The notes below the pieces were generated by a model. The model was not told the DNA's origin, searched no databases, and saw only the letters and a list, made by a program, of their open reading frames with translations. A stretch of DNA of 51,418 nt from an uncultured bacterium. Its GTDB lineage: Bacteria; Bacillota; Clostridia; Oscillospirales; Oscillospiraceae. The translations under genes and the position numbers were made by a program. The DNA lies in NCBI GenBank assembly GCA_948469375.1, contig CAOKLO010000022.1:1-51418 (forward strand). The letters run 5' to 3'. Below are positions 1 through 51,418 of this stretch, one piece after another (position 1 is the stretch's first letter; every line of letters starts with the position of its first letter).

Positions 1-82
1 TGCGCTGTTTTTCTACCCCCTTCTCTTGCTTTTAAACCTTGATTCGCATTAATTATTTATTCGTGATAAGTCTACTGGATTT

Positions 83-1258
83 TTACAGCATCTCCATCCC
101 CTGCTCTCGCTGATACAGCTCCGCAGGATCTTCCCGCATCAGTTCCTCCAGCAGCAGTGTCCCATGGTAGGCCACATAGCCGCATTCCGTAAAGTGTCCT
201 CCCTCCTGCCACGCCCGATCTTCTCCGAAGCTCTGGTAGTCGTAGAAGTCCCACAATTTTTCATCATATGCGTATTTACCGGACTTTTGGATCAGATACC
301 TGCCGTATTCCTCTGCTGTAAACACCTCGGGGACAACGTCGAACAGGTCCAGATTCTCCGCAAGCTGGCAGAGGGCGTCGATGCCCGATGCTTCTGTAAA
401 TTTCACCACCGCCTCCAGCTTCTCCCGGTCCTCCTCTGTCATGGGCTCGACGGTCCGGCACAGGCGGTTCAGCTCGGGGAGGTCGCCGACGGTCAAACCC
501 TCCAAGTCCAAGGTGACTGCGGCTCCCCGCAGTCCAGACAGCTCTACTTTGAGGGAGATGTCCTGCCGGTCCAGTCCAGTCCGCTCGATCTCACGCTGGA
601 GCCGCCGGTCCGACATAGGCAGGTCAAAATGTCCCTCCGCTTCTCCGCCCGGCGCGGTCTCCAGCTCCAGCGTAGGAACTTTCCAGTTGTATGACGGAAA
701 ATTCCGGCCAGTGTAGAGCTGTTTCAGTTCCATTCCGTTATCGTAGACCACGCCATAGGGCGTGACTGTGCCGTTCCCACTGCGGATTAGCTTCAATGCC
801 TCTGCCCTGCCGTCTATCGAGTAATATTCATCCACGGTGAGGCCGTCGTTTTTGATGCAGTGCTCCCGACCGACTTCCTCTAATTCAGAGAAGTCGGTGA
901 TCACTGTGGTGTCCTGACAGCAGAAGCTCAGATTGATAAAACCTTGGATATCCGTCAGGTTGAGCTTGTGGGCCATGGCGAGAAACTGGTCTTTTTCACT
1001 CTTCCAGAAACTCTCCAGACGCTTGGCCAGATAGTCCAGCTCGTCCACATTGACCGCCGCACCTTCCAGCCGCTCCAGGACGGGGTACTCGCTTTCCAGC
1101 TTGACCACGCGGCAGTCCTGAGCGAAAACGTCCCCGATTTCCAGTTCCTCCAGCAGTTCCAGCGTTCGGTCGTAGTCCTCTTCGGGGATGGGGAAGGGGA
1201 TGGCGATCTCCCCGTATTCCGGGTGCGCGCTGGAGGTGAGCACAGCTTCCATCATCAT
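83..1258 (-). CDS. ArdA-like antirestriction protein
   Basis: This 391-residue, strongly acidic protein resembles the ArdA-type antirestriction proteins carried by conjugative elements of Clostridia. ArdA proteins mimic B-form DNA and block type I restriction enzymes so that incoming element DNA survives. The N-terminal part (AHPEYGEIAIPFPIP), the central INLSFCC segment and the C-terminal GYVAYHGTLLLEELM segment are the stretches I recognise from this ICE family. The start codon overlaps the stop of the upstream gene by four bases (ATGA), so the two are probably translationally coupled. The length is about twice that of classical ArdA, consistent with the tandem-domain form seen in Firmicutes elements. 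Assignment is from remembered family similarity; no catalytic motif exists to check. Confidence 0.7.
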   Translation of the reverse strand: MMMEAVLTSSAHPEYGEIAIPFPIPEEDYDRTLELLEELEIGDVFAQDCRVVKLESEYPVLERLEGAAVNVDELDYLAKRLESFWKSEKDQFLAMAHKLNLTDIQGFINLSFCCQDTTVITDFSELEEVGREHCIKNDGLTVDEYYSIDGRAEALKLIRSGNGTVTPYGVVYDNGMELKQLYTGRNFPSYNWKVPTLELETAPGGEAEGHFDLPMSDRRLQREIERTGLDRQDISLKVELSGLRGAAVTLDLEGLTVGDLPELNRLCRTVEPMTEEDREKLEAVVKFTEASGIDALCQLAENLDLFDVVPEVFTAEEYGRYLIQKSGKYAYDEKLWDFYDYQSFGEDRAWQEGGHFTECGYVAYHGTLLLEELMREDPAELYQREQGMEML

Positions 1259-1944
1259 GGCTGGACCCTCCCGACGTTCATGACCTCCGGCCCATACCGG
1301 GCGATGACCGCCGCGTTGAGGATCAGCAGCAGGGTCTCGTCGCTGACCAGTTCCGGGTCGGCTAACTCCTCCGAGGTTGCGCCCAGTGTTCCAGTGCAGA
1401 TGCCCTTAGCCGCGCGGTAGAGGACGTACTCCTGAACGGTGCTTTCGCCCAAACGCACGAGGGCAAAGTCGATCTGGTCCGGCCTGACGGCAAAGAGGGT
1501 CTTCCTCCAGAGCCCGGCGTGGGCGGAGAGCAGGTACACCGTGGCCAACCAGCGGCTATTGACATATTCCACTTCGACCTTGCTCATCTCTTCCATGCGC
1601 ATGACATGGAGCTGCCCTTCAAAATGGAAGCGCTCCTCCCGGCAGGCGAGGCCCACGGCCCGCTGTTTCAACGAAAGATGTTTCCAGGGACGCACCGTCT
1701 CGACGATCAGCTCGTCCATCGTCACCGCCCCGGCCTCCAGCCGCTCGGAGAGGTAAGGACAGTTGAGACTGCGGCAGCTCCGGCGGCGGTACTGGAGGCA
1801 GTTGCGGCAGTCCACATCCGCCGCAGTGGGGCGGTAGCGGCAGAGAACCGCGCTACTGCTCCCCCGGGGAGCGAAGTTCGGCACCATCATCATCTGCCGC
1901 TCCAGCTCCGCAAGGGGCGTACCACGTACAAAATACTTTCCCAT
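1255..1944 (-). CDS. Cysteine-rich ICE protein of unknown function
   Basis: A 229-residue protein with no function I can name. It has an N-terminal cysteine cluster (C35, C46, C49, C57, C62, in DCRNCLQYRRRSCRSLNC) that could bind zinc or an Fe-S cluster. The rest is a mixed alpha/beta region without recognised motifs. I chose the ATG at 1944 because AAAGGA lies eight bases upstream; a longer reading begins at a TTG without a site. It sits between a hairpin terminator and the ArdA-like gene, with which it overlaps by four bases, so the two likely form a two-gene unit. Similar proteins are common beside ArdA genes in Clostridial conjugative elements. Confidence 0.6.
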   Translation of the reverse strand: MGKYFVRGTPLAELERQMMMVPNFAPRGSSSAVLCRYRPTAADVDCRNCLQYRRRSCRSLNCPYLSERLEAGAVTMDELIVETVRPWKHLSLKQRAVGLACREERFHFEGQLHVMRMEEMSKVEVEYVNSRWLATVYLLSAHAGLWRKTLFAVRPDQIDFALVRLGESTVQEYVLYRAAKGICTGTLGATSEELADPELVSDETLLLILNAAVIARYGPEVMNVGRVQP

Positions 1945-1969
1945 TTCATGTTCCTTTCTCAACAAAAAA

Positions 1970-2007
1970 GGGGCCTATTTCCGCCGCTTTGGCGGTCATA
2001 GGACCCT
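1970..2007 (-). terminator. Rho-independent terminator/attenuator hairpin
   Basis: Read on the minus strand, GGGTCCTATGACCGCC pairs with GGCGGAAATAGGCCCC around a short loop and is followed by six T residues. It lies just after the 2037-2726 gene and only about 25 bases before the next start codon, so it could either end that transcript or attenuate the ArdA pair. Confidence 0.7.
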
Positions 2008-2036
2008 TTTCTGGTTTCTATCGTATCACTATTTGC

Positions 2037-2726
2037 TCAATATAACTGCATCTCCCCCGGCTCCTGCTGTTTGGGACTTTGCGTCAACTCGTTTGCAAGG
2101 TCGATCACCTGCGGGACCACCTCCTCGACCTGCTCCATGATTTGCTCCAGCAGCTTCTCCTGCTCCGGATTGGAAACAAGACCGAGCGCTGTCATGTGCT
2201 GTGCGGCGTCAAAGATTACCGCAAGCTGATCCTGCGTGAAGAGCAGGCCGGAGGGGATGAGACCGGAGCGGACGGCGAAGTCCTGCTTGGCGGCGGCATA
2301 GTCGTTGTCGTAATAGTGCCCCTGCCACAGTCCGGTGCCGTTCTGGATGCGCTCCCAGGTGACAAATTCTACTCCGTAGCCTCTTTCACGTTCGTGCCCC
2401 GCCAGCACTACATTGCCGAACTCTGCCAGCAGGCGGTAATTGCCTGTCAGTCCGTCGGCCACCAGGGGAGGTGCCGACGCCATCTGCTTCATGTACGTCA
2501 GAGTCTCGTCCGCGATGCACCGCACCTGGTCCAGCGCGTCCTCCAGGCCGTTCCTCCGCACATGGTCCGGATCATAGCTCACATTGCCATGTACGTTGAC
2601 ATTGCAGATCCGGTGGGAATCTTTCTCGATAGGCAAGAGCCCCGCGTACTCCGGCTGGACCGTGAAGCCCTCCCGCCGCAGCCGGTGTTCCACTTCGGAC
2701 AGGTATTTTGCTTGATGGTCTGTCAT
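2037..2726 (-). CDS. ICE-associated hypothetical protein
   Basis: A 229-residue soluble protein that I cannot assign to a function. It begins MTDHQAKYLSEVEHRL and ends in a Gln/Glu-rich tail. Proteins of this general kind occur in Clostridial conjugative elements near ArdA genes. The start at 2726 is preceded by a strong GAGGAGG site seven bases upstream; the open frame extends 11 codons further without a site. It has its own terminator downstream and another hairpin upstream, so it is probably monocistronic. Confidence 0.6.
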   Translation of the reverse strand: MTDHQAKYLSEVEHRLRREGFTVQPEYAGLLPIEKDSHRICNVNVHGNVSYDPDHVRRNGLEDALDQVRCIADETLTYMKQMASAPPLVADGLTGNYRLLAEFGNVVLAGHERERGYGVEFVTWERIQNGTGLWQGHYYDNDYAAAKQDFAVRSGLIPSGLLFTQDQLAVIFDAAQHMTALGLVSNPEQEKLLEQIMEQVEEVVPQVIDLANELTQSPKQQEPGEMQLY

Positions 2727-2800
2727 GTCATCCTCCTCTCGCCTGCCCTGGGCAGACATCGTCCTAATCTCTGTGCCCGGTGTTCACCATACAGGCAGAA

Positions 2801-2842
2801 AAGCGCCGGTTCGCCTATATGTGATAGGCCAAACCGACGCTT
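2801..2842 (-). terminator. Terminator after the truncated nuclease copy
   Basis: On the minus strand AAGCGTCGGTTTGGCCTAT pairs almost perfectly with ATAGGCGAACCGGCGCTT around a CACAT loop and runs into TTTTCT. It separates the truncated Rpn-like copy from the 2037-2726 gene. Confidence 0.65.
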
Positions 2843-2889
2843 CTTCGCTTTTTATAACTTTTTCAATTGAGATATCCACGCTTCTGCCA

Positions 2890-3420
2890 TCAAGGGTTCT
2901 GCTGAAGCAACGCTTCAAAATGGGGGCGCTCTGATTCCGGAATACCCGCTGTGACCAATGCCTGCTCAACAGACAGACCCATGTTTTTCATCAGACTGCG
3001 AATGACCTTCAGTGCCCCATCTGTCATCCCCTCAGCATGGCCTTCGGCACGACCCTCCTTCAGTCCATCCTCCCGGGCTGCCAAGGCAACGTGGTAGTCA
3101 TGGATCTCCATGACCTTCTGCTGATTAAATAATGTCACCATGATCTCTGCCACCTCCTTCTCCCGTGCTTTCAAAAATGGCACCAATATTCCTTTCGCTT
3201 TGCATTCGCGCAGCGTCTCTTCTATTGCCTGGCTGGTCCGGCCATACTGCTCTCGCTTCGCGTCTGCGATCTGACAGAACCTTACATATTGGTCCACGAT
3301 ATCGCCGTTGCCCGTTCCTCGCAACACTTTCACTTCCAGGTCCACGCCGCCCTCCCCTTCGTACAGGTCAGACAGATGCAGGACCTCCGGAACATCCATG
3401 CGCTCTCCCGAATACACCAT
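2890..3420 (-). pseudogene. 5'-truncated copy of an Rpn-like nuclease gene
   Basis: The 176 residues read here match the C-terminal half of the neighbouring full-length gene (3535-4437) very closely. Shared blocks include VDLEVKVLRGTG, DIVDQYVRFCQIADAKREQY and EVAEIMVTLFNQQKVMEIHD. The match stops abruptly near 3430, just upstream of the reading frame. The whole N-terminal half, including the region that holds the predicted D-ExQ active site in the complete copy, is missing. What remains could not form the nuclease core. The two C-terminal tails have diverged (this one ends PHFEALLQQNP), so the duplication is not fresh. A short product starting at MVYSGERMDV is possible, but I regard the locus as a remnant. 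Confidence 0.75.
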
Positions 3421-3478
3421 GTACAGCTACCGTTATCCAGCAGCTTTCAGAAACACTTCTGCAACAGGAGCTGTTATA

Positions 3479-3518
3479 AAATCAGCGGAATGGATGCTGT
3501 CTTCCACTCCGCTGATTT
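3479..3518 (-). terminator. Terminator of the Rpn-like gene
   Basis: AAATCAGCGGA and TCCGCTGATTT form a stem, extended by TGGA/TCCA, just downstream of the full-length Rpn-like gene. On the minus strand it is followed by TTTT. It lies at the junction with the truncated copy. Confidence 0.65.
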
Positions 3519-3534
3519 GACTTTAGCATTTTTG

Positions 3535-4437
3535 CTACTGTTTCAACGCTCTCGCGTACTTATCGCGCTCATCCTCTGGAATTTTCAGCGCACTCATCGC
3601 TGCCTCTATGGATAACCCCAGGGTTTCCATTAGATTCTGAATCGAGGACAATACTCCCTCCGCGCGCCCCGCAAGGTGTCCCTCAGCACGGCCCTCAGCT
3701 CGACCCTCAGCACGGCCTTCCTTCAAGCCGTCCTCCCGGGCAGCCCGCGCAATGTGGTAGTCATGGATCTCCATGACCTTCTGCTGATTAAATAATGTCA
3801 CCATGATCTCTGCCACCTCCTTCGCCCGTGCTTTCAAAAATGGCACCAATATTCCTTTCGCTATGCATTCGCGCAGCGTCTCTTCTATCGCCTCACTGGT
3901 CCGGCCATACTGCTCCCGCTTCGCGTCTGCTATCTGGCAAAACCTCACATACTGGTCCACGATATCCCCGGTGCCTGTTCCTCGCAACACTTTCACTTCC
4001 AGGTCCACACTGCCCTCTCCCTCGTACAGATCTGACAAGTGTAGCACCTCCGGCACCTCGCTGCGTGTTCCCGTATACACCATGTACAGCTCCGGACGTG
4101 GGATCTTCACCGCCGCTGTCCCATACAGGCTCAGTTTGTGCTCCTCCACATACTCTTTGTACGTCGCCGCCAGGTACATCAGCATCCGCAGCGATATGTT
4201 GATCGAAAACAGGCTCTGCGATTCTACCAGCAGGATCAACATATCCCTCACCTGCAGGCCAACATCGTTGTATATCCCTGTCGTCAGGATGTGCTCCAAT
4301 GTTACCAGTTTACAGTCTGCTTCCGTCACATCCGTATCTTCCGGATGCAACGCCAGGTATAGCTTGCGGGCGTACTCAGGCTGCTTCATAAGGAACGTAA
4401 ATACACTGTCTTTCAACGTATATTTCATCTCCGCCAT
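3535..4437 (-). CDS. Rpn-family PD-(D/E)XK nuclease (putative transposase)
   Basis: A 300-residue member of the Rpn / PD-(D/E)XK nuclease family, whose studied members are DNA endonucleases that promote RecA-independent recombination. The predicted catalytic signature lies in RDMLILLVESQS (Asp followed by Glu-x-Gln). A helical segment follows, then the conserved VDLEVKVLRGTG and QYVRFCQIADAKREQY blocks. Near the C-terminus is a repetitive EGRAEG tract (four tandem units), a typical feature of this family and prone to slippage. The start at 4437 is chosen because GAGGAGG lies seven bases upstream; the ATG two codons earlier touches that site. It is flanked downstream by a truncated paralogue, suggesting local duplication. 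Confidence 0.8.
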   Translation of the reverse strand: MAEMKYTLKDSVFTFLMKQPEYARKLYLALHPEDTDVTEADCKLVTLEHILTTGIYNDVGLQVRDMLILLVESQSLFSINISLRMLMYLAATYKEYVEEHKLSLYGTAAVKIPRPELYMVYTGTRSEVPEVLHLSDLYEGEGSVDLEVKVLRGTGTGDIVDQYVRFCQIADAKREQYGRTSEAIEETLRECIAKGILVPFLKARAKEVAEIMVTLFNQQKVMEIHDYHIARAAREDGLKEGRAEGRAEGRAEGHLAGRAEGVLSSIQNLMETLGLSIEAAMSALKIPEDERDKYARALKQ

Positions 4438-4497
4438 CGGCATCCCTCCTCTTTTCTTTATTATAGCCGATACCTGCCCGCTATTGCAACCCTCAAT

Positions 4498-5028
4498 TTA
4501 TGAATTTTCTGTCTCTGTGGTTCCGTAGACCACATCCTCCTGCACCAGCTTGTCCTCCAGGTCGCCCATGCACACGCCGCACTTCCGCAGGGTATCCAGA
4601 AACGGTGCCGGGATGTCTGTCAGGTCGAAACGGTAATCAGCCTCCACAATGTGAATAGCACCGCTCTCCGGGTCGGCCTCGTAGGCAAGTTTAGTGTCCG
4701 GCTCGAGCCCCAGCTCCTCCAAGAGATAGCCCGGGACACTGACCTCCGAATGGACCTCACCCTTCATCTGGTCGCAGGGTTCATCCATCTCGCAGTTGTT
4801 GCACTGCTCGCAGGCAGCGCACAGCGCGGCCAGCAGGTCAGAGGCGAGGCTCTGCAGAGCCTCGACGGTGCGGAGCAACTCCATGACCGTCATCTGACCG
4901 GGGATTACCACCGCGGTCTGGTCCAGCAGGTGCAGCTCCAGCCGCTCCCACTCGGTGAGGTTTGCTCTCTCCAGCTCCGCCGTGGAGATGTGGACTTCAT
5001 TGGGATACTCTTCCAGTATAGTTTTCAT
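4498..5028 (-). CDS. AbrB-like protein with a cysteine cluster
   Basis: A 176-residue protein. Residues from about 110 to 155 (VSVPGYLLEELGLEPDTKL and following) look like a SpoVT/AbrB swapped-hairpin DNA-binding or protein-interaction domain. Just before it is a cysteine-rich stretch (CAACEQCNNCEMDEPC) that could bind a metal ion. The start at 5028 has GGAGG five bases upstream; the open frame extends 30 codons further without a site. Related proteins occur in Clostridial conjugative elements. Its target is unknown; AbrB-like folds usually act in regulation or as antitoxins, but no partner toxin is adjacent. Confidence 0.55.
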   Translation of the reverse strand: MKTILEEYPNEVHISTAELERANLTEWERLELHLLDQTAVVIPGQMTVMELLRTVEALQSLASDLLAALCAACEQCNNCEMDEPCDQMKGEVHSEVSVPGYLLEELGLEPDTKLAYEADPESGAIHIVEADYRFDLTDIPAPFLDTLRKCGVCMGDLEDKLVQEDVVYGTTETENS

Positions 5029-5410
5029 TGTGACCTCCAAAATTATTTTGACATAATTGTTTTCAGGTGGTAAAATAGGGTATGACTTTAGGAGTGAGTT
5101 TCGGCTTCTGACTGCCACATTGGTATGGCGGCCAGAGGTTTTGGGATGAGTGTAAGGTGCTTTTCAGTAGCGTCCTGCGCAGTATTACAGCAAGAGATAA
5201 TTCCCCAAATTTTCAGAAATTAATTTCTTGAAATACCTCCTGTTGGTAGGAATTTTTTCTCTGAAAAACGGGTTGACCCATTAACTGACCCATTACGGGA
5301 CGGACTGGGGCGGACGTAACGGACGGTGGACGTTCAAAAAAAGGGCGCAATACCCCTATTTTCGGACACAATAACACGAGGCGGACGATTCGCGCATAGT
5401 TCGGGACCAA

Positions 5411-5444
5411 GAGGCCGTGGGTTCAAATCCCGTCACTCGGACCA
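5411..5444 (+). other. tRNA 3'-end fragment (probable att core)
   Basis: GTGGGTTCAAATCCCGT forms a T-arm with a canonical TTCAAAT loop. It is followed by a seven-base acceptor strand, discriminator A and encoded CCA at 5442-5444. No D-arm, anticodon arm or matching 5' acceptor strand is visible upstream, so this is not a whole tRNA gene. Integrases of this family usually recombine in tRNA 3' ends, leaving such fragments. I cannot assign the amino acid. Confidence 0.7.
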
Positions 5445-5481
5445 AAAACTCGCCGAAATCGTATGATTTCGGCGAGTTTTT
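5444..5481 (+). terminator. Perfect terminator hairpin after the tRNA fragment
   Basis: AAAAACTCGCCGAAATC (5444-5460) pairs without mismatch with GATTTCGGCGAGTTTTT (5465-5481) around a GTAT loop. It works on either strand. The position directly after CCA is that of a tRNA gene terminator. Confidence 0.85.
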
Positions 5482-5639
5482 GCAACTTTTTCGAGTGGTT
5501 GATTTTTTTGACCCATTAACTGACCCATTTAGTGACCCATTAACGGGCGGACGGAGCCGGACGTATCGGACGAAAATGCCGCGAAAAAAGCTCTCTGGGA
5601 GAAATATTTTTGCGTGTGCAGAAATTTTTGCACACGGGG

Positions 5640-6827
5640 TTAGAACGTCATCTCCATGAAGTTCCCCATCTTCTCTGCCGCCTCCTGCTGCATCTTGTCG
5701 GTGACGTGGGTGTAGGTGTCAAGGGTGAACCCCGAGGAATAATGCCCCAGCATACTGGAGAGCGTCTTGATGTCCACGCCGTTTTGCAACGCCAAAGTTG
5801 CGAAAGTGTGACGTAAGTCGTGGAATCTGACGTGTTCCATGCCGCAATCTTCTAAAATCCTCTTGTGGATGCGTCCTGCGGTGTCTGGGTGATACATGGT
5901 CCCAGTCACCGGCGAGGGGAACATATACGGGTTGTCCGGGTGCCGCTCGTGCTCCTGGATCAACAGCTCCACCGCCTGCTGCGGGATCACCACCGTGCGG
6001 ATGGAGTGCCGGGTTTTGGGCGTGCTCACCTTCAGCTCGCCCTGACGGCACCGCACGGATTTGTTCACTGCGATGGTATGTTTTTCGATGTCCAGGTCTG
6101 TCCACAGGAGCGCCAGGAGCTCCCCCCTTCTCAGACCGCTGGTCAATTCCAGGTAGAACATCGGGAGAACGTTCCGCTCTGCCGCCGCCTGGAGATAGTT
6201 GCCGATCTGCTCAGGCTGAATAACCCGCATCTCTTTCTTCTCTGGCTTGGGAGCGCTGCACCCGTCGGTGGGGTTCTTTTTGATGAGGTCCTCCTTCACC
6301 GCCTGGTCCAAGGCGCTGTGGAGGAGCATATGGATATTCCGGACGGTCTTGGCGCTTAAGCCGGGACCGGCTTTCTGATTCTGGACCACCCTGCCGCTGG
6401 TCCGCAGGTCCTGGTACAGCTTCTGGAGTCGCAGGCTGGTCAGTTTCTCCAGCGGGATATCACCGATGTTGGGAATCAGGTGCTTCTCCAGGAAGTTGGT
6501 GTACTGCTCTTGGGTGGTCTCCCGGAGGTTGGGCTTGGAGTACAGCTCGAACCACGTCCGAAGCCACTCCGCTACGGTGAACCGCTGGACCGGAGCTGCG
6601 GTTTCCTTGGGGGTGGACTTGACGTGCTTGGGGGTGGGCGCTTCCTGCGCCGTGTTCCGGATAGCCTCCCGGAGTTTGGCCTTGCACTCGGCCTGGGTCT
6701 TAGCGAGGACGTTCCGGTAGAGGAGTTTCCCGGTCGCCTCATCGCGGCCAACGGTGTAGCGACCCTCCCAGCGGCCATCGCTGCGTTTGCGGAGACTGCC
6801 TTCTCCACGGGCTCTGCGTTTTGCCAT
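5640..6827 (-). CDS. int: Tyrosine site-specific integrase
   Basis: A 395-residue tyrosine recombinase that would integrate and excise the mobile element at the adjacent tRNA core. An AP2-like arm-binding domain (about residues 1-60) is followed by a linker, a SAM-like core-binding domain (about 82-185) and the catalytic domain (about 200-390). The active-site set is visible: R233 in TSGLRRGE, K271 in VSTPKT, H336 and R339 in HDLRH, H362 in GHYSS and Tyr372 in DTYTHVT. The length is standard for ICE and prophage integrases of Firmicutes. The gene's 3' end faces the att region, and the excisionase gene lies 14 bp upstream in the same orientation, the usual int-xis order. Confidence 0.95.
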   Translation of the reverse strand: MAKRRARGEGSLRKRSDGRWEGRYTVGRDEATGKLLYRNVLAKTQAECKAKLREAIRNTAQEAPTPKHVKSTPKETAAPVQRFTVAEWLRTWFELYSKPNLRETTQEQYTNFLEKHLIPNIGDIPLEKLTSLRLQKLYQDLRTSGRVVQNQKAGPGLSAKTVRNIHMLLHSALDQAVKEDLIKKNPTDGCSAPKPEKKEMRVIQPEQIGNYLQAAAERNVLPMFYLELTSGLRRGELLALLWTDLDIEKHTIAVNKSVRCRQGELKVSTPKTRHSIRTVVIPQQAVELLIQEHERHPDNPYMFPSPVTGTMYHPDTAGRIHKRILEDCGMEHVRFHDLRHTFATLALQNGVDIKTLSSMLGHYSSGFTLDTYTHVTDKMQQEAAEKMGNFMEMTF

Positions 6828-6841
6828 GTCGTTTGCACCTC

Positions 6842-7057
6842 CTAGCCGACCAGCTCGTTGCAGGCGAGCTTGTCATTGATCCAGCCCACCAGCCGGTCCT
6901 TGGGGACGAGGATCCTGCTGCCGATGAGCATAGCGGGGAAGTTCTTGCAGTGGGCTAACTCGTAGGCGCTGGTGCGGGAGATGTTCAGAGCGGAGGCCAC
7001 TTGGGCTACCGTCAGCATCGCCGGAAGATTGTCCATCGACTGATATGCAGTGTTCAC
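6842..7057 (-). CDS. Excisionase-like helix-turn-helix protein
   Basis: A 71-residue protein with a MerR-like winged helix of the excisionase/HTH_17 type (MLTVAQVASALNISRTSAYE, then IGSRILVPKDRLVGWI). Such proteins bend att DNA and push the integrase toward excision. The start is a GTG at 7057 with GGAGAG six bases upstream. It lies 14 bp ahead of the integrase gene and is presumably cotranscribed with it. Confidence 0.85.
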   Translation of the reverse strand: MNTAYQSMDNLPAMLTVAQVASALNISRTSAYELAHCKNFPAMLIGSRILVPKDRLVGWINDKLACNELVG

Positions 7058-7072
7058 ATTTTTCTCTCCTTT

Positions 7073-7453
7073 TCAATTGATATGTATACTCTTGCAAAGC
7101 CCAATACTAATTCCCAGCGCTGTATCGACTTCATTCATCTTGTCCGCATCAATGTGCCCCACTTGGAAGTGCAGTCGGCCCTTGTCCAACGTGCGAAGCT
7201 GCTCCAGCATGACCATGGACTTTTTGAGGAGCCCGCACCCGGGAGCCTCTAGCAGTACGTGGGTGGGCAGATGTCGGCTCTTGATCTGCCCCGTGATGAC
7301 GGCGGCAATGACCGTCGGACTGTGCTGGTTGCCGATGTCGTTCTGGATGATCAGCACCGGACGGATGCCTCCCTGCTCCGAGCCAGTGACCGGCGTAAGG
7401 TCAGCGTAATAGATATCACCCCTTTGGATGGGACGGGTTATTTTGATCTCCAT
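7073..7453 (-). CDS. MazF/PemK-family toxin-like endoribonuclease
   Basis: A 126-residue protein of the MazF/PemK family. The characteristic opening is present (IQRGDIYYADLTPVTGSEQG, then RPVLIIQND) and the central segment reads SPTVIAAVITGQIK. MazF toxins cleave mRNA in single-stranded regions and are normally paired with a small antitoxin. No antitoxin gene is evident immediately upstream; the leader is long and apparently non-coding. The ATG at 7453 fits the family start, with GAGAGG about ten bases upstream; the open frame continues far upstream without family similarity. It lies 15 bp from the excisionase gene, so it may act in element maintenance. Confidence 0.85.
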   Translation of the reverse strand: MEIKITRPIQRGDIYYADLTPVTGSEQGGIRPVLIIQNDIGNQHSPTVIAAVITGQIKSRHLPTHVLLEAPGCGLLKKSMVMLEQLRTLDKGRLHFQVGHIDADKMNEVDTALGISIGLCKSIHIN

Positions 7454-8017
7454 CGTACATTTTCCTCTCTGCTCTGAAAACCAGGGGGAGCCGTTCCAAA
7501 AAGGATGCACAAGTACGCTAGTCCCTGTTGGTGGAACGGCTCCCGCCGTTTCTGACATTTGTCTTCTGTTGGCTCTATTCGACACTACTTCCCGAGCCGT
7601 GGGCGGCTGAACTAACCAGCGGCTGGCACCGCTCTCCGGGAATCTCACCCCTCCGAGGATCTCTCCGAGCTGCCCCCATTGTTTGAGACTGTGGCTGGGC
7701 AGTGAGTACAGGGCTGACGGAATCATTGCGAAACAGCTTGCCAAGGCTGCTTTTGGCTGGGTGGGAACCGCTGGGCACCTTATTTGGCCGTCTTTAATAG
7801 CAGAAAAGGAATTCGCTGCAATCCATGATCTGTTACAGGTGGTCTTGGCGCACCCGCTACATCGCTTGTCCACTTCGTCAGTGGGCCGTCAGCCGACGTT
7901 ATTAGTCGCCGGATATGACCGCCGGGCGGTATTTTTCAAGGTACAAAGAGAGAAGATACTCATTTAGTCCTCTCACTTTCTATTGCTGACTTTTTTCAAT
8001 TTTGTACGGAAAATTTT
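7454..8017. other. Gene-free structured region upstream of the toxin gene
   Basis: No convincing gene is seen in these 560 bp on either strand. It contains an inverted repeat, GGGAGCCGTTCCA (7486-7498) with TGGAACGGCTCCC (7532-7544), and near 7650 on the minus strand the segment GGGGTGAGATTCCC, which resembles the conserved loop of cobalamin or FMN riboswitches. The other conserved parts of those riboswitches are not present, so I leave the region unassigned. It would form a long leader for mazF-xis-int. Confidence 0.4.
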
Positions 8018-8554
8018 TTAGAAATTTTTCTTGAGCAGTTCTCGGTTCAACTGAGCGAGGATCTTTTTCTTACGATCCTGCAATGTCATGACCGGAATAC
8101 TGCTTTCTAAACTAAGCTGTCGCAGGGTTTTCCGGGTATCTGCAAGATAAAGAGCGTGAATCAGTTGGTAACTTTCTGAGTCCAAATGATGCAAAGCATT
8201 CTGGAGCACAGCTTTCTCTATATGCAGGATGGCCTCAGCCTCCACATCCTGTGACTCATCTCTGACCACTTCCTCGCCGCTACATCTGTTTTCATCCCCA
8301 ACATCATAAATGGACAGGGTACTCCAGCCCTCCTCCTGGGTCTGTATGTAGTAGCGGTGGTTCTGTTCTGCCCTGTAGTCAAGGGCTTCGGATTCGCTTG
8401 CCTCCAGAACCACATCGTCCATATCGATGAAGTGACGGTCCCGACCTTCTGGGGAATTAACGAAGCGGTAGAACTCCTTGCCGGTCATTTCGATCCACTC
8501 GATCTCATCTCGCCTGCATTTCGGGTCTTTCATCCGAAAATATCTCTTGTACAT
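8018..8554 (-). CDS. Sigma-70 region 4-like regulator
   Basis: A 178-residue protein whose C-terminal part (about 115-175) resembles sigma-70 region 4. It has a helix preceding LYLADTRKTLRQLSLESSIP, then MTLQDRKKKILAQL as a probable recognition helix. The N-terminal part (FRMKDPKCRRDEIEWIEMTG) is typical of small sigma-like proteins on Clostridial mobile elements, which are thought to control element genes. The start at 8554 has GGAGG six bases upstream. An inverted TTTCTGAC/GTCAGAAA pair surrounds its promoter region (8567-8603) and might be an operator. Similar in type to the decayed sigma-like gene at 50.5-50.9 kb. Confidence 0.6.
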   Translation of the reverse strand: MYKRYFRMKDPKCRRDEIEWIEMTGKEFYRFVNSPEGRDRHFIDMDDVVLEASESEALDYRAEQNHRYYIQTQEEGWSTLSIYDVGDENRCSGEEVVRDESQDVEAEAILHIEKAVLQNALHHLDSESYQLIHALYLADTRKTLRQLSLESSIPVMTLQDRKKKILAQLNRELLKKNF

Positions 8555-8712
8555 ATCTTCCTCCATTTCTGACGTTTTGTGCGCGGTACGCAAATGTCAG
8601 AAACGGAGGAGCGCGGATGTCATTTAGTAAACTTGCTGAATTCTGTATATTTTTCGCTTTTTTGCTAAATTGTGATTCTTTACGACTGCAAAAACCAAAA
8701 CCGGCAAAAAAG

Positions 8713-8774
8713 TTCGGCAGGTTTCCCCTAAATCCCTTGTCGTATAATGGGGGATTTAGGGGAAACCTGTCGAA
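8713..8774. repeat. 24-bp inverted repeat
   Basis: TTCGGCAGGTTTCCCCTAAA and the rest of a 24-base arm pairs with its complement ending CCTGTCGAA, 19 bases being perfect, around a 14-base loop. It lies between the sigma-like gene and the operon terminator. The size suggests a mobile palindromic repeat rather than a simple terminator; no T-run follows directly. Confidence 0.7.
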
Positions 8775-8784
8775 AAATAAAAAA

Positions 8785-8814
8785 GGCGCAAACAGCTCCT
8801 TGCCTGTTTGCGTC
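8785..8814 (-). terminator. Terminator of the 19.5-kb surface/ECF operon
   Basis: On the minus strand GACGCAAACAG pairs with CTGTTTGCGC and is followed by TTTTTTATTTTT. It lies about 90 bp after the last gene of the operon. The plus-strand reading also ends in TTTT, so it may serve both directions. Confidence 0.85.
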
Positions 8815-8905
8815 TTTTCTCGAGGGAACGTGCGATCAAGAGGTGGCCCCTGACCAAGTTTCCATGATATGCAGTTGTCTGGCGGATGGGCCAGAGAAAA
8901 ATAGA

Positions 8906-11530
8906 TCATTCTACTAACCCATATTTTATCTTTAGCCGCTCCAGCTTCTCCAGCATAGGTTCCGCCGCGAACCAGAGGAACAGCCATGTTGCGGCGGCAT
9001 GGACACAGTCCATGGGAAACCCAGTGATGCAGTAGGTCAGAATGACCCCCCAGCCCAGTTCATCGGCCCACATGAGGGCGGAGGCCGGATTCATGATGCC
9101 GCCATAGATCACGATTGCCGACAGCGCGCCGAATACGCAAAGGCTCCCCCGGCTTCGCAGCAGCAACCCCTTGCGGAACAACACTCCGGCCAGAAATCCG
9201 ATGATGCCCATGGCGAACATCTGCCAGGGCGTCCATGGCCCCTGGGAGAACAGCATGTTGGAGGTCAGCATGGTCATAGCTCCCACCAGGAAGCCAGTCT
9301 CCCCGCCGAAAGCCACCCCAGCAATAATGGTCAGGGCCATAACAGGCTTGAACTGGGGTAGCATGAAGAACGCCGCCCGACCCGCCAAGGCGATGGCACA
9401 GAGCACCGCAATGATGATCAGCTCTCTTGCCTGGGGTTTCCGGCTCTCGAAAATGAGAAAGAAGGGAATCATGCACTCCAGCAACACCAGCAGGGCGATA
9501 AAATAGTATTTCTTCCCCTCCAGGTAAGTCTCCCCAATAAACAGCGTCAGGGGAATCAGCAGCAGGATCAGAATCGTGGCGGCTACCGTCCGCTTGGACA
9601 GTTTCCGCTTCTCCTTCGGGGTCTGGAGCAGATAGTCGGGGCGGTGGCTCCTGCGGCTGATACAGGCGGCAAAGACAAGCAGGGAGGCCAGGAAAACACC
9701 GTACAGCGCCAGCTGATTCCCCGCCAACGGCGTCATGCCCTCCAGCCCAATCAGGGAGGTCAGGTCCGTAACGCGCATAAATTGCAGGAACAGTGCCAGC
9801 GACACCGCGCCGAAGATCGCCGCGCCCACCTTCCGCCACCAGGGCAGAGGACCAGGAGCGGCGCTTTTCACGGCTTCAGAGGGCTTCGGCAGAGGGGGAA
9901 TGTCCTCCGGCAATTCCGGCTCCGGCGGCAGGTCTCCGCCGCAGGCGGCGATCACGTCCTCCGCCGTCACGGCTTCCAGGATGAGCCCCCGCGCCATACG
10001 GTTGGCGGAGGTGGTGTAGAAGCTGTTGCCGGAGAAAAATTCCCTGGGCGGGGCCTCTGTGACGATACTTCCGTCGAAGAACAGGGCGCAGCGGTGGGCA
10101 TACTGGGCACAGAACTCAATGTCATGGCTGACCATGAGGACGGTCACACCCCGGCGCAAGAGCGTCTGCAAAATCTCTGCGAATACCTGTTTGAACTCCG
10201 CATCCAATCCCTTGGTTGGCTCGTCCAGCAGGAGGATGTCCGGCTCCAGCAGCAGCACCTTCGCTAGCGCCGCCCGCTGCTGCTCCCCGCCGGAGAGGTC
10301 GTAGGGGTGCCGGTCCAGTAGCTCCCCCAACCGGCAGAGGGATACCGCCTGGGCGATGTCTGCATCCTTCTGCAGCTCCAGCAGGTCCTCCCGGACAGTC
10401 TTTTTCACGAACAACGTCTGAGGATTCTGTGGCAGTACGCCTACGCTTCCGTTCAGCTCCACCGTTCCCCGGTAGGGCTTCCGCTGGCCTGAGAGGACCT
10501 TCAGCGTGGAGGTTTTGCCCGTACCGTTGCCGCCCAGGAGAGCCAGGAACTCCCCCTTTCTAACCTCCAGAGACAAGCCCTTCACCACATCCGGTAGGTC
10601 TTGTTCATAGCGGAACCAGATTTCTTCCGCATGGATGGCTGTCTCGTCGAGGTAGGTATGCCTTTTCTGTTCCGGTAGAGGTTGAAATTCGTGCCGCCCG
10701 GCGAAACCCTCCAGCCAGTCCTTTCCCTCCCGGACAGTAACCGGGCAGGGGGCGTCGCCTTTTTCGGAAGCCGCCCAGATACGCATAGGGGCAGGCATAG
10801 CCAGGAACATCCCGTGACCGGTATCCTTCAGCGCCGCGCCAACTTCCGCCGGTGTTCCCACACACAGCAGTTTTCCCCTGTCCATCACGGCAACCCTGGC
10901 AGCCAGCGGGAAGGCGTCCTCCAACCGATGTTCCGTCAGGATGATGGTGGTTCCCAGCTCCCGGTTGATCCGGCCCAGCACCGCCAAAAAATCCGAGGCG
11001 GCGATGGGGTCCAGCTGACTGGTGGGCTCGTCCAGGATGAGGACAGAGGGCTGCATCGCCATGATGGAAGCAAGGTTGAGCAGCTGCTTCTGCCCGCCGG
11101 ACAGCTCGGTCACATTTTTATAGAACCATGTCTGGATACCAAAGAAGGAGGCCATCTCCGCCACCCTGCGGCGGATGGTGGGCGTGTCGTACCCCAGACT
11201 CTCCAGGCCGAATGCCAGCTCGTGCCACACCTTGTCCGTGACGATCTGGTTTTCCGGGGACTGCTGAACAAAGCCGATCCGCTCCGTCTGCTCCCGCTGG
11301 TCCAACTCGTCCAGCAGCCTGCCTTCAAAGAGGATTTCCCCGGTCCTCTTGCCGTGGGGAGCCATGACGGACTTGAACTGCCGCAGCAAAGTCGTCTTGC
11401 CGCACCCGGAGGGGCCGCAGAGGACCAGAAACTCTCCTTGTTCTATCGTCAGAGTTAGATCCTCAATCGCCGGAGCGGGCTGCTCTGGATAGAAGAAAGT
11501 CAGATGCTGGATTTGAAATATCCCTGCCAT
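8906..11530 (-). CDS. ECF transporter fusion: two ATPase domains plus membrane S-like part
   Basis: An 874-residue fusion. ATPase domain 1 (about 1-270) has Walker A GPSGCGKTT, signature ELSGGQKQ and Walker B VLILDEPT. ATPase domain 2 (about 300-530) has GGNGTGKTS, DLSGGEQQR and ILLLDEPT. These correspond to EcfA and EcfA', which drive uptake of vitamins through an EcfT scaffold. The C-terminal third carries about nine hydrophobic helices. The last six (from ELIIIAVLCAIALAGRAAFF through GPWTPWQMFAMG to the C-terminus) look like an S component, possibly the cobalamin-type CbrT group. A, A' and S on one chain is unusual. The start at 11530 has GGAAGGA six bases upstream and overlaps the preceding gene by none; an ATG at 11536 would overlap its stop codon. 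EcfT is coded three genes upstream. Confidence 0.88.
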   Translation of the reverse strand: MAGIFQIQHLTFFYPEQPAPAIEDLTLTIEQGEFLVLCGPSGCGKTTLLRQFKSVMAPHGKRTGEILFEGRLLDELDQREQTERIGFVQQSPENQIVTDKVWHELAFGLESLGYDTPTIRRRVAEMASFFGIQTWFYKNVTELSGGQKQLLNLASIMAMQPSVLILDEPTSQLDPIAASDFLAVLGRINRELGTTIILTEHRLEDAFPLAARVAVMDRGKLLCVGTPAEVGAALKDTGHGMFLAMPAPMRIWAASEKGDAPCPVTVREGKDWLEGFAGRHEFQPLPEQKRHTYLDETAIHAEEIWFRYEQDLPDVVKGLSLEVRKGEFLALLGGNGTGKTSTLKVLSGQRKPYRGTVELNGSVGVLPQNPQTLFVKKTVREDLLELQKDADIAQAVSLCRLGELLDRHPYDLSGGEQQRAALAKVLLLEPDILLLDEPTKGLDAEFKQVFAEILQTLLRRGVTVLMVSHDIEFCAQYAHRCALFFDGSIVTEAPPREFFSGNSFYTTSANRMARGLILEAVTAEDVIAACGGDLPPEPELPEDIPPLPKPSEAVKSAAPGPLPWWRKVGAAIFGAVSLALFLQFMRVTDLTSLIGLEGMTPLAGNQLALYGVFLASLLVFAACISRRSHRPDYLLQTPKEKRKLSKRTVAATILILLLIPLTLFIGETYLEGKKYYFIALLVLLECMIPFFLIFESRKPQARELIIIAVLCAIALAGRAAFFMLPQFKPVMALTIIAGVAFGGETGFLVGAMTMLTSNMLFSQGPWTPWQMFAMGIIGFLAGVLFRKGLLLRSRGSLCVFGALSAIVIYGGIMNPASALMWADELGWGVILTYCITGFPMDCVHAAATWLFLWFAAEPMLEKLERLKIKYGLVE

Positions 11531-11532
11531 CT

Positions 11533-12096
11533 TCATTCCTTCCGCAGCTTCAGCAGCAGTCCACCCACCAGCACCAGGTATTCCGGCAGTACATTGTCCT
11601 TGATCCACAGCAACGGCTTATGAAGATATCGCTCCGCAGTCTTCGCCACGTCCCCGCCCAGGGCTTCAATAGAGTACCGCATTTGCTCCGGGTACCGGCA
11701 TGGCGTTCCCTCCGGGCGGGTGCAGTTCTCTCCGCACAGGGTACATGTCCCGGCGGACAGGGCCAGTGATCCGGGGTTGGTGCGTTCCAGCTCCAGTGTC
11801 TCCTCCATCATCTGTGCCTTCGCCAGCTTCAGATCGTCCAGCGCCTGGGAAACGCTCTGGCCCGGCTCGCTGGGCAATACATAGGCAATCAGGCGCAGGG
11901 CCTGAAACCGCACCCAGATCTCCATCGGGTCTTCCCGGAAGGGCGGGCAGGACCAGCGGTTTCCATAGTTGCCGCACTCCTTGCAGTATTCCAAAAACCT
12001 GGGAACATCCACGCAGGTCTGCACATACTCCTCTATCGGGGGCGCGGCCTCCAGGCGCTCAAACCTTATGCGATGGTTTTCCTTCAAGAATTCCAT
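11533..12096 (-). CDS. DUF2284 cysteine-rich metal-binding protein
   Basis: A 187-residue DUF2284-type protein with two cysteine motifs: YCKECGNYGNRWSCPPF (about 38-54) and CTLCGENCTRPEGTPCRYP (about 117-135), the arrangement expected of an Fe-S or other metal-binding protein. The biochemical role of the family is not established. It is coded between the TIM-barrel gene (24 bp upstream) and the ECF fusion, whose start codon region touches this gene's stop. Its place in a transporter operon suggests a role in handling the imported corrinoid or metal, for example reduction, but this is inference. Confidence 0.75.
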   Translation of the reverse strand: MEFLKENHRIRFERLEAAPPIEEYVQTCVDVPRFLEYCKECGNYGNRWSCPPFREDPMEIWVRFQALRLIAYVLPSEPGQSVSQALDDLKLAKAQMMEETLELERTNPGSLALSAGTCTLCGENCTRPEGTPCRYPEQMRYSIEALGGDVAKTAERYLHKPLLWIKDNVLPEYLVLVGGLLLKLRKE

Positions 12097-12120
12097 ATTG
12101 TTTTCTCCTTGTCTGTCCGC

Positions 12121-13092
12121 TCAAAGTCCAAGCAGCAGATTCCGCTGCCGGCAAACCGCATCCCAACGCTGCCTCCGGTTCCCGCAGCTCAACTCGTGGG
12201 TCACGTATTCCGGCTCAATTTGTACCAAAACCGGGATGATGGAGGGATCGGACCAGGGCAGATGTTGGTCGATCTGTTGGATATGCCTATAGCTGACACA
12301 ATATCGCGCCGTGTAGTCTTCTGGCAGATTGTGCGGCAAAAACCCGGTATTGGATCTCACGTAATCCCCGCTCAGGGACTGGTGGAGATGGATGCCGCGA
12401 ATCTCCTCGGCAAGACTGCCGTGCTTCTCTACCATCGCTCGGATGTAAGCCGCTCCTTCGACCTGTGTGCGCAGCCTGGTGTTGGTGTTCATAAGGTGTC
12501 CCGTGTCCAGGAGGATGCCCCGCCGGTGATAATGGACACGCTCCAGCAGACGGGCAGTCTCCTTTGGCTCCAAAAAAGTGAAGCCGGGCCACCACTGATT
12601 TTCCATCAGGAAATCAAAGGGCCAGTCCCGCCCGTCCAGCAGGGCGTTGATAGCCTCAGCCGCGCTGTCAATGACCTCCTCGTTGGAGTGGAGCCAGCGG
12701 TAGGTGTAGCCCTCCTCAATGGAGACATCCGACACATGGAACACCACATATTCCGCGCCCAGACGGACGGCACAGTCCAGATCGGCCTGGTACAGCTCCA
12801 GGAGCGTATCCCGGCCCCAGCCGCCATAGAAGCGTTTGGCTGCATCCATACTGCCAAACTTCCGCTCAACAGCGGCCCTGTCCTCCCGGTAAAAGTCCAG
12901 CCAATCCGGGAAAAATGTCAGGTGATAGCCCACGACCATTTCTGTTGGGAGGTTTTCGGGGATGTCCGTCCCAGCCCAGATCCCCTCCAGACCGTCGCAG
13001 TTCAACCGGTGCAGCTCCTCTCGGAGACCTTCCCAGCCGCCGTACTCGGAGACGCTGTCTACGTCCAGCGGAAAGTTTATCAGGTGCCGCAT
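12121..13092 (-). CDS. TIM-barrel protein, sugar phosphate isomerase/epimerase-like
   Basis: A 323-residue protein resembling the xylose-isomerase-like/AP-endonuclease-2 TIM-barrel superfamily. Segments such as GLEGIWAG, MVVGYHLTFFPDWLDFY, GAEYVVFHVSD, ILLDTGHLM and IRGIHLHQSL alternate strands with metal-ligand type residues (His, Asp, Glu). Members isomerise sugars or cleave DNA, and many have unknown substrates. The start at 13092 lies 13 bases inside the end of the EcfT gene with GGGAGGAAAG upstream, so translation is coupled. Why a TIM-barrel enzyme sits in a vitamin-transport operon is unclear; modification of the nucleotide loop or sugar of a corrinoid is one possibility. Confidence 0.7.
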   Translation of the reverse strand: MRHLINFPLDVDSVSEYGGWEGLREELHRLNCDGLEGIWAGTDIPENLPTEMVVGYHLTFFPDWLDFYREDRAAVERKFGSMDAAKRFYGGWGRDTLLELYQADLDCAVRLGAEYVVFHVSDVSIEEGYTYRWLHSNEEVIDSAAEAINALLDGRDWPFDFLMENQWWPGFTFLEPKETARLLERVHYHRRGILLDTGHLMNTNTRLRTQVEGAAYIRAMVEKHGSLAEEIRGIHLHQSLSGDYVRSNTGFLPHNLPEDYTARYCVSYRHIQQIDQHLPWSDPSIIPVLVQIEPEYVTHELSCGNRRQRWDAVCRQRNLLLGL

Positions 13093-13991
13093 GAGCTTTC
13101 CTCCCTGTCCAGACGTTTCCAGGTCTGTTCCTCCCGTCTGTCCACAATCACCGGCGTCAGGCACAGCGCCAGATAGCAGAGGTGCATCATGACGGTCAGC
13201 GGCGTGACCGGCGCTCCCTTTATTGTGGGGTAGTACCGCCAGTAGAATCCTCCGGCCATCCAGCCGGAGGCGATGAAAAAACCGCAGAAACCCAGCCAAA
13301 GCAGAGCGGCCTTGTCCCGGCTGTCAAACCGGTAGATGGAGAACGCTGTCCGGCCCGGCAGGCCGTAGCCCCGGCTTTTCATGCTGTCCGCCGTCTCAAT
13401 GGCGTTTTCCAGCGCCCAGGTGATGAGGATGGATAGGATGGTGACGGCGGTTTTGATCCTCTGCCAGACCGTCCCCTCGGACACGTCCCGGCCCACACAC
13501 CGCTGGGCTTCCGTTACCGCCTGCAGCTGGGCCTTGAATTTAGGTACGAACCGCAATGTCATGGACAGCACCAGGGACAGAGCGGGGATGATCCTGCCGA
13601 ACAGATAGATGAACTTGTCCGAGGTCATCACCGCCGTGTAGCACTGGAACCAGACAATGACCGCCGCCAGGAGAATCCCGGCGGAGATCCCGTACAGGAT
13701 GCTCTCCAGCGTCAGCGGATTGCCGGTAGGCAGATAGGTCAGGATGGTCACCCCCGCGTGGTTAAACGCCGGGTTGACGATCACCGCAATCCCCATCATG
13801 GGCAACAGCCAGAGGAGATTTTTGCCCAGAGCCTGCCGCCCATTTAGCTGTGCGGCGTAGATCAGGGCGGTTATCAGGGAGATTGCCTGGGCTGCCGGAT
13901 GGGTGAAGAACATGGCGAGCACCAGCACCAAGGCGAAGTATAGAAAGTTCACCAGGGGGTGGTAACTGGAAAAGGCATCTTTGCTCCGCAT
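13080..13991 (-). CDS. ecfT: ECF transporter transmembrane component EcfT
   Basis: A 303-residue integral membrane protein of the EcfT/CbiQ family. It has about five to six hydrophobic helices (for example FLYFALVLVLAMFF and LLWLLPMMGIAVIV) and the cytoplasmic coupling motif ADSMKSRGYG, matching the conserved Ala-Arg-Gly coupling helix that contacts the ATPases. EcfT links the ATPase pair to the substrate-binding S component. Here the ATPases and the probable S component are on one chain coded three genes downstream, so the transporter appears dedicated rather than shared. It follows the DUF4430 gene by one base and overlaps the TIM-barrel gene by 13 bases. Confidence 0.9.
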   Translation of the reverse strand: MRSKDAFSSYHPLVNFLYFALVLVLAMFFTHPAAQAISLITALIYAAQLNGRQALGKNLLWLLPMMGIAVIVNPAFNHAGVTILTYLPTGNPLTLESILYGISAGILLAAVIVWFQCYTAVMTSDKFIYLFGRIIPALSLVLSMTLRFVPKFKAQLQAVTEAQRCVGRDVSEGTVWQRIKTAVTILSILITWALENAIETADSMKSRGYGLPGRTAFSIYRFDSRDKAALLWLGFCGFFIASGWMAGGFYWRYYPTIKGAPVTPLTVMMHLCYLALCLTPVIVDRREEQTWKRLDREESSCGT

Positions 13992-13992
13992 A

Positions 13993-14877
13993 TCAGCCGC
14001 CCACCGCCCTGCTGCCGTCTACGTCTGCCCCCAACTCGCAGGTATACACCCACTCCACCACGTCGCCGTCCTGGAGCTGGTATCGGGAGCAGCCATAGTT
14101 GGGGAACCAGCCGTTGACGCTGTACATCCAGCCGGATTGTTCGCCGCAGTCAAACTCATACAGGTTGTTGATACCCTCGATGTAGGCGGAGTTATACATG
14201 GGCGTGTCGGTAAACTCCATATGAATCTTTGCCTTCTTCAATTCCCGCTGAAGGACGTTGAACACGCTCTCGCCCTCATAGAAGGTGACTTCTGTGGCGG
14301 GGAAGATCACGCCGTCCTCCGGCACCAGCTCCACCTTTTCCGGGTTCAGCCAATCCATGTTGTTCAGGATCGTGTCACACCGGACGGAAAGGGTACAGGT
14401 GTAGGCCGTATCGGAGAATACCGCGTCCTGGGGCTCCACCGGGAGGGGCTTGCCCTCCGGGACGGGGTCGGTCTGGTATTTGTCTTTTCCTGTCTCCGGG
14501 TCAATCTCCATGCCGCCTGCCTCGGAGTATTCCACAGATGATTCATGGTCAGGCGTAGCGCCGGTTTCCGCGTCTGGGGAAGTTTCCTCTGGTGTATCCT
14601 CTGCCGGTTCCTGCGTTTCTTCCGGCTCCGTGGAGGTGTCCGGCGCGGGTTCCGAGTCGGGTTCCAGCTCTGGCTCCGTCGAAGGAGCAGGATCGTCTTT
14701 CTTCTGTTCCAGCACTGCGGTGGGAGAGGCCGGGTCTGCCGCTATTGTATCAGGAGGTTGGTTCACTGCGCCCTGCAGGCCGGGGGCGTTCCCGCCATAC
14801 CAGAAGGCGGCGGCAAGAACGATCACGATCAGTAGGGGCGCAATGACCTTCCACTTGTTTTTCTTCCACCAGTTCAT
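13993..14877 (-). CDS. Membrane-anchored DUF4430 (transcobalamin beta-like) protein
   Basis: A 294-residue protein. A single N-terminal membrane anchor (VIAPLLIVIVLAAAFWYG, about 11-28) is followed by a Pro/Glu/Thr-rich spacer (about 45-130) that could span the cell wall. The C-terminal domain (about 160-290) is of DUF4430 type: SVFNVLQREL, then SGWMYSVNGWFPNYG and DGDVVEWVYTCELG. DUF4430 is related to the C-terminal beta domain of transcobalamin and intrinsic factor, which covers one face of cobalamin. The gene overlaps the upstream barrel gene by four bases and abuts ecfT. A membrane-anchored beta domain next to an ECF transporter suggests ligand delivery to the importer (inference). Confidence 0.82.
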   Translation of the reverse strand: MNWWKKNKWKVIAPLLIVIVLAAAFWYGGNAPGLQGAVNQPPDTIAADPASPTAVLEQKKDDPAPSTEPELEPDSEPAPDTSTEPEETQEPAEDTPEETSPDAETGATPDHESSVEYSEAGGMEIDPETGKDKYQTDPVPEGKPLPVEPQDAVFSDTAYTCTLSVRCDTILNNMDWLNPEKVELVPEDGVIFPATEVTFYEGESVFNVLQRELKKAKIHMEFTDTPMYNSAYIEGINNLYEFDCGEQSGWMYSVNGWFPNYGCSRYQLQDGDVVEWVYTCELGADVDGSRAVGG

Positions 14878-16502
14878 AGCAGTTCCGCCTTATCCAGCAG
14901 GTTATAGAGCATCTGCGCCACCTCGCACCGCTTCACGGCGTCGGCGGGCCAGATGTCCAGGTCGGATTGGCTGAGAATATCCGCGTGATAGCAGAACGCC
15001 AAAGGGGGACGGGCATACTCGCTGGTCCGGATATAGTCGGTGAACTGCGCCAGCACATTTCGTATGGCGGAGGCATCCATATCCGTATCCAATCCGCAGA
15101 GCTTCGCCGCGCGGGCCGCCATGACGGCGGCGTCCTCCCGCTTAATGGTTCCGCCAGGATTGAAGGTGGTCGCTGTTGTGCCGGTGATGATGCCGTACTT
15201 GTAGGCCGCACCCACGTAGGGGGCGTACCACTGATCCGCTGATACGTCTGTGAACTGCCCGGTGGTTTCCGTGGTCAGGCCCAGCGCCCGGACGATAATT
15301 GCGGCAAATTCCGCCCGCGTCATGGTGTTGTCGGGGTTGAAAACGCCGTTGCTGCCGGAAATGATCCCCCGCGCTGCCATGGCTTCAATGGCAGACTGAT
15401 TCGTGTGACCGGCGATATCAGGGAAGGTGGTTCCGGGGGCGGTGATAGAGGTTTTCTGTACCGCCGGGTCCTTTCCCGCAAGGCCCGTCCCGGTGGAAGC
15501 GCCGGGCGTTGAGGGCGCTGTGCCGGTGTCGCTCATGCGGTAGAGGCTGGCCTGTCCCTTTGCCGCCCGCAGAGCCGCCACCAAGCCATAAAAGCCCTGC
15601 TCGGATGCCATCTGGTTGGACCCGGAGCCGTCCGCCGTGTGCAGGAAGCTGCCATCCGCCTGCCGGAAGGTCAGAAGGTTGTCCAGCAGTGTGACGCCGT
15701 TCTTCACGAACCGGCTGTCGTCGAGGCCGATGCCCAGTTCGCACAGGGCCGCGATCACCTGGACGCAGCTCTCGGAGTTGGCGGTCCCCCAGGAACCGAA
15801 GCCGCCGCTCTCGGTCTGCATGGCGCTCAGACACGCCAGCGCCTCATCCGTCGCGGTCTTGACGGCGCTCTGGTCCTGGTACTTCGCCAGGGCTTGCAGG
15901 GCCATGCCGGTGAGGTCCGCATCCGCGGCGCCTGCCCCGCCCTTGCCCGTCAGGTTCCAGCCGCCGTCATCCAACTGCCGGGAGAGGATTTCATCAATGT
16001 ACCGCTGCTGGATGCCGGGAGCGCCTGCCGGCTCATAATTGCCGCTGTCCAGTGCGATGAGCGCCCAGATGGGGCCGTTGATGCCCTGCCAAACGGTTTT
16101 CTCAAAGTCCCCCAGGGGCTTCACCAGGTCGTACCCCGCCACATCGGTTGGGTCCGCACCGATGGCCGTCAGGGCCAGAATCACCCGGCTGTACTCCGTA
16201 TATTTCCGCTCGTCCAGGATTCCTTTTTTGTTCTGAACATATTTTGTTACTGTGCTCAGATAGCTGTCATAGTAGCTCTGCGGCACATCGTATCCGCTTC
16301 GGGCAAGCCCGATCACCGCCCACTCGCCGCCGATGGACCCTACCTGCGGGCCCTTTACCGCTTGCAGCATATAGGCCGCGCTGCCGTCCACTGCTTTTTG
16401 CAGATCACTCTGCGTCACCGCCGCGCTGGCCGGGGCCGTCAGGCCCAGCAGCAGGACCATGACCAGCAGGAGGCTGGCCGCTCTTTCTTTCGTCCCTTTC
16501 AT
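14874..16502 (-). CDS. SLH-anchored prenyltransferase-like alpha/alpha barrel protein
   Basis: A 542-residue secreted protein. A signal peptide (1-27, ending APASA) is followed by an alpha/alpha barrel with terpenoid-cyclase/prenyltransferase-type repeats (about 30-325; for example DGGWNLTGKGG, SGGFGSWGTANSESC, QADGSFLH). Three SLH domains follow (about 355-540; FPDIAGHTNQSAIEAMAARG, then MTRAEFAAIIVRALGL), which anchor proteins to the pyruvylated cell-wall polymer. The barrel fold is shared with the alpha domain of transcobalamin. No catalytic Asp-rich motif of true cyclases is apparent. Four-base overlaps with genes on both sides indicate tight coupling. With the DUF4430 protein coded next, it would supply the two halves of a transcobalamin-like binder. 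Confidence 0.85.
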   Translation of the reverse strand: MKGTKERAASLLLVMVLLLGLTAPASAAVTQSDLQKAVDGSAAYMLQAVKGPQVGSIGGEWAVIGLARSGYDVPQSYYDSYLSTVTKYVQNKKGILDERKYTEYSRVILALTAIGADPTDVAGYDLVKPLGDFEKTVWQGINGPIWALIALDSGNYEPAGAPGIQQRYIDEILSRQLDDGGWNLTGKGGAGAADADLTGMALQALAKYQDQSAVKTATDEALACLSAMQTESGGFGSWGTANSESCVQVIAALCELGIGLDDSRFVKNGVTLLDNLLTFRQADGSFLHTADGSGSNQMASEQGFYGLVAALRAAKGQASLYRMSDTGTAPSTPGASTGTGLAGKDPAVQKTSITAPGTTFPDIAGHTNQSAIEAMAARGIISGSNGVFNPDNTMTRAEFAAIIVRALGLTTETTGQFTDVSADQWYAPYVGAAYKYGIITGTTATTFNPGGTIKREDAAVMAARAAKLCGLDTDMDASAIRNVLAQFTDYIRTSEYARPPLAFCYHADILSQSDLDIWPADAVKRCEVAQMLYNLLDKAELL

Positions 16503-17179
16503 TTCGTCTCCTCCATATTTTTTGTGGCGGCTCCTGCCGCCTGTTTTTCCCGTTCTTCCTGCCAGTATTTTTTCAGGTGCCGCAGTTCGCTCCCCCGCAG
16601 GATGGGGATGCCCATCATTTTCATGACCTGCCCGGCTCCGCCAAACTTATTGAGCCGGGCTTTTTCCTCAGGGGTAAGCTCCGGCGTCATTCCTGTCTCC
16701 CGCGCCCTCCGGCACAGGTCCTTCAGGAGAGCCAGCTCCGTCTCGTCAGGCGGCTCCCGCCACCTTTTTTCCAATATCGGGGTGACGGACACCCGCTCCG
16801 GCCAGTCGATAGGCCACTGCTGCTCGTTCCGCATCCGCCGCTTGGCCTGCTCCGTGACCTCCGCGAGATTTCCAAAGCGCCGCCGCAAATAGCGGAGGCA
16901 GACGCAATAAATATCGTTATAATCCGGCTTGTGTCCACGGTGGGCCATGGTACGGATGACCACATCCAGCAGCTCCTCAGATGAAAAGCTGTCGTAGATT
17001 TGCCGCCCCCGCCAGCCGTTCGGGTCAAATATGTCCCAGGTGGCCGTATCACACCGGCTCAGATCGCCTCCCGGCCGGTGCGCCGCCTCGTCCAGCTCCG
17101 CCAACTGCCTGCGGTAGGATGCCAGCTCTTTTTCCGTGAGCGGCCTCCCCTGGCTGGGAGGCTTTCCCTGTGTGCTCAT
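16499..17179 (-). CDS. Small soluble protein with a homing-endonuclease-repeat-like segment
   Basis: A 226-residue, charged, probably cytoplasmic protein with no firm function. The middle part (SEELLDVVIRTMAHRGHKPD, then CLRYLRRRFGNLAEV) resembles the short repeats found beside HNH homing endonucleases, which bind DNA. No nuclease motif is visible. The start at 17179 has GGAAGG upstream; the frame runs 74 codons further back without a site and through a strong hairpin. It overlaps the next gene by four bases. A DNA-binding protein inside a surface/transport operon could be a regulator, but the similarity is weak. Confidence 0.45.
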   Translation of the reverse strand: MSTQGKPPSQGRPLTEKELASYRRQLAELDEAAHRPGGDLSRCDTATWDIFDPNGWRGRQIYDSFSSEELLDVVIRTMAHRGHKPDYNDIYCVCLRYLRRRFGNLAEVTEQAKRRMRNEQQWPIDWPERVSVTPILEKRWREPPDETELALLKDLCRRARETGMTPELTPEEKARLNKFGGAGQVMKMMGIPILRGSELRHLKKYWQEEREKQAAGAATKNMEETK

Positions 17180-17422
17180 AATACCTTCCTTTCCCAAAGA
17201 AAGCGCCCTCTCCTGTCTGATGGGAGAGAGCGCTTTCCACACATCCCGCCCGAAATTGGCAAACCAGGTGTGCCGGCTTGACGGCGGGGGCAGGCCCGTA
17301 TCTGCATGATTTCCTGCCTGGATGCTGATGGATGAAGTTGTCTGAAACTTGGGGGATGGGGCGGCGTCCGGGAAGTCCATTTGGACGCCGCCCGCTCCCA
17401 ACCATGTAAAGAGAATTGCTTG
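17180..17422 (-). promoter_or_regulatory. Intergenic hairpins inside the operon
   Basis: This 243-bp gap is the only sizeable gap in the operon. It holds two strong hairpins read on the minus strand. The first is GGGCGGCGTCC (17388-17398 region) with GGACGCCGCCC. The second is GAAAGCGCTCTCTCC with GGAGAGGGCGCTTTC (17200-17241 region), directly upstream of the GGAAGG ribosome site. Neither has a clear T-run. They may protect or divide the mRNA between surface genes and the rest. Confidence 0.5.
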
Positions 17423-20400
17423 TTACTGGTACTTTGCCGCCTCAAACCTCTGAAGAAAGCGCATGAGGATGGTGGCGTTCTCAGCGCGGGTAGCGGTGCC
17501 GGCAGGAACCAGGGTGGTCTCAGTGCGGCCCTGGATCAGCCCAACACCATTGGCCCACTGCATGGCCCGATAGGCCCAGTCGTGGACCTGTCCGTTGTCC
17601 GTGTAGTTCCCCAGCTCCGCTGCGGCGGTAATATCATAGCCCTTGTACTTGGCGTAGCGGAACATGAGCGCCGCCATCTGCTCACGGGTTACGTTGGCAT
17701 TTGGCTGGAAGGTATCGGGGGTCATGCCATTGACGATGCTGTTGGCCGCGGCCCACTTCACCGCCTCCGTGTACCACTGTCCCTCGGGTACGTCCGTGAA
17801 GCTGTTTGCTGTGCCGGCAGAGGGCTGTCCCTCCATCCGGTAGAGCACCGTCACGAACATAGCACGGGTCATCTCGCTGTTGGGCTCAAAGGCGGTGGCG
17901 CTGGTGCCGTTCATCAGATTGTGCTCATAGACGAACTGGATCGACTCCAGGGCCCAGTGCTTGTCAACGTCCGTGAAGGGGAGTGCAGCGGGCTTCTTCC
18001 CGTCCTCGCCGATGAGGATGGGGCCGTCCGTCTTGTAGCCCAGCTTCTCCAGCCACTCCACAGCGGCGTTGTGCTTGGTCACATCCTCCTTGGCGATGTA
18101 GCTCTGCTGCTCCTCCGTGAGCTTCTGGTAGGCGTCATAAGCCGCCTTCACCTGCTCCTGAATCTTCCGGGCGTTGGACTTCTTCAGGTCCTTCGCCTCG
18201 GGGATAGCGTTCAGAAGCTCCTTCGTCTTGTCGATCTCCTGGAAGAGCTTGATCCGCTTCTCCACCTCGATGAGCTTTTCGGCTTTGATCTCCGCCTTCT
18301 CCTCATCCTTCAGCTTGTCGTAGTCCTTGCGCAGCCGCTCCACCAGCTCCACATAGCCCTTGTAGTTCTCATAAGTGATCTCCTCGGGCTTGGGCAGAGC
18401 GTCGATCCGGGACTGGATGTCGGAGCTGACGACCTTGATGGTGTAGCAGGTGGCGGAGTAGCTTCCCGCGTCAAAGGAGGTGGGCCAGCCGGACTCGCCT
18501 ACCCCGATGTACAGGGTATCGCCGGGCTTGACCGGGATGCTCTTCGTCCGCTTATAGAGGGAGGACTCGCTGTTGTAGTTGTTGAGGAACGTCTTGACCA
18601 TGAAGGTCTTGTTTACGGCATGGGGCGTGACGGTAACATCCGTGCCCCGCTCGGGAACCATCAGGGTATACTCCAGGGCGTCGCCGCTGAACTTGGGAAC
18701 CAGGGTGCCGCCGCTGATGTCCAGACTTGCAAGGCTGGTGTCCGGGTAGCCCCGTCCGCCGCCTACGTCCGCGCCCAGGTTCGTGGTGTAGACCACATGG
18801 ATCTCATCGCCGTCCTCCAGGGCGTGGCCGCCGTAGCCGCCTACCCGGAATGCCTGGAAGCCCTCGTTGGTGAACCAGTCGTTGAGGGTGCCCATCCAGC
18901 CGGAGCCGCTGCCGCCGTCGAACTCGCCCAGGCTTGCGTCGTCCTTGGTGATGTGGGCGATGTAGGTGATGTCGTAGTCATCCTTGCCGCTGCTGTCGCT
19001 CCAGGCGTACCCGTTCAGCGTCAGCGCCTTGAGGATGCTGGTCATCATGGTGTCCCGCTGGCAGAGGTCGTAGGTCCCGGATACCATCGTGCCGGTGAAC
19101 GCACCGCCGGAGTAGGTGCTGTTTTCCACGGTGATGGTCACTTGGCCGATGACCGGGCCGTAGTCCGGGAGCTGGATGCCCCGCTTGAACTCCGCCCGGA
19201 GGGTGTGGTCCTCGGTGACATCCGACAGGATGTAGTCCGCAGCCTTGATGTGGCTGCTGCTGGTCAGCTCTTTCTCCACACCCTCGACCCAGACGTACTG
19301 CACCTTCTCATCGTCCAGCAGCAGCTCCTTGAGCTCGTAGCCCTCATCCGCCTCGATGGTGAAGCGCTGGCTGTCGCCGTTGGGTACGGTAACATCGCCG
19401 CTGGGTGTGATCTTGCCGTTGTCCCCGGCGGTTGCGGTAACGGTGCGGTCCTCCGCCACCGCCTTCACCACAAAGGTACTCAAGCGGTTGACGGTGAGCT
19501 CCACATACCGGTCGCTCCCGTTCCGTGCGCACACACCGGTCCTGTTCCGCTCAATGTCCACGGCGCTGTGGATGACGGTGACGTCATACTGCCGTCCAAC
19601 CGTGAAGTTCCGCCCCACCGGGATTCGGACGTTGACGGGCCTGCTGCCCAGGGAGGACTTGATGGGCTGTCCGTTGGCGGTGATAGTCACCTCTATCACG
19701 GCGCTGCCGGCGTCAAGGTCCTCGCCAAGGATATCGTGGACCGCACTGAGGGTCTTTGTCTCCGCGTGGATGCGGATGGTGTCCGCGCCTCCGGCGGTCT
19801 GGACGATGGCCCGCGCCGCCTCGGCGGGGATGCTCACCGTACCCTTTGCGGTCTTCACCGTCATGCCGACGCCGGCGCTTGCCGCTGCCTGCATGGACTG
19901 GGCGGGCAGTTCCACTGCCACCGCGCTGGCGGACTCGCCGCCGGCGGTCTTGATGGCGATGGTCCCGCTGCCGGTCTTCTGCGCCTCGGAGATAGCCTCC
20001 GCGACCTTCTGGGCGGGAACCGCCGCTGTGGGGACGCCGCCGGTGACGACCGCCTGAATCGGAATGACCGGGGACGCTGCTTCGGCGGTAAAGACGTCGG
20101 TCATGTCGTAAAGGGTGTTCCTGCTGTGCTTGTAGCGGTCATAGGCCACCAGGGCGTAGGCCGCCTGCTCGGTTGCCATCTGGTCCACGCCGGAATCCTG
20201 CCGGTGGGAGAAGCCGCCGGTAGCGGTGTCGCGGTAGCCCAGCAGATCCTCCAGGACGCTCCTGCCGCCCTTGGTAAAGCTGCTGTCCGAAGCCGCGTCG
20301 CGGCCCAGGGCGGAGAGCATGACCACGATCTGGGCGTCCGTCTCGCTGCTGCCGAAGCCGCCGCTGGCGGTCTGCTGCCCGGAGAGGAAGGCCAGCGCAC

Positions 20401-23400
20401 GGTCCACCATCTGGCGCACAATCGCGCTGTTCACACCAGCGGGCAGGGTCCGCCTTCCGGTGTAGTAGGGGGCCAGGGCCTGCACCGCCATGGCGGTGGT
20501 ATCTGTGTCCGCACCGCCGGAGACGCTGGAGATGGGCCACCCGCCGCCGGGCAGCTGGGCGCTGGACAGGGCGTTGATCCACTGGGCCCGGGCCGCGTTG
20601 CCCTGGGTGTCGTCCCGGTAGTTTCCGGAATCCAGGGCGATGAGGGCGAAAGCCGTGCCGTTGTTGCCCTGGACGGAAACCTGCTGGCAGCCGTTATCAA
20701 AGAGGGGCGTCACGAAATCATAGCCCTCATAGCTGGAAGCGTCCTCCCCCAGCGCCGTCAGCGCCAGGATCACACGGGAATACTCTGTGTGCTGGTAGCC
20801 GGAGGCGTCCAGCTCTCCGCCGTGCTGCCGGGCGTAGTAGTATAGGTTGTTCCGATATTTCTCTGTGACAGCGGGGGTGATGGTCCCGCCACGGGCCATC
20901 CCCAGCACGGCCCATTCGCCGCCTGTGGCTCTTACGCCGGGGTTGGGCGTCTGTCCGGCGACCCGCGCCAGAGCGGCGGTCAGGGCGCTGCCGTAGGTGG
21001 AGGTATCCACCCCGGGTCCCGGCTGGTCCGGGGTGATCTGTCCGCCCCGCCCCTCCTCCAGGGTGTAGTTGTCCGTGTAGTGGAAAACAATTTGGTTCCC
21101 ATCGTATACTGTCCAGCTGTTCAGGCCCCGGTCGGGGTGGGTCCCGTTGACGGTATACATCCAGCCGGAGAGCCTGCCGTTGGTGAACTCTCCCAGGGGC
21201 GTTCCGCCGGGCTTGGTGATGGATTTGATGTAGTTGCTCTCTAAGCCAACATAGGTGTAGCCCGCCTCGTTCAGCACCAGCTTGAACACATCGCCCACCG
21301 TGGAACCGGCGGGAACTTCGATGCCCGTGCGGTCGATCCACTTCTGAAGCCCGCCGCCGCTGAGGGTGTGGGTGTTGGCGGTGCCGGGGTCTCCGTGGGC
21401 GTCGTCGCCCAGGAGCTGGAAGGATACCGAGATCGTCCCCTCCGGCCTGACCTCATAGGCTTTCGCCGTGATGGTGCCGCTGATGGGCAGCGTCTGCTCC
21501 ACATAGGTGGAGGTGCCGGGGGTGCCCTTGGAGAAGGTCACCTGGGCGGTATAGCTGCCGTTGGTACCTGCCGGGGTTCCGGCGGTTCCCTCCACGGCGG
21601 GCTGGAGGTTCGTTACCTCGATCTTGCAGTCCACGTTCCCGGCGGCAGTGGACAGGGCGGTGCTGATGTAGGTTTTGACCGTGGGTTCCGTGTTCGCCGT
21701 CCCCATGGGGATGGTCCAGCCAGTCATGGCGCTGGCGTTGTTATACGCCGCTTCCACCGCCGCCTGGTTCTCCGCCAGGGTGCCGGACACGGTAGCCGTC
21801 TTGATGGTATAGGTCGCTTTTGTGCCGTTTTCAGCGGTCACGGTGAACTGCCAGAGGCCGTCGCCGGCAGAGGTGACAGGGCCGACGGTTGCGCCGCCCT
21901 CATCTGCCACAGTGACCACGAACAGGGTGGGGCCCACACTCTCGCCCGGCTGAAGCTCCAGGGTGTAGTTGTAACCGCTCTCATCGGGCGTCAGCGGTGT
22001 GCTGTTGTAGGTGACAGATGCCACGCTGGTGTCCCCGGAGGGTTCGTAGGGCTTGGCGGGAAGTATGACAGTGATGATGACGGTCTGCGTTGCGTACTGC
22101 GTGGCACGCTCCGGCCCCATATAGGGTACGGCCTCCGCCTCCTGGATAACTTCTTTCTCATGGAAACCAGTATCCTCGGGGACAATGGGCATCTCTTCGG
22201 GGATAACGGTGGATTCTTCATGGAAGCCGGTATCCTCGGGAACGATGGGTGTCCCTTTGGGGATAACAGTGGATTCCTCGGTAGGCGTGACCTGTTCCTC
22301 CGGGGGAGTGGGCAGGATGGTGCTGTCCCCAACCATATTCTTCGGCTCGTCCAAATCGACGGAAGCCGCAGGACCGGCCTCATAGGGGGAGGCAAGCGTC
22401 ATGGTGATTTTGGCACTGCCGTTCGTGCCATCCTGGTCATCCCTGCTCCCGTCAACAGGCGGCACAATCTCAGTCACGCTTACGCTCTGCACCCTCACGG
22501 CGCCGGGAACTAGGGCGCGGGCCCAGCCGTCGATCTCAGCCTCCGTCCGCATACCCACAGGAAGCCTCTCGCCATTTGCTTTTTCAACGATGCTGGCCGC
22601 GCCGTTGACGTTGGCCTGGGCGAGAGCCTGGGCGTCGTCGGAGGCCGCAATGCGGATGGTATACGTGGCGGACGCCCCGCTGGCGGCGGTGATGGTGAAG
22701 GTCCAGGTGTCGAAGCTCTGCCGGACAGGTGTGCTGATTACTGCCGCGCTGTCCTTGGGCACGATCTGGAAGTCCAGATCACCCACCATGCCCTGCTCCG
22801 CCTTCTCCTTCTCCAGCGTCACGGTCACGGCATAGCCGTCCACCGTTCCGGTTTTTCCCAGCACGGTGACAGACCGCAGGCCAAAGTCGCCGGAGAGATA
22901 CGGCGTCGCCGGGAAGGACTTGGAGCGGGTCACGGTGTCACTCAGACTGCCTCTGGTCAGCGTCACGGTGAAGGTTACCTCGCCCGGCGTGCCGTTGGGG
23001 GAGATCTCCGTGCCGTCTATCGGAGCTTTGGCGGTATTCACAGTCACAGCTGCGGTGACGCCGCCGGGCAGCGTTACACCCGCAAGCTGCGACCTGATCT
23101 CAGTCTCGGCGTCCGCTGTTGTAGTGGCGGTGAGCCAACTCAGAGTATCGAGTGCAGCGGCTACGCTCCGCTTGGCAGCCTCCAAGTCGTCCCGGTCCGT
23201 ACTCGGACTTGTCTCGAAGGCGTCCCGCATGGTATAGAGCGGCGTCCTGCCGCTTGTATACCGGCTGTAGGCCACCAGAGCGTAGGCCGCCTGCTCGGTT
23301 GCCATATCGTCCTGCTCGCCCAGCGCATGACCGAATTTGCCGTCCTTGTAGAACGCCATCAGGGCGTTGACCGGGTTCTTGAAAGTTGTGCCGCAGACCG

Positions 23401-26400
23401 TCCAGGTGTCGCCGGTCAGAGTCCCGTTCCCGGTGTGATACGCCAACGCCGTCAGCGCCACGATCACCTGGGAACAGCTCTCGGAGTTGTAGGTCCCGTT
23501 GCTGTAGAACCCGCCCTGGGGGGACTGCATCCCGGCGAGAAGGGACAGGGCTTCATTGATTGCCTTCTGGACATTGAGATCTGACAGATAATATGGGGCC
23601 AGCGCCTGGATCGCCATGGCTGTCATGTCCACGTCGGATTTCACGCCGTCGTAGGAGAAGCCGCCATCACTGGTCCGGTTGCGCAGGATCGCGTCGATGT
23701 AGGTCTGCCGCAGGGTGGTGTTCTCCGGGCAGTAGGGCTTGGAATCCAGCGCCAGCAGGGCGAAAATTGGGCCGTTGATGCCCTGGGAGATCACCGCGTC
23801 GGTTTCCCCCAGCTTGGCGATGAAGTTGTAGTTTCCGCCGTTGCCCGCCTGATAATTCTCCGCGTCAATCCCCAGCGCAGAGAGTGCCAGGACAATACGG
23901 GAATACTCCGTGTGTTGATTCCCGGTGGGGTCCAGGCCGTTTAGACCTGACTGCCCCAGCGTTGTGTCCAGCGCTGCAAGATACTTCTTTGCGAACACTG
24001 TATCTGTTGGGAATGTCCCGTCTTCCATTGCTTCGGCGTCAATGTCAGTCATTAACTGCCGCGCTATAGCAAGCACCGTCCACTCGCCGCCAGTACTGCC
24101 AACTACAGGAGTCTTACCCTGGAAGGAGGTCAATGCAGCATTCAGTGCATCGCTCCACGTCGAACTGGTGGAGGAAGCCGTCAGATTGCGATAGGTTTCC
24201 TCCGCAGCGGCCAGAACGTCATAATTGGTTACTTTAGCCTTTTCCCCTGTGCTCAGCGCATTATAGGCTGCTCTGGCTTTTTCAATGTCCGATTTGCTGC
24301 GGGGACTTACGCTACCGATAGCGTTGATAAGACGAATGACCTCGTTTGCGGGAGTTTCTTCCTTGAAATGCCCGTAGCGGCGGAAATCATTGGTCTTGTC
24401 GCCATCGCCGTCCAAGTCAATATCCTTGAACAGATCTTCCATTTCCGCAATACCCAGAATTCCAAGATAACCGGCATCTCTTGGTGGGTATCCGTTCGCT
24501 ACCATCTTCTCGTTGACCATTGCCTCAATGGCCTCATCGGTCATTATCGCCGAATCGACCTTTTTGTAGAGGTAATAGTACCGCAGCAGCGCCCAGGTCC
24601 AGGTTCCCTCGTGGGCGGGAGAGTTCCAAGCCATGACATCGCCATCGGAAGTTTTGAAGCCGGAAACACCAACATTGGAATAGCCTTCCGCACTGGTAAA
24701 AAAGCTTCCGTAGTTGCCGTCATCAAAGCCGGGGCCTTTGTGGGTAATCTGTTTTCCTGTGTCGTCCTCGCCTCCCCAGGTAACATGATTCACCGCTGCG
24801 CCGAAAGCGCTCATGGTGTACTCATAAGTCCAGTTGTTGGGAAATGCTCCATCCAGCGCAGCGATTGTGCTGAGATGTCCATTCATCAAATATCCGTTGT
24901 TATTGGAGGGAACACCAACGAGAATGGGTTTGGAGTCTTGTATCTGAAGGGTCTTATGGTTGCTTCCATTAAAGCGCCAAACCACAGCATCTGCACCCAC
25001 ACCCTTGGCCGCATCCGCTACCAGTTTCAGAGACTGTTCCAGAATAGCGGCCTTCTCCGCATCTGTATCGGCAGCAAGGATTTTGGAAACCTCTGATTCA
25101 TAGATGTAATCCAGATTGTACCGGAATGGATCATAGCCGGTCGATGTACGGAGACTGTTGTAGAGATTCCGCAGCTTGGTTACATAGGAATCGTTGGTAT
25201 TCATGACCTTGATAGGAATTTTCCAGGTTTTGCCGTAGTAGGGCCACTCCACCACCGCCGTGATGTAGTCTGTCTCTGGCATCTGGAGCCGAAGATCCAG
25301 ATTCAGTCCGCGAAGCTCTCCGCTAAAGAAGCCTGTATACGGATGGAGATTGATTGGATAGTATGCGATCTTTCCATCAACGAAATACATGCCTGTGGAA
25401 AGTTGATTCTCGCCCGATACAAGGAGGTCGTCGGGCTCCCCTTCCACGCCGTTTCCGGCATAAACTGAAATTTTAACCGGGTTTTCACTGGCCTGCCAGG
25501 GGAAGGTACCATGGAAAGGAACATGGAGGTTGATATAAGCCCAGTCCCCTGCCTTGTAGTTCTTCACCGGTGTGCCGTCCGGCGATACACCAGCGGTGAG
25601 AGCCACGCTGGTTTCCTGATTTACGACATCCACCGAGAACCGCGATATTGATGTTTCCTCTCCCATCTGTGCAAAGAGCGCGTCAATATCCATTTCTTTG
25701 AAATGGAAGTCCAAGGTCGCATCCTCAGTGATGGTAACATCAAAAGTCGCCGTGGAGCGGCGACTGTCGCGCATGTTATCCGAGCCGGATTCCTTTGTAT
25801 CGTAGGTGTAGCTGACGGAATCCCATGCGGCGGTTTCTGTTCCGCTCGCCGTAGTCAACGTGTAGCCGTCATACTCGTAGCCGGGGTTGGCGGAGGCGGT
25901 GACGGTATAGCTGGTAGCTTGCTTACCATCCTCAAGCAACACATTACGACCAGAATCAGATAACTCTACACTGCCAGCAACACCGTCCGATGAGGGCGAG
26001 GAAACTTCTAATTTGGCTTTGTCAAATGCCACAAGACTGTTTTCCTCAAAAGAAAGGTCAACAGTCAGTGTTTTTACAAACGATGAAGGAGAGTTTCCCG
26101 GGTACATAATTTCGATGCAACCATCTGTTCTCCATGTTATTGAAAGTGGGGATTTATTTGACAGTGCTCCAGGATAATCTTGAATCTCGGTAGGATCGGC
26201 ACCAGCGGAAACAGGAATATCCTCTGTTGATTTTGGAGACAGTTGTTCAATGGTTGGATCGTTCTTACTCTTTTGTCTGGTTCCACCAAATTCTAATTTT
26301 TTCAGTAAATATTTGCATTCATTTGTATTCTGACCATAGTTATTGATGGACAAAATTATAGGGTTAGCTTTGCCTGTAAGCACACATGAATATTGAAATT

Positions 26401-26668
26401 TTCCTGTCTCATTAGTCTTTGATTCAATTTGTTTGTAGCCACCATCGCACCAAACTTGTAACCAAGGATCTTCCGATGATGAAGTGGCGAGTTCTACATT
26501 GCTGGTGATATAAAATGTTGGATCACCATAATTTCCCCATTTTGCTTGTGCCTCAAATTGTAGAAAATCTAATGAGAAGAGGATTACAAGAATAAAGGAC
26601 AAAAGGCGCTGGGCCCGGCTTACGCCGGACCCAGCCCTTAACATCTTTTTACTGCATTTTTTCTTCAT
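17423..26668 (-). CDS. Giant SLH surface protein with two barrel/DUF4430 modules
   Basis: A 3081-residue secreted protein. A signal peptide (about 1-42) leads into an N-terminal region of beta-rich modules, with a calcium-loop-like DIDLDGDGDKTND near 770. Barrel 1 of the prenyltransferase-like alpha/alpha type spans about 845-1150 (DGGFSYDGVKSD, QGGFYSNGTYNSESC). Beta-sandwich modules follow, then DUF4430 domain 1 (about 1735-1870; SGWMYTVNGTHPDRG). Barrel 2 spans about 1890-2190 (PGGGWPISSVSGGADTD, ASGGFGSSETDAQ). Beta modules follow, then DUF4430 domain 2 (about 2505-2640; GSGWMGTLNDWF), a charged helical segment (about 2755-2870) and three SLH domains (about 2895-3075). Both halves of a transcobalamin-like binder thus occur twice on one chain. 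The start overlaps the upstream gene by four bases. Domain edges are estimates. Confidence 0.85.
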   Translation of the reverse strand: MKKKCSKKMLRAGSGVSRAQRLLSFILVILFSLDFLQFEAQAKWGNYGDPTFYITSNVELATSSSEDPWLQVWCDGGYKQIESKTNETGKFQYSCVLTGKANPIILSINNYGQNTNECKYLLKKLEFGGTRQKSKNDPTIEQLSPKSTEDIPVSAGADPTEIQDYPGALSNKSPLSITWRTDGCIEIMYPGNSPSSFVKTLTVDLSFEENSLVAFDKAKLEVSSPSSDGVAGSVELSDSGRNVLLEDGKQATSYTVTASANPGYEYDGYTLTTASGTETAAWDSVSYTYDTKESGSDNMRDSRRSTATFDVTITEDATLDFHFKEMDIDALFAQMGEETSISRFSVDVVNQETSVALTAGVSPDGTPVKNYKAGDWAYINLHVPFHGTFPWQASENPVKISVYAGNGVEGEPDDLLVSGENQLSTGMYFVDGKIAYYPINLHPYTGFFSGELRGLNLDLRLQMPETDYITAVVEWPYYGKTWKIPIKVMNTNDSYVTKLRNLYNSLRTSTGYDPFRYNLDYIYESEVSKILAADTDAEKAAILEQSLKLVADAAKGVGADAVVWRFNGSNHKTLQIQDSKPILVGVPSNNNGYLMNGHLSTIAALDGAFPNNWTYEYTMSAFGAAVNHVTWGGEDDTGKQITHKGPGFDDGNYGSFFTSAEGYSNVGVSGFKTSDGDVMAWNSPAHEGTWTWALLRYYYLYKKVDSAIMTDEAIEAMVNEKMVANGYPPRDAGYLGILGIAEMEDLFKDIDLDGDGDKTNDFRRYGHFKEETPANEVIRLINAIGSVSPRSKSDIEKARAAYNALSTGEKAKVTNYDVLAAAEETYRNLTASSTSSTWSDALNAALTSFQGKTPVVGSTGGEWTVLAIARQLMTDIDAEAMEDGTFPTDTVFAKKYLAALDTTLGQSGLNGLDPTGNQHTEYSRIVLALSALGIDAENYQAGNGGNYNFIAKLGETDAVISQGINGPIFALLALDSKPYCPENTTLRQTYIDAILRNRTSDGGFSYDGVKSDVDMTAMAIQALAPYYLSDLNVQKAINEALSLLAGMQSPQGGFYSNGTYNSESCSQVIVALTALAYHTGNGTLTGDTWTVCGTTFKNPVNALMAFYKDGKFGHALGEQDDMATEQAAYALVAYSRYTSGRTPLYTMRDAFETSPSTDRDDLEAAKRSVAAALDTLSWLTATTTADAETEIRSQLAGVTLPGGVTAAVTVNTAKAPIDGTEISPNGTPGEVTFTVTLTRGSLSDTVTRSKSFPATPYLSGDFGLRSVTVLGKTGTVDGYAVTVTLEKEKAEQGMVGDLDFQIVPKDSAAVISTPVRQSFDTWTFTITAASGASATYTIRIAASDDAQALAQANVNGAASIVEKANGERLPVGMRTEAEIDGWARALVPGAVRVQSVSVTEIVPPVDGSRDDQDGTNGSAKITMTLASPYEAGPAASVDLDEPKNMVGDSTILPTPPEEQVTPTEESTVIPKGTPIVPEDTGFHEESTVIPEEMPIVPEDTGFHEKEVIQEAEAVPYMGPERATQYATQTVIITVILPAKPYEPSGDTSVASVTYNSTPLTPDESGYNYTLELQPGESVGPTLFVVTVADEGGATVGPVTSAGDGLWQFTVTAENGTKATYTIKTATVSGTLAENQAAVEAAYNNASAMTGWTIPMGTANTEPTVKTYISTALSTAAGNVDCKIEVTNLQPAVEGTAGTPAGTNGSYTAQVTFSKGTPGTSTYVEQTLPISGTITAKAYEVRPEGTISVSFQLLGDDAHGDPGTANTHTLSGGGLQKWIDRTGIEVPAGSTVGDVFKLVLNEAGYTYVGLESNYIKSITKPGGTPLGEFTNGRLSGWMYTVNGTHPDRGLNSWTVYDGNQIVFHYTDNYTLEEGRGGQITPDQPGPGVDTSTYGSALTAALARVAGQTPNPGVRATGGEWAVLGMARGGTITPAVTEKYRNNLYYYARQHGGELDASGYQHTEYSRVILALTALGEDASSYEGYDFVTPLFDNGCQQVSVQGNNGTAFALIALDSGNYRDDTQGNAARAQWINALSSAQLPGGGWPISSVSGGADTDTTAMAVQALAPYYTGRRTLPAGVNSAIVRQMVDRALAFLSGQQTASGGFGSSETDAQIVVMLSALGRDAASDSSFTKGGRSVLEDLLGYRDTATGGFSHRQDSGVDQMATEQAAYALVAYDRYKHSRNTLYDMTDVFTAEAASPVIPIQAVVTGGVPTAAVPAQKVAEAISEAQKTGSGTIAIKTAGGESASAVAVELPAQSMQAAASAGVGMTVKTAKGTVSIPAEAARAIVQTAGGADTIRIHAETKTLSAVHDILGEDLDAGSAVIEVTITANGQPIKSSLGSRPVNVRIPVGRNFTVGRQYDVTVIHSAVDIERNRTGVCARNGSDRYVELTVNRLSTFVVKAVAEDRTVTATAGDNGKITPSGDVTVPNGDSQRFTIEADEGYELKELLLDDEKVQYVWVEGVEKELTSSSHIKAADYILSDVTEDHTLRAEFKRGIQLPDYGPVIGQVTITVENSTYSGGAFTGTMVSGTYDLCQRDTMMTSILKALTLNGYAWSDSSGKDDYDITYIAHITKDDASLGEFDGGSGSGWMGTLNDWFTNEGFQAFRVGGYGGHALEDGDEIHVVYTTNLGADVGGGRGYPDTSLASLDISGGTLVPKFSGDALEYTLMVPERGTDVTVTPHAVNKTFMVKTFLNNYNSESSLYKRTKSIPVKPGDTLYIGVGESGWPTSFDAGSYSATCYTIKVVSSDIQSRIDALPKPEEITYENYKGYVELVERLRKDYDKLKDEEKAEIKAEKLIEVEKRIKLFQEIDKTKELLNAIPEAKDLKKSNARKIQEQVKAAYDAYQKLTEEQQSYIAKEDVTKHNAAVEWLEKLGYKTDGPILIGEDGKKPAALPFTDVDKHWALESIQFVYEHNLMNGTSATAFEPNSEMTRAMFVTVLYRMEGQPSAGTANSFTDVPEGQWYTEAVKWAAANSIVNGMTPDTFQPNANVTREQMAALMFRYAKYKGYDITAAAELGNYTDNGQVHDWAYRAMQWANGVGLIQGRTETTLVPAGTATRAENATILMRFLQRFEAAKYQ

Positions 26669-28407
26669 TTGACGATCACCAATTGGGAACTATCATTTCC
26701 GAAAGCACCAAATTGAACATCAACAGTCTCGCCCTCTTCGTCTTCTTCTGTATACATGCCCATTGCAAATCCCTGAACCGCATAGCCGTTACCACCGGAA
26801 GAAGGTGTAACGCTCCACTGGAGAGAAGCGCTGTCAGAAGCATACTGGCACTTGTAGCAGTATCCGCTTCCGTTCGGCATGTTTGTGGTGAAGTAAATAT
26901 AGTCTGTCGTATCCTGACTATACACCACCGGAGAGCACTGCACCAAGTCACCGGAGTATACGCTGTGAACATCATTATCTGTGAAGTGACTCCGGCTTAC
27001 CGCCACGATATAACCCTCGCCAACAAACGCCTTATTGTAGCCATAGACGCTGGCGTAAATCAGTCCGCTAGAGGAAATCACCGGGGTGGAAGCGCTATTG
27101 GAAGCACTCCCCGTAGCGATGTTCACGGAATTCACTTTAGTAGAATCAAAACCGCTGTCGGTGAGCTTGACCCTCCACAGGATGGCGTTCTGACTGGTCA
27201 AATAGATGTAACCCTCGGTACTATCATAGCAGATGCTGGAACGAATCTTTCCGGCGTTGGAAAGAATCTCCGTATCGCCTGCTCCTCCGCTGAAGTTTGT
27301 AACGGGCCGCATATACAGTGTTCCGCTCTCACTGCCGAAGATTACGTTGCTGCCAACAACCACCGCACCGGCGTTATAGAAACTGTTGTTATTGCCGGGA
27401 GTGAACTTGCTGAGCGGTGACGTTGCCTCGGAATCGGTGTTGTACTGGAAGTAGGATACGTCGCCGTCGTAGATGCCAAAGTACACGTAGCCGCCTGCCA
27501 GGGTCAGGGGAGAAGCAGGCTGACCATAGCCGTTGTTGCTGGGATTATCGGGATCGCTGCTGGGTTCCGCAGTTAGCATCTTGACTTGAGGATTATTGCC
27601 GTCGATGCCGGTAACCTGGAACATCTCCCAATAGTTCACCAAAGCCTGTGCGCCTGCACCGGTCCACAAAACGTCGCTGGTCATGTTATTGGTGATAGTC
27701 ACATCAACGGTATAGGTACCCTTCTGGAGAGGACCGCCGCTATAATCACCGTAGTAGAGGCTGAAGCCCTGATCTTCATAGGAAGAACCGGAAAGTGTGG
27801 CTACGGTGCTGCCATTTTTCTTGATAGTAGCGTTACCGCTCAGAGAGGTACTGGGATTTGTCTTCCACTCCGTATTGGAGAGACCAGTGGCAATCTGCAG
27901 GTTACTATAGGTGTACGGGAGCGTGAACGAGAAACTCCTGGTTTCTTTCCCACCAGCGGGGATGGTAACGTCCTCAAAGTTCGTTGTCTTGGTGTCATGT
28001 CCATAGGTATATACACCATACATGGTCTTGCCATCCGCAGTAATGACCGGCGTGGCGACCTGGGAGACGTTGTTTGCCTTGGGGCCAACAACCGTTGTCC
28101 AGAGTTGGCTGCCATTGGTGGCGCTCACAGCTGTCACGGTTGCGCCGTTGCTGCCGCCGTTGTGGAAGGCGTAGATGCGGCTGCCATAAACCAGGGGTTC
28201 CACGTCCAGGCCGGTGGTCGCACCGTTATTGGGGAGGGGTACTGTGGTAGTGCTGGGACTCGTGCTGGTAACGCCGTAGGTAGAAGTGCCGTTGTTGTCG
28301 TCGTTGCCCTGGAAGCTGTCCCAGTCCGCAAAAGCGGTAGAGGTGGCGGCCATCAGCATGGCCAGGAACAGGGCGATGGTCCTCTTGAGATTCTGAATGC
28401 GTTTCAT
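26665..28407 (-). CDS. Secreted beta-propeller-like protein (PQQ-repeat type)
   Basis: A 580-residue exported protein. A signal peptide (MKRIQNLKRTIALFLAMLMA, cleavage after TAFA) is followed by repeats typical of PQQ-like beta-propellers: SRIYAFHNGG, TMYGVYTYG, GYVYFGIYDGD, NVIFGSESGTLY, GYIYLTSQNAILWRV and LIYASVYGYN. A carbohydrate-binding-like insert may lie at about 120-230. No SLH or sortase signal is visible, so it may be released or held by the giant protein coded next. It is the first gene of the operon. The start at 28407 has AAAGGAG eight bases upstream. A role as ligand-binding or scaffolding subunit is inference. Confidence 0.75.
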   Translation of the reverse strand: MKRIQNLKRTIALFLAMLMAATSTAFADWDSFQGNDDNNGTSTYGVTSTSPSTTTVPLPNNGATTGLDVEPLVYGSRIYAFHNGGSNGATVTAVSATNGSQLWTTVVGPKANNVSQVATPVITADGKTMYGVYTYGHDTKTTNFEDVTIPAGGKETRSFSFTLPYTYSNLQIATGLSNTEWKTNPSTSLSGNATIKKNGSTVATLSGSSYEDQGFSLYYGDYSGGPLQKGTYTVDVTITNNMTSDVLWTGAGAQALVNYWEMFQVTGIDGNNPQVKMLTAEPSSDPDNPSNNGYGQPASPLTLAGGYVYFGIYDGDVSYFQYNTDSEATSPLSKFTPGNNNSFYNAGAVVVGSNVIFGSESGTLYMRPVTNFSGGAGDTEILSNAGKIRSSICYDSTEGYIYLTSQNAILWRVKLTDSGFDSTKVNSVNIATGSASNSASTPVISSSGLIYASVYGYNKAFVGEGYIVAVSRSHFTDNDVHSVYSGDLVQCSPVVYSQDTTDYIYFTTNMPNGSGYCYKCQYASDSASLQWSVTPSSGGNGYAVQGFAMGMYTEEDEEGETVDVQFGAFGNDSSQLVIVK

Positions 28408-28429
28408 GACTGTATCTCCTTTCAAATTT

Positions 28430-28720
28430 TATCATTTTTGTTGTTGTGTTGTCGTTCCCTCTGGGACGGATCGCCGGTCGGGAACCTGTCCCGGCGGTAT
28501 CAGTGATGGTTCCGGCTGCTTCCGCCGAAAAGTGAGTGATCCAATGGAAACACCTTCTTCCTTTGCATACACATTGTTGTGGTATGGCATCCCGGATTTG
28601 CAACTCCGGGTGTCGGTCAGGTACTGGGAGAGGATAGGGCCCCATCCTCCCCTCTCTGCCTCTCTATAATGAAAGAGACACAGAGGGGAAGACGAAGCAT
28701 CCAGTCCAGGTGTTTCTAAT
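28430..28720 (-). promoter_or_regulatory. Structured leader, possible divergent cobalamin riboswitch
   Basis: The minus-strand leader of the surface/ECF operon contains CCGGAGTTGCAAATCCGG (about 28594-28611), close to the GGTGCAAATCC loop of cobalamin riboswitches. It is followed by ATGCCATACCACAACAATG, which resembles the CCGCAACTGTG core. Nearer the start codon, GGGAC and GTTCCC (about 28480) can pair with GTCCC and GGGAAC (about 28455) in an interleaved, pseudoknot order. A canonical B12 box is not clear, so this is at best a variant. It is the only obvious control region of the operon. Confidence 0.35.
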
Positions 28721-28759
28721 CGAATAGCCTGCTGATTCACACAGCCAATGGTATGGTTT

Positions 28760-28875
28760 CCTGCGCTCCCGCCCGCCGCGACGTAGACCGCGTTTTCAAG
28801 TCCTTGGCGCGCTCATTTCCTGGCGTCGCTTCCCTGGTACTTGTATCTCTTCCCATGGCTGCTATTCAGTTGTCG
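28760..28875. repeat. ~110-bp repeat family, copy A
   Basis: This segment matches 30781-30897 and 31099-31206. The shared blocks include CCTTGGCGCGCTC (28803), CTTCCCTG (28829) and TATTCAGTTGT (28863), in the same order and orientation. Indels between copies break every shared frame, so it is unlikely to be a coding repeat. Confidence 0.65.
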
Positions 28876-29040
28876 GTGCGGTTCACCTTATTGATACTGG
28901 CGAAGGCCAGCTTCTATATGATGTTGTCCGCGCCGCCTTGGCTGTTCGACCAGCAACCTTGACTGTTCGGCTTTGGGTTTTGCGTTTGCCGTGTTGCTTT
29001 GTCTGGGGCCAATATACGGCAGCGGGGGTGCGAAAGTCAA

Positions 29041-29352
29041 TACTCAGAAGTGAATGACCCCTGCTCATTTGTGCGAAACTCCTGCTCACAAGTGAGTAGC
29101 TTTCGCACTCGCAAGTGAGAAACCTTCGCACTTGAGGTGATAAACAGGGGTTTCGCAGGTCATTCACAAATGAGTAACCCTTTCTCACAGGTGATAAATC
29201 CCCTGCGAAAGGGTGATAAAGTGCCTGCAAAAAGGTGATAAACCATACTCATTCGTGATAAACTTCTGCCCTCAGGTGATAATCTTTCTCACTTTCTCAC
29301 TTGTGAACAGGGTTTCTCACAAGTGAGTAGGAGTTTATCAAAAGTGAATGAG
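29041..29352. repeat. Iteron-like array 1 (about 14 units)
   Basis: About 14 copies of a degenerate motif near CTCACAAGTGATAAA lie in line. The GTG (or ATG) of successive units starts at 29050, 29071, 29092, 29115, 29137, 29170, 29191, 29213, 29235, 29255, 29276, 29303, 29323 and 29344. Most spacings are 20-23 bp, two helical turns, with two longer gaps. Several units are palindromic (CTCACAAGTGAG). This is the layout of plasmid iterons or of a cooperative regulator's binding array. It lies between the operon leader and the XRE gene. Confidence 0.85.
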
Positions 29353-29394
29353 CAAAAACCTGATTTTTTGAAAGAAAGGGCTTGACAGCGGGGA

Positions 29395-29883
29395 TCAGGA
29401 GCGGAAAAAGCCGACGGATGGGTTGAGAAGGTCAAAAATCAGCACGGCAATGATTACGCCGACCAGGATACAGCAGAGAATAAACAGCCTATGCAGCCAT
29501 AAATCCTTTGCGTCCAGTTCCTTCTGACGCTCCTCCAGCAGCATTTCATAGGCGCGTATTGCGGAGGAAACCACCGCTTCCGCCGCTTCTTCCGGTCCGG
29601 CAGGATCCGGCTGCTCCGCTGGAACGGTCTCCGAAGGCAGATTTTCCTCCTCCGATGGCTGCTCCGCCGCCTCTGGGGTCTCGCTCAACCCCACGATATC
29701 GTCAATGGACATATCTAAAGCCTTGGCTAAATCCTTCAAGGTCTGCAAATTGGGCGTATAATCCTCTTTTGACAAAAGACGGCAGACCGTTCCGTAGGGG
29801 ACGCCGGACATGGTAGCCAGCTCCCGATTGCTCAGGCCCAGTTTCACTTTTCTTTTTTTCAGTTCGATGACGATAGCGTTCAC
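29395..29883 (-). CDS. XRE-family regulator with C-terminal membrane helix
   Basis: A 162-residue protein. An N-terminal XRE/Cro-type helix-turn-helix (about 10-60; LGLSNRELATMSGVPYGTVC, then LQTLKDLAKALDMSIDDIV) is followed by an acidic Pro/Glu-rich linker (about 62-100), a coiled stretch (AYEMLLEERQKELDAKDLW) and one hydrophobic helix near the C-terminus (FILCCILVGVIIAVLIF). This is a membrane-tethered DNA-binding protein. The start is taken as GTG at 29883, with GAGGTG six bases upstream; a TTG 13 codons earlier lacks a site. It lies between two arrays of the same motif, which makes it a candidate to bind them (inference). Confidence 0.8.
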   Translation of the reverse strand: MNAIVIELKKRKVKLGLSNRELATMSGVPYGTVCRLLSKEDYTPNLQTLKDLAKALDMSIDDIVGLSETPEAAEQPSEEENLPSETVPAEQPDPAGPEEAAEAVVSSAIRAYEMLLEERQKELDAKDLWLHRLFILCCILVGVIIAVLIFDLLNPSVGFFRS

Positions 29884-29950
29884 AAGAAGCACCTCTATAT
29901 CATATGGATACAGCTCCGGCAACCGGGCCGGTGGGGGGAAGATTATGACA

Positions 29951-29998
29951 AAAACAGAGGGCCGCCCAGTCGGTTTTACCTGAGCAGCCCTCTGTTTT
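29951..29998 (-). terminator. Terminator between the 30047 gene and the XRE gene
   Basis: AAAACAGAGGG pairs with CCCTCTGTTTT around a 26-base loop. It lies directly after the 30047-30505 gene on the minus strand and ends in TTTTGT, so the XRE gene probably has its own promoter. Confidence 0.65.
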
Positions 29999-30046
29999 GA
30001 GCTGATTTCTAGGGAGAAGCGGTATTTTTGTTACAATAATCATCTG

Positions 30047-30505
30047 TTAGGGCTGAAAACTGTTGAGCAACCCTGTGATTTCGGACTTGCGGCGCACAGA
30101 TTTGATGCTGCTGTCATGGGGAGCTGTCACCACCATGCGGAAAATGTTGATGTCGCGGCCTTCACTGTCCTTCAAGCCCGTCGGAGCGTCAAACCGCGCC
30201 TCAAAATACCGGTGCAGATCGCCCGTATACTCGATGCACCAACAGGTCTGGCCGCCATAGGTCCTGGATTCCACCTTCGGCGAGAGATCCGCCAGCTCCT
30301 CCGACACCATGCTGTCCTCGATGCTCTCCCTCGCGCCGCCGACGCCGTGCTCGAAATTGACATCAATCATACACGTTTCGTCGCCAGTACAAAGGTTGAT
30401 GCCGTTTCGATAGGCAGCCAGCGGTGCGTCGTTCACTTTGCAGCCATCGGCCAGGGCAAAGGACGACCGGCCTGCGTAAAGACGCCCGTTCCTACAAATC
30501 AACAT
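30047..30505 (-). CDS. Hypothetical protein beside the repeat arrays
   Basis: A 152-residue soluble protein with no function I recognise. It starts MLICRNGRLYAGRSSFALAD and contains a strand-rich middle (SRTYGGQTCWCIEYTGDLHR) and a C-terminal FRMVVTAPHDSSIKS segment. The start at 30505 has AGGAGG about ten bases upstream; the frame extends 26 codons further without a site. Its promoter region contains iteron-like array 2, so it is likely controlled by whatever binds that array. A terminator follows. Confidence 0.55.
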   Translation of the reverse strand: MLICRNGRLYAGRSSFALADGCKVNDAPLAAYRNGINLCTGDETCMIDVNFEHGVGGARESIEDSMVSEELADLSPKVESRTYGGQTCWCIEYTGDLHRYFEARFDAPTGLKDSEGRDINIFRMVVTAPHDSSIKSVRRKSEITGLLNSFQP

Positions 30506-30583
30506 GACACATTCACCTCCTGTCCTTTTTGTGGAATGCGGTCCGGCAATTCCACTATAGACAGGCCCTGCGCGCCGTGTCAA

Positions 30584-30722
30584 TACTCATTCGTGAGTAA
30601 CCCCCTACTCACTTGTGATAAATTTTTCTGCTTACAAGTGATAAAGGCATACTCACAAGTGATAATCCGTTGCAAAAACAGGCGAATTGGTGATAAACGC
30701 ATGATAAAGCAGTGATAAAAAG
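30584..30722. repeat. Iteron-like array 2 (about 7 units)
   Basis: The same motif as array 1 (ACTCACAAGTGATAA) recurs with GTG/ATG positions at 30593, 30615, 30638, 30659, 30690, 30701 and 30712. The spacings are 22, 23, 21, 31, 11 and 11 bp, again helically phased. It lies upstream of the 30047-30505 gene. Confidence 0.8.
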
Positions 30723-30780
30723 TTGCAAGCCAAAAGAACGCAAAACTGCCCCCATTTTCACTCTCACAACAGGGATACCC

Positions 30781-30897
30781 GTTCCTGCGCCCCCGCTTCA
30801 AAGCCGCGTTGTCAGATCCTTGGCGCGCTCCTATCATGGCACACTTCCCTGAAATCTGTATCATCTCTCCCTGCCGTTATTCAGTTATTCAGTTGTG
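30781..30897. repeat. ~110-bp repeat family, copy B
   Basis: Matches copy A in order and orientation: CCTGCGCCCCCGC, CCTTGGCGCGCTCCTATC, ACTTCCCTGAAATC and GTTATTCAGTTGT (here with an extra TATTCAG). It lies next to iteron-like array 2. The stretch from here to copy C holds no gene I can support. Confidence 0.65.
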
Positions 30898-31098
30898 GCC
30901 CATTTCCCGACATGACCGGTTTCACGGACAGCCTGCGGGGAAATTTTGCCGCTCCCGGTTATACCTCTGCTGGCAGCTCTCCTCGGTTTGCTTTGATTAA
31001 TTTCGCTTGTGCCACGATTGTCTGGAGAAGACTCCTTCCCGTCCATCCTAGCTGTTTACGGACAGGTCCTAAATTTGTTACACCTACAACAAGACTTT

Positions 31099-31206
31099 CC
31101 TACTGCCACGCCCGCCTCTCAGTGTAAACTCCGTTGCTGGCCCTTGGCACACTCCTATCACCGTATACTTCCCCAAATCCATTCCGTTCTGCTGGCATTC
31201 AGTTGC
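31099..31206. repeat. ~110-bp repeat family, copy C
   Basis: A more diverged copy: TCCTACTGCCACGCCCGCC, CCCTTGGCACACTCCTATC, ATACTTCCCCAAATCC and GGCATTCAGTTG, in the same order as A and B. It lies just beyond the stop codon of the 31224-31997 gene. Confidence 0.6.
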
Positions 31207-31223
31207 CTCTATGTAGAGTTCCG

Positions 31224-31997
31224 CTATTTCACGGTTAGCCGGTTGGCCTCCCGCTCCGCGCGAAGCCTTGCATATTTGTCTAGGTCCTCAGTGGTGGCGG
31301 GCACAAACCCCTCCGGCAGGGGAAGCCCTGCCAGGGACAGCGCCACAGCCCACCTGTGAAACCGCTTTTCTATGTAATACCCGCCCAGCACCTGCTCCTT
31401 CCGGAGAGCCTGCCCCTTCGGCAGACTCCCGGCGCACCTGCGGATGTAGTCCAGAAGCTGCTCGTCTGTATCCGCCTCATGCTCCTGTCCCCAGGCCATG
31501 TCCACCTCCATTTGAAGGGCTTTTTTCTCCGCCTTGCGCTTCTGGGCCGGGGTGCTCTTGCTTTTGTGGGGTGGTTTAAGTGTCTGCTGCTGCTTTTTCT
31601 TCTGCCTGGCCTCTTTCTTCTCGCGCTTCTCCGCCTTGATCCTGCGGTGGAGCCGGACCTGCCGCTGGAACTCGGAGGCGCGGTCTGTTCTGACCACGCC
31701 GATTGACGCTCCGGGCAGCGGTGGAAGTCCCGCCGCATTGATCACACCCGCCCAGCCGCCCGCAAACTGGCTGGCAAGAAAGGGACTGCCGGTGATCTCC
31801 TCCGGGAACGGCGTGCGGCCCAATTCCTCCGTGCGCCGCCGGACATACGCAAGAAGGTCCTCACGGCTGTCCTCCTGATGTGCGCGGGCGAAGTCCTTAT
31901 GCTGCCGCAAAGCGGCGGCGGCGCGGCGTTCCATCTGCCGCCGAAGAATCTGGTCGGGGTTCACTTGATTGCTTTTGTTCTGCTTTTCCTGCTTCAT
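31224..31997 (-). CDS. Protein with two homing-endonuclease-associated repeats
   Basis: A 257-residue basic protein. Two units resemble the repeat found next to HNH homing endonucleases: LLAYVRRRTEELGRTPFPEE ending in AGGWAGVINAAGLPPLPG, and LLDYIRRCAGSLPKGQALRK ending in FHRWAVALSLAGLPLPEG. A Lys/Gln-rich linker (KKEARQKKKQQQ) separates them. No HNH or LAGLIDADG catalytic motif is visible, so it is probably a DNA-binding protein rather than a nuclease. The start at 31997 has GGAGG eight bases upstream. A cobalamin riboswitch with a terminator lies in its leader, which implies expression when cobalamin is low. Confidence 0.65.
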   Translation of the reverse strand: MKQEKQNKSNQVNPDQILRRQMERRAAAALRQHKDFARAHQEDSREDLLAYVRRRTEELGRTPFPEEITGSPFLASQFAGGWAGVINAAGLPPLPGASIGVVRTDRASEFQRQVRLHRRIKAEKREKKEARQKKKQQQTLKPPHKSKSTPAQKRKAEKKALQMEVDMAWGQEHEADTDEQLLDYIRRCAGSLPKGQALRKEQVLGGYYIEKRFHRWAVALSLAGLPLPEGFVPATTEDLDKYARLRAEREANRLTVK

Positions 31998-32032
31998 TTC
32001 GCCGGCCTCCGCGCATAGTACGTCCAAAGAAA

Positions 32033-32064
32033 ACGCGCTCTATACTTTTCAGTACAGAACGCGC
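32033..32064 (-). terminator. Expression-platform terminator below riboswitch A
   Basis: On the minus strand GCGCGTTCTGTAC pairs with GTATAGAGCGCG and is followed by TTTTCTTT, between riboswitch A and the start codon at 31997. A second hairpin (GGCTTCACT with AGTGAAGCC, 32067-32096) precedes it and may be the alternative structure. Confidence 0.75.
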
Positions 32065-32114
32065 ACGGCTTCACTATAAAAGAATACAGTGAAGCCGAAA
32101 TAAGCGCATTCCAG

Positions 32115-32243
32115 TTCCGGCAGAATGTGTGCCCAACCGCCATGTATCTGACTTAGCCCCTCTTGGGAGGCATCACAGTGACCGACTCGTGGGGATTCTC
32201 ACCCCTTTCCATGTGCCGCATGAAATATACAGCTGCGGCGGAC
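32115..32243 (-). ncRNA. Cobalamin riboswitch A
   Basis: On the minus strand the conserved core GGGGTGAGAATCCCC is followed by ACGAGTCGGTCACTGTGATG and, after a variable hairpin, by the B12-box-like AAGTCAGATACATGGCGG. This is the standard order for adenosylcobalamin-type riboswitches, which shut genes down when cobalamin is bound. Its downstream gene is the homing-endonuclease-repeat protein at 31224-31997. Confidence 0.9.
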
Positions 32244-32284
32244 AATCAATATTCAGTTTTGAATCCGGCAACCACATAACATGA

Positions 32285-32326
32285 AAAATGTGGTTATCGC
32301 TCTTCAAAATGTGGTTATCGCTCTTC
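32285..32326. repeat. Perfect 21-bp tandem repeat
   Basis: AAAATGTGGTTATCGCTCTT plus C occurs twice in tandem (32285-32305, 32306-32326). It lies just downstream of the promoter that drives riboswitch A, in operator position. Confidence 0.85.
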
Positions 32327-32338
32327 AACTTGACAATT

Positions 32339-32367
32339 AGTATACACCCTATTTTCTGAAATTGCAA
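32339..32367 (-). promoter_or_regulatory. Promoter of riboswitch A transcript
   Basis: On the minus strand TTGCAA (32367-32362) and TATACT (32344-32339) are 17 bp apart, close to the sigma-A consensus, and point at riboswitch A. Confidence 0.65.
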
Positions 32368-32608
32368 GGTATTTTTTCAAAAGTTTCTCCTTCTGCCGCT
32401 GGGCTGCGTCCGTCAGACGCAGATACTCTGATTTTATCATTTCCTTGCCGCCGAAGGAGGTGCTCCGCTGGCACCTCACCGTTTTATCCGCACTTCCGGC
32501 CTGTCCAGCCAGATAAAAACGGTTAAGGGGGATCAGCATCGTGTTGGCCAAGCTGATTTTATAATGTTTCAGCAGATGCTCTTTATCCCCGAAATCCGAA
32601 AACCCCGA

Positions 32609-32646
32609 GGGGCCGCTCAGGAGGTCTTGAAGACCTGAGCGGCCCC
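32609..32646. terminator. Strong GC hairpin
   Basis: GGGGCCGCTCAGG pairs perfectly with CCTGAGCGGCCCC. On the minus strand it leads to GGGGTTTTCGG. It lies downstream of riboswitch B with no intact gene between them. Confidence 0.6.
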
Positions 32647-32752
32647 TTGGGTTCCATGATAGAGCAGATTATGAAGGGAGATGGTATATTGTTTCCCAGC
32701 ACGGCCCCATTCCGCGCCGGAGGAAACACAATGGATGGCGGAGCGCAGAAAA

Positions 32753-32777
32753 ACGCCCCGCGCCGAAGCCGGGACGT
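32753..32777 (-). terminator. Expression-platform terminator below riboswitch B
   Basis: On the minus strand ACGTCCCGGC and GCGCGGGGCGT form a stem closed by a TTCG tetraloop and followed by TTTTT. It lies about 50 bp after riboswitch B. Confidence 0.75.
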
Positions 32778-32828
32778 ACACAGCCCCGCCAAAGGATATG
32801 ACGAGGCCGAAAAACAGGCGCAGTCCGG

Positions 32829-32950
32829 TTCCGGCAGATTGCAGTCCAGCCGCGGCGTATCTGGCTCATCTTCTCAAGGAAGCATCACAGTGACCGACTC
32901 GTGGGGCATCTCACCCCGTTCCGCCTGCCGCAAATCTGCGGCGGCAACTG
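32829..32950 (-). ncRNA. Cobalamin riboswitch B (no intact target gene)
   Basis: A close relative of riboswitch A on the same strand: GGGGTGAGATGCCCC, ACGAGTCGGTCACTGTGATG and the box ATGAGCCAGATACGCC. Between it and the promoter of riboswitch A (about 450 bp) there is only a terminator, a second hairpin and a short unsupported frame, so it appears to be an orphan left after loss of its gene or after duplication. Confidence 0.88.
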
Positions 32951-33048
32951 GACGTTATTTGATTTGCAAAAACTATAGCACGCATGGCGGCTTCAGTCAA
33001 CTGACAGTGTGCCTAAAACTTTTATGCATGTTTCATCAAATTTCCATA

Positions 33049-33078
33049 TTGACAAACAAATCATAAGCGGTATATAAT
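33049..33078 (+). promoter_or_regulatory. Promoter of the cobalamin-uptake operon
   Basis: TTGACA (33049-33054) and TATAAT (33073-33078), both perfect, are 18 bp apart and directly precede riboswitch C. Confidence 0.85.
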
Positions 33079-33098
33079 GCCGCTGAAACTGAATACCT

Positions 33099-33273
33099 GC
33101 ATCCAGTGCTCCCGCGCCTTTGGCGGCGGGAGATAATAGGGAATCAGGTGCAAGTCCTGAGCGATCCGGTCACTGTAAGCGAAGAGTCCGCCGCAAACGC
33201 CATTGCGAAAGCGAGAAGGCGCGGCGGGCAGGGAAGCGCGAGCCAGGAAACCTGCTGGGAGCGGTGTGGATGG
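33099..33273 (+). ncRNA. Cobalamin riboswitch C, leader of the btuFCD-type operon
   Basis: A complete cobalamin riboswitch. A P1 stem (CATCCAGTGCTCCC with GGGAGCGGTGTGGATG) encloses AGGGAATCAGGTGCAAGTCC, GGTCACTGTAAGC and the B12 box GAGCCAGGAAACCTGC. It is followed by a terminator (33347-33381) before the first gene, so control is probably by transcription attenuation. Confidence 0.95.
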
Positions 33274-33346
33274 GTATCTTCCGCAGAAAGGGGCCTGTCC
33301 GGCGCGCGGCCCTGCTGGATGGCGGGGGCTCCATTTTGGCGTGTCT

Positions 33347-33381
33347 GGGACTTGCTCTCTTTTGGGAGCAGGTCCTTTTTT
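33347..33381 (+). terminator. Riboswitch C terminator
   Basis: GGGACTTGCTCTC pairs with GGGAGCAGGTCC around a TTTT loop and is followed by TTTTTT. It would form when cobalamin is bound and stop transcription before the substrate-binding protein gene. Confidence 0.85.
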
Positions 33382-33415
33382 GTGGTGATATGGAAAAATA
33401 GGAAAAGGAGAACCA

Positions 33416-34477
33416 ATGATGAAACAAGCAATTTCCCTGCTGCTGGCTCTGGCGATGGTCCTGAGTCTGGCTGCCTGCGGCGGCGACAACGCTCCCGCAA
33501 ATGACGCCAATACCCCTGCGGAAAACACTCAGCCTGAGAGCACCCAGCAGCCCAGCGAGCCCGCCGCTGAACCGGCCCAGCCGGAGGCCAGTTACTATCC
33601 GGTCACAATCACGACCTACGACTACGAGGGAAATGAGATTGAGACTACCTATGAAAAAGCCCCCGAGAAGGTCCTGTGCGTCTATCAAGGAACCATTGAG
33701 ACGATGATTGCCCTGGGCCTGGAGGACCACGTGACAGCCAGCTACGGCCTGGACAACCCCGTCAAGGCGGAGTGGGAGGCCGGTTTAGCCAAGATGAACT
33801 ACAACGAGGATGTCTTTGCCCCCGACAAGGAGACCGTCCTCATGATGGGACCGGATATGATCTTCTCCTGGGGCTCTCTTTTCAGCGAGAAAAACCTGGG
33901 CAATCAGCCTGAGTGGATCACCAATGGCACCAACACTTATATCAGCACCAATACTCGCAGGGGCGGCAGCCGCGTCCTGGAGAACGAGTACGCCGACCTC
34001 ATCAACATCGGCAAGATCTTCAATGTGGAGGACAAGGCCCGGGCCATTGTGGACGAGATGAAAAACGAGATCGCCGGCGTCTTGGAGCAGGCCAAGGGCC
34101 AGGACGCACCCCGGGTGGCCGTCATTGAGTTCCTGGGCGAGGACATCTCCAACTACGGAGCATCCTCCCTGGGCGGCGATATGGTGACGCAACTGGGCGG
34201 CGAACTGGTGGAGCCGGAAGCCAGTTCTGTCGGCAAAGAGGATCTGCTGGGCCTTGACCCGGATGTGATCTTTGTGGTCTACATGGCCCGCACCGAGGGC
34301 GTAGAGGAGGAGATGCGCTCCAAGGTGGTGGACGATCCCGCCTTTGCGGAGCTGAGCGCGGTGAAGAACGGCCGGGTCTGCACCATCATGCTGGGCGATA
34401 TGTACGCCAGCACCGTCCGCTCCATCGACGGCATCCGCACCTTCGCCGCCGGGATGTACCCGGAGCTGTACCAGTAA
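33416..34477 (+). CDS. btuF: Corrinoid/siderophore-type ABC transporter binding lipoprotein (BtuF-like)
   Basis: A 353-residue lipoprotein. A signal peptide ends in the lipobox LSLAAC (Cys21) and is followed by a Pro/Glu/Ala-rich linker and a periplasmic-binding domain of the FecB/BtuF class. The GSR/NTRRG-type segment and the long bridging helix (ADLINIGKIFNVEDKARAIV) are visible. It would capture a corrinoid outside the membrane and hand it to the permease. Control by a cobalamin riboswitch and neighbouring cbiK support cobalamin or cobinamide rather than iron-siderophore. AAAGGAG lies five bases before the start at 33416. The permease gene starts three bases after the stop. Confidence 0.85.
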   Translation: MMKQAISLLLALAMVLSLAACGGDNAPANDANTPAENTQPESTQQPSEPAAEPAQPEASYYPVTITTYDYEGNEIETTYEKAPEKVLCVYQGTIETMIALGLEDHVTASYGLDNPVKAEWEAGLAKMNYNEDVFAPDKETVLMMGPDMIFSWGSLFSEKNLGNQPEWITNGTNTYISTNTRRGGSRVLENEYADLINIGKIFNVEDKARAIVDEMKNEIAGVLEQAKGQDAPRVAVIEFLGEDISNYGASSLGGDMVTQLGGELVEPEASSVGKEDLLGLDPDVIFVVYMARTEGVEEEMRSKVVDDPAFAELSAVKNGRVCTIMLGDMYASTVRSIDGIRTFAAGMYPELYQ

Positions 34478-34480
34478 GCC

Positions 34481-35545
34481 ATGGCCGGCCGGAAGGATAC
34501 CCGCGGTGCGCCGCTGTGGATGGCGGCGCTGGTCCTGTTGCTGGCGGCGCTGGCACTGTCCCTGCTGGCGGCGGTAACCATTGGCAGTACGGACATCCCC
34601 ATTTCGGACGTCTATCATGTGATCTTCTACAAGCTCTTCGGCGCGGGAGACCCAGCCTGGGGGGAGGGGAACCTCTTCCGGGCGGTATGGTTCCTCCGCC
34701 TGCCCCGGCTGATCCTGGCAGCGGGCATCGGCGTGAGCCTGTCCGTATGCGGTGTGGTCATGCAGGCGGTGGTGAAAAACCCCCTGGCGGACCCCTATGT
34801 GCTTGGCATTTCCTCCGGCGCGTCCCTGGGCGCTACCCTGGCGATTATGGTAGGCGTTGGAACGGCATTCGGCGCAAATTCCATCGGCATCATGGCTTTT
34901 CTGGGAGCTTTCGGGGTATCGCTCCTGGTAGTGGGGCTGGCCAATGTGGGCAGCCGCGCCAACTCCGTAAAGCTGCTTCTGGCGGGCATGGCGGTCAGCA
35001 GCGTGTGCAGCGCGTTTTCCAACTTCATTGTCTACACCGCCCATGACCGGGAGGGGATGCAGACGGTGACCTACTGGATGATGGGCTCCCTGGCGGGGGC
35101 CACCTGGGAGGGCGATGTTGCGGTACTGTTGGTGGCACTCCTCGGGGCGGGCTTCTTCTGGACCCAGCACAGGAACCTGAACCTGATGCTCCTGGGCGAC
35201 GAGAGCGCCATTACCTTGGGAACGGATCTCCACCGCTGGCGGCAACTGTATCTGCTGGTATCGGCGGCGATGGTAGGATTCGCGGTCTACTCAGCCGGGA
35301 TGATCGGTTTTGTGGGGCTGGTGGTCCCCCATGTGGTGCGGATGATCTTCGGCACGGACCACAAGAAGCTCATCCCTCTGTGCGCCCTGTCCGGAGCGGT
35401 GTTCCTGGTGTGGGCGGACGTAGCCTGCCGGGTCATCATCCCCGGTACGGAGCTGCCAATCGGCATCCTGACCTCCATGATCGGCGCGCCGTGTTTTATC
35501 TACTTAATGGCCCGTAAGAAGTACGGTTTCGGAGGTGGCGGCTGA
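34481..35545 (+). CDS. btuC: FecCD/BtuC-type ABC transporter permease
   Basis: A 354-residue membrane protein with about ten hydrophobic helices, of the FecCD/BtuC family. Landmarks are LRLPRLILAAGIGVSLSVCG, KNPLADPYVLGISSGASLGA and the cytoplasmic coupling segment GFVGLVVPHVVRMIFGTDHK. It forms the translocation path for the corrinoid delivered by the lipoprotein. Its stop overlaps the ATPase start by one base (TGATG), so the two are translationally coupled. Confidence 0.9.
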   Translation: MAGRKDTRGAPLWMAALVLLLAALALSLLAAVTIGSTDIPISDVYHVIFYKLFGAGDPAWGEGNLFRAVWFLRLPRLILAAGIGVSLSVCGVVMQAVVKNPLADPYVLGISSGASLGATLAIMVGVGTAFGANSIGIMAFLGAFGVSLLVVGLANVGSRANSVKLLLAGMAVSSVCSAFSNFIVYTAHDREGMQTVTYWMMGSLAGATWEGDVAVLLVALLGAGFFWTQHRNLNLMLLGDESAITLGTDLHRWRQLYLLVSAAMVGFAVYSAGMIGFVGLVVPHVVRMIFGTDHKKLIPLCALSGAVFLVWADVACRVIIPGTELPIGILTSMIGAPCFIYLMARKKYGFGGGG

Positions 35546-36321
35546 TGAAAATTGAGACCAAAGCCGTGGAAGCCCTCCTGAGCGGCAACCACATTCTCAA
35601 GGGCATCGACCTGGAAATCGGCGACCGGGAGCTGGTGGGCGTCATCGGCCCCAACGGCAGCGGCAAGTCCACTCTCCTCAAGTGCATCTACCGGGTACTG
35701 AAGCCCACAAAGGGCGCGGTGTATCTGGACGGCAAGTCTCTGGACAGCTACAGCTATCGGGACTCCGCCCGGCGCGTCGCCGTGGTGGCGCAGCATAACT
35801 ACTATAACTTCGATTTCTCCGTCAAGGACGTGGTGCTCATGGGCCGGTCCCCCCACAAGCGGGCTCTGGACCGGGATACCGCCGAAGATTGGCAGATCGT
35901 GGCGGAATCATTGGAGACAGTGGGGATGACAGCCTTCGCGGACCGCTCCTTTTCCACCCTCTCCGGCGGGGAACAGCAGCGGGTGATTCTGGCCCGCGCC
36001 CTGGCCCAGCGGACGCCCTGCCTGATCCTGGATGAGCCCACCAACCATCTGGACATCAAATACCAGCTCCAACTGATGGACCTGGTGCGGAGTCTAGACC
36101 GGACGGTCATTGCCGCCGTCCACGATTTGAATATCGCCGCCATGTACTGCGACCGGCTGTATGCCGTAAAGGACGGCAGGATCATCGGACAGGGTGCGCC
36201 GAAAGCATTGCTGACACCGGAATTTATCCGGGAGGTCTACGAGGTGGACGCGCAGATCATGACGGACGGAGACGGACGTCTCCACATCCTGTTTCATCCT
36301 GGCGGAAGGAGAGAGGAATGA
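35545..36321 (+). CDS. btuD: BtuD/FecE-type ABC transporter ATPase
   Basis: A 258-residue ATPase of the iron/B12 uptake class. Walker A is GPNGSGKST (about 31-39), the signature is LSGGEQQR, Walker B is LILDEPTNHLD, and the switch His lies in AAVHDLN. It powers the BtuC-type permease coded just upstream. The start overlaps the permease stop by one base, and its own stop overlaps the following CGGC gene by four bases. Confidence 0.92.
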   Translation: MKIETKAVEALLSGNHILKGIDLEIGDRELVGVIGPNGSGKSTLLKCIYRVLKPTKGAVYLDGKSLDSYSYRDSARRVAVVAQHNYYNFDFSVKDVVLMGRSPHKRALDRDTAEDWQIVAESLETVGMTAFADRSFSTLSGGEQQRVILARALAQRTPCLILDEPTNHLDIKYQLQLMDLVRSLDRTVIAAVHDLNIAAMYCDRLYAVKDGRIIGQGAPKALLTPEFIREVYEVDAQIMTDGDGRLHILFHPGGRREE

Positions 36322-36668
36322 CTGTGAAGCGGATCGCGGTTCTGACATGCCTGGACGCCTGCAAGGTCTGCACCGGCGCGGGCTGTCTGAACGCCTGGAA
36401 CCGGCGGGAGCATGGATTTGCGCCTTACGCTGGGAAAGACGTCTCTCTGGAGGCGTTCTTCCACTGCAACGGCTGCGGGACAGAGCCGGAAACGGATGCC
36501 GGGATGCTGGAAAAGCTGGACCGGCTGCAAAGCATCGGCGTTGACATCGTGCATATCGGCATCTGTGCTGTAAAGGACCGGAAGAACGGGATGCTTTGCC
36601 CCCATATTGAAAAGATCCGGGAGCTGCTCCACAGTAGGGGCATCGAAACCATTGTTGGGACCCATTAA
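36318..36668 (+). CDS. CGGC-domain cysteine-rich protein 1
   Basis: A 116-residue protein of the CGGC type, with cysteines in TCLDACKVCTGAGCLNA and FFHCNGCGT and a third cluster near the C-terminus (HIGICAVKDRKNGMLCPH). It is predicted to bind a metal ion or Fe-S cluster. The biochemical function of the family is not known to me. Its position between a corrinoid transporter and cobaltochelatase, and a paralogue closing a second riboswitch-controlled transport operon at 44.3 kb, suggest a role in handling cobalt. It is coupled to the ATPase gene by a four-base overlap. Confidence 0.75.
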   Translation: MTVKRIAVLTCLDACKVCTGAGCLNAWNRREHGFAPYAGKDVSLEAFFHCNGCGTEPETDAGMLEKLDRLQSIGVDIVHIGICAVKDRKNGMLCPHIEKIRELLHSRGIETIVGTH

Positions 36669-36682
36669 GAAGGAGGAGAGTT

Positions 36683-37438
36683 ATGTCTGAGCAAGCGTTG
36701 GTTGCCGCCAGTTTTGGCACTAGCGTACCGGAAGCACGCCGCAGCATTTCGGCGGTAGAGGAAGTTCTTGCTGCCACTGCGCCGGGACGCATCTTTGTCC
36801 GCGCATTTACCAGTCCCACCATCCGGCGCATTTTAAAGAGCGGGGGCGAGGAGGTTCCGAGTTTGACGGAAGCCTTGGAACAGCTCTCGGCAGCGAATGT
36901 CCGGCAGGTGATTATCCAGCCCACCCATTTGCTGTACGGGTATGAATACGACAAGCTGAAGGCCGAGGCTGACGCGCTGGCGGACAGGTTTGAAGCTTTG
37001 ACCGTAGGCCGCCCGCTGCTGTCGGACAACCGCGACATACAGCGGTTTGCATACCATCTCTCTCAGGAGCATCCGGCAAGGACGGAAGGGGCAGCGGTGT
37101 TCATGGGCCATGGCACAGAACACTTTGCCAACGCGGTCTACCCCGCTTTGCAGACCGCTCTGAACTTTTTGGGGCGGAACGATATTTATATCGGCACAGT
37201 GGAGGGCTGGCCGGGCCTGGAGGATATTCTGCGGCAACTGGAGCCGGGCGGAGCGCGGCGGATCGATCTGCTGCCGTTGATGCTGGTAGCGGGAGACCAC
37301 GCCAGAAACGACATGGCCGTAGAGTGGAAGTCCCGGCTGGAGGATGCGGGACATACGGTTGTCTGCTCCTTCACCGGCCTGGGAGAATTGCCCTGGGTGC
37401 AGGAGATGTATCGGGAACGTCTGGAGGAACTGCTCTAA
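36683..37438 (+). CDS. cbiK: Sirohydrochlorin cobaltochelatase
   Basis: A 251-residue class II chelatase of the CbiK type, which inserts Co2+ into sirohydrochlorin (or its factor II form) at the start of anaerobic cobalamin synthesis. The metal-site residues are visible: H143 in FMGHGTEHFAN, Glu175 in GTVEGWPG and H206 in LVAGDHARNDM. The N-terminal VAASFGTSVPEAR opening is typical. AAGGAGGAG lies upstream of the start. No other corrin-ring genes are in the window, so either they lie elsewhere or the chelatase serves another tetrapyrrole. A hairpin follows the gene. Confidence 0.92.
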   Translation: MSEQALVAASFGTSVPEARRSISAVEEVLAATAPGRIFVRAFTSPTIRRILKSGGEEVPSLTEALEQLSAANVRQVIIQPTHLLYGYEYDKLKAEADALADRFEALTVGRPLLSDNRDIQRFAYHLSQEHPARTEGAAVFMGHGTEHFANAVYPALQTALNFLGRNDIYIGTVEGWPGLEDILRQLEPGGARRIDLLPLMLVAGDHARNDMAVEWKSRLEDAGHTVVCSFTGLGELPWVQEMYRERLEELL

Positions 37439-37451
37439 GCGGAGAAAATCA

Positions 37452-37482
37452 GGGGTACGGCGGTGTCTGACCGCCGTACCCC
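37452..37482 (+). terminator. Hairpin after cbiK
   Basis: GGGGTACGGCGGT pairs perfectly with ACCGCCGTACCCC around a GTCTG loop. No T-run follows, so it may be a partial terminator or an mRNA-processing site between cbiK and the AAA/VWA genes. Confidence 0.55.
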
Positions 37483-37538
37483 TTGCGTTATGCCCGGTAT
37501 GGGATTATACTAAGGAAAAACCGTTTTGGGAGGTTTCC

Positions 37539-37877
37539 ATGGACGGATCGTACCAAAAATTTGCAGCCTCAAAGCAGGAGCCTCTGCGGCTGTCCATCGC
37601 GCTGGAGGGCTTTTTGAGGGAGGAGACGGACGCGGAGGCGCGGAACGCCTACCGCGAGTACCTGCGCCGCCGGATCCAGCCGGCGGCAGCGGCGCTGATT
37701 GAGGCGGACGACGCGGTCGGCCTTGCGGGCCTGGCGGCGGAGGGCTGGCTGACCGGGAAGCTGACGGACGATCTGCTCCGTACCGCCAGGGAGAAGCGCA
37801 AAACCGCCGCCTTGGTCTGGCTGCTGCGTTGGAAGGGGGAGCAATATGGATTCCACGACAGAGATTTCTCCCTCTGA
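37539..37877 (+). CDS. Small helical protein preceding the VWA gene
   Basis: A 112-residue, predicted all-helical, charged protein (SYQKFAASKQEPLRLSIALE, REYLRRRIQPAAAALIEADD, TAREKRKTAALVWLLRWKGE). I know no function. The C-terminal 30 bp overlap the start of the VWA gene, and proteins of this kind often precede VWA/AAA pairs, so it may be a third subunit. GGGAGG lies upstream of the ATG at 37539. Confidence 0.6.
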   Translation: MDGSYQKFAASKQEPLRLSIALEGFLREETDAEARNAYREYLRRRIQPAAAALIEADDAVGLAGLAAEGWLTGKLTDDLLRTAREKRKTAALVWLLRWKGEQYGFHDRDFSL

Positions 37878-39108
37878 GCTTGGGGTGCAGATCCTGCAAA
37901 ACTGTCTGGCGGAGCTGCTCAGCCTTTTTCCCCATCTGGATAGTGCTCTCGCATCTCTGCGCTTTGCGGCTGATGCGGATATGGAGGGTATCGGGACCGA
38001 TGGCGAAACGATCCGCTTTTCACCCGCCGGACTGCTGCGGCAGTACCGGGACGACCCGGCGGCGGTGCGTCGAGGGTATCTCCACATGCTGCTGCACTGC
38101 CTCTGCTTCCACCCGTTTACCGGACGGAGGGGACGGCAGTGGGACATGGCAGCGGACATGGCGGTGGAGCAAATGATTCAACGGGAAGCGATCCCGCGGC
38201 TGGCGCTGAAGCCGGACCCGGTGCGGGACGCCTCCCTGCGCTTTCTGAGCAATGAGGCCCGCTCTGCGGAGGAGTTGTGTGAAATGCTGGAACAAGGCGT
38301 GTTTCCCTTCTCCCAGGAGGAACTGGAGGCGGCTTTCCGGTTTGACAGCCACGCCCTATGGAACCGGGATGGAGAGAAAAGTCCCGCTGGACTGCGGAAA
38401 TGGAAGCGCTTTGCCTCCGGCGCGGGCCGGGGTGGAGGCGGCCGTCCCGGGCGCACCGCCGGGAGCGGCGCGGAGATTCTGGAAGTCCCACGGCAGGGCG
38501 TCTGCGACTACCGCCGTTTTCTGCGGCAGTTTACCGTCCAACGGGAGGAGGTCCTGCTGGATACGGAGAACTTCGACCTGGTGCTCTACAGCTTCGGCAT
38601 GGAGCGGTATGGGAACCTGCCGCTGATCGAGCCGCTGGAGTATCAGGAGGTGTCCCGGCTGGAGGAACTGGTCATCGCCATCGACACCTCCGGCTCCTGT
38701 TCGGCGGATACGGTGCGGCGGTTCCTGGCGGAGACCTATGCCATCGTCAGCCAGCGGGAAAACTTCTTTCAGAAGATGAAGGTCTATCTCATCCAGTGCG
38801 ACTGTCTGGTCCAGAGCGTGACCGTGATCCACTCGGCAGAGGAATGGCTGGAGAGTTGCGGACGCATCACTATCCAGGGCCGGGGCGGCACGGACTTTAC
38901 GCCGGTATTCCGCTATGTGGAGGAGCTACGCCGGAGGAAAGAGCTTAGGGATCTGAAAGCTCTGCTGTACTTCACAGACGGCGACGGAGTCTATCCCAGG
39001 GAGCGGGCCGACTACCAAACCGCCTTTGTTTTTCTCCGTAAGAGCGATTATATGGAACATGTACCGCCCTGGGCCGTCCGGCTGGTCCTGGAGGGACTGA
39101 CAGAGTAG
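37846..39108 (+). CDS. VWA-domain protein of the MoxR-associated type
   Basis: A 420-residue protein. The N-terminal half looks like the metallopeptidase-like domain of VWA proteins, but HMLLHCLCFHPF lacks a full HExxH. A Gly/Arg-rich linker (about 190-210) precedes a C-terminal VWA domain with the MIDAS motif AIDTSGSCS (about 278), followed by GRGGTDFTPVF and FTDGDG. Such proteins work with MoxR-type AAA ATPases as metal-insertion or assembly chaperones. The best-known pair in cobalamin chemistry is CobT/CobS of aerobic cobaltochelatase. It overlaps the 112-residue gene by 32 bases, and the AAA gene follows 13 bp downstream. Confidence 0.82.
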   Translation: MDSTTEISPSELGVQILQNCLAELLSLFPHLDSALASLRFAADADMEGIGTDGETIRFSPAGLLRQYRDDPAAVRRGYLHMLLHCLCFHPFTGRRGRQWDMAADMAVEQMIQREAIPRLALKPDPVRDASLRFLSNEARSAEELCEMLEQGVFPFSQEELEAAFRFDSHALWNRDGEKSPAGLRKWKRFASGAGRGGGGRPGRTAGSGAEILEVPRQGVCDYRRFLRQFTVQREEVLLDTENFDLVLYSFGMERYGNLPLIEPLEYQEVSRLEELVIAIDTSGSCSADTVRRFLAETYAIVSQRENFFQKMKVYLIQCDCLVQSVTVIHSAEEWLESCGRITIQGRGGTDFTPVFRYVEELRRRKELRDLKALLYFTDGDGVYPRERADYQTAFVFLRKSDYMEHVPPWAVRLVLEGLTE

Positions 39109-39121
39109 AGGAATGTGCACT

Positions 39122-40642
39122 ATGAACATCCAAGACGCAAAGCAGGAAATCAAAAACGCCCTGCGGACCTATTTCCGCAGGGACGAGACGGGGCGGTACG
39201 TCTTTCCAGCCGCCTGCCAGCGGCCCCTGCTGTTGATGGGACCGCCGGGGATCGGCAAGACAGCGGTGGTGGCCCAGGCCGCAGCGGAAGCGGGCGTAGG
39301 ACTGGTGTCCTACACCATGACCCACCACACCCGCCAGAGCGCCATCGGACTGCCCCACATCGAGACGCGGGACTACCAGGGAACATCGGTGAGCGTGACG
39401 TCGTATACCCTCAGCGAGATCGTGGCCTCGGTCTACGACTGCATGGAGCGGACCGGGAAGGGTGAGGGAATTTTGTTTCTGGACGAGATCAACTGCGTTT
39501 CCGAGACGCTGGCCCCCACTATGCTGCAATTTTTGCAGAACAAGACCTTCGGGAATCATAAGATCCCCGAGGGCTGGCTGATCGTGGCGGCGGGGAACCC
39601 GCCGGGATATAACCGCTCCGCCCGGGAGTTCGACGTAGTGACCCTGGACCGGGTTCGGCAGATTGACGTGGCGCCGGAGCTGGCGGCGTGGATGGACTAT
39701 GCCCGTCAGAAACGCCTCCATGGAGCCATCCTCTCCTATCTCGGCGTCCACGAGGACCACTTCTACCGTGTGGAACGGAGGGCGGATGGCCTCTCTTTCG
39801 TCACGGCCCGGGGCTGGGAGGATCTGTCGGAGCTGCTGCGCGGCTATGAGAGCCTGGACATCCCCGCTGCGGAGGCGCAGATCGCCCAATATCTCCGCAA
39901 CGAGGATATTGCCAGAAGCTTTGCGGGCTATTTCCGGCTTTATGAGAAATACGGAACCGCTTACGGCATTCCAGAGATTCTGGACGGTTCAGTTGACGCC
40001 GCTCCCTATACCGCCATGGGGCGGCAAGCCCCTTTCGATGAACGCATTGCCGTAGTAAACTTGATCCTGGATTATTTAGACGGCCAGCTTATCCGTTATG
40101 AGAGGACGGACCGAAATGCCACAGCCCTGCATCAAGCATTGGACACTTTCAAGCTGTTTATGAAGGACAGAGCGGATATGGAATGCCTTAGCGATTTCAT
40201 CCAGAGCCGCCGGGAGGCGTTGCGGGTCAAGAAGGAAGCCGGTGCAATTTCCGCCCAAGAGGAGGATGCGGAGCGGTGGGTGCTGTCCCGGCTGGCGGAG
40301 TATGAGCTTACGCTGAAAGCGGTCTCCGTCCGGGACAAGGCAGAGGGGTTCCTGCAAATCAAGGCGCTGTTCCAGAAAGAGGTTGCCTGGCGGGCAGAGC
40401 TGGTGAAAGCGGTGAAGGCGCAGTTGGACAGGGCCTTTGCCTTCCTGACGGACTGCTTCGGCGACGGCCAGGAGATAATTTTATTTATGTCGGCGCTGAC
40501 CCGTCTGGAGCGGGGGATGGATTTCATCTGCCTCCACGGTTGCGAGCCCTATCTGCGCTGCAGCAGGAGACTGCTCTACCGGGAGCGGGAGCAGTCCCTG
40601 CGCGACGCCTGCAGGGAGGCGCTTGGGGACGATCTTCTTTGA
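39122..40642 (+). CDS. MoxR-type AAA+ ATPase
   Basis: A 506-residue AAA+ ATPase. Walker A is GPPGIGKTAV (about 39-48), Walker B is ILFLDEIN (about 118-125), sensor 1 is VAAGNPP, and an arginine-rich TLDRVRQIDV segment follows. The C-terminal 200 residues are helical and may bind its partner. MoxR ATPases act with VWA proteins in maturing cofactor-bearing enzymes. It follows the VWA gene in a unit downstream of cbiK. The start at 39122 is chosen because AGAGGA lies nine bases upstream; the ATG at 39113 abuts that site. Confidence 0.85.
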   Translation: MNIQDAKQEIKNALRTYFRRDETGRYVFPAACQRPLLLMGPPGIGKTAVVAQAAAEAGVGLVSYTMTHHTRQSAIGLPHIETRDYQGTSVSVTSYTLSEIVASVYDCMERTGKGEGILFLDEINCVSETLAPTMLQFLQNKTFGNHKIPEGWLIVAAGNPPGYNRSAREFDVVTLDRVRQIDVAPELAAWMDYARQKRLHGAILSYLGVHEDHFYRVERRADGLSFVTARGWEDLSELLRGYESLDIPAAEAQIAQYLRNEDIARSFAGYFRLYEKYGTAYGIPEILDGSVDAAPYTAMGRQAPFDERIAVVNLILDYLDGQLIRYERTDRNATALHQALDTFKLFMKDRADMECLSDFIQSRREALRVKKEAGAISAQEEDAERWVLSRLAEYELTLKAVSVRDKAEGFLQIKALFQKEVAWRAELVKAVKAQLDRAFAFLTDCFGDGQEIILFMSALTRLERGMDFICLHGCEPYLRCSRRLLYREREQSLRDACREALGDDLL

Positions 40643-40671
40643 ACGAAGATGTATCCCTTGCAAGCGACAGA

Positions 40672-40697
40672 GGGAGGCCGCTGATCACCGGCCTCCC
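40672..40697. terminator. Convergent terminator hairpin
   Basis: GGGAGGCCG pairs with CGGCCTCCC around an eight-base loop, between the AAA gene (plus) and the alcohol dehydrogenase gene (minus). Confidence 0.6.
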
Positions 40698-40770
40698 CCC
40701 GCCTTACAAAGAGAAACGAGCTTATATAAACACTTCCGTGTTTATATCGTGTGCCAAATCTCCGCGCATT

Positions 40771-41946
40771 TTAGAAATTCACTTCCTCGTCATAGAAGCA
40801 GCAACGCAGCAGCTTCTCCATGACGTCCGGCGTGATCGTGCGGGGATTGGAACCGGTGCAGGCATCACCTACGGCCAGTTCTGCCACCTGGGGCAGCTTC
40901 TCCAGAAATTCTTTCTCGTGGATGATGCCGCCTTCATAGTCGTGGATGCAGGTGGGAATGCCCAGCTTTGCGTTCATCGCCTGGATGTGGGCAATGAGCG
41001 CCTTGCTGGTGGGCTCCAAGCCCAGGAACGCGGCAATTTTGCCATAGCGCTTTTCGGCCTCCGGCTCCTTGGCGTTGTAGGCAATGACCTTGGGCAGATA
41101 CATGGCATTAGCGCAGCCGTGGACGATATGCCCCCCTGAGTAGGCGGCGCCGGTCTTGTGGGCCATGGAGTGAACGATGCCCAGCAGAGCGTTGGAGAAC
41201 GCCATGCCGGCCAGACACTGGGCGTCGTGCATCCGGGCGCGGGCCTCCATGTCGCCGTTGTAGCTGTCCACCAGATCGGCGGAGATCATCTCAATGGCGT
41301 GGAGGGCCAGAGGATCGGTGTAATCGCAGTGGAGGGTGGACACATAAGCCTCAATGGCGTGGGTCATGGCATCCATGCCGGTGTGGGCAACCAGCTTCTT
41401 GGGCATGGTCTCCGCCAGAGCGGGATCGACGATGGCAACGTCGGGCGTGATGTTGAAATCGGCCAGAGGATACTTGATGCCCTTTGCGTAATCGGTAATG
41501 ACGGAAAAAGCGGTCACCTCGGTGGCGGTGCCGGAGGTGGAGGGAATGGCGCAGAAGCGGGCCCTGACACGCAGCTTGGGGAAGTTGAAGGGGACGCACA
41601 GCGACTCAAAGGTGGTTTCCGGATACTCATAGAAAGCCCACATGGCCTTAGCCGCGTCAATGGGGGAGCCGCCGCCGATGGCCACGATCCAGTCAGGCTG
41701 GAAATTTGTCATCGCCGCCGCGCCCTTCATGACGGTCTCCACGGAGGGGTCGGGCTCCACGCCCTCGAACAGCTCCACCGCCATGCCGGCCTCCTTCAAG
41801 TTGGCGCAAACCTTGTCCAGAAAACCGAAGCGCTTCATGCTACCGCCGCCCACAACGACAAAAGCCCGTTTGCCTTCCAGTCCTTTCAGCGCGTCCAGCG
41901 CGTCCTTGCCATGATACAGATCTCTGGGTAATGTGAATCTTGCCAT
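40771..41946 (-). CDS. Iron-containing (group III) alcohol dehydrogenase
   Basis: A 391-residue enzyme of the iron-activated alcohol dehydrogenase family, which interconverts alcohols and aldehydes with NAD(P). The nucleotide motif is GGGSPIDAAK (91-100). The metal ligands are visible as D192 and H196 (GMDAMTHAIEA), H259 (VHSMAH) and H276 (VHGCAN). The length is standard. The substrate cannot be read from sequence; butanol-, 1,3-propanediol- and lactaldehyde-type members look alike. A complete cobalamin riboswitch precedes it, so the enzyme should be made when cobalamin is scarce. A LysR-type gene is divergent upstream. Confidence 0.92.
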   Translation of the reverse strand: MARFTLPRDLYHGKDALDALKGLEGKRAFVVVGGGSMKRFGFLDKVCANLKEAGMAVELFEGVEPDPSVETVMKGAAAMTNFQPDWIVAIGGGSPIDAAKAMWAFYEYPETTFESLCVPFNFPKLRVRARFCAIPSTSGTATEVTAFSVITDYAKGIKYPLADFNITPDVAIVDPALAETMPKKLVAHTGMDAMTHAIEAYVSTLHCDYTDPLALHAIEMISADLVDSYNGDMEARARMHDAQCLAGMAFSNALLGIVHSMAHKTGAAYSGGHIVHGCANAMYLPKVIAYNAKEPEAEKRYGKIAAFLGLEPTSKALIAHIQAMNAKLGIPTCIHDYEGGIIHEKEFLEKLPQVAELAVGDACTGSNPRTITPDVMEKLLRCCFYDEEVNF

Positions 41947-42195
41947 GATAGGTAACCTCCAAATGATTTATTGCAGGCGTGGTTCCCGTTGGAGCCTCGC
42001 CCGTTTTTCCCTTTACAATCAACCGTGATTTCCACAGCCCTTCCAACCGTCCCGACAAAAAGAAAACCGGAACCGCTTCAAAAGAGCAATCCCGATTTTT
42101 CCGTGTGCAAAGAAAGCCCAGCGCATACCTGCGTTGCGCGAAAAAGCCTGTTTGCAAAACACGGATACTTGCGCCAATACGGGGGCCCTTTTTCC

Positions 42196-42403
42196 GGTCT
42201 TCAAGCAGGTTTCCTGACTACGCTTCATCGCACTTTCCCCCGCCTTCTCACGACGCATGCCGCAATGACGTTCGCTCCGCGCTTTTGCGCGGCGGGGATC
42301 GGCTCAGCGATTACAGTGACCCGTTCGTACAAGAATCTCACTTGACTTCCCTTTTATCCCTCCGGCCTATGGATACCGCCTGCCGGAGGGCCACTTGGAG
42401 ACC
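42196..42403 (-). ncRNA. Cobalamin riboswitch D, upstream of the alcohol dehydrogenase
   Basis: On the minus strand a P1 stem (GGTCTCCAAG with CTTGAAGACC) encloses AGGGAAGTCAAGTGAGATTC, ACGGGTCACTGTAATCGC, a variable GCGCAAAAGCGC hairpin and the B12 box TAGTCAGGAAACCTGC. All conserved parts are present. No clear terminator is seen in the 250-bp leader that follows (41947-42195), so control could be translational or by an unseen structure. Confidence 0.92.
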
Positions 42404-42423
42404 ACGCTGTTCAATTTGTTAAA

Positions 42424-42452
42424 ATGATAACACAATAAACTTGCTTCGTCAA
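42424..42452 (-). promoter_or_regulatory. Promoter of riboswitch D transcript
   Basis: On the minus strand TTGACG (42452-42447) and TATCAT (42429-42424) are 17 bp apart, just ahead of the riboswitch P1 stem. Confidence 0.65.
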
Positions 42453-42583
42453 GCCCAAGTTATGAATTATCGCTATGAAATTTATTCATAAAAGTATGAA
42501 AAACTTAGACTACCCAAGACGGCATATCTGCGCTATAATCTGGAAAGTGAAAAGAGTGTTCCAGGCGAGAATAGGGGGAGAAC

Positions 42584-43534
42584 ATGCTTGATATTTCAGT
42601 AAAGCAAATGAAATATGCGGTTGAGATTGCGCACTGCGAATCCATCAACCAGGCGGCGCAGAATCTCTATGTCTCACAGTCCAGCCTCAGCAAGGCTATG
42701 AAAGAATTGGAGAATGTGCTGGGTTATGCCGTCTTTCAGCGGGGGTCTGCCGGAACGACTGTGACAGAGGAAGGCCGTGAGTTCCTGCAGACAGCGGAAA
42801 AAATCATGTATCAGCTGGAGCTCCTCGAACGTCAGACCCGCCTGAGAGAGGAGCAGCGCGCGTCCATAAAGGTTTCGATCCCCCGGGCAACCTATATCAC
42901 ATACGCTTTCACGAAGTTCTTTCAGCAGATCCAGAACATGGATGAAATTCAAATCACCTTTGCTGAAACCAACTCCAAGGAGGCGGTGGATAATATACTC
43001 TACCGCGGTTTCCATTTTGGGATCATCCGCTATCCAGATATTTTGGAAAGGAACACGATCCAAATGCTCCAGCAGAAGAAACTCCTCTTCCGGCAGATCT
43101 GGACATTTGATTATATACTTCTTGTTTCCCAAAGATCGGAGCTGGCATCCCGAACCGAGATCCATCCCAGCGACTTGATGGGACATACGGAACTACTGCA
43201 CGGCGATGTCAGCGACGCATACTTACCGGAGGGCGCAGAAGAGACCGGCGGGGAACAGCAGGGAAAGCGGATCTATTTGTATGAGCGGGGAAGCCAATTT
43301 GATTTTCTCAGCAATGTACCGACGACCTATATGTGGGTCTCGCCTCTGCCGGAAACGGTACTGAACCAGCATGAGCTGGTACAGATCCCATGCCCGGACA
43401 ATCGTTATCAATATCATGACGTTCTGATATATCATGAAGACTATCCTTTTACGGGATACGGGGAAAAGTTCTATCATATCCTGCTACAAACAAAGGATGA
43501 AATTGAGAAATCATTGATTCGCTCAAATCATTAG
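42584..43534 (+). CDS. LysR-family transcriptional regulator
   Basis: A 316-residue LysR-type regulator. The N-terminal winged helix-turn-helix (MKYAVEIAHCESINQAAQNL, then YVSQSSLSKAMKELENVLGY) is followed by a linker helix and a two-lobe effector domain (about 90-300). It is transcribed away from the riboswitch-controlled alcohol dehydrogenase across a 640-bp gap, a common arrangement in which the regulator acts on its divergent neighbour. The effector is unknown. The following small gene starts 29 bp after its stop. Confidence 0.9.
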   Translation: MLDISVKQMKYAVEIAHCESINQAAQNLYVSQSSLSKAMKELENVLGYAVFQRGSAGTTVTEEGREFLQTAEKIMYQLELLERQTRLREEQRASIKVSIPRATYITYAFTKFFQQIQNMDEIQITFAETNSKEAVDNILYRGFHFGIIRYPDILERNTIQMLQQKKLLFRQIWTFDYILLVSQRSELASRTEIHPSDLMGHTELLHGDVSDAYLPEGAEETGGEQQGKRIYLYERGSQFDFLSNVPTTYMWVSPLPETVLNQHELVQIPCPDNRYQYHDVLIYHEDYPFTGYGEKFYHILLQTKDEIEKSLIRSNH

Positions 43535-43562
43535 CGCATTTCACAGAAAGAAGGTGTCCTAT

Positions 43563-43901
43563 ATGGGGGAAGAAAAGACAGTCACCCTGCGTCCTGTTTT
43601 GGCACTGCATGGCTATGCGGTTGATTTTTCTCAGAAACCCGGAAAAACGACCTACCGGTTTTGTGTAAAGTCAGGAGAAATTGAGATTCACCATCGCAGT
43701 TATGACGCTGTCGTGGGCTTCTGGTGCTTGCCGCCGGAATCCGGGGACGATGAAATGGAGGTGCTCCACACCGGCGATGAAGCCGAGATCACTTTTAACA
43801 GCAGTATTCACGACTACGAGCCGGATTACATCATGGTCACAAACCACCGCTATGGGAAGCCCGCCGTTTTCTCCTATAGCAAAGTGAAGGAAACGGCATA
43901 A
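43563..43901 (+). CDS. Small hypothetical protein after the LysR gene
   Basis: A 112-residue protein with no function I recognise. It looks beta-rich (LALHGYAVDFSQKPG, TTYRFCVKSGEIEIHHRSYD, EPDYIMVTNHRYGKPAVFSY). The ATG at 43563 is preceded by AGAAGG; a GTG three codons earlier overlaps that site. It is probably cotranscribed with the LysR gene, and a terminator follows. Confidence 0.55.
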   Translation: MGEEKTVTLRPVLALHGYAVDFSQKPGKTTYRFCVKSGEIEIHHRSYDAVVGFWCLPPESGDDEMEVLHTGDEAEITFNSSIHDYEPDYIMVTNHRYGKPAVFSYSKVKETA

Positions 43902-43934
43902 GAGAGTAACGCTGTTGGAAAACCAAAATGTCAA

Positions 43935-43973
43935 AACCCGTGATGCGGTCCAAAAATGATTGCATCACGGGTT
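43935..43973 (+). terminator. Terminator of the LysR unit
   Basis: AACCCGTGATGC pairs perfectly with GCATCACGGGTT around a 15-base loop and is followed by GTTTTGG. Confidence 0.8.
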
Positions 43974-44335
43974 GTTTTGGTTCCAAGACAACCACCGGCT
44001 TTGCCAGATTGACTATCTCTTAGCAATTATTAAAAAGAGCGACAACGGCTGACAGGTGATGTATAATAAAAATTCGAAATCTGGAGCTGTTACCTGCCGT
44101 AATTCATCTATCACCGTTTTTACAACCAGTTTGCGTTAACTGCACACCTGGCTCATAGCGCCCCATGCCGCAGTAGTAGCTGGGCAACGGCTGTGCGCCT
44201 TGTGCAATGCCAGTGATGGGGGTGGTAAACTGATAGCGCCTACCGTCATTTAGCATGGACAGTACCGCGGGTATCCCGGGCGGCTACAGTATTCCCCCTA
44301 TCCCCACAATCGTGCCAGCATGGCGCAAATTTCTG
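43974..44335. other. Mostly featureless gap, one weak 50-codon frame
   Basis: This 360-bp stretch has no well-supported gene. A minus-strand frame at 44104-44256 (starting MLNDGRRYQFTTPITGIAQG) has protein-like composition but no ribosome site and an in-frame stop eleven codons upstream. It may be the tail of a lost gene. Confidence 0.3.
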
Positions 44336-44665
44336 CTAATGCGTCCCGCGAACCACCCGGATGTTGTGCTCCTCCAGGTATTCGGCGGCCTTTGTGATTA
44401 CGGGGCACTCGGCGCCGTCTTTCCGGACGGTACATTTCCCCAAATGCACAACTTCGGCCCCCTCCTGGACCATACGTTCCAATTTTTCCTGAAAACCTGC
44501 GTCGATCCCCGCCTCACAGCCGTTGCAGCGAGCCATTGCAACCAGCTCCAGAGGGGTATCCTGGTATGGCTCAAACGACCGCGACCGGCTGTTCATCGCG
44601 CTCAGGCAGGCGGCGCCGGTACACACCTTGTTGGATTTCAAGCAGTTTAACATCGCAATTTTCAT
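44336..44665 (-). CDS. CGGC-domain cysteine-rich protein 2
   Basis: A 109-residue paralogue of the protein at 36318-36668. It has the same cysteine pattern (NCLKSNKVCTGAACLSAMN, then ARCNGCEAG) and the same C-terminal layout (HLGKCTVRKDGAECP, ending VRGTH). It is the last gene of a six-gene transport operon under a cobalamin riboswitch and overlaps the ATPase gene by four bases. Both paralogues therefore accompany riboswitch-controlled importers. Confidence 0.75.
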   Translation of the reverse strand: MKIAMLNCLKSNKVCTGAACLSAMNSRSRSFEPYQDTPLELVAMARCNGCEAGIDAGFQEKLERMVQEGAEVVHLGKCTVRKDGAECPVITKAAEYLEEHNIRVVRGTH

Positions 44666-45342
44666 ATAGATTCCTCCTTCGCTCTTCCGAGCTCAATCTG
44701 ATAAATTCGGTCGCATACTTTCTCGCAGAGCGTCCGGTTATGGGTGATGAACACATAGGACGCCCCGCTGCGCTCCTGATACTCCCGCAGTATCTGGATG
44801 ATCTGAGCCTGGGTGATCACATCCAGCATACTGGTGGGTTCGTCCAACACGATTACCTTGGGCGTCAATACCAGCAATCTGGACAGTGCGGCGCGCTGGA
44901 GCTCGCCTCCGCTCAGCTCCGCCGGTTTGCGGGACAAGTGCTCTTCATGGAGCCCCATCTGCTCGATATCATGCACCAGGATCTCCTGGGAAAACGGGAG
45001 ATGGTAGAGCTGATACGGCTCTCTCATACTGCTGTCCAGGGGCAGCGCCGGGTTAAAGGACACCTCCGGATGTTGGAACAGGATCTGAATATCCCTGCGG
45101 ACTCCGGCGTGAAAGGGGCAGGAAATCGGGCGGCCGTTATAGAGGATCTGTCCCGATGTGGGCTTGAGGAGGCCGGAGAGCATCTGGCCGATTGTGCTCT
45201 TTCCGCTGCCGCTGTCGCCAAAAAGTCCGATGGTCTCCCCCTCCCGCAGCTCCAGATCCACATGATCCGCGGCCAGCAGAGCCTCTCCTCTCCGGCTGCG
45301 GGACTTATACGCTTTTGTCAGCTGCAGAGCCTGCATCCGCAT
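44662..45342 (-). CDS. Opp/Dpp/Nik-type ABC transporter ATPase 2
   Basis: A 226-residue ATPase of the peptide/nickel family. Walker A is GDSGSGKST, the signature is ELSGGELQRAAL, and Walker B is VIVLDEPTSMLD. The short length, without the C-terminal oligo-peptide extension, is like NikE-type subunits. It overlaps the first ATPase gene by 38 bases and the CGGC gene by four. Together the two ATPases power the permease pair coded upstream. Confidence 0.9.
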   Translation of the reverse strand: MRMQALQLTKAYKSRSRRGEALLAADHVDLELREGETIGLFGDSGSGKSTIGQMLSGLLKPTSGQILYNGRPISCPFHAGVRRDIQILFQHPEVSFNPALPLDSSMREPYQLYHLPFSQEILVHDIEQMGLHEEHLSRKPAELSGGELQRAALSRLLVLTPKVIVLDEPTSMLDVITQAQIIQILREYQERSGASYVFITHNRTLCEKVCDRIYQIELGRAKEESI

Positions 45343-46255
45343 ACAGCCAGCACCTCACTTTCCTTTCTCCCACCTCCATCAGCGGAGGCATCCTGTCGCA
45401 CGCCGCGCTGCGGTGGGGGCACCGGTGCTTATAGCGGCATCCGGCGCCGGCATAGCCAGTATGCGGCGGCGCAAACCCGGCGCGGTCCACCTCCATGCCG
45501 TTTTCCGGAATGGCCCGCACCATGTCGCGGGTATAGGGATGGAGGGGGTCATACAGGATCTCCTCCGTCCGGCCCAGCTCCACCTGCTGCGCGGCATAGA
45601 GCACGCAGATCTGACGGCTGATCTTTCCCGCAAAGAGCAGATCGTGGGTGACGCAAAGCAGGGTCTCCTGTTCCAGACAGCTGAGCGCCTCCGCGACCAG
45701 GGCTACCCGCTTCTCATCCAACCCCTTGGAGGGCTCGTCAGCCAGGACGATCCTGGCGCCGGCGGAGATCCCCATGGCGACCATAGCCCGCTGGCGCATC
45801 CCGCCGCTGAAGGTGTGTGGATAGGCGGCGGCTAACTCCCCGCTTCCCATGTTGAACCGCCGCATCAGCTCTATGCTGCGGGCGACGGCCTCCTTCTTTT
45901 TGAGGCCCTTGTGCTCCATCAGCGGCTCGCCCACCTGAAACCCGACTTTCATCAGCGGGTTCATACAGCTCCCGCCCGCCTGCGGGACATAGGAGATCAC
46001 GCCGCCCCGCAGGCGGCAGAGCTCCCGGCGCGGCAGCTCCCAGATGTTGACGCCGTCCAGCAGCACGCTGCCCTCCGTCCGGGCACTGTCCGGCAGGAGG
46101 CGCAGGATGGCCAGCAGCAACACGCTTTTTCCGCTCCCCGTCTCTCCTACCAACGCCATTTTGCCGCCCTCCGGAAGCGTCAGAGAGACGTCCTCCACGG
46201 CCTGTACATCGCTGTTGGCGCTGAATCGGACGGAAACGTTCTTAATCTCCAGCAT
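45305..46255 (-). CDS. Opp/Dpp/Nik-type ABC transporter ATPase 1
   Basis: A 316-residue ATPase. Walker A is GETGSGKSV, the signature is TFSGGMRQRAM, and Walker B is IVLADEPSKGLD. The C-terminus carries the Cys-rich extension typical of Opp/Dpp subunits (CRYKHRCPHRSAACDRMPP). The start at 46255 has GGGGAG four bases upstream; the frame continues far upstream only as a shadow of the permease gene. Confidence 0.9.
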   Translation of the reverse strand: MLEIKNVSVRFSANSDVQAVEDVSLTLPEGGKMALVGETGSGKSVLLLAILRLLPDSARTEGSVLLDGVNIWELPRRELCRLRGGVISYVPQAGGSCMNPLMKVGFQVGEPLMEHKGLKKKEAVARSIELMRRFNMGSGELAAAYPHTFSGGMRQRAMVAMGISAGARIVLADEPSKGLDEKRVALVAEALSCLEQETLLCVTHDLLFAGKISRQICVLYAAQQVELGRTEEILYDPLHPYTRDMVRAIPENGMEVDRAGFAPPHTGYAGAGCRYKHRCPHRSAACDRMPPLMEVGERKVRCWLYADAGSAADKSV

Positions 46256-46266
46256 ACTGCTCCCCC

Positions 46267-47070
46267 CTATCGTCTCTGCTGGCCGTAATACCCGACCAGC
46301 ATGAAGCCCATCACCGCGGCAGAGGTGCAAAGAATCGGGGGAAGGTACCACCACCAGAAGCCGCGGATGACTCCATTGCGGAAAAACGCGTAGTGCAGAA
46401 TGCTGCCCCAGCTCTTTTCGCCGAATTCTCCCAGGCCCAGAAAGCTCAGGCTTGCTTCTGTCATCATGGCTGAGGAGACCGCCATCGCGCCGCGGGAGAG
46501 AATGATGTCCTTCACGTTCGGGATCAGGTGTTTGAACAGAATCACCGTGTCCCGCTGCCCGATCGCCTTTTCGATTTTCACAAAGGGCTCCTCGACCAGC
46601 GAGAGGATGCGTGCGCGCAGCACCCGGGCCGTACCCGTCCAGGAGGTGATGCTGATCGCCGCGATGATGCTGGCCTTGCCTGGATTCAGGTAGCAGACCA
46701 GCAGCGTTGTCAGCGCCAGCCCCGGTATGGCCATGGCCAGGTTCGTGACCGCTGTGATGCACTTGTCCACCAGGCCGCCGTAATAAGCCGAGAAAAGAGC
46801 CATAGCGGTTCCAACGATGGTGACCGTCAGCGCGGAAAAGATGCCAATGAGCATGGAGACGCGGGTGCCGTAGATGAGCTCACTGAAAATGTCCTGTCCC
46901 AGGTCATTGGTCCCCAGCAGGTGCTCCGCGCAGGGCTTCAGATAGACCTCCTTGCTGGTGGCGGATGGATCATAGGGAGCGAGACAGGGGGCGAGGAGGG
47001 CGGCCACCAGAAAAAATAGGATGATCGCACTGCCGGCAATCACCGGGAGATTGCGCTTTTTCTTACCCAT
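46267..47070 (-). CDS. Opp/Nik-type ABC transporter permease 2
   Basis: A 267-residue membrane protein of the DppC/NikC class. It has an N-terminal helix (AGSAIILFFLVAALLAPCLA), the LLGTNDLGQDIFSELIYGTR motif and the cytoplasmic EAA-like loop (RARILSLVEEPFVKIEKAIG). It overlaps the start-side gene (permease 1) by eight bases and precedes ATPase 1 by 11 bp. Confidence 0.9.
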   Translation of the reverse strand: MGKKKRNLPVIAGSAIILFFLVAALLAPCLAPYDPSATSKEVYLKPCAEHLLGTNDLGQDIFSELIYGTRVSMLIGIFSALTVTIVGTAMALFSAYYGGLVDKCITAVTNLAMAIPGLALTTLLVCYLNPGKASIIAAISITSWTGTARVLRARILSLVEEPFVKIEKAIGQRDTVILFKHLIPNVKDIILSRGAMAVSSAMMTEASLSFLGLGEFGEKSWGSILHYAFFRNGVIRGFWWWYLPPILCTSAAVMGFMLVGYYGQQRR

Positions 47071-48049
47071 TCACCTTCTCCTTTACTCTTGGATCGATCA
47101 CGGCAATCACCACATCGCTCAGCAGATTCGCCGTGACCACGCACACGGCGGAGATCAGAAAACACAGTTGGGCTGTGGGAAAGTCTCTGCCGCTGACAGA
47201 GGCATAAAAGAGCTGTCCCATCCCCTTCCAGCCGAAGATGGTCTCCACAATCATAGAGCCGCTCAGAAGACTGCCCATCTGCATACACATGGAGGTGATA
47301 TAGGGGAGGAGGGCATTTCGCATCACATGGCGGAAGAGCACCTTCCAGTCGCTGAGCCCTTTGGCGGCGGCCGTGACGGTATAGTCCTCCCGGCGCACCT
47401 GGGAGACGCTGCTTTTCATCAGCATAAAATCGCCGCAGGTCCGGAAAACGATCAGGATCAACAGCGGCAGCGCCATATGCCAGAGCACGTCCCGTATGTA
47501 CGCAGAGCCGGTGAGCATCCCGCTGGTCATGCCGCTGATGGGCGTCCACTTCAGCCGGAAGGAAAACAGCGCCAGCAGCAAAATCCCGATGCAGTTGGAG
47601 GGGACCGTATTGATAAAGAGGGCGGCCGGCGTCATGACGGCGTCAAACCTGCCACCGGGCTTCCAACCGGCGATTGTCCCCAGGACCGCGCCCAAAATCC
47701 CCCCGGCGATGAAAGTGGGCACCGACAGCAGCAGCGTCCATTTGCAGGCGGGAAGCACCGTATCCAGGACAGTCTTATTGCTGGTATAGGAGGAACCGAA
47801 ATCCAGCGTGGCGATGCTGCCCAGGTACTTGAGATACTGGATATGCAGCGGGTCGTTCAGACCGTATCTGGCGGAGATCCGCTCCAGCTCCTGCGGCTGG
47901 TTTTCCAGGAGATAGTAGTATTCCTCCTGCCCTACCAGGTGCTGCAGCACATCTCCCGGCATGAAGCGGGCCATGAAAAAGCTGATGGTGATGATGGCGA
48001 AGATCGTTGCCAGCGCAGTGATCACCTTTGTCAGGATTTGTCGAAGCAC
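47063..48049 (-). CDS. Opp/Nik-type ABC transporter permease 1
   Basis: A 328-residue membrane protein of the DppB/NikB class, with N-terminal TISFFMARFMPGDVLQHLVG and the EAA-type loop (YTVTAAAKGLSDWKVLFRHV). I prefer a GTG start at 48049, because GGAAAGG then lies nine bases upstream. An ATG at 48058 directly abuts that site; it would add three residues. It follows the binding-protein gene by about 75 bp. Confidence 0.88.
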   Translation of the reverse strand: MLRQILTKVITALATIFAIITISFFMARFMPGDVLQHLVGQEEYYYLLENQPQELERISARYGLNDPLHIQYLKYLGSIATLDFGSSYTSNKTVLDTVLPACKWTLLLSVPTFIAGGILGAVLGTIAGWKPGGRFDAVMTPAALFINTVPSNCIGILLLALFSFRLKWTPISGMTSGMLTGSAYIRDVLWHMALPLLILIVFRTCGDFMLMKSSVSQVRREDYTVTAAAKGLSDWKVLFRHVMRNALLPYITSMCMQMGSLLSGSMIVETIFGWKGMGQLFYASVSGRDFPTAQLCFLISAVCVVTANLLSDVVIAVIDPRVKEKVNG

Positions 48050-48125
48050 AGCCTGCATCCTTTCCGGCCGGAGAACCGGGCGCGGCGGACGGCTGCCGCC
48101 GCGCCGGTTTCGGCCTCGTTGTGAT

Positions 48126-49853
48126 TTATTTCGCCCGCAGGGACGACCAGGTCTCCTCGTTGACAACGCCCCAGGACGCCCAGTTGTCCCAGCCCTCAAT
48201 TCGGTCTGTGCGGTAGGGATAAAAGGCCTTCGTCCAGCCCAGACTGGCACCAATGAGCTCGTCGTTGGCCACCTGCTGGAGGAGGCGGATGCACTCCAGG
48301 TATTCCTCCTGAGAAGAGGAGGAGATCATGCGCCAGATGGTGCTATTGAACTGCTCGTCGTGGTAGGAGCCCCACAGCCATGCGCTCTCCCGGGTCGTGC
48401 CGGGCTGCGGCTCGGCAGCGTAATAGCGGAATGCGGAGCGGAACTGGGCAATTCCTGCAGTGGTGTAACCGATGGCGATGTCGTAATTTTCCGCCAGGAT
48501 ATTGCTCTCCCAGACCTCGCTGTTGGCGATCATCTCCGGATCGATATAGGAGTCGATCCCGACCGCGGCCATGTTTTCCATCAGCACCTCAGCGATGCGG
48601 TTGCGAAGGTCCATGGTCTTGGAGTATTGAGGCACCACCAGAAGGCGCATCTGGGAGCCGTCCGGCATCTCCCGGAGGCCGTCGCCGTCCGTGTCCAGGT
48701 AGCCGGCATCGTCCAGGGTCTTCTTTGCCGCCTCCACGTCCTGCTGGAACTTGGGCAGGCTGGCGTCAAAACCGGTGCAAGAGGGGGTCAGCAGGGAGGT
48801 GTTGGGAATTTCCGCCGTTTCTCCGCCCTGGACGTTGGCAAGCAACTGCCAGTCGAGGCACTGGAGGATCGCGCTGCGCACGGCCCGGTCGCCGGTGGCG
48901 GGGCGCTCCATGCCGAAGGTGATCTGATTTTGGCCGGCGTAGTAGCTCTCTCCAGGGTCAATGGCATCGTCCCCGGAGACCATGTCCATCAGCGTGGCGT
49001 CAATGGGGGAGGAGTAGGCATAGTAGCAGTCGATCTCGCCGCTGAGCATGGCCATCAGGACGGCGGTCTGGTCGGCATAGGTCTTGATTGTGATTTCTTC
49101 AATGGTGATGTCGCCGTGGTAGTTATTTTCCGGGACACGTTCATACTGGGAGATCTGGGCGTCAACGTCGTTGGAGACCAGCTTAAAGGGGCCACAACCC
49201 ACAGCCCACTCGCCGCCGGAGAGGTTACTGTAATCCTCATTGTCCATTTGGCCCTCCCAGATATGCTTGGGCAGACAGCCGTCATTTTGGCAGGCATTGA
49301 CCAAATAGGAATAGACATCCGGCTCGGAGAAGGTCAAGCGGCCGCTTCCCTCACCGGTGAGCTCCCAGTTCTCCAGGTGAAGGAGGTAATTGGACTTTTC
49401 TACATTCTTGAAAAAGTCAAAGGAAAAAAGAACGTCTTCCCCGGTGACAGGCTGCCCATCGCTCCACACCGCAGTCGTGGGGAAGGTGAAGTCCAGGACC
49501 TTGCCATCGTCAGAGATATCAAAGGAGGTCATAAAGTACGGCTGAAGGTCTCCACTGGCATCTTGATACACCCAATTCGCCCGACAGAACCCGTTGTAGT
49601 TCATACGTCCGAAAATATCGGCCTGCGTTATGATGTTGAACGTGTTCTGCGCTGTGGTGGTACCAATCACCAGATTTTCCACCAGACCACCGCCCGTATC
49701 GCTGGAGCCGCCGGTCTGAGAGCCTTCGCTGCTCTCCGCGGGACTGGCCGGGGGAGGTGGATCGTCCTGTCCGCCGGTGCTTCCGCCGCCGCAGCCGGAG
49801 AGGAGGCCCAGAAGCATCGCGGCCGCCAGGAACAGGGTAAGAATTCGCGTCAT
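48126..49853 (-). CDS. Opp/Nik-type substrate-binding lipoprotein
   Basis: A 575-residue lipoprotein of the extracellular family 5 binding proteins. A signal peptide ends in the lipobox LLSGC, followed by a Gly/Pro/Ser-rich linker and the two-lobe domain (VWSDGQPVTGEDVLFSFDFF and ALAxx-type AAKKTLDDAGYLDTDGDG). Family members bind peptides, nickel-chelates, haem or other ligands; the ligand cannot be read from sequence. The cobalamin riboswitch ahead of it points to cobalt or a corrinoid. The start at 49853 has AAGGAAGGA nine bases upstream; an ATG at 49877 lacks a site. First gene of a six-gene operon. Confidence 0.88.
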   Translation of the reverse strand: MTRILTLFLAAAMLLGLLSGCGGGSTGGQDDPPPPASPAESSEGSQTGGSSDTGGGLVENLVIGTTTAQNTFNIITQADIFGRMNYNGFCRANWVYQDASGDLQPYFMTSFDISDDGKVLDFTFPTTAVWSDGQPVTGEDVLFSFDFFKNVEKSNYLLHLENWELTGEGSGRLTFSEPDVYSYLVNACQNDGCLPKHIWEGQMDNEDYSNLSGGEWAVGCGPFKLVSNDVDAQISQYERVPENNYHGDITIEEITIKTYADQTAVLMAMLSGEIDCYYAYSSPIDATLMDMVSGDDAIDPGESYYAGQNQITFGMERPATGDRAVRSAILQCLDWQLLANVQGGETAEIPNTSLLTPSCTGFDASLPKFQQDVEAAKKTLDDAGYLDTDGDGLREMPDGSQMRLLVVPQYSKTMDLRNRIAEVLMENMAAVGIDSYIDPEMIANSEVWESNILAENYDIAIGYTTAGIAQFRSAFRYYAAEPQPGTTRESAWLWGSYHDEQFNSTIWRMISSSSQEEYLECIRLLQQVANDELIGASLGWTKAFYPYRTDRIEGWDNWASWGVVNEETWSSLRAK

Positions 49854-49942
49854 CGTTTTTGTTCCTTCCTTCTTCATATATTGGATTATCTGTGCGCACA
49901 GAAATCACCTATCGGAAATGAATCCCTCCGCAGACGCAAAAA

Positions 49943-49973
49943 AGCCGCTTTCCAAACTCCTTGGAAAGCGGCT
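49943..49973 (-). terminator. Riboswitch E terminator
   Basis: On the minus strand AGCCGCTTTCCAA pairs with TTGGAAAGCGGCT and is followed by TTTTTGC. It lies between riboswitch E and the binding-protein gene, so control is probably by transcription attenuation. Confidence 0.88.
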
Positions 49974-50101
49974 CATCCCGGCTCTGAAACAGCATACAGC
50001 CCACCCGCCCGGCAGAGGGCGGATGATTTTTCTGCAATCAAGCACAATTATCTCGCTGCTTCAGATGAACTACTTTCGACGGAAGATATTCATCGTTCCA
50101 T

Positions 50102-50256
50102 CTGAGCAGGTTTCCTGACTTGCGGCTAAGCGTCCAGATGCGCCTTCTCACCTGTTCGGCAATGGCATTGTGCAAAGGACTGACCGCTTACAGTGACCGG
50201 ATCGTTCGGGATTTTCACCCGATTCCCTCTTTCCCCGCATATTGCGGGACACTCAG
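50102..50256 (-). ncRNA. Cobalamin riboswitch E, leader of the Opp/Nik-type operon
   Basis: On the minus strand a P1 stem (CTGAG with CTCAG) encloses GAGGGAATCGGGTGAAAATC, GATCCGGTCACTGTAAGCGG and the B12 box GCAAGTCAGGAAACCTGC. All conserved elements are present, followed by a strong terminator. Confidence 0.93.
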
Positions 50257-50267
50257 ACAGTAAAATC

Positions 50268-50296
50268 ACTATATCATAGCAGTCCCCAAAATGCAA
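50268..50296 (-). promoter_or_regulatory. Promoter of riboswitch E transcript
   Basis: On the minus strand TTGCAT (50296-50291) and TATAGT (50273-50268) are 17 bp apart, directly before the riboswitch. Confidence 0.6.
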
Positions 50297-50471
50297 TCTC
50301 TTTTTTCACAATACAACAAGGTATTTTGTCACGTTCTTTGTAAATTTCTCTCAAAATGGCCTAATATATTTCTAATGAAGGGAGCCGACGACCCTGTGCC
50401 AATCCGGCACAACCTATGCCAAAATTCACAGAGAGTACGGCGTGACTCCCTCCACCCGGAACAGATCTTCT

Positions 50472-50953
50472 TCAAATCCAATTCCGCTTTCTGACCGGAT
50501 GGAACACTAGGGCAAAGGAAAATTGTCCCGCGCCGCATCCAACGTCCAGTACATGGTTTCCCGGTTTGACCATATTTTCCTGCTTGCGGACGGCCTCAAT
50601 GCTCAACTGCACAGCCTGTTTCGAGCATCCGCACATTTCCCCAATCTCGGCACAGTTAAAATCGTACAGCGCATAGAGCAAGAACCGCTCCCGCTGGGTG
50701 TCGGTACAGAGCGCCAGCACCGCCAGAATTTCATCCAGCGTTTCCCGCTGGCAGATCAATTCCTCCGGGGTGGCGCAGTAGGGCAAGCGGCCCTCCGTGG
50801 CGATTATGTACTCGTCATATTCGCGCCCATCCCAATACCGTTGACGCTCCCGGTAAAGTTTCCTGTTGTTCCGCTTGGCCTGTTCCAGATAGTCGGCAAC
50901 CTCGGCGCTGACCTCGACGGACACGAACCGCCCGTCGATTTTGATGGTAATTT
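50472..50953 (-). pseudogene. Decayed sigma-like gene joined to a methyltransferase-like fragment
   Basis: The frame contains the conserved body of a small sigma-70 region 4-like protein common in Clostridial ICEs (YDEYIIATEGRLPY, TDTQRERFLLYALYDFNCAE, IGEMCGCSKQAV). The usual opening (KEITIKIDGRFVSVEV) is readable upstream of the first possible GTG, but no start codon precedes it and a TGA lies eight codons ahead of it. After SIEAVRK the expected tail is replaced by NHVLDVGCGAGQFS, which looks like motif I of a SAM-dependent methyltransferase, and the frame then stops. The locus is probably a deletion or insertion junction. The first part may still be translated from GTG at 50924. Confidence 0.55.
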
Positions 50954-51046
50954 CTTTTGTCCTTTCCGCCGTTCAGATTTTTGGGGTCTGAACGGGGAGG
51001 GCGGGGAACGGCAGCGTGGCCGTTGTCGTTGGCCTGGGAATACAAA

Positions 51047-51079
51047 AGCACCCGGACGGCGCGAGGCCATTCGGGTGCT
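51047..51079 (-). terminator. Terminator upstream of the sigma-like remnant
   Basis: On the minus strand AGCACCCG pairs with CGGGTGCT around a 17-base loop and is followed by TTTGTATT. The surrounding 51.0-51.2 kb stretch holds no gene I can support. Confidence 0.6.
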
Positions 51080-51226
51080 GGAAACGACATGATTAACTTG
51101 AAACTGACGAATTTCGCAATCCTGGGTGGAGTGCGCCGATGCGGGGGACAGGCTTTTTTTGACAAGTGCCTATCTACCTGTAATCGCATAGCGGCGTCCT
51201 CCCGTTGCCGCCGGTGGGTATAGAAA

Positions 51227-51258
51227 ACGGCGGCTTTCGATTTCTCAAAAGCCGCCGT
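51227..51258. terminator. Terminator-like hairpin
   Basis: ACGGCGGCTTT pairs perfectly with AAAGCCGCCGT around a ten-base loop, between the partial right-edge gene and the sigma-like remnant. Confidence 0.65.
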
Positions 51259-51291
51259 GTATGAATAGGCGTGTGAAAATACCTCTGCTGT

Positions 51292-51318
51292 ACGACGGCT
51301 TTTTTCTTTTGCCGTCGT
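51292..51318 (-). terminator. Terminator of the right-edge gene
   Basis: ACGACGGC pairs with GCCGTCGT, starting about ten bases after the stop codon of the partial gene. The T-rich loop makes it an imperfect terminator. Confidence 0.55.
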
Positions 51319-51328
51319 GCGGCAGTTT

Positions 51329-51418
51329 CTACTCTACGGTACAAAAGCCAGAGCTGGACTGGGTATCCTGTCGCGTATGCTCGTCAAATTCCGCTTGACT
51401 ATATTTCTCAATGCCAGT
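51329..51418 (-). CDS. 3' end of a gene running off the right edge
   Basis: An open minus-strand frame of 29 residues (GIEKYSQAEFDEHTRQDTQS and on, ending SGFCTVE) reaches a TAG at 51329. Two hairpins follow the stop, as expected for a real gene end. Only the tail is visible, so no function can be given; the context suggests an ICE gene. Confidence 0.5.
   Translation of the reverse strand, partial: TGIEKYSQAEFDEHTRQDTQSSSGFCTVE

Follow-up and report, generated by a model that had tools for sequence, protein, structure and literature searches.

A clostridial operon that probably captures B12-like molecules at the cell surface and pumps them in

Introduction

Which compound is handled by an operon that sets long surface proteins beside the genes of an ECF importer, and what would the surface proteins contribute to uptake? 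The question is raised by nine genes on the 51,418-nt contig CAOKLO010000022.1 (assembly GCA_948469375.1), which comes from an uncultured, gut-type bacterium of the Oscillospiraceae; 'the window' denotes this whole stretch of DNA. A sequence-only reading had proposed that the operon captures corrinoids and imports them, and the analysis reported here leads to a similar answer, namely that it probably captures B12-like molecules at the surface and pumps them in.

Organization of the operon

The operon occupies 28407-8906 on the minus strand, with its nine genes in the order P0009, P0008, P0007, P0006, P0005, P0004, P0003, P0002 and P0001, separated by -4, 243, -4, -4, 1, -13, 24 and -4 bp. These computed gaps bear out the tight packing described from the sequence alone, but not a 38-bp overlap that had been part of it, which depends on the choice of start and amounts to 13 bp at most. 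The terminator that had been placed at the operon end has a counterpart in a terminator-like hairpin at 8812-8787, although 0.7 such hairpins are expected by chance in the 600-bp region scanned past the operon. The first gene, the less well characterized genes and the non-coding elements are as follows.

26665..28407, minus strand: P0009, first gene, secreted (signal peptide read from the sequence)
17180..17422, minus strand: 243-bp gap between P0008 and P0007, in which two stretches look hairpin-like to the eye
16499..17179, minus strand: P0007, no family assigned, with a homologue in the operon of genome G055
12121..13092, minus strand: P0003, TIM-barrel protein (AP_endonuc_2 in Pfam), accessory gene
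11533..12096, minus strand: P0002, Cys-rich DUF2284 protein (Pfam, 4.6e-23), accessory gene
8787..8812, minus strand: terminator-like hairpin after P0001, a 9-bp stem followed by CCTTTTTTAT

P0009 is weakly β-propeller-like (Pfam PQQ_2 at 3.1e-5, below the gathering score), and P0007 has no match in Pfam, NCBIfam or PHROG. Pfam names are the only lead to the function of P0003 and P0002, and P0007 is without even these; processing of the corrinoid after its entry is a candidate role that P0002 and P0003 may have.

Several features flank the operon. A 19-nt inverted repeat (28645-28692, 84% complementary) lies about 240 bp ahead of the first gene, and a palindrome, TCANNNGTGA (mostly TCACNNGTGA), is clustered at 29044-29347 and 30587-30662, on either side of an HTH_3 gene (29395-29922, minus strand). 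It has 23 matches in the window against 5.5 expected, both strands counted, a number reached in none of 100 shuffles, and the clusters, directly upstream of the operon, resemble an array of operators. Close to the operon end, Rfam finds a pemK RNA at 7637-7712, and the translations at 5640-7873 read as what we take to be an integrase-like and a PemK/MazF-like gene.

An ECF transporter with a CbrT-like S component

The transporter is encoded by two of the nine genes.

13080..13991, minus strand: P0004, EcfT (Pfam CbiQ, 2.9e-8; EcfT of PDB 5d3m, 1.1e-10)
8906..11536, minus strand: P0001, EcfA-EcfA'-S fusion (in Pfam, two ABC ATPase domains plus one for an ECF S component)
8918..9436, minus strand: CbrT-like S domain of P0001, termed P0011 (PDB 6fnp_A)

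Pfam thus agrees with the EcfT and the EcfA-EcfA'-membrane fusion of the sequence-only reading, the membrane part being the S domain. When P0011 was searched against 177,635 distinct PDB sequences with E values up to 10, its sole match was 6fnp_A (2.8e-9 over 173 residues, residues 42-214 aligning to 7-177), and other S components also have solved structures. The 6FNP entry holds CbrT, which serves as S component in an importer shown to transport cobalamin and cobinamide (PMC5997447).

In Pfam, the S domain is ECF-ribofla_trS, above the cut-off, and in NCBIfam it has matches only far under the cut-offs. Together with CbiQ, the Pfam name would suit an ECF module with a different substrate, be it riboflavin, cobalt or some other vitamin, the B12 signals being incidental. 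That CbrT alone was retrieved from the PDB speaks against this, as do the sense cobalamin riboswitches on homologous operons and the lack of any other vitamin's switch upstream on the operon strand at 23 loci scanned with all of Rfam, the one FMN switch (at locus L067) lying downstream; we regard such a substrate as very improbable.

EcfT (13080-13991) is 63-68% identical to its counterparts in three other genera of the family, as against 43-46% in three genomes of the same genus. The low identity within the genus may reflect transfer, paralogy or a mis-binned contig (the stated contamination is 6.24%).

Surface-anchored barrels and DUF4430 domains

Upstream of EcfT lie three genes that encode barrels, DUF4430 domains or both.

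17423..26668, minus strand: P0008, SLH surface protein of 3081 aa that contains two barrels as well as two DUF4430 domains
23219..24121, minus strand: barrel A of P0008, residues 850-1150 (own profile)
21062..21334, minus strand: DUF4430 domain A of P0008, residues 1779-1869 (Pfam 1.2e-10 for 1788-1865; own profile)
20096..20968, minus strand: barrel B of P0008, residues about 1901-2191 (own profile)
18761..19072, minus strand: DUF4430 domain B of P0008, residues 2533-2636 (own profile, i-E 2.2e-22, partly a self-match)
17456..17980, minus strand: SLH cell-wall anchor of P0008 (Pfam PF00395)
14874..16502, minus strand: P0006, secreted α/α barrel with SLH
13993..14877, minus strand: P0005, DUF4430 protein (Pfam PF14478, 3.6e-20) whose sequence reads as having a single membrane segment at the N terminus

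The SLH surface proteins, three barrels and three DUF4430 domains counted earlier were all recovered, the SLH domains by Pfam, the barrels (two in P0008, one in P0006) by our own profile, and the DUF4430 domains by Pfam in P0005 and P0008 A and by our own profile in P0008 B, for which Pfam lists none. The two P0008 barrels score i-E values of 1.4e-96 to 4.1e-85, which are partly self-matches because the profiles were built from relatives together with the window's own sequences. Pfam toroid matches to the window barrels are all below the Pfam cut-offs.

Barrel and DUF4430 domains were folded as separate models. The AlphaFold2 model of the P0006 barrel (pLDDT 95.3) is a generic toroid, for which Foldseek places terpene cyclases above transcobalamin (8ixt, rank 47), while the lack of intrinsic factor among the 50 matches listed is no evidence either way. 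Squalene-hopene and drimenyl cyclases come out best both by sequence and by fold, so the barrel proteins might be secreted terpene-cyclase or prenyltransferase-like enzymes. The cyclase motif, however, is DxDD, and its last Asp is absent from P0006 (D-A-D-L) and from P0008 barrel B; in alignment A5, each of the 14 barrel rows has T, M, I, L or V at this position, the first Asp being kept in 12 of the 14. Such an activity, which would also sit oddly with proteins that look secreted and wall-anchored and with a B12 regulon context, is the most improbable of the alternatives considered here.

The P0005 domain, for its part, was modelled with a pLDDT of 89.9, and structure comparison gives it the fold of the β domain of intrinsic factor and transcobalamin. 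This comparison was needed because sequence alone links DUF4430 to no animal carrier: searched against the PDB sequences, the DUF4430 profile retrieved only three unrelated matches (E 0.21-0.6).

At three loci (L041, L070 and L071) barrel and DUF4430 are joined in one chain, barrel first, adjoining EcfT, the toroid passing the Pfam cut-off in L041 only. The genome of the window itself holds further DUF4430 genes. At L054, a 1564-aa DUF4430-SLH protein lies downstream of a riboswitch; at L055 (3349-4569), a riboswitch is followed by a small DUF4430 protein and a stand-alone S component matching CbrT at 1.5e-12, with no barrel match beside the pair; and at L057 (about 14000-14800), a DUF4430 match precedes a similar S-component-like membrane protein, recognized by eye only. 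These arrangements point to DUF4430 acting beside the S component.

Gene neighbourhood in relatives

In G055, whose EcfT is 68% identical, the operon begins with a long protein of the DUF4430-SLH type, followed in order by a P0007 homologue, an additional SLH protein, a barrel-SLH protein, DUF4430, EcfT, a TIM protein and EcfA-EcfA'-S; a DUF2284 gene was not found there, nor was a barrel in the long protein. The genes of the long protein, the P0007 homologue and the additional SLH protein are preceded by cobalamin riboswitches at distances of 51, 195 and 19 bp, respectively. The same gene order is seen at L076, where EcfT is closer still (72% identical).

A one-genome-per-species collection yielded at least 595 stretches with an EcfT relative. 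The analysis went on with the best 80 of these at least 595, and each neighbour was counted at those of the 80 loci that have enough flank. On this basis, DUF4430 lies within 1 kb upstream of EcfT at 57 of 72 loci, a barrel within 4 kb upstream at 40 of 52, SLH within 4 kb at 34 of 52 and a P0007 homologue nearby at only 4 of 52. ATPases downstream of EcfT and a P0001-type S domain within 4.2 kb downstream are each found at 58/58, while a TIM gene near the P0003 position and a DUF2284 gene near the P0002 position are each found at 6/58.

The 12 of 52 loci (again among the best 80 of at least 595) with no barrel match within 4 kb upstream of EcfT are relevant to a further possibility, in which the transporter and P0005 import corrinoids and the SLH barrel proteins are non-corrinoid S-layer or polysaccharide-binding proteins that merely share the operon. 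The generic barrel fold and the riboswitch-headed pair without a barrel at L055, in the same genome, fit such an arrangement as well. It is nevertheless difficult to reconcile with the fused barrel-DUF4430 proteins beside EcfT, and at five loci (L038, L042, L058, L061 and L062) a riboswitch lies directly before a barrel gene or overlaps its called start. We therefore consider non-binding barrels unlikely and favour barrels that take part in corrinoid capture.

Riboswitches in the window

The window does not contain the five cobalamin riboswitches that had been read in it: Rfam finds three (33087-33273 on the plus strand, 42187-42413 and 50088-50271 on the minus strand) and no more at E<=5, out of six RF00174 matches in the whole genome. 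The nearest one is not part of the operon.

33087..33273, plus strand: cobalamin riboswitch of the neighbouring BtuFCD-type, CGGC and CbiK genes, not of the operon

It lies 4.7 kb from the operon start on the opposite strand and heads the BtuFCD-type genes. No cobalamin riboswitch of the operon's own was found in Rfam scans of the window, nor did targeted rescans of the upstream leader (28300-30000) and of the 243-bp gap (17180..17422) reveal a hidden one.

As to the other genes concerned, the riboswitch at 33087 is followed, up to 40642, by BtuF/FecCD/ABC-type genes, a CGGC protein, the cobaltochelatase CbiK, a VWA-like protein and an AAA ATPase. On the minus strand, that at 42187 heads an iron alcohol dehydrogenase (40771-42413) and that at 50088 a nickel/oligopeptide-type ABC transporter operon (44662-50271).

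Riboswitch context of homologous operons

When 197 genomes belonging to the order were searched with EcfT, 98 had matches, from which 73 EcfT matches (E<=7.4e-30) in 71 genomes, including the window's own, were kept; weaker matches were set aside, and 17 of these within the same genomes served as the control. RF00174 and DUF4430 were searched in the window's own genome and in all 70 others. A cobalamin riboswitch lies upstream of the homologous EcfT on the same strand in 33/73 cases within 16 kb and in 31/73 within 6 kb, three of the 33 (G034 C24, G101 and G196 C5) being below the Rfam cut-off. Other placements around the 73 genes are rare (upstream on the other strand, one; downstream on the same strand, one; downstream on the other strand, none), and none of the 17 ordinary EcfT genes has a riboswitch upstream. 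For the remaining 40 of the 73, none was seen upstream, in a sample where contig ends, and stricter filters in more than 40 genomes, can hide switches.

DUF4430 shows a similar association, with a match within 3 kb upstream of 53 of the 73 EcfT genes and none for 20. Seen from the riboswitches, 54 of 73 matches (nine under the cut-off) have DUF4430 within 10 kb or a homologous EcfT within 16 kb downstream, and 58 of 127 DUF4430 domains have a riboswitch within 10 kb upstream.

Seven loci of the one-genome-per-species collection were scanned with all of Rfam. Four of them, in Sporobacter termitidis, Candidatus Formimonas warabiya, Anaerovorax sp. IOR16 and a Pelotomaculum MAG, have an upstream sense cobalamin riboswitch; no switch was found in the stretch covered for Flavonifractor plautii, Fusibacter paucivorans and L076, the last of which begins close to its long gene. 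Rescanning 16 loci without an RF00174 match against all of Rfam added one AdoCbl-II switch, ahead of the fused barrel-DUF4430 gene of L070, the other RNAs being one T-box, two c-di-AMP switches on the other strand, the FMN switch mentioned above and tRNA and tmRNA genes. AdoCbl-II has matches in five of the 71 genomes, above the cut-off in one. The T-box is that of L063 (4089-6774), where a T-box leader and a 474-aa ORF directly precede EcfT on the same strand.

The co-occurrence with cobalamin riboswitches anticipated by the sequence-only reading is thus seen at 33 of 73 homologous EcfT genes and four of the seven collection loci. Another vitamin's switch on homologous operons, which would have told against that reading, was not encountered upstream on the operon strand at the 23 loci.

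A model for corrinoid capture and import

Starting from the domain identities, the gene order and the relatives' riboswitch context, all of which were observed, we consider it likely that the operon is a Gram-positive corrinoid capture and import system made up of SLH barrel/DUF4430 proteins, a membrane DUF4430 protein and a dedicated ECF-CbrT-type importer. SLH-anchored barrel and DUF4430 proteins would hold corrinoids at the cell surface; membrane-anchored P0005, alone or with the P0006 barrel, would keep the corrinoid next to the membrane; and it would then be handed over to the CbrT-type S domain and imported with ATP by EcfT and the EcfA-EcfA'-CbrT fusion, by homology to the assayed ECF-CbrT. 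With a cobalamin riboswitch upstream of nearly half of the homologous EcfT genes examined, plentiful corrinoid would be expected to shut off the homologous operons, although no such switch was found in the window copy.

Capture and import, as first proposed, are well supported by the CbrT homology, the DUF4430 fold, the sense riboswitches on homologues and the barrel-DUF4430 fusions, binding itself being a prediction, whereas the five riboswitches and the novelty claimed along with them did not hold. Counting against the reading are the Pfam name of the S domain, taken from riboflavin, the generic toroid fold of the barrel, the failure of the DUF4430 profile to retrieve an animal carrier by sequence and the lack of an own riboswitch in the scans. 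So do the relatives that depart from the pattern: 40 of 73 homologous EcfT genes with no RF00174 switch upstream, three of seven collection loci with none in the stretch covered, the T-box at L063 and 20 of 73 EcfT genes with no DUF4430 match within 3 kb upstream.

Comparison with known systems

Animal intrinsic factor, transcobalamin and haptocorrin are single chains with an N-terminal barrel and a C-terminal β domain. In the window, by contrast, P0006 and P0005 are separate chains, P0008 has a β domain directly before a barrel in one chain, and the proteins are wall- or membrane-anchored, while the fusions of L041, L070 and L071 have the barrel-then-β order of intrinsic factor. The operon could be a split bacterial intrinsic factor, in which the membrane-anchored β domain delivers to the CbrT S component and wall barrels relay corrinoids across the wall, a proposal whose chances we see as evenly balanced. 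ECF transporters are not known to depend on extracellular substrate-binding proteins. If true, a split intrinsic factor would therefore represent ECF uptake of a mechanistically new class, and bacteria would have a living counterpart to the B12 carriers of animals.

Among surface proteins of Bacteroides, a parallel is BtuG, whose system consists of other protein families and an outer-membrane transporter. By analogy, surface lipoproteins of the BtuG type pass surface-captured B12 to a transporter (PMC6143338). The ECF-CbrT of Lactobacillus delbrueckii (Santos et al., 2018; PMC5997447; PDB 6FNP) likewise has a CbrT-family S component, EcfT and two EcfA domains, but as separate subunits with a shared module. 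In the window, the module is dedicated, with S fused to the ATPases in P0001, and stands beside extracellular candidate binding proteins.

The closest precedent is the work that defined the SLBB superfamily (Burroughs et al., 2007; PMC1796856), the relevant parts of which describe bacterial proteins combining a toroid with a secreted, transcobalamin-type β-grasp domain, paralogous surface proteins and a β-propeller version, in operons with a CbiO-like ATPase and a CbiQ-like membrane protein, and propose, as a prediction, scavenging of B12 or its precursors. The claim that no bacterial system of this composition had been described therefore fails. Like those operons, that of the window has a transcobalamin-type β-grasp domain with an associated α/α toroid (fused to DUF4430 in relatives) and CbiO-like and CbiQ-like genes; unlike them, as far as these parts go, it encodes SLH-anchored proteins, one of them, of 3081 aa, combining two barrels with two β domains, and also contains an EcfA-EcfA'-S fusion with a CbrT-like S and accessory TIM and DUF2284 genes. 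Experimental studies of DUF4430 proteins with ECF transporters were not among the matches listed in the literature searched, which excludes most subscription papers. New in the present analysis are the assignment to CbrT, the controlled evidence from riboswitches, the structural match and the SLH/fusion/long-protein variant. A neighbourhood widespread in Clostridia is thereby connected both with an S component proven to serve B12 and with the fold of the human B12 carriers, with named proteins to assay. This bears on the suggestion, made in the same 2007 work, that animals acquired the toroid/β-domain pair of their B12 carriers from low-GC Gram-positive bacteria (Burroughs et al., 2007; PMC1796856).
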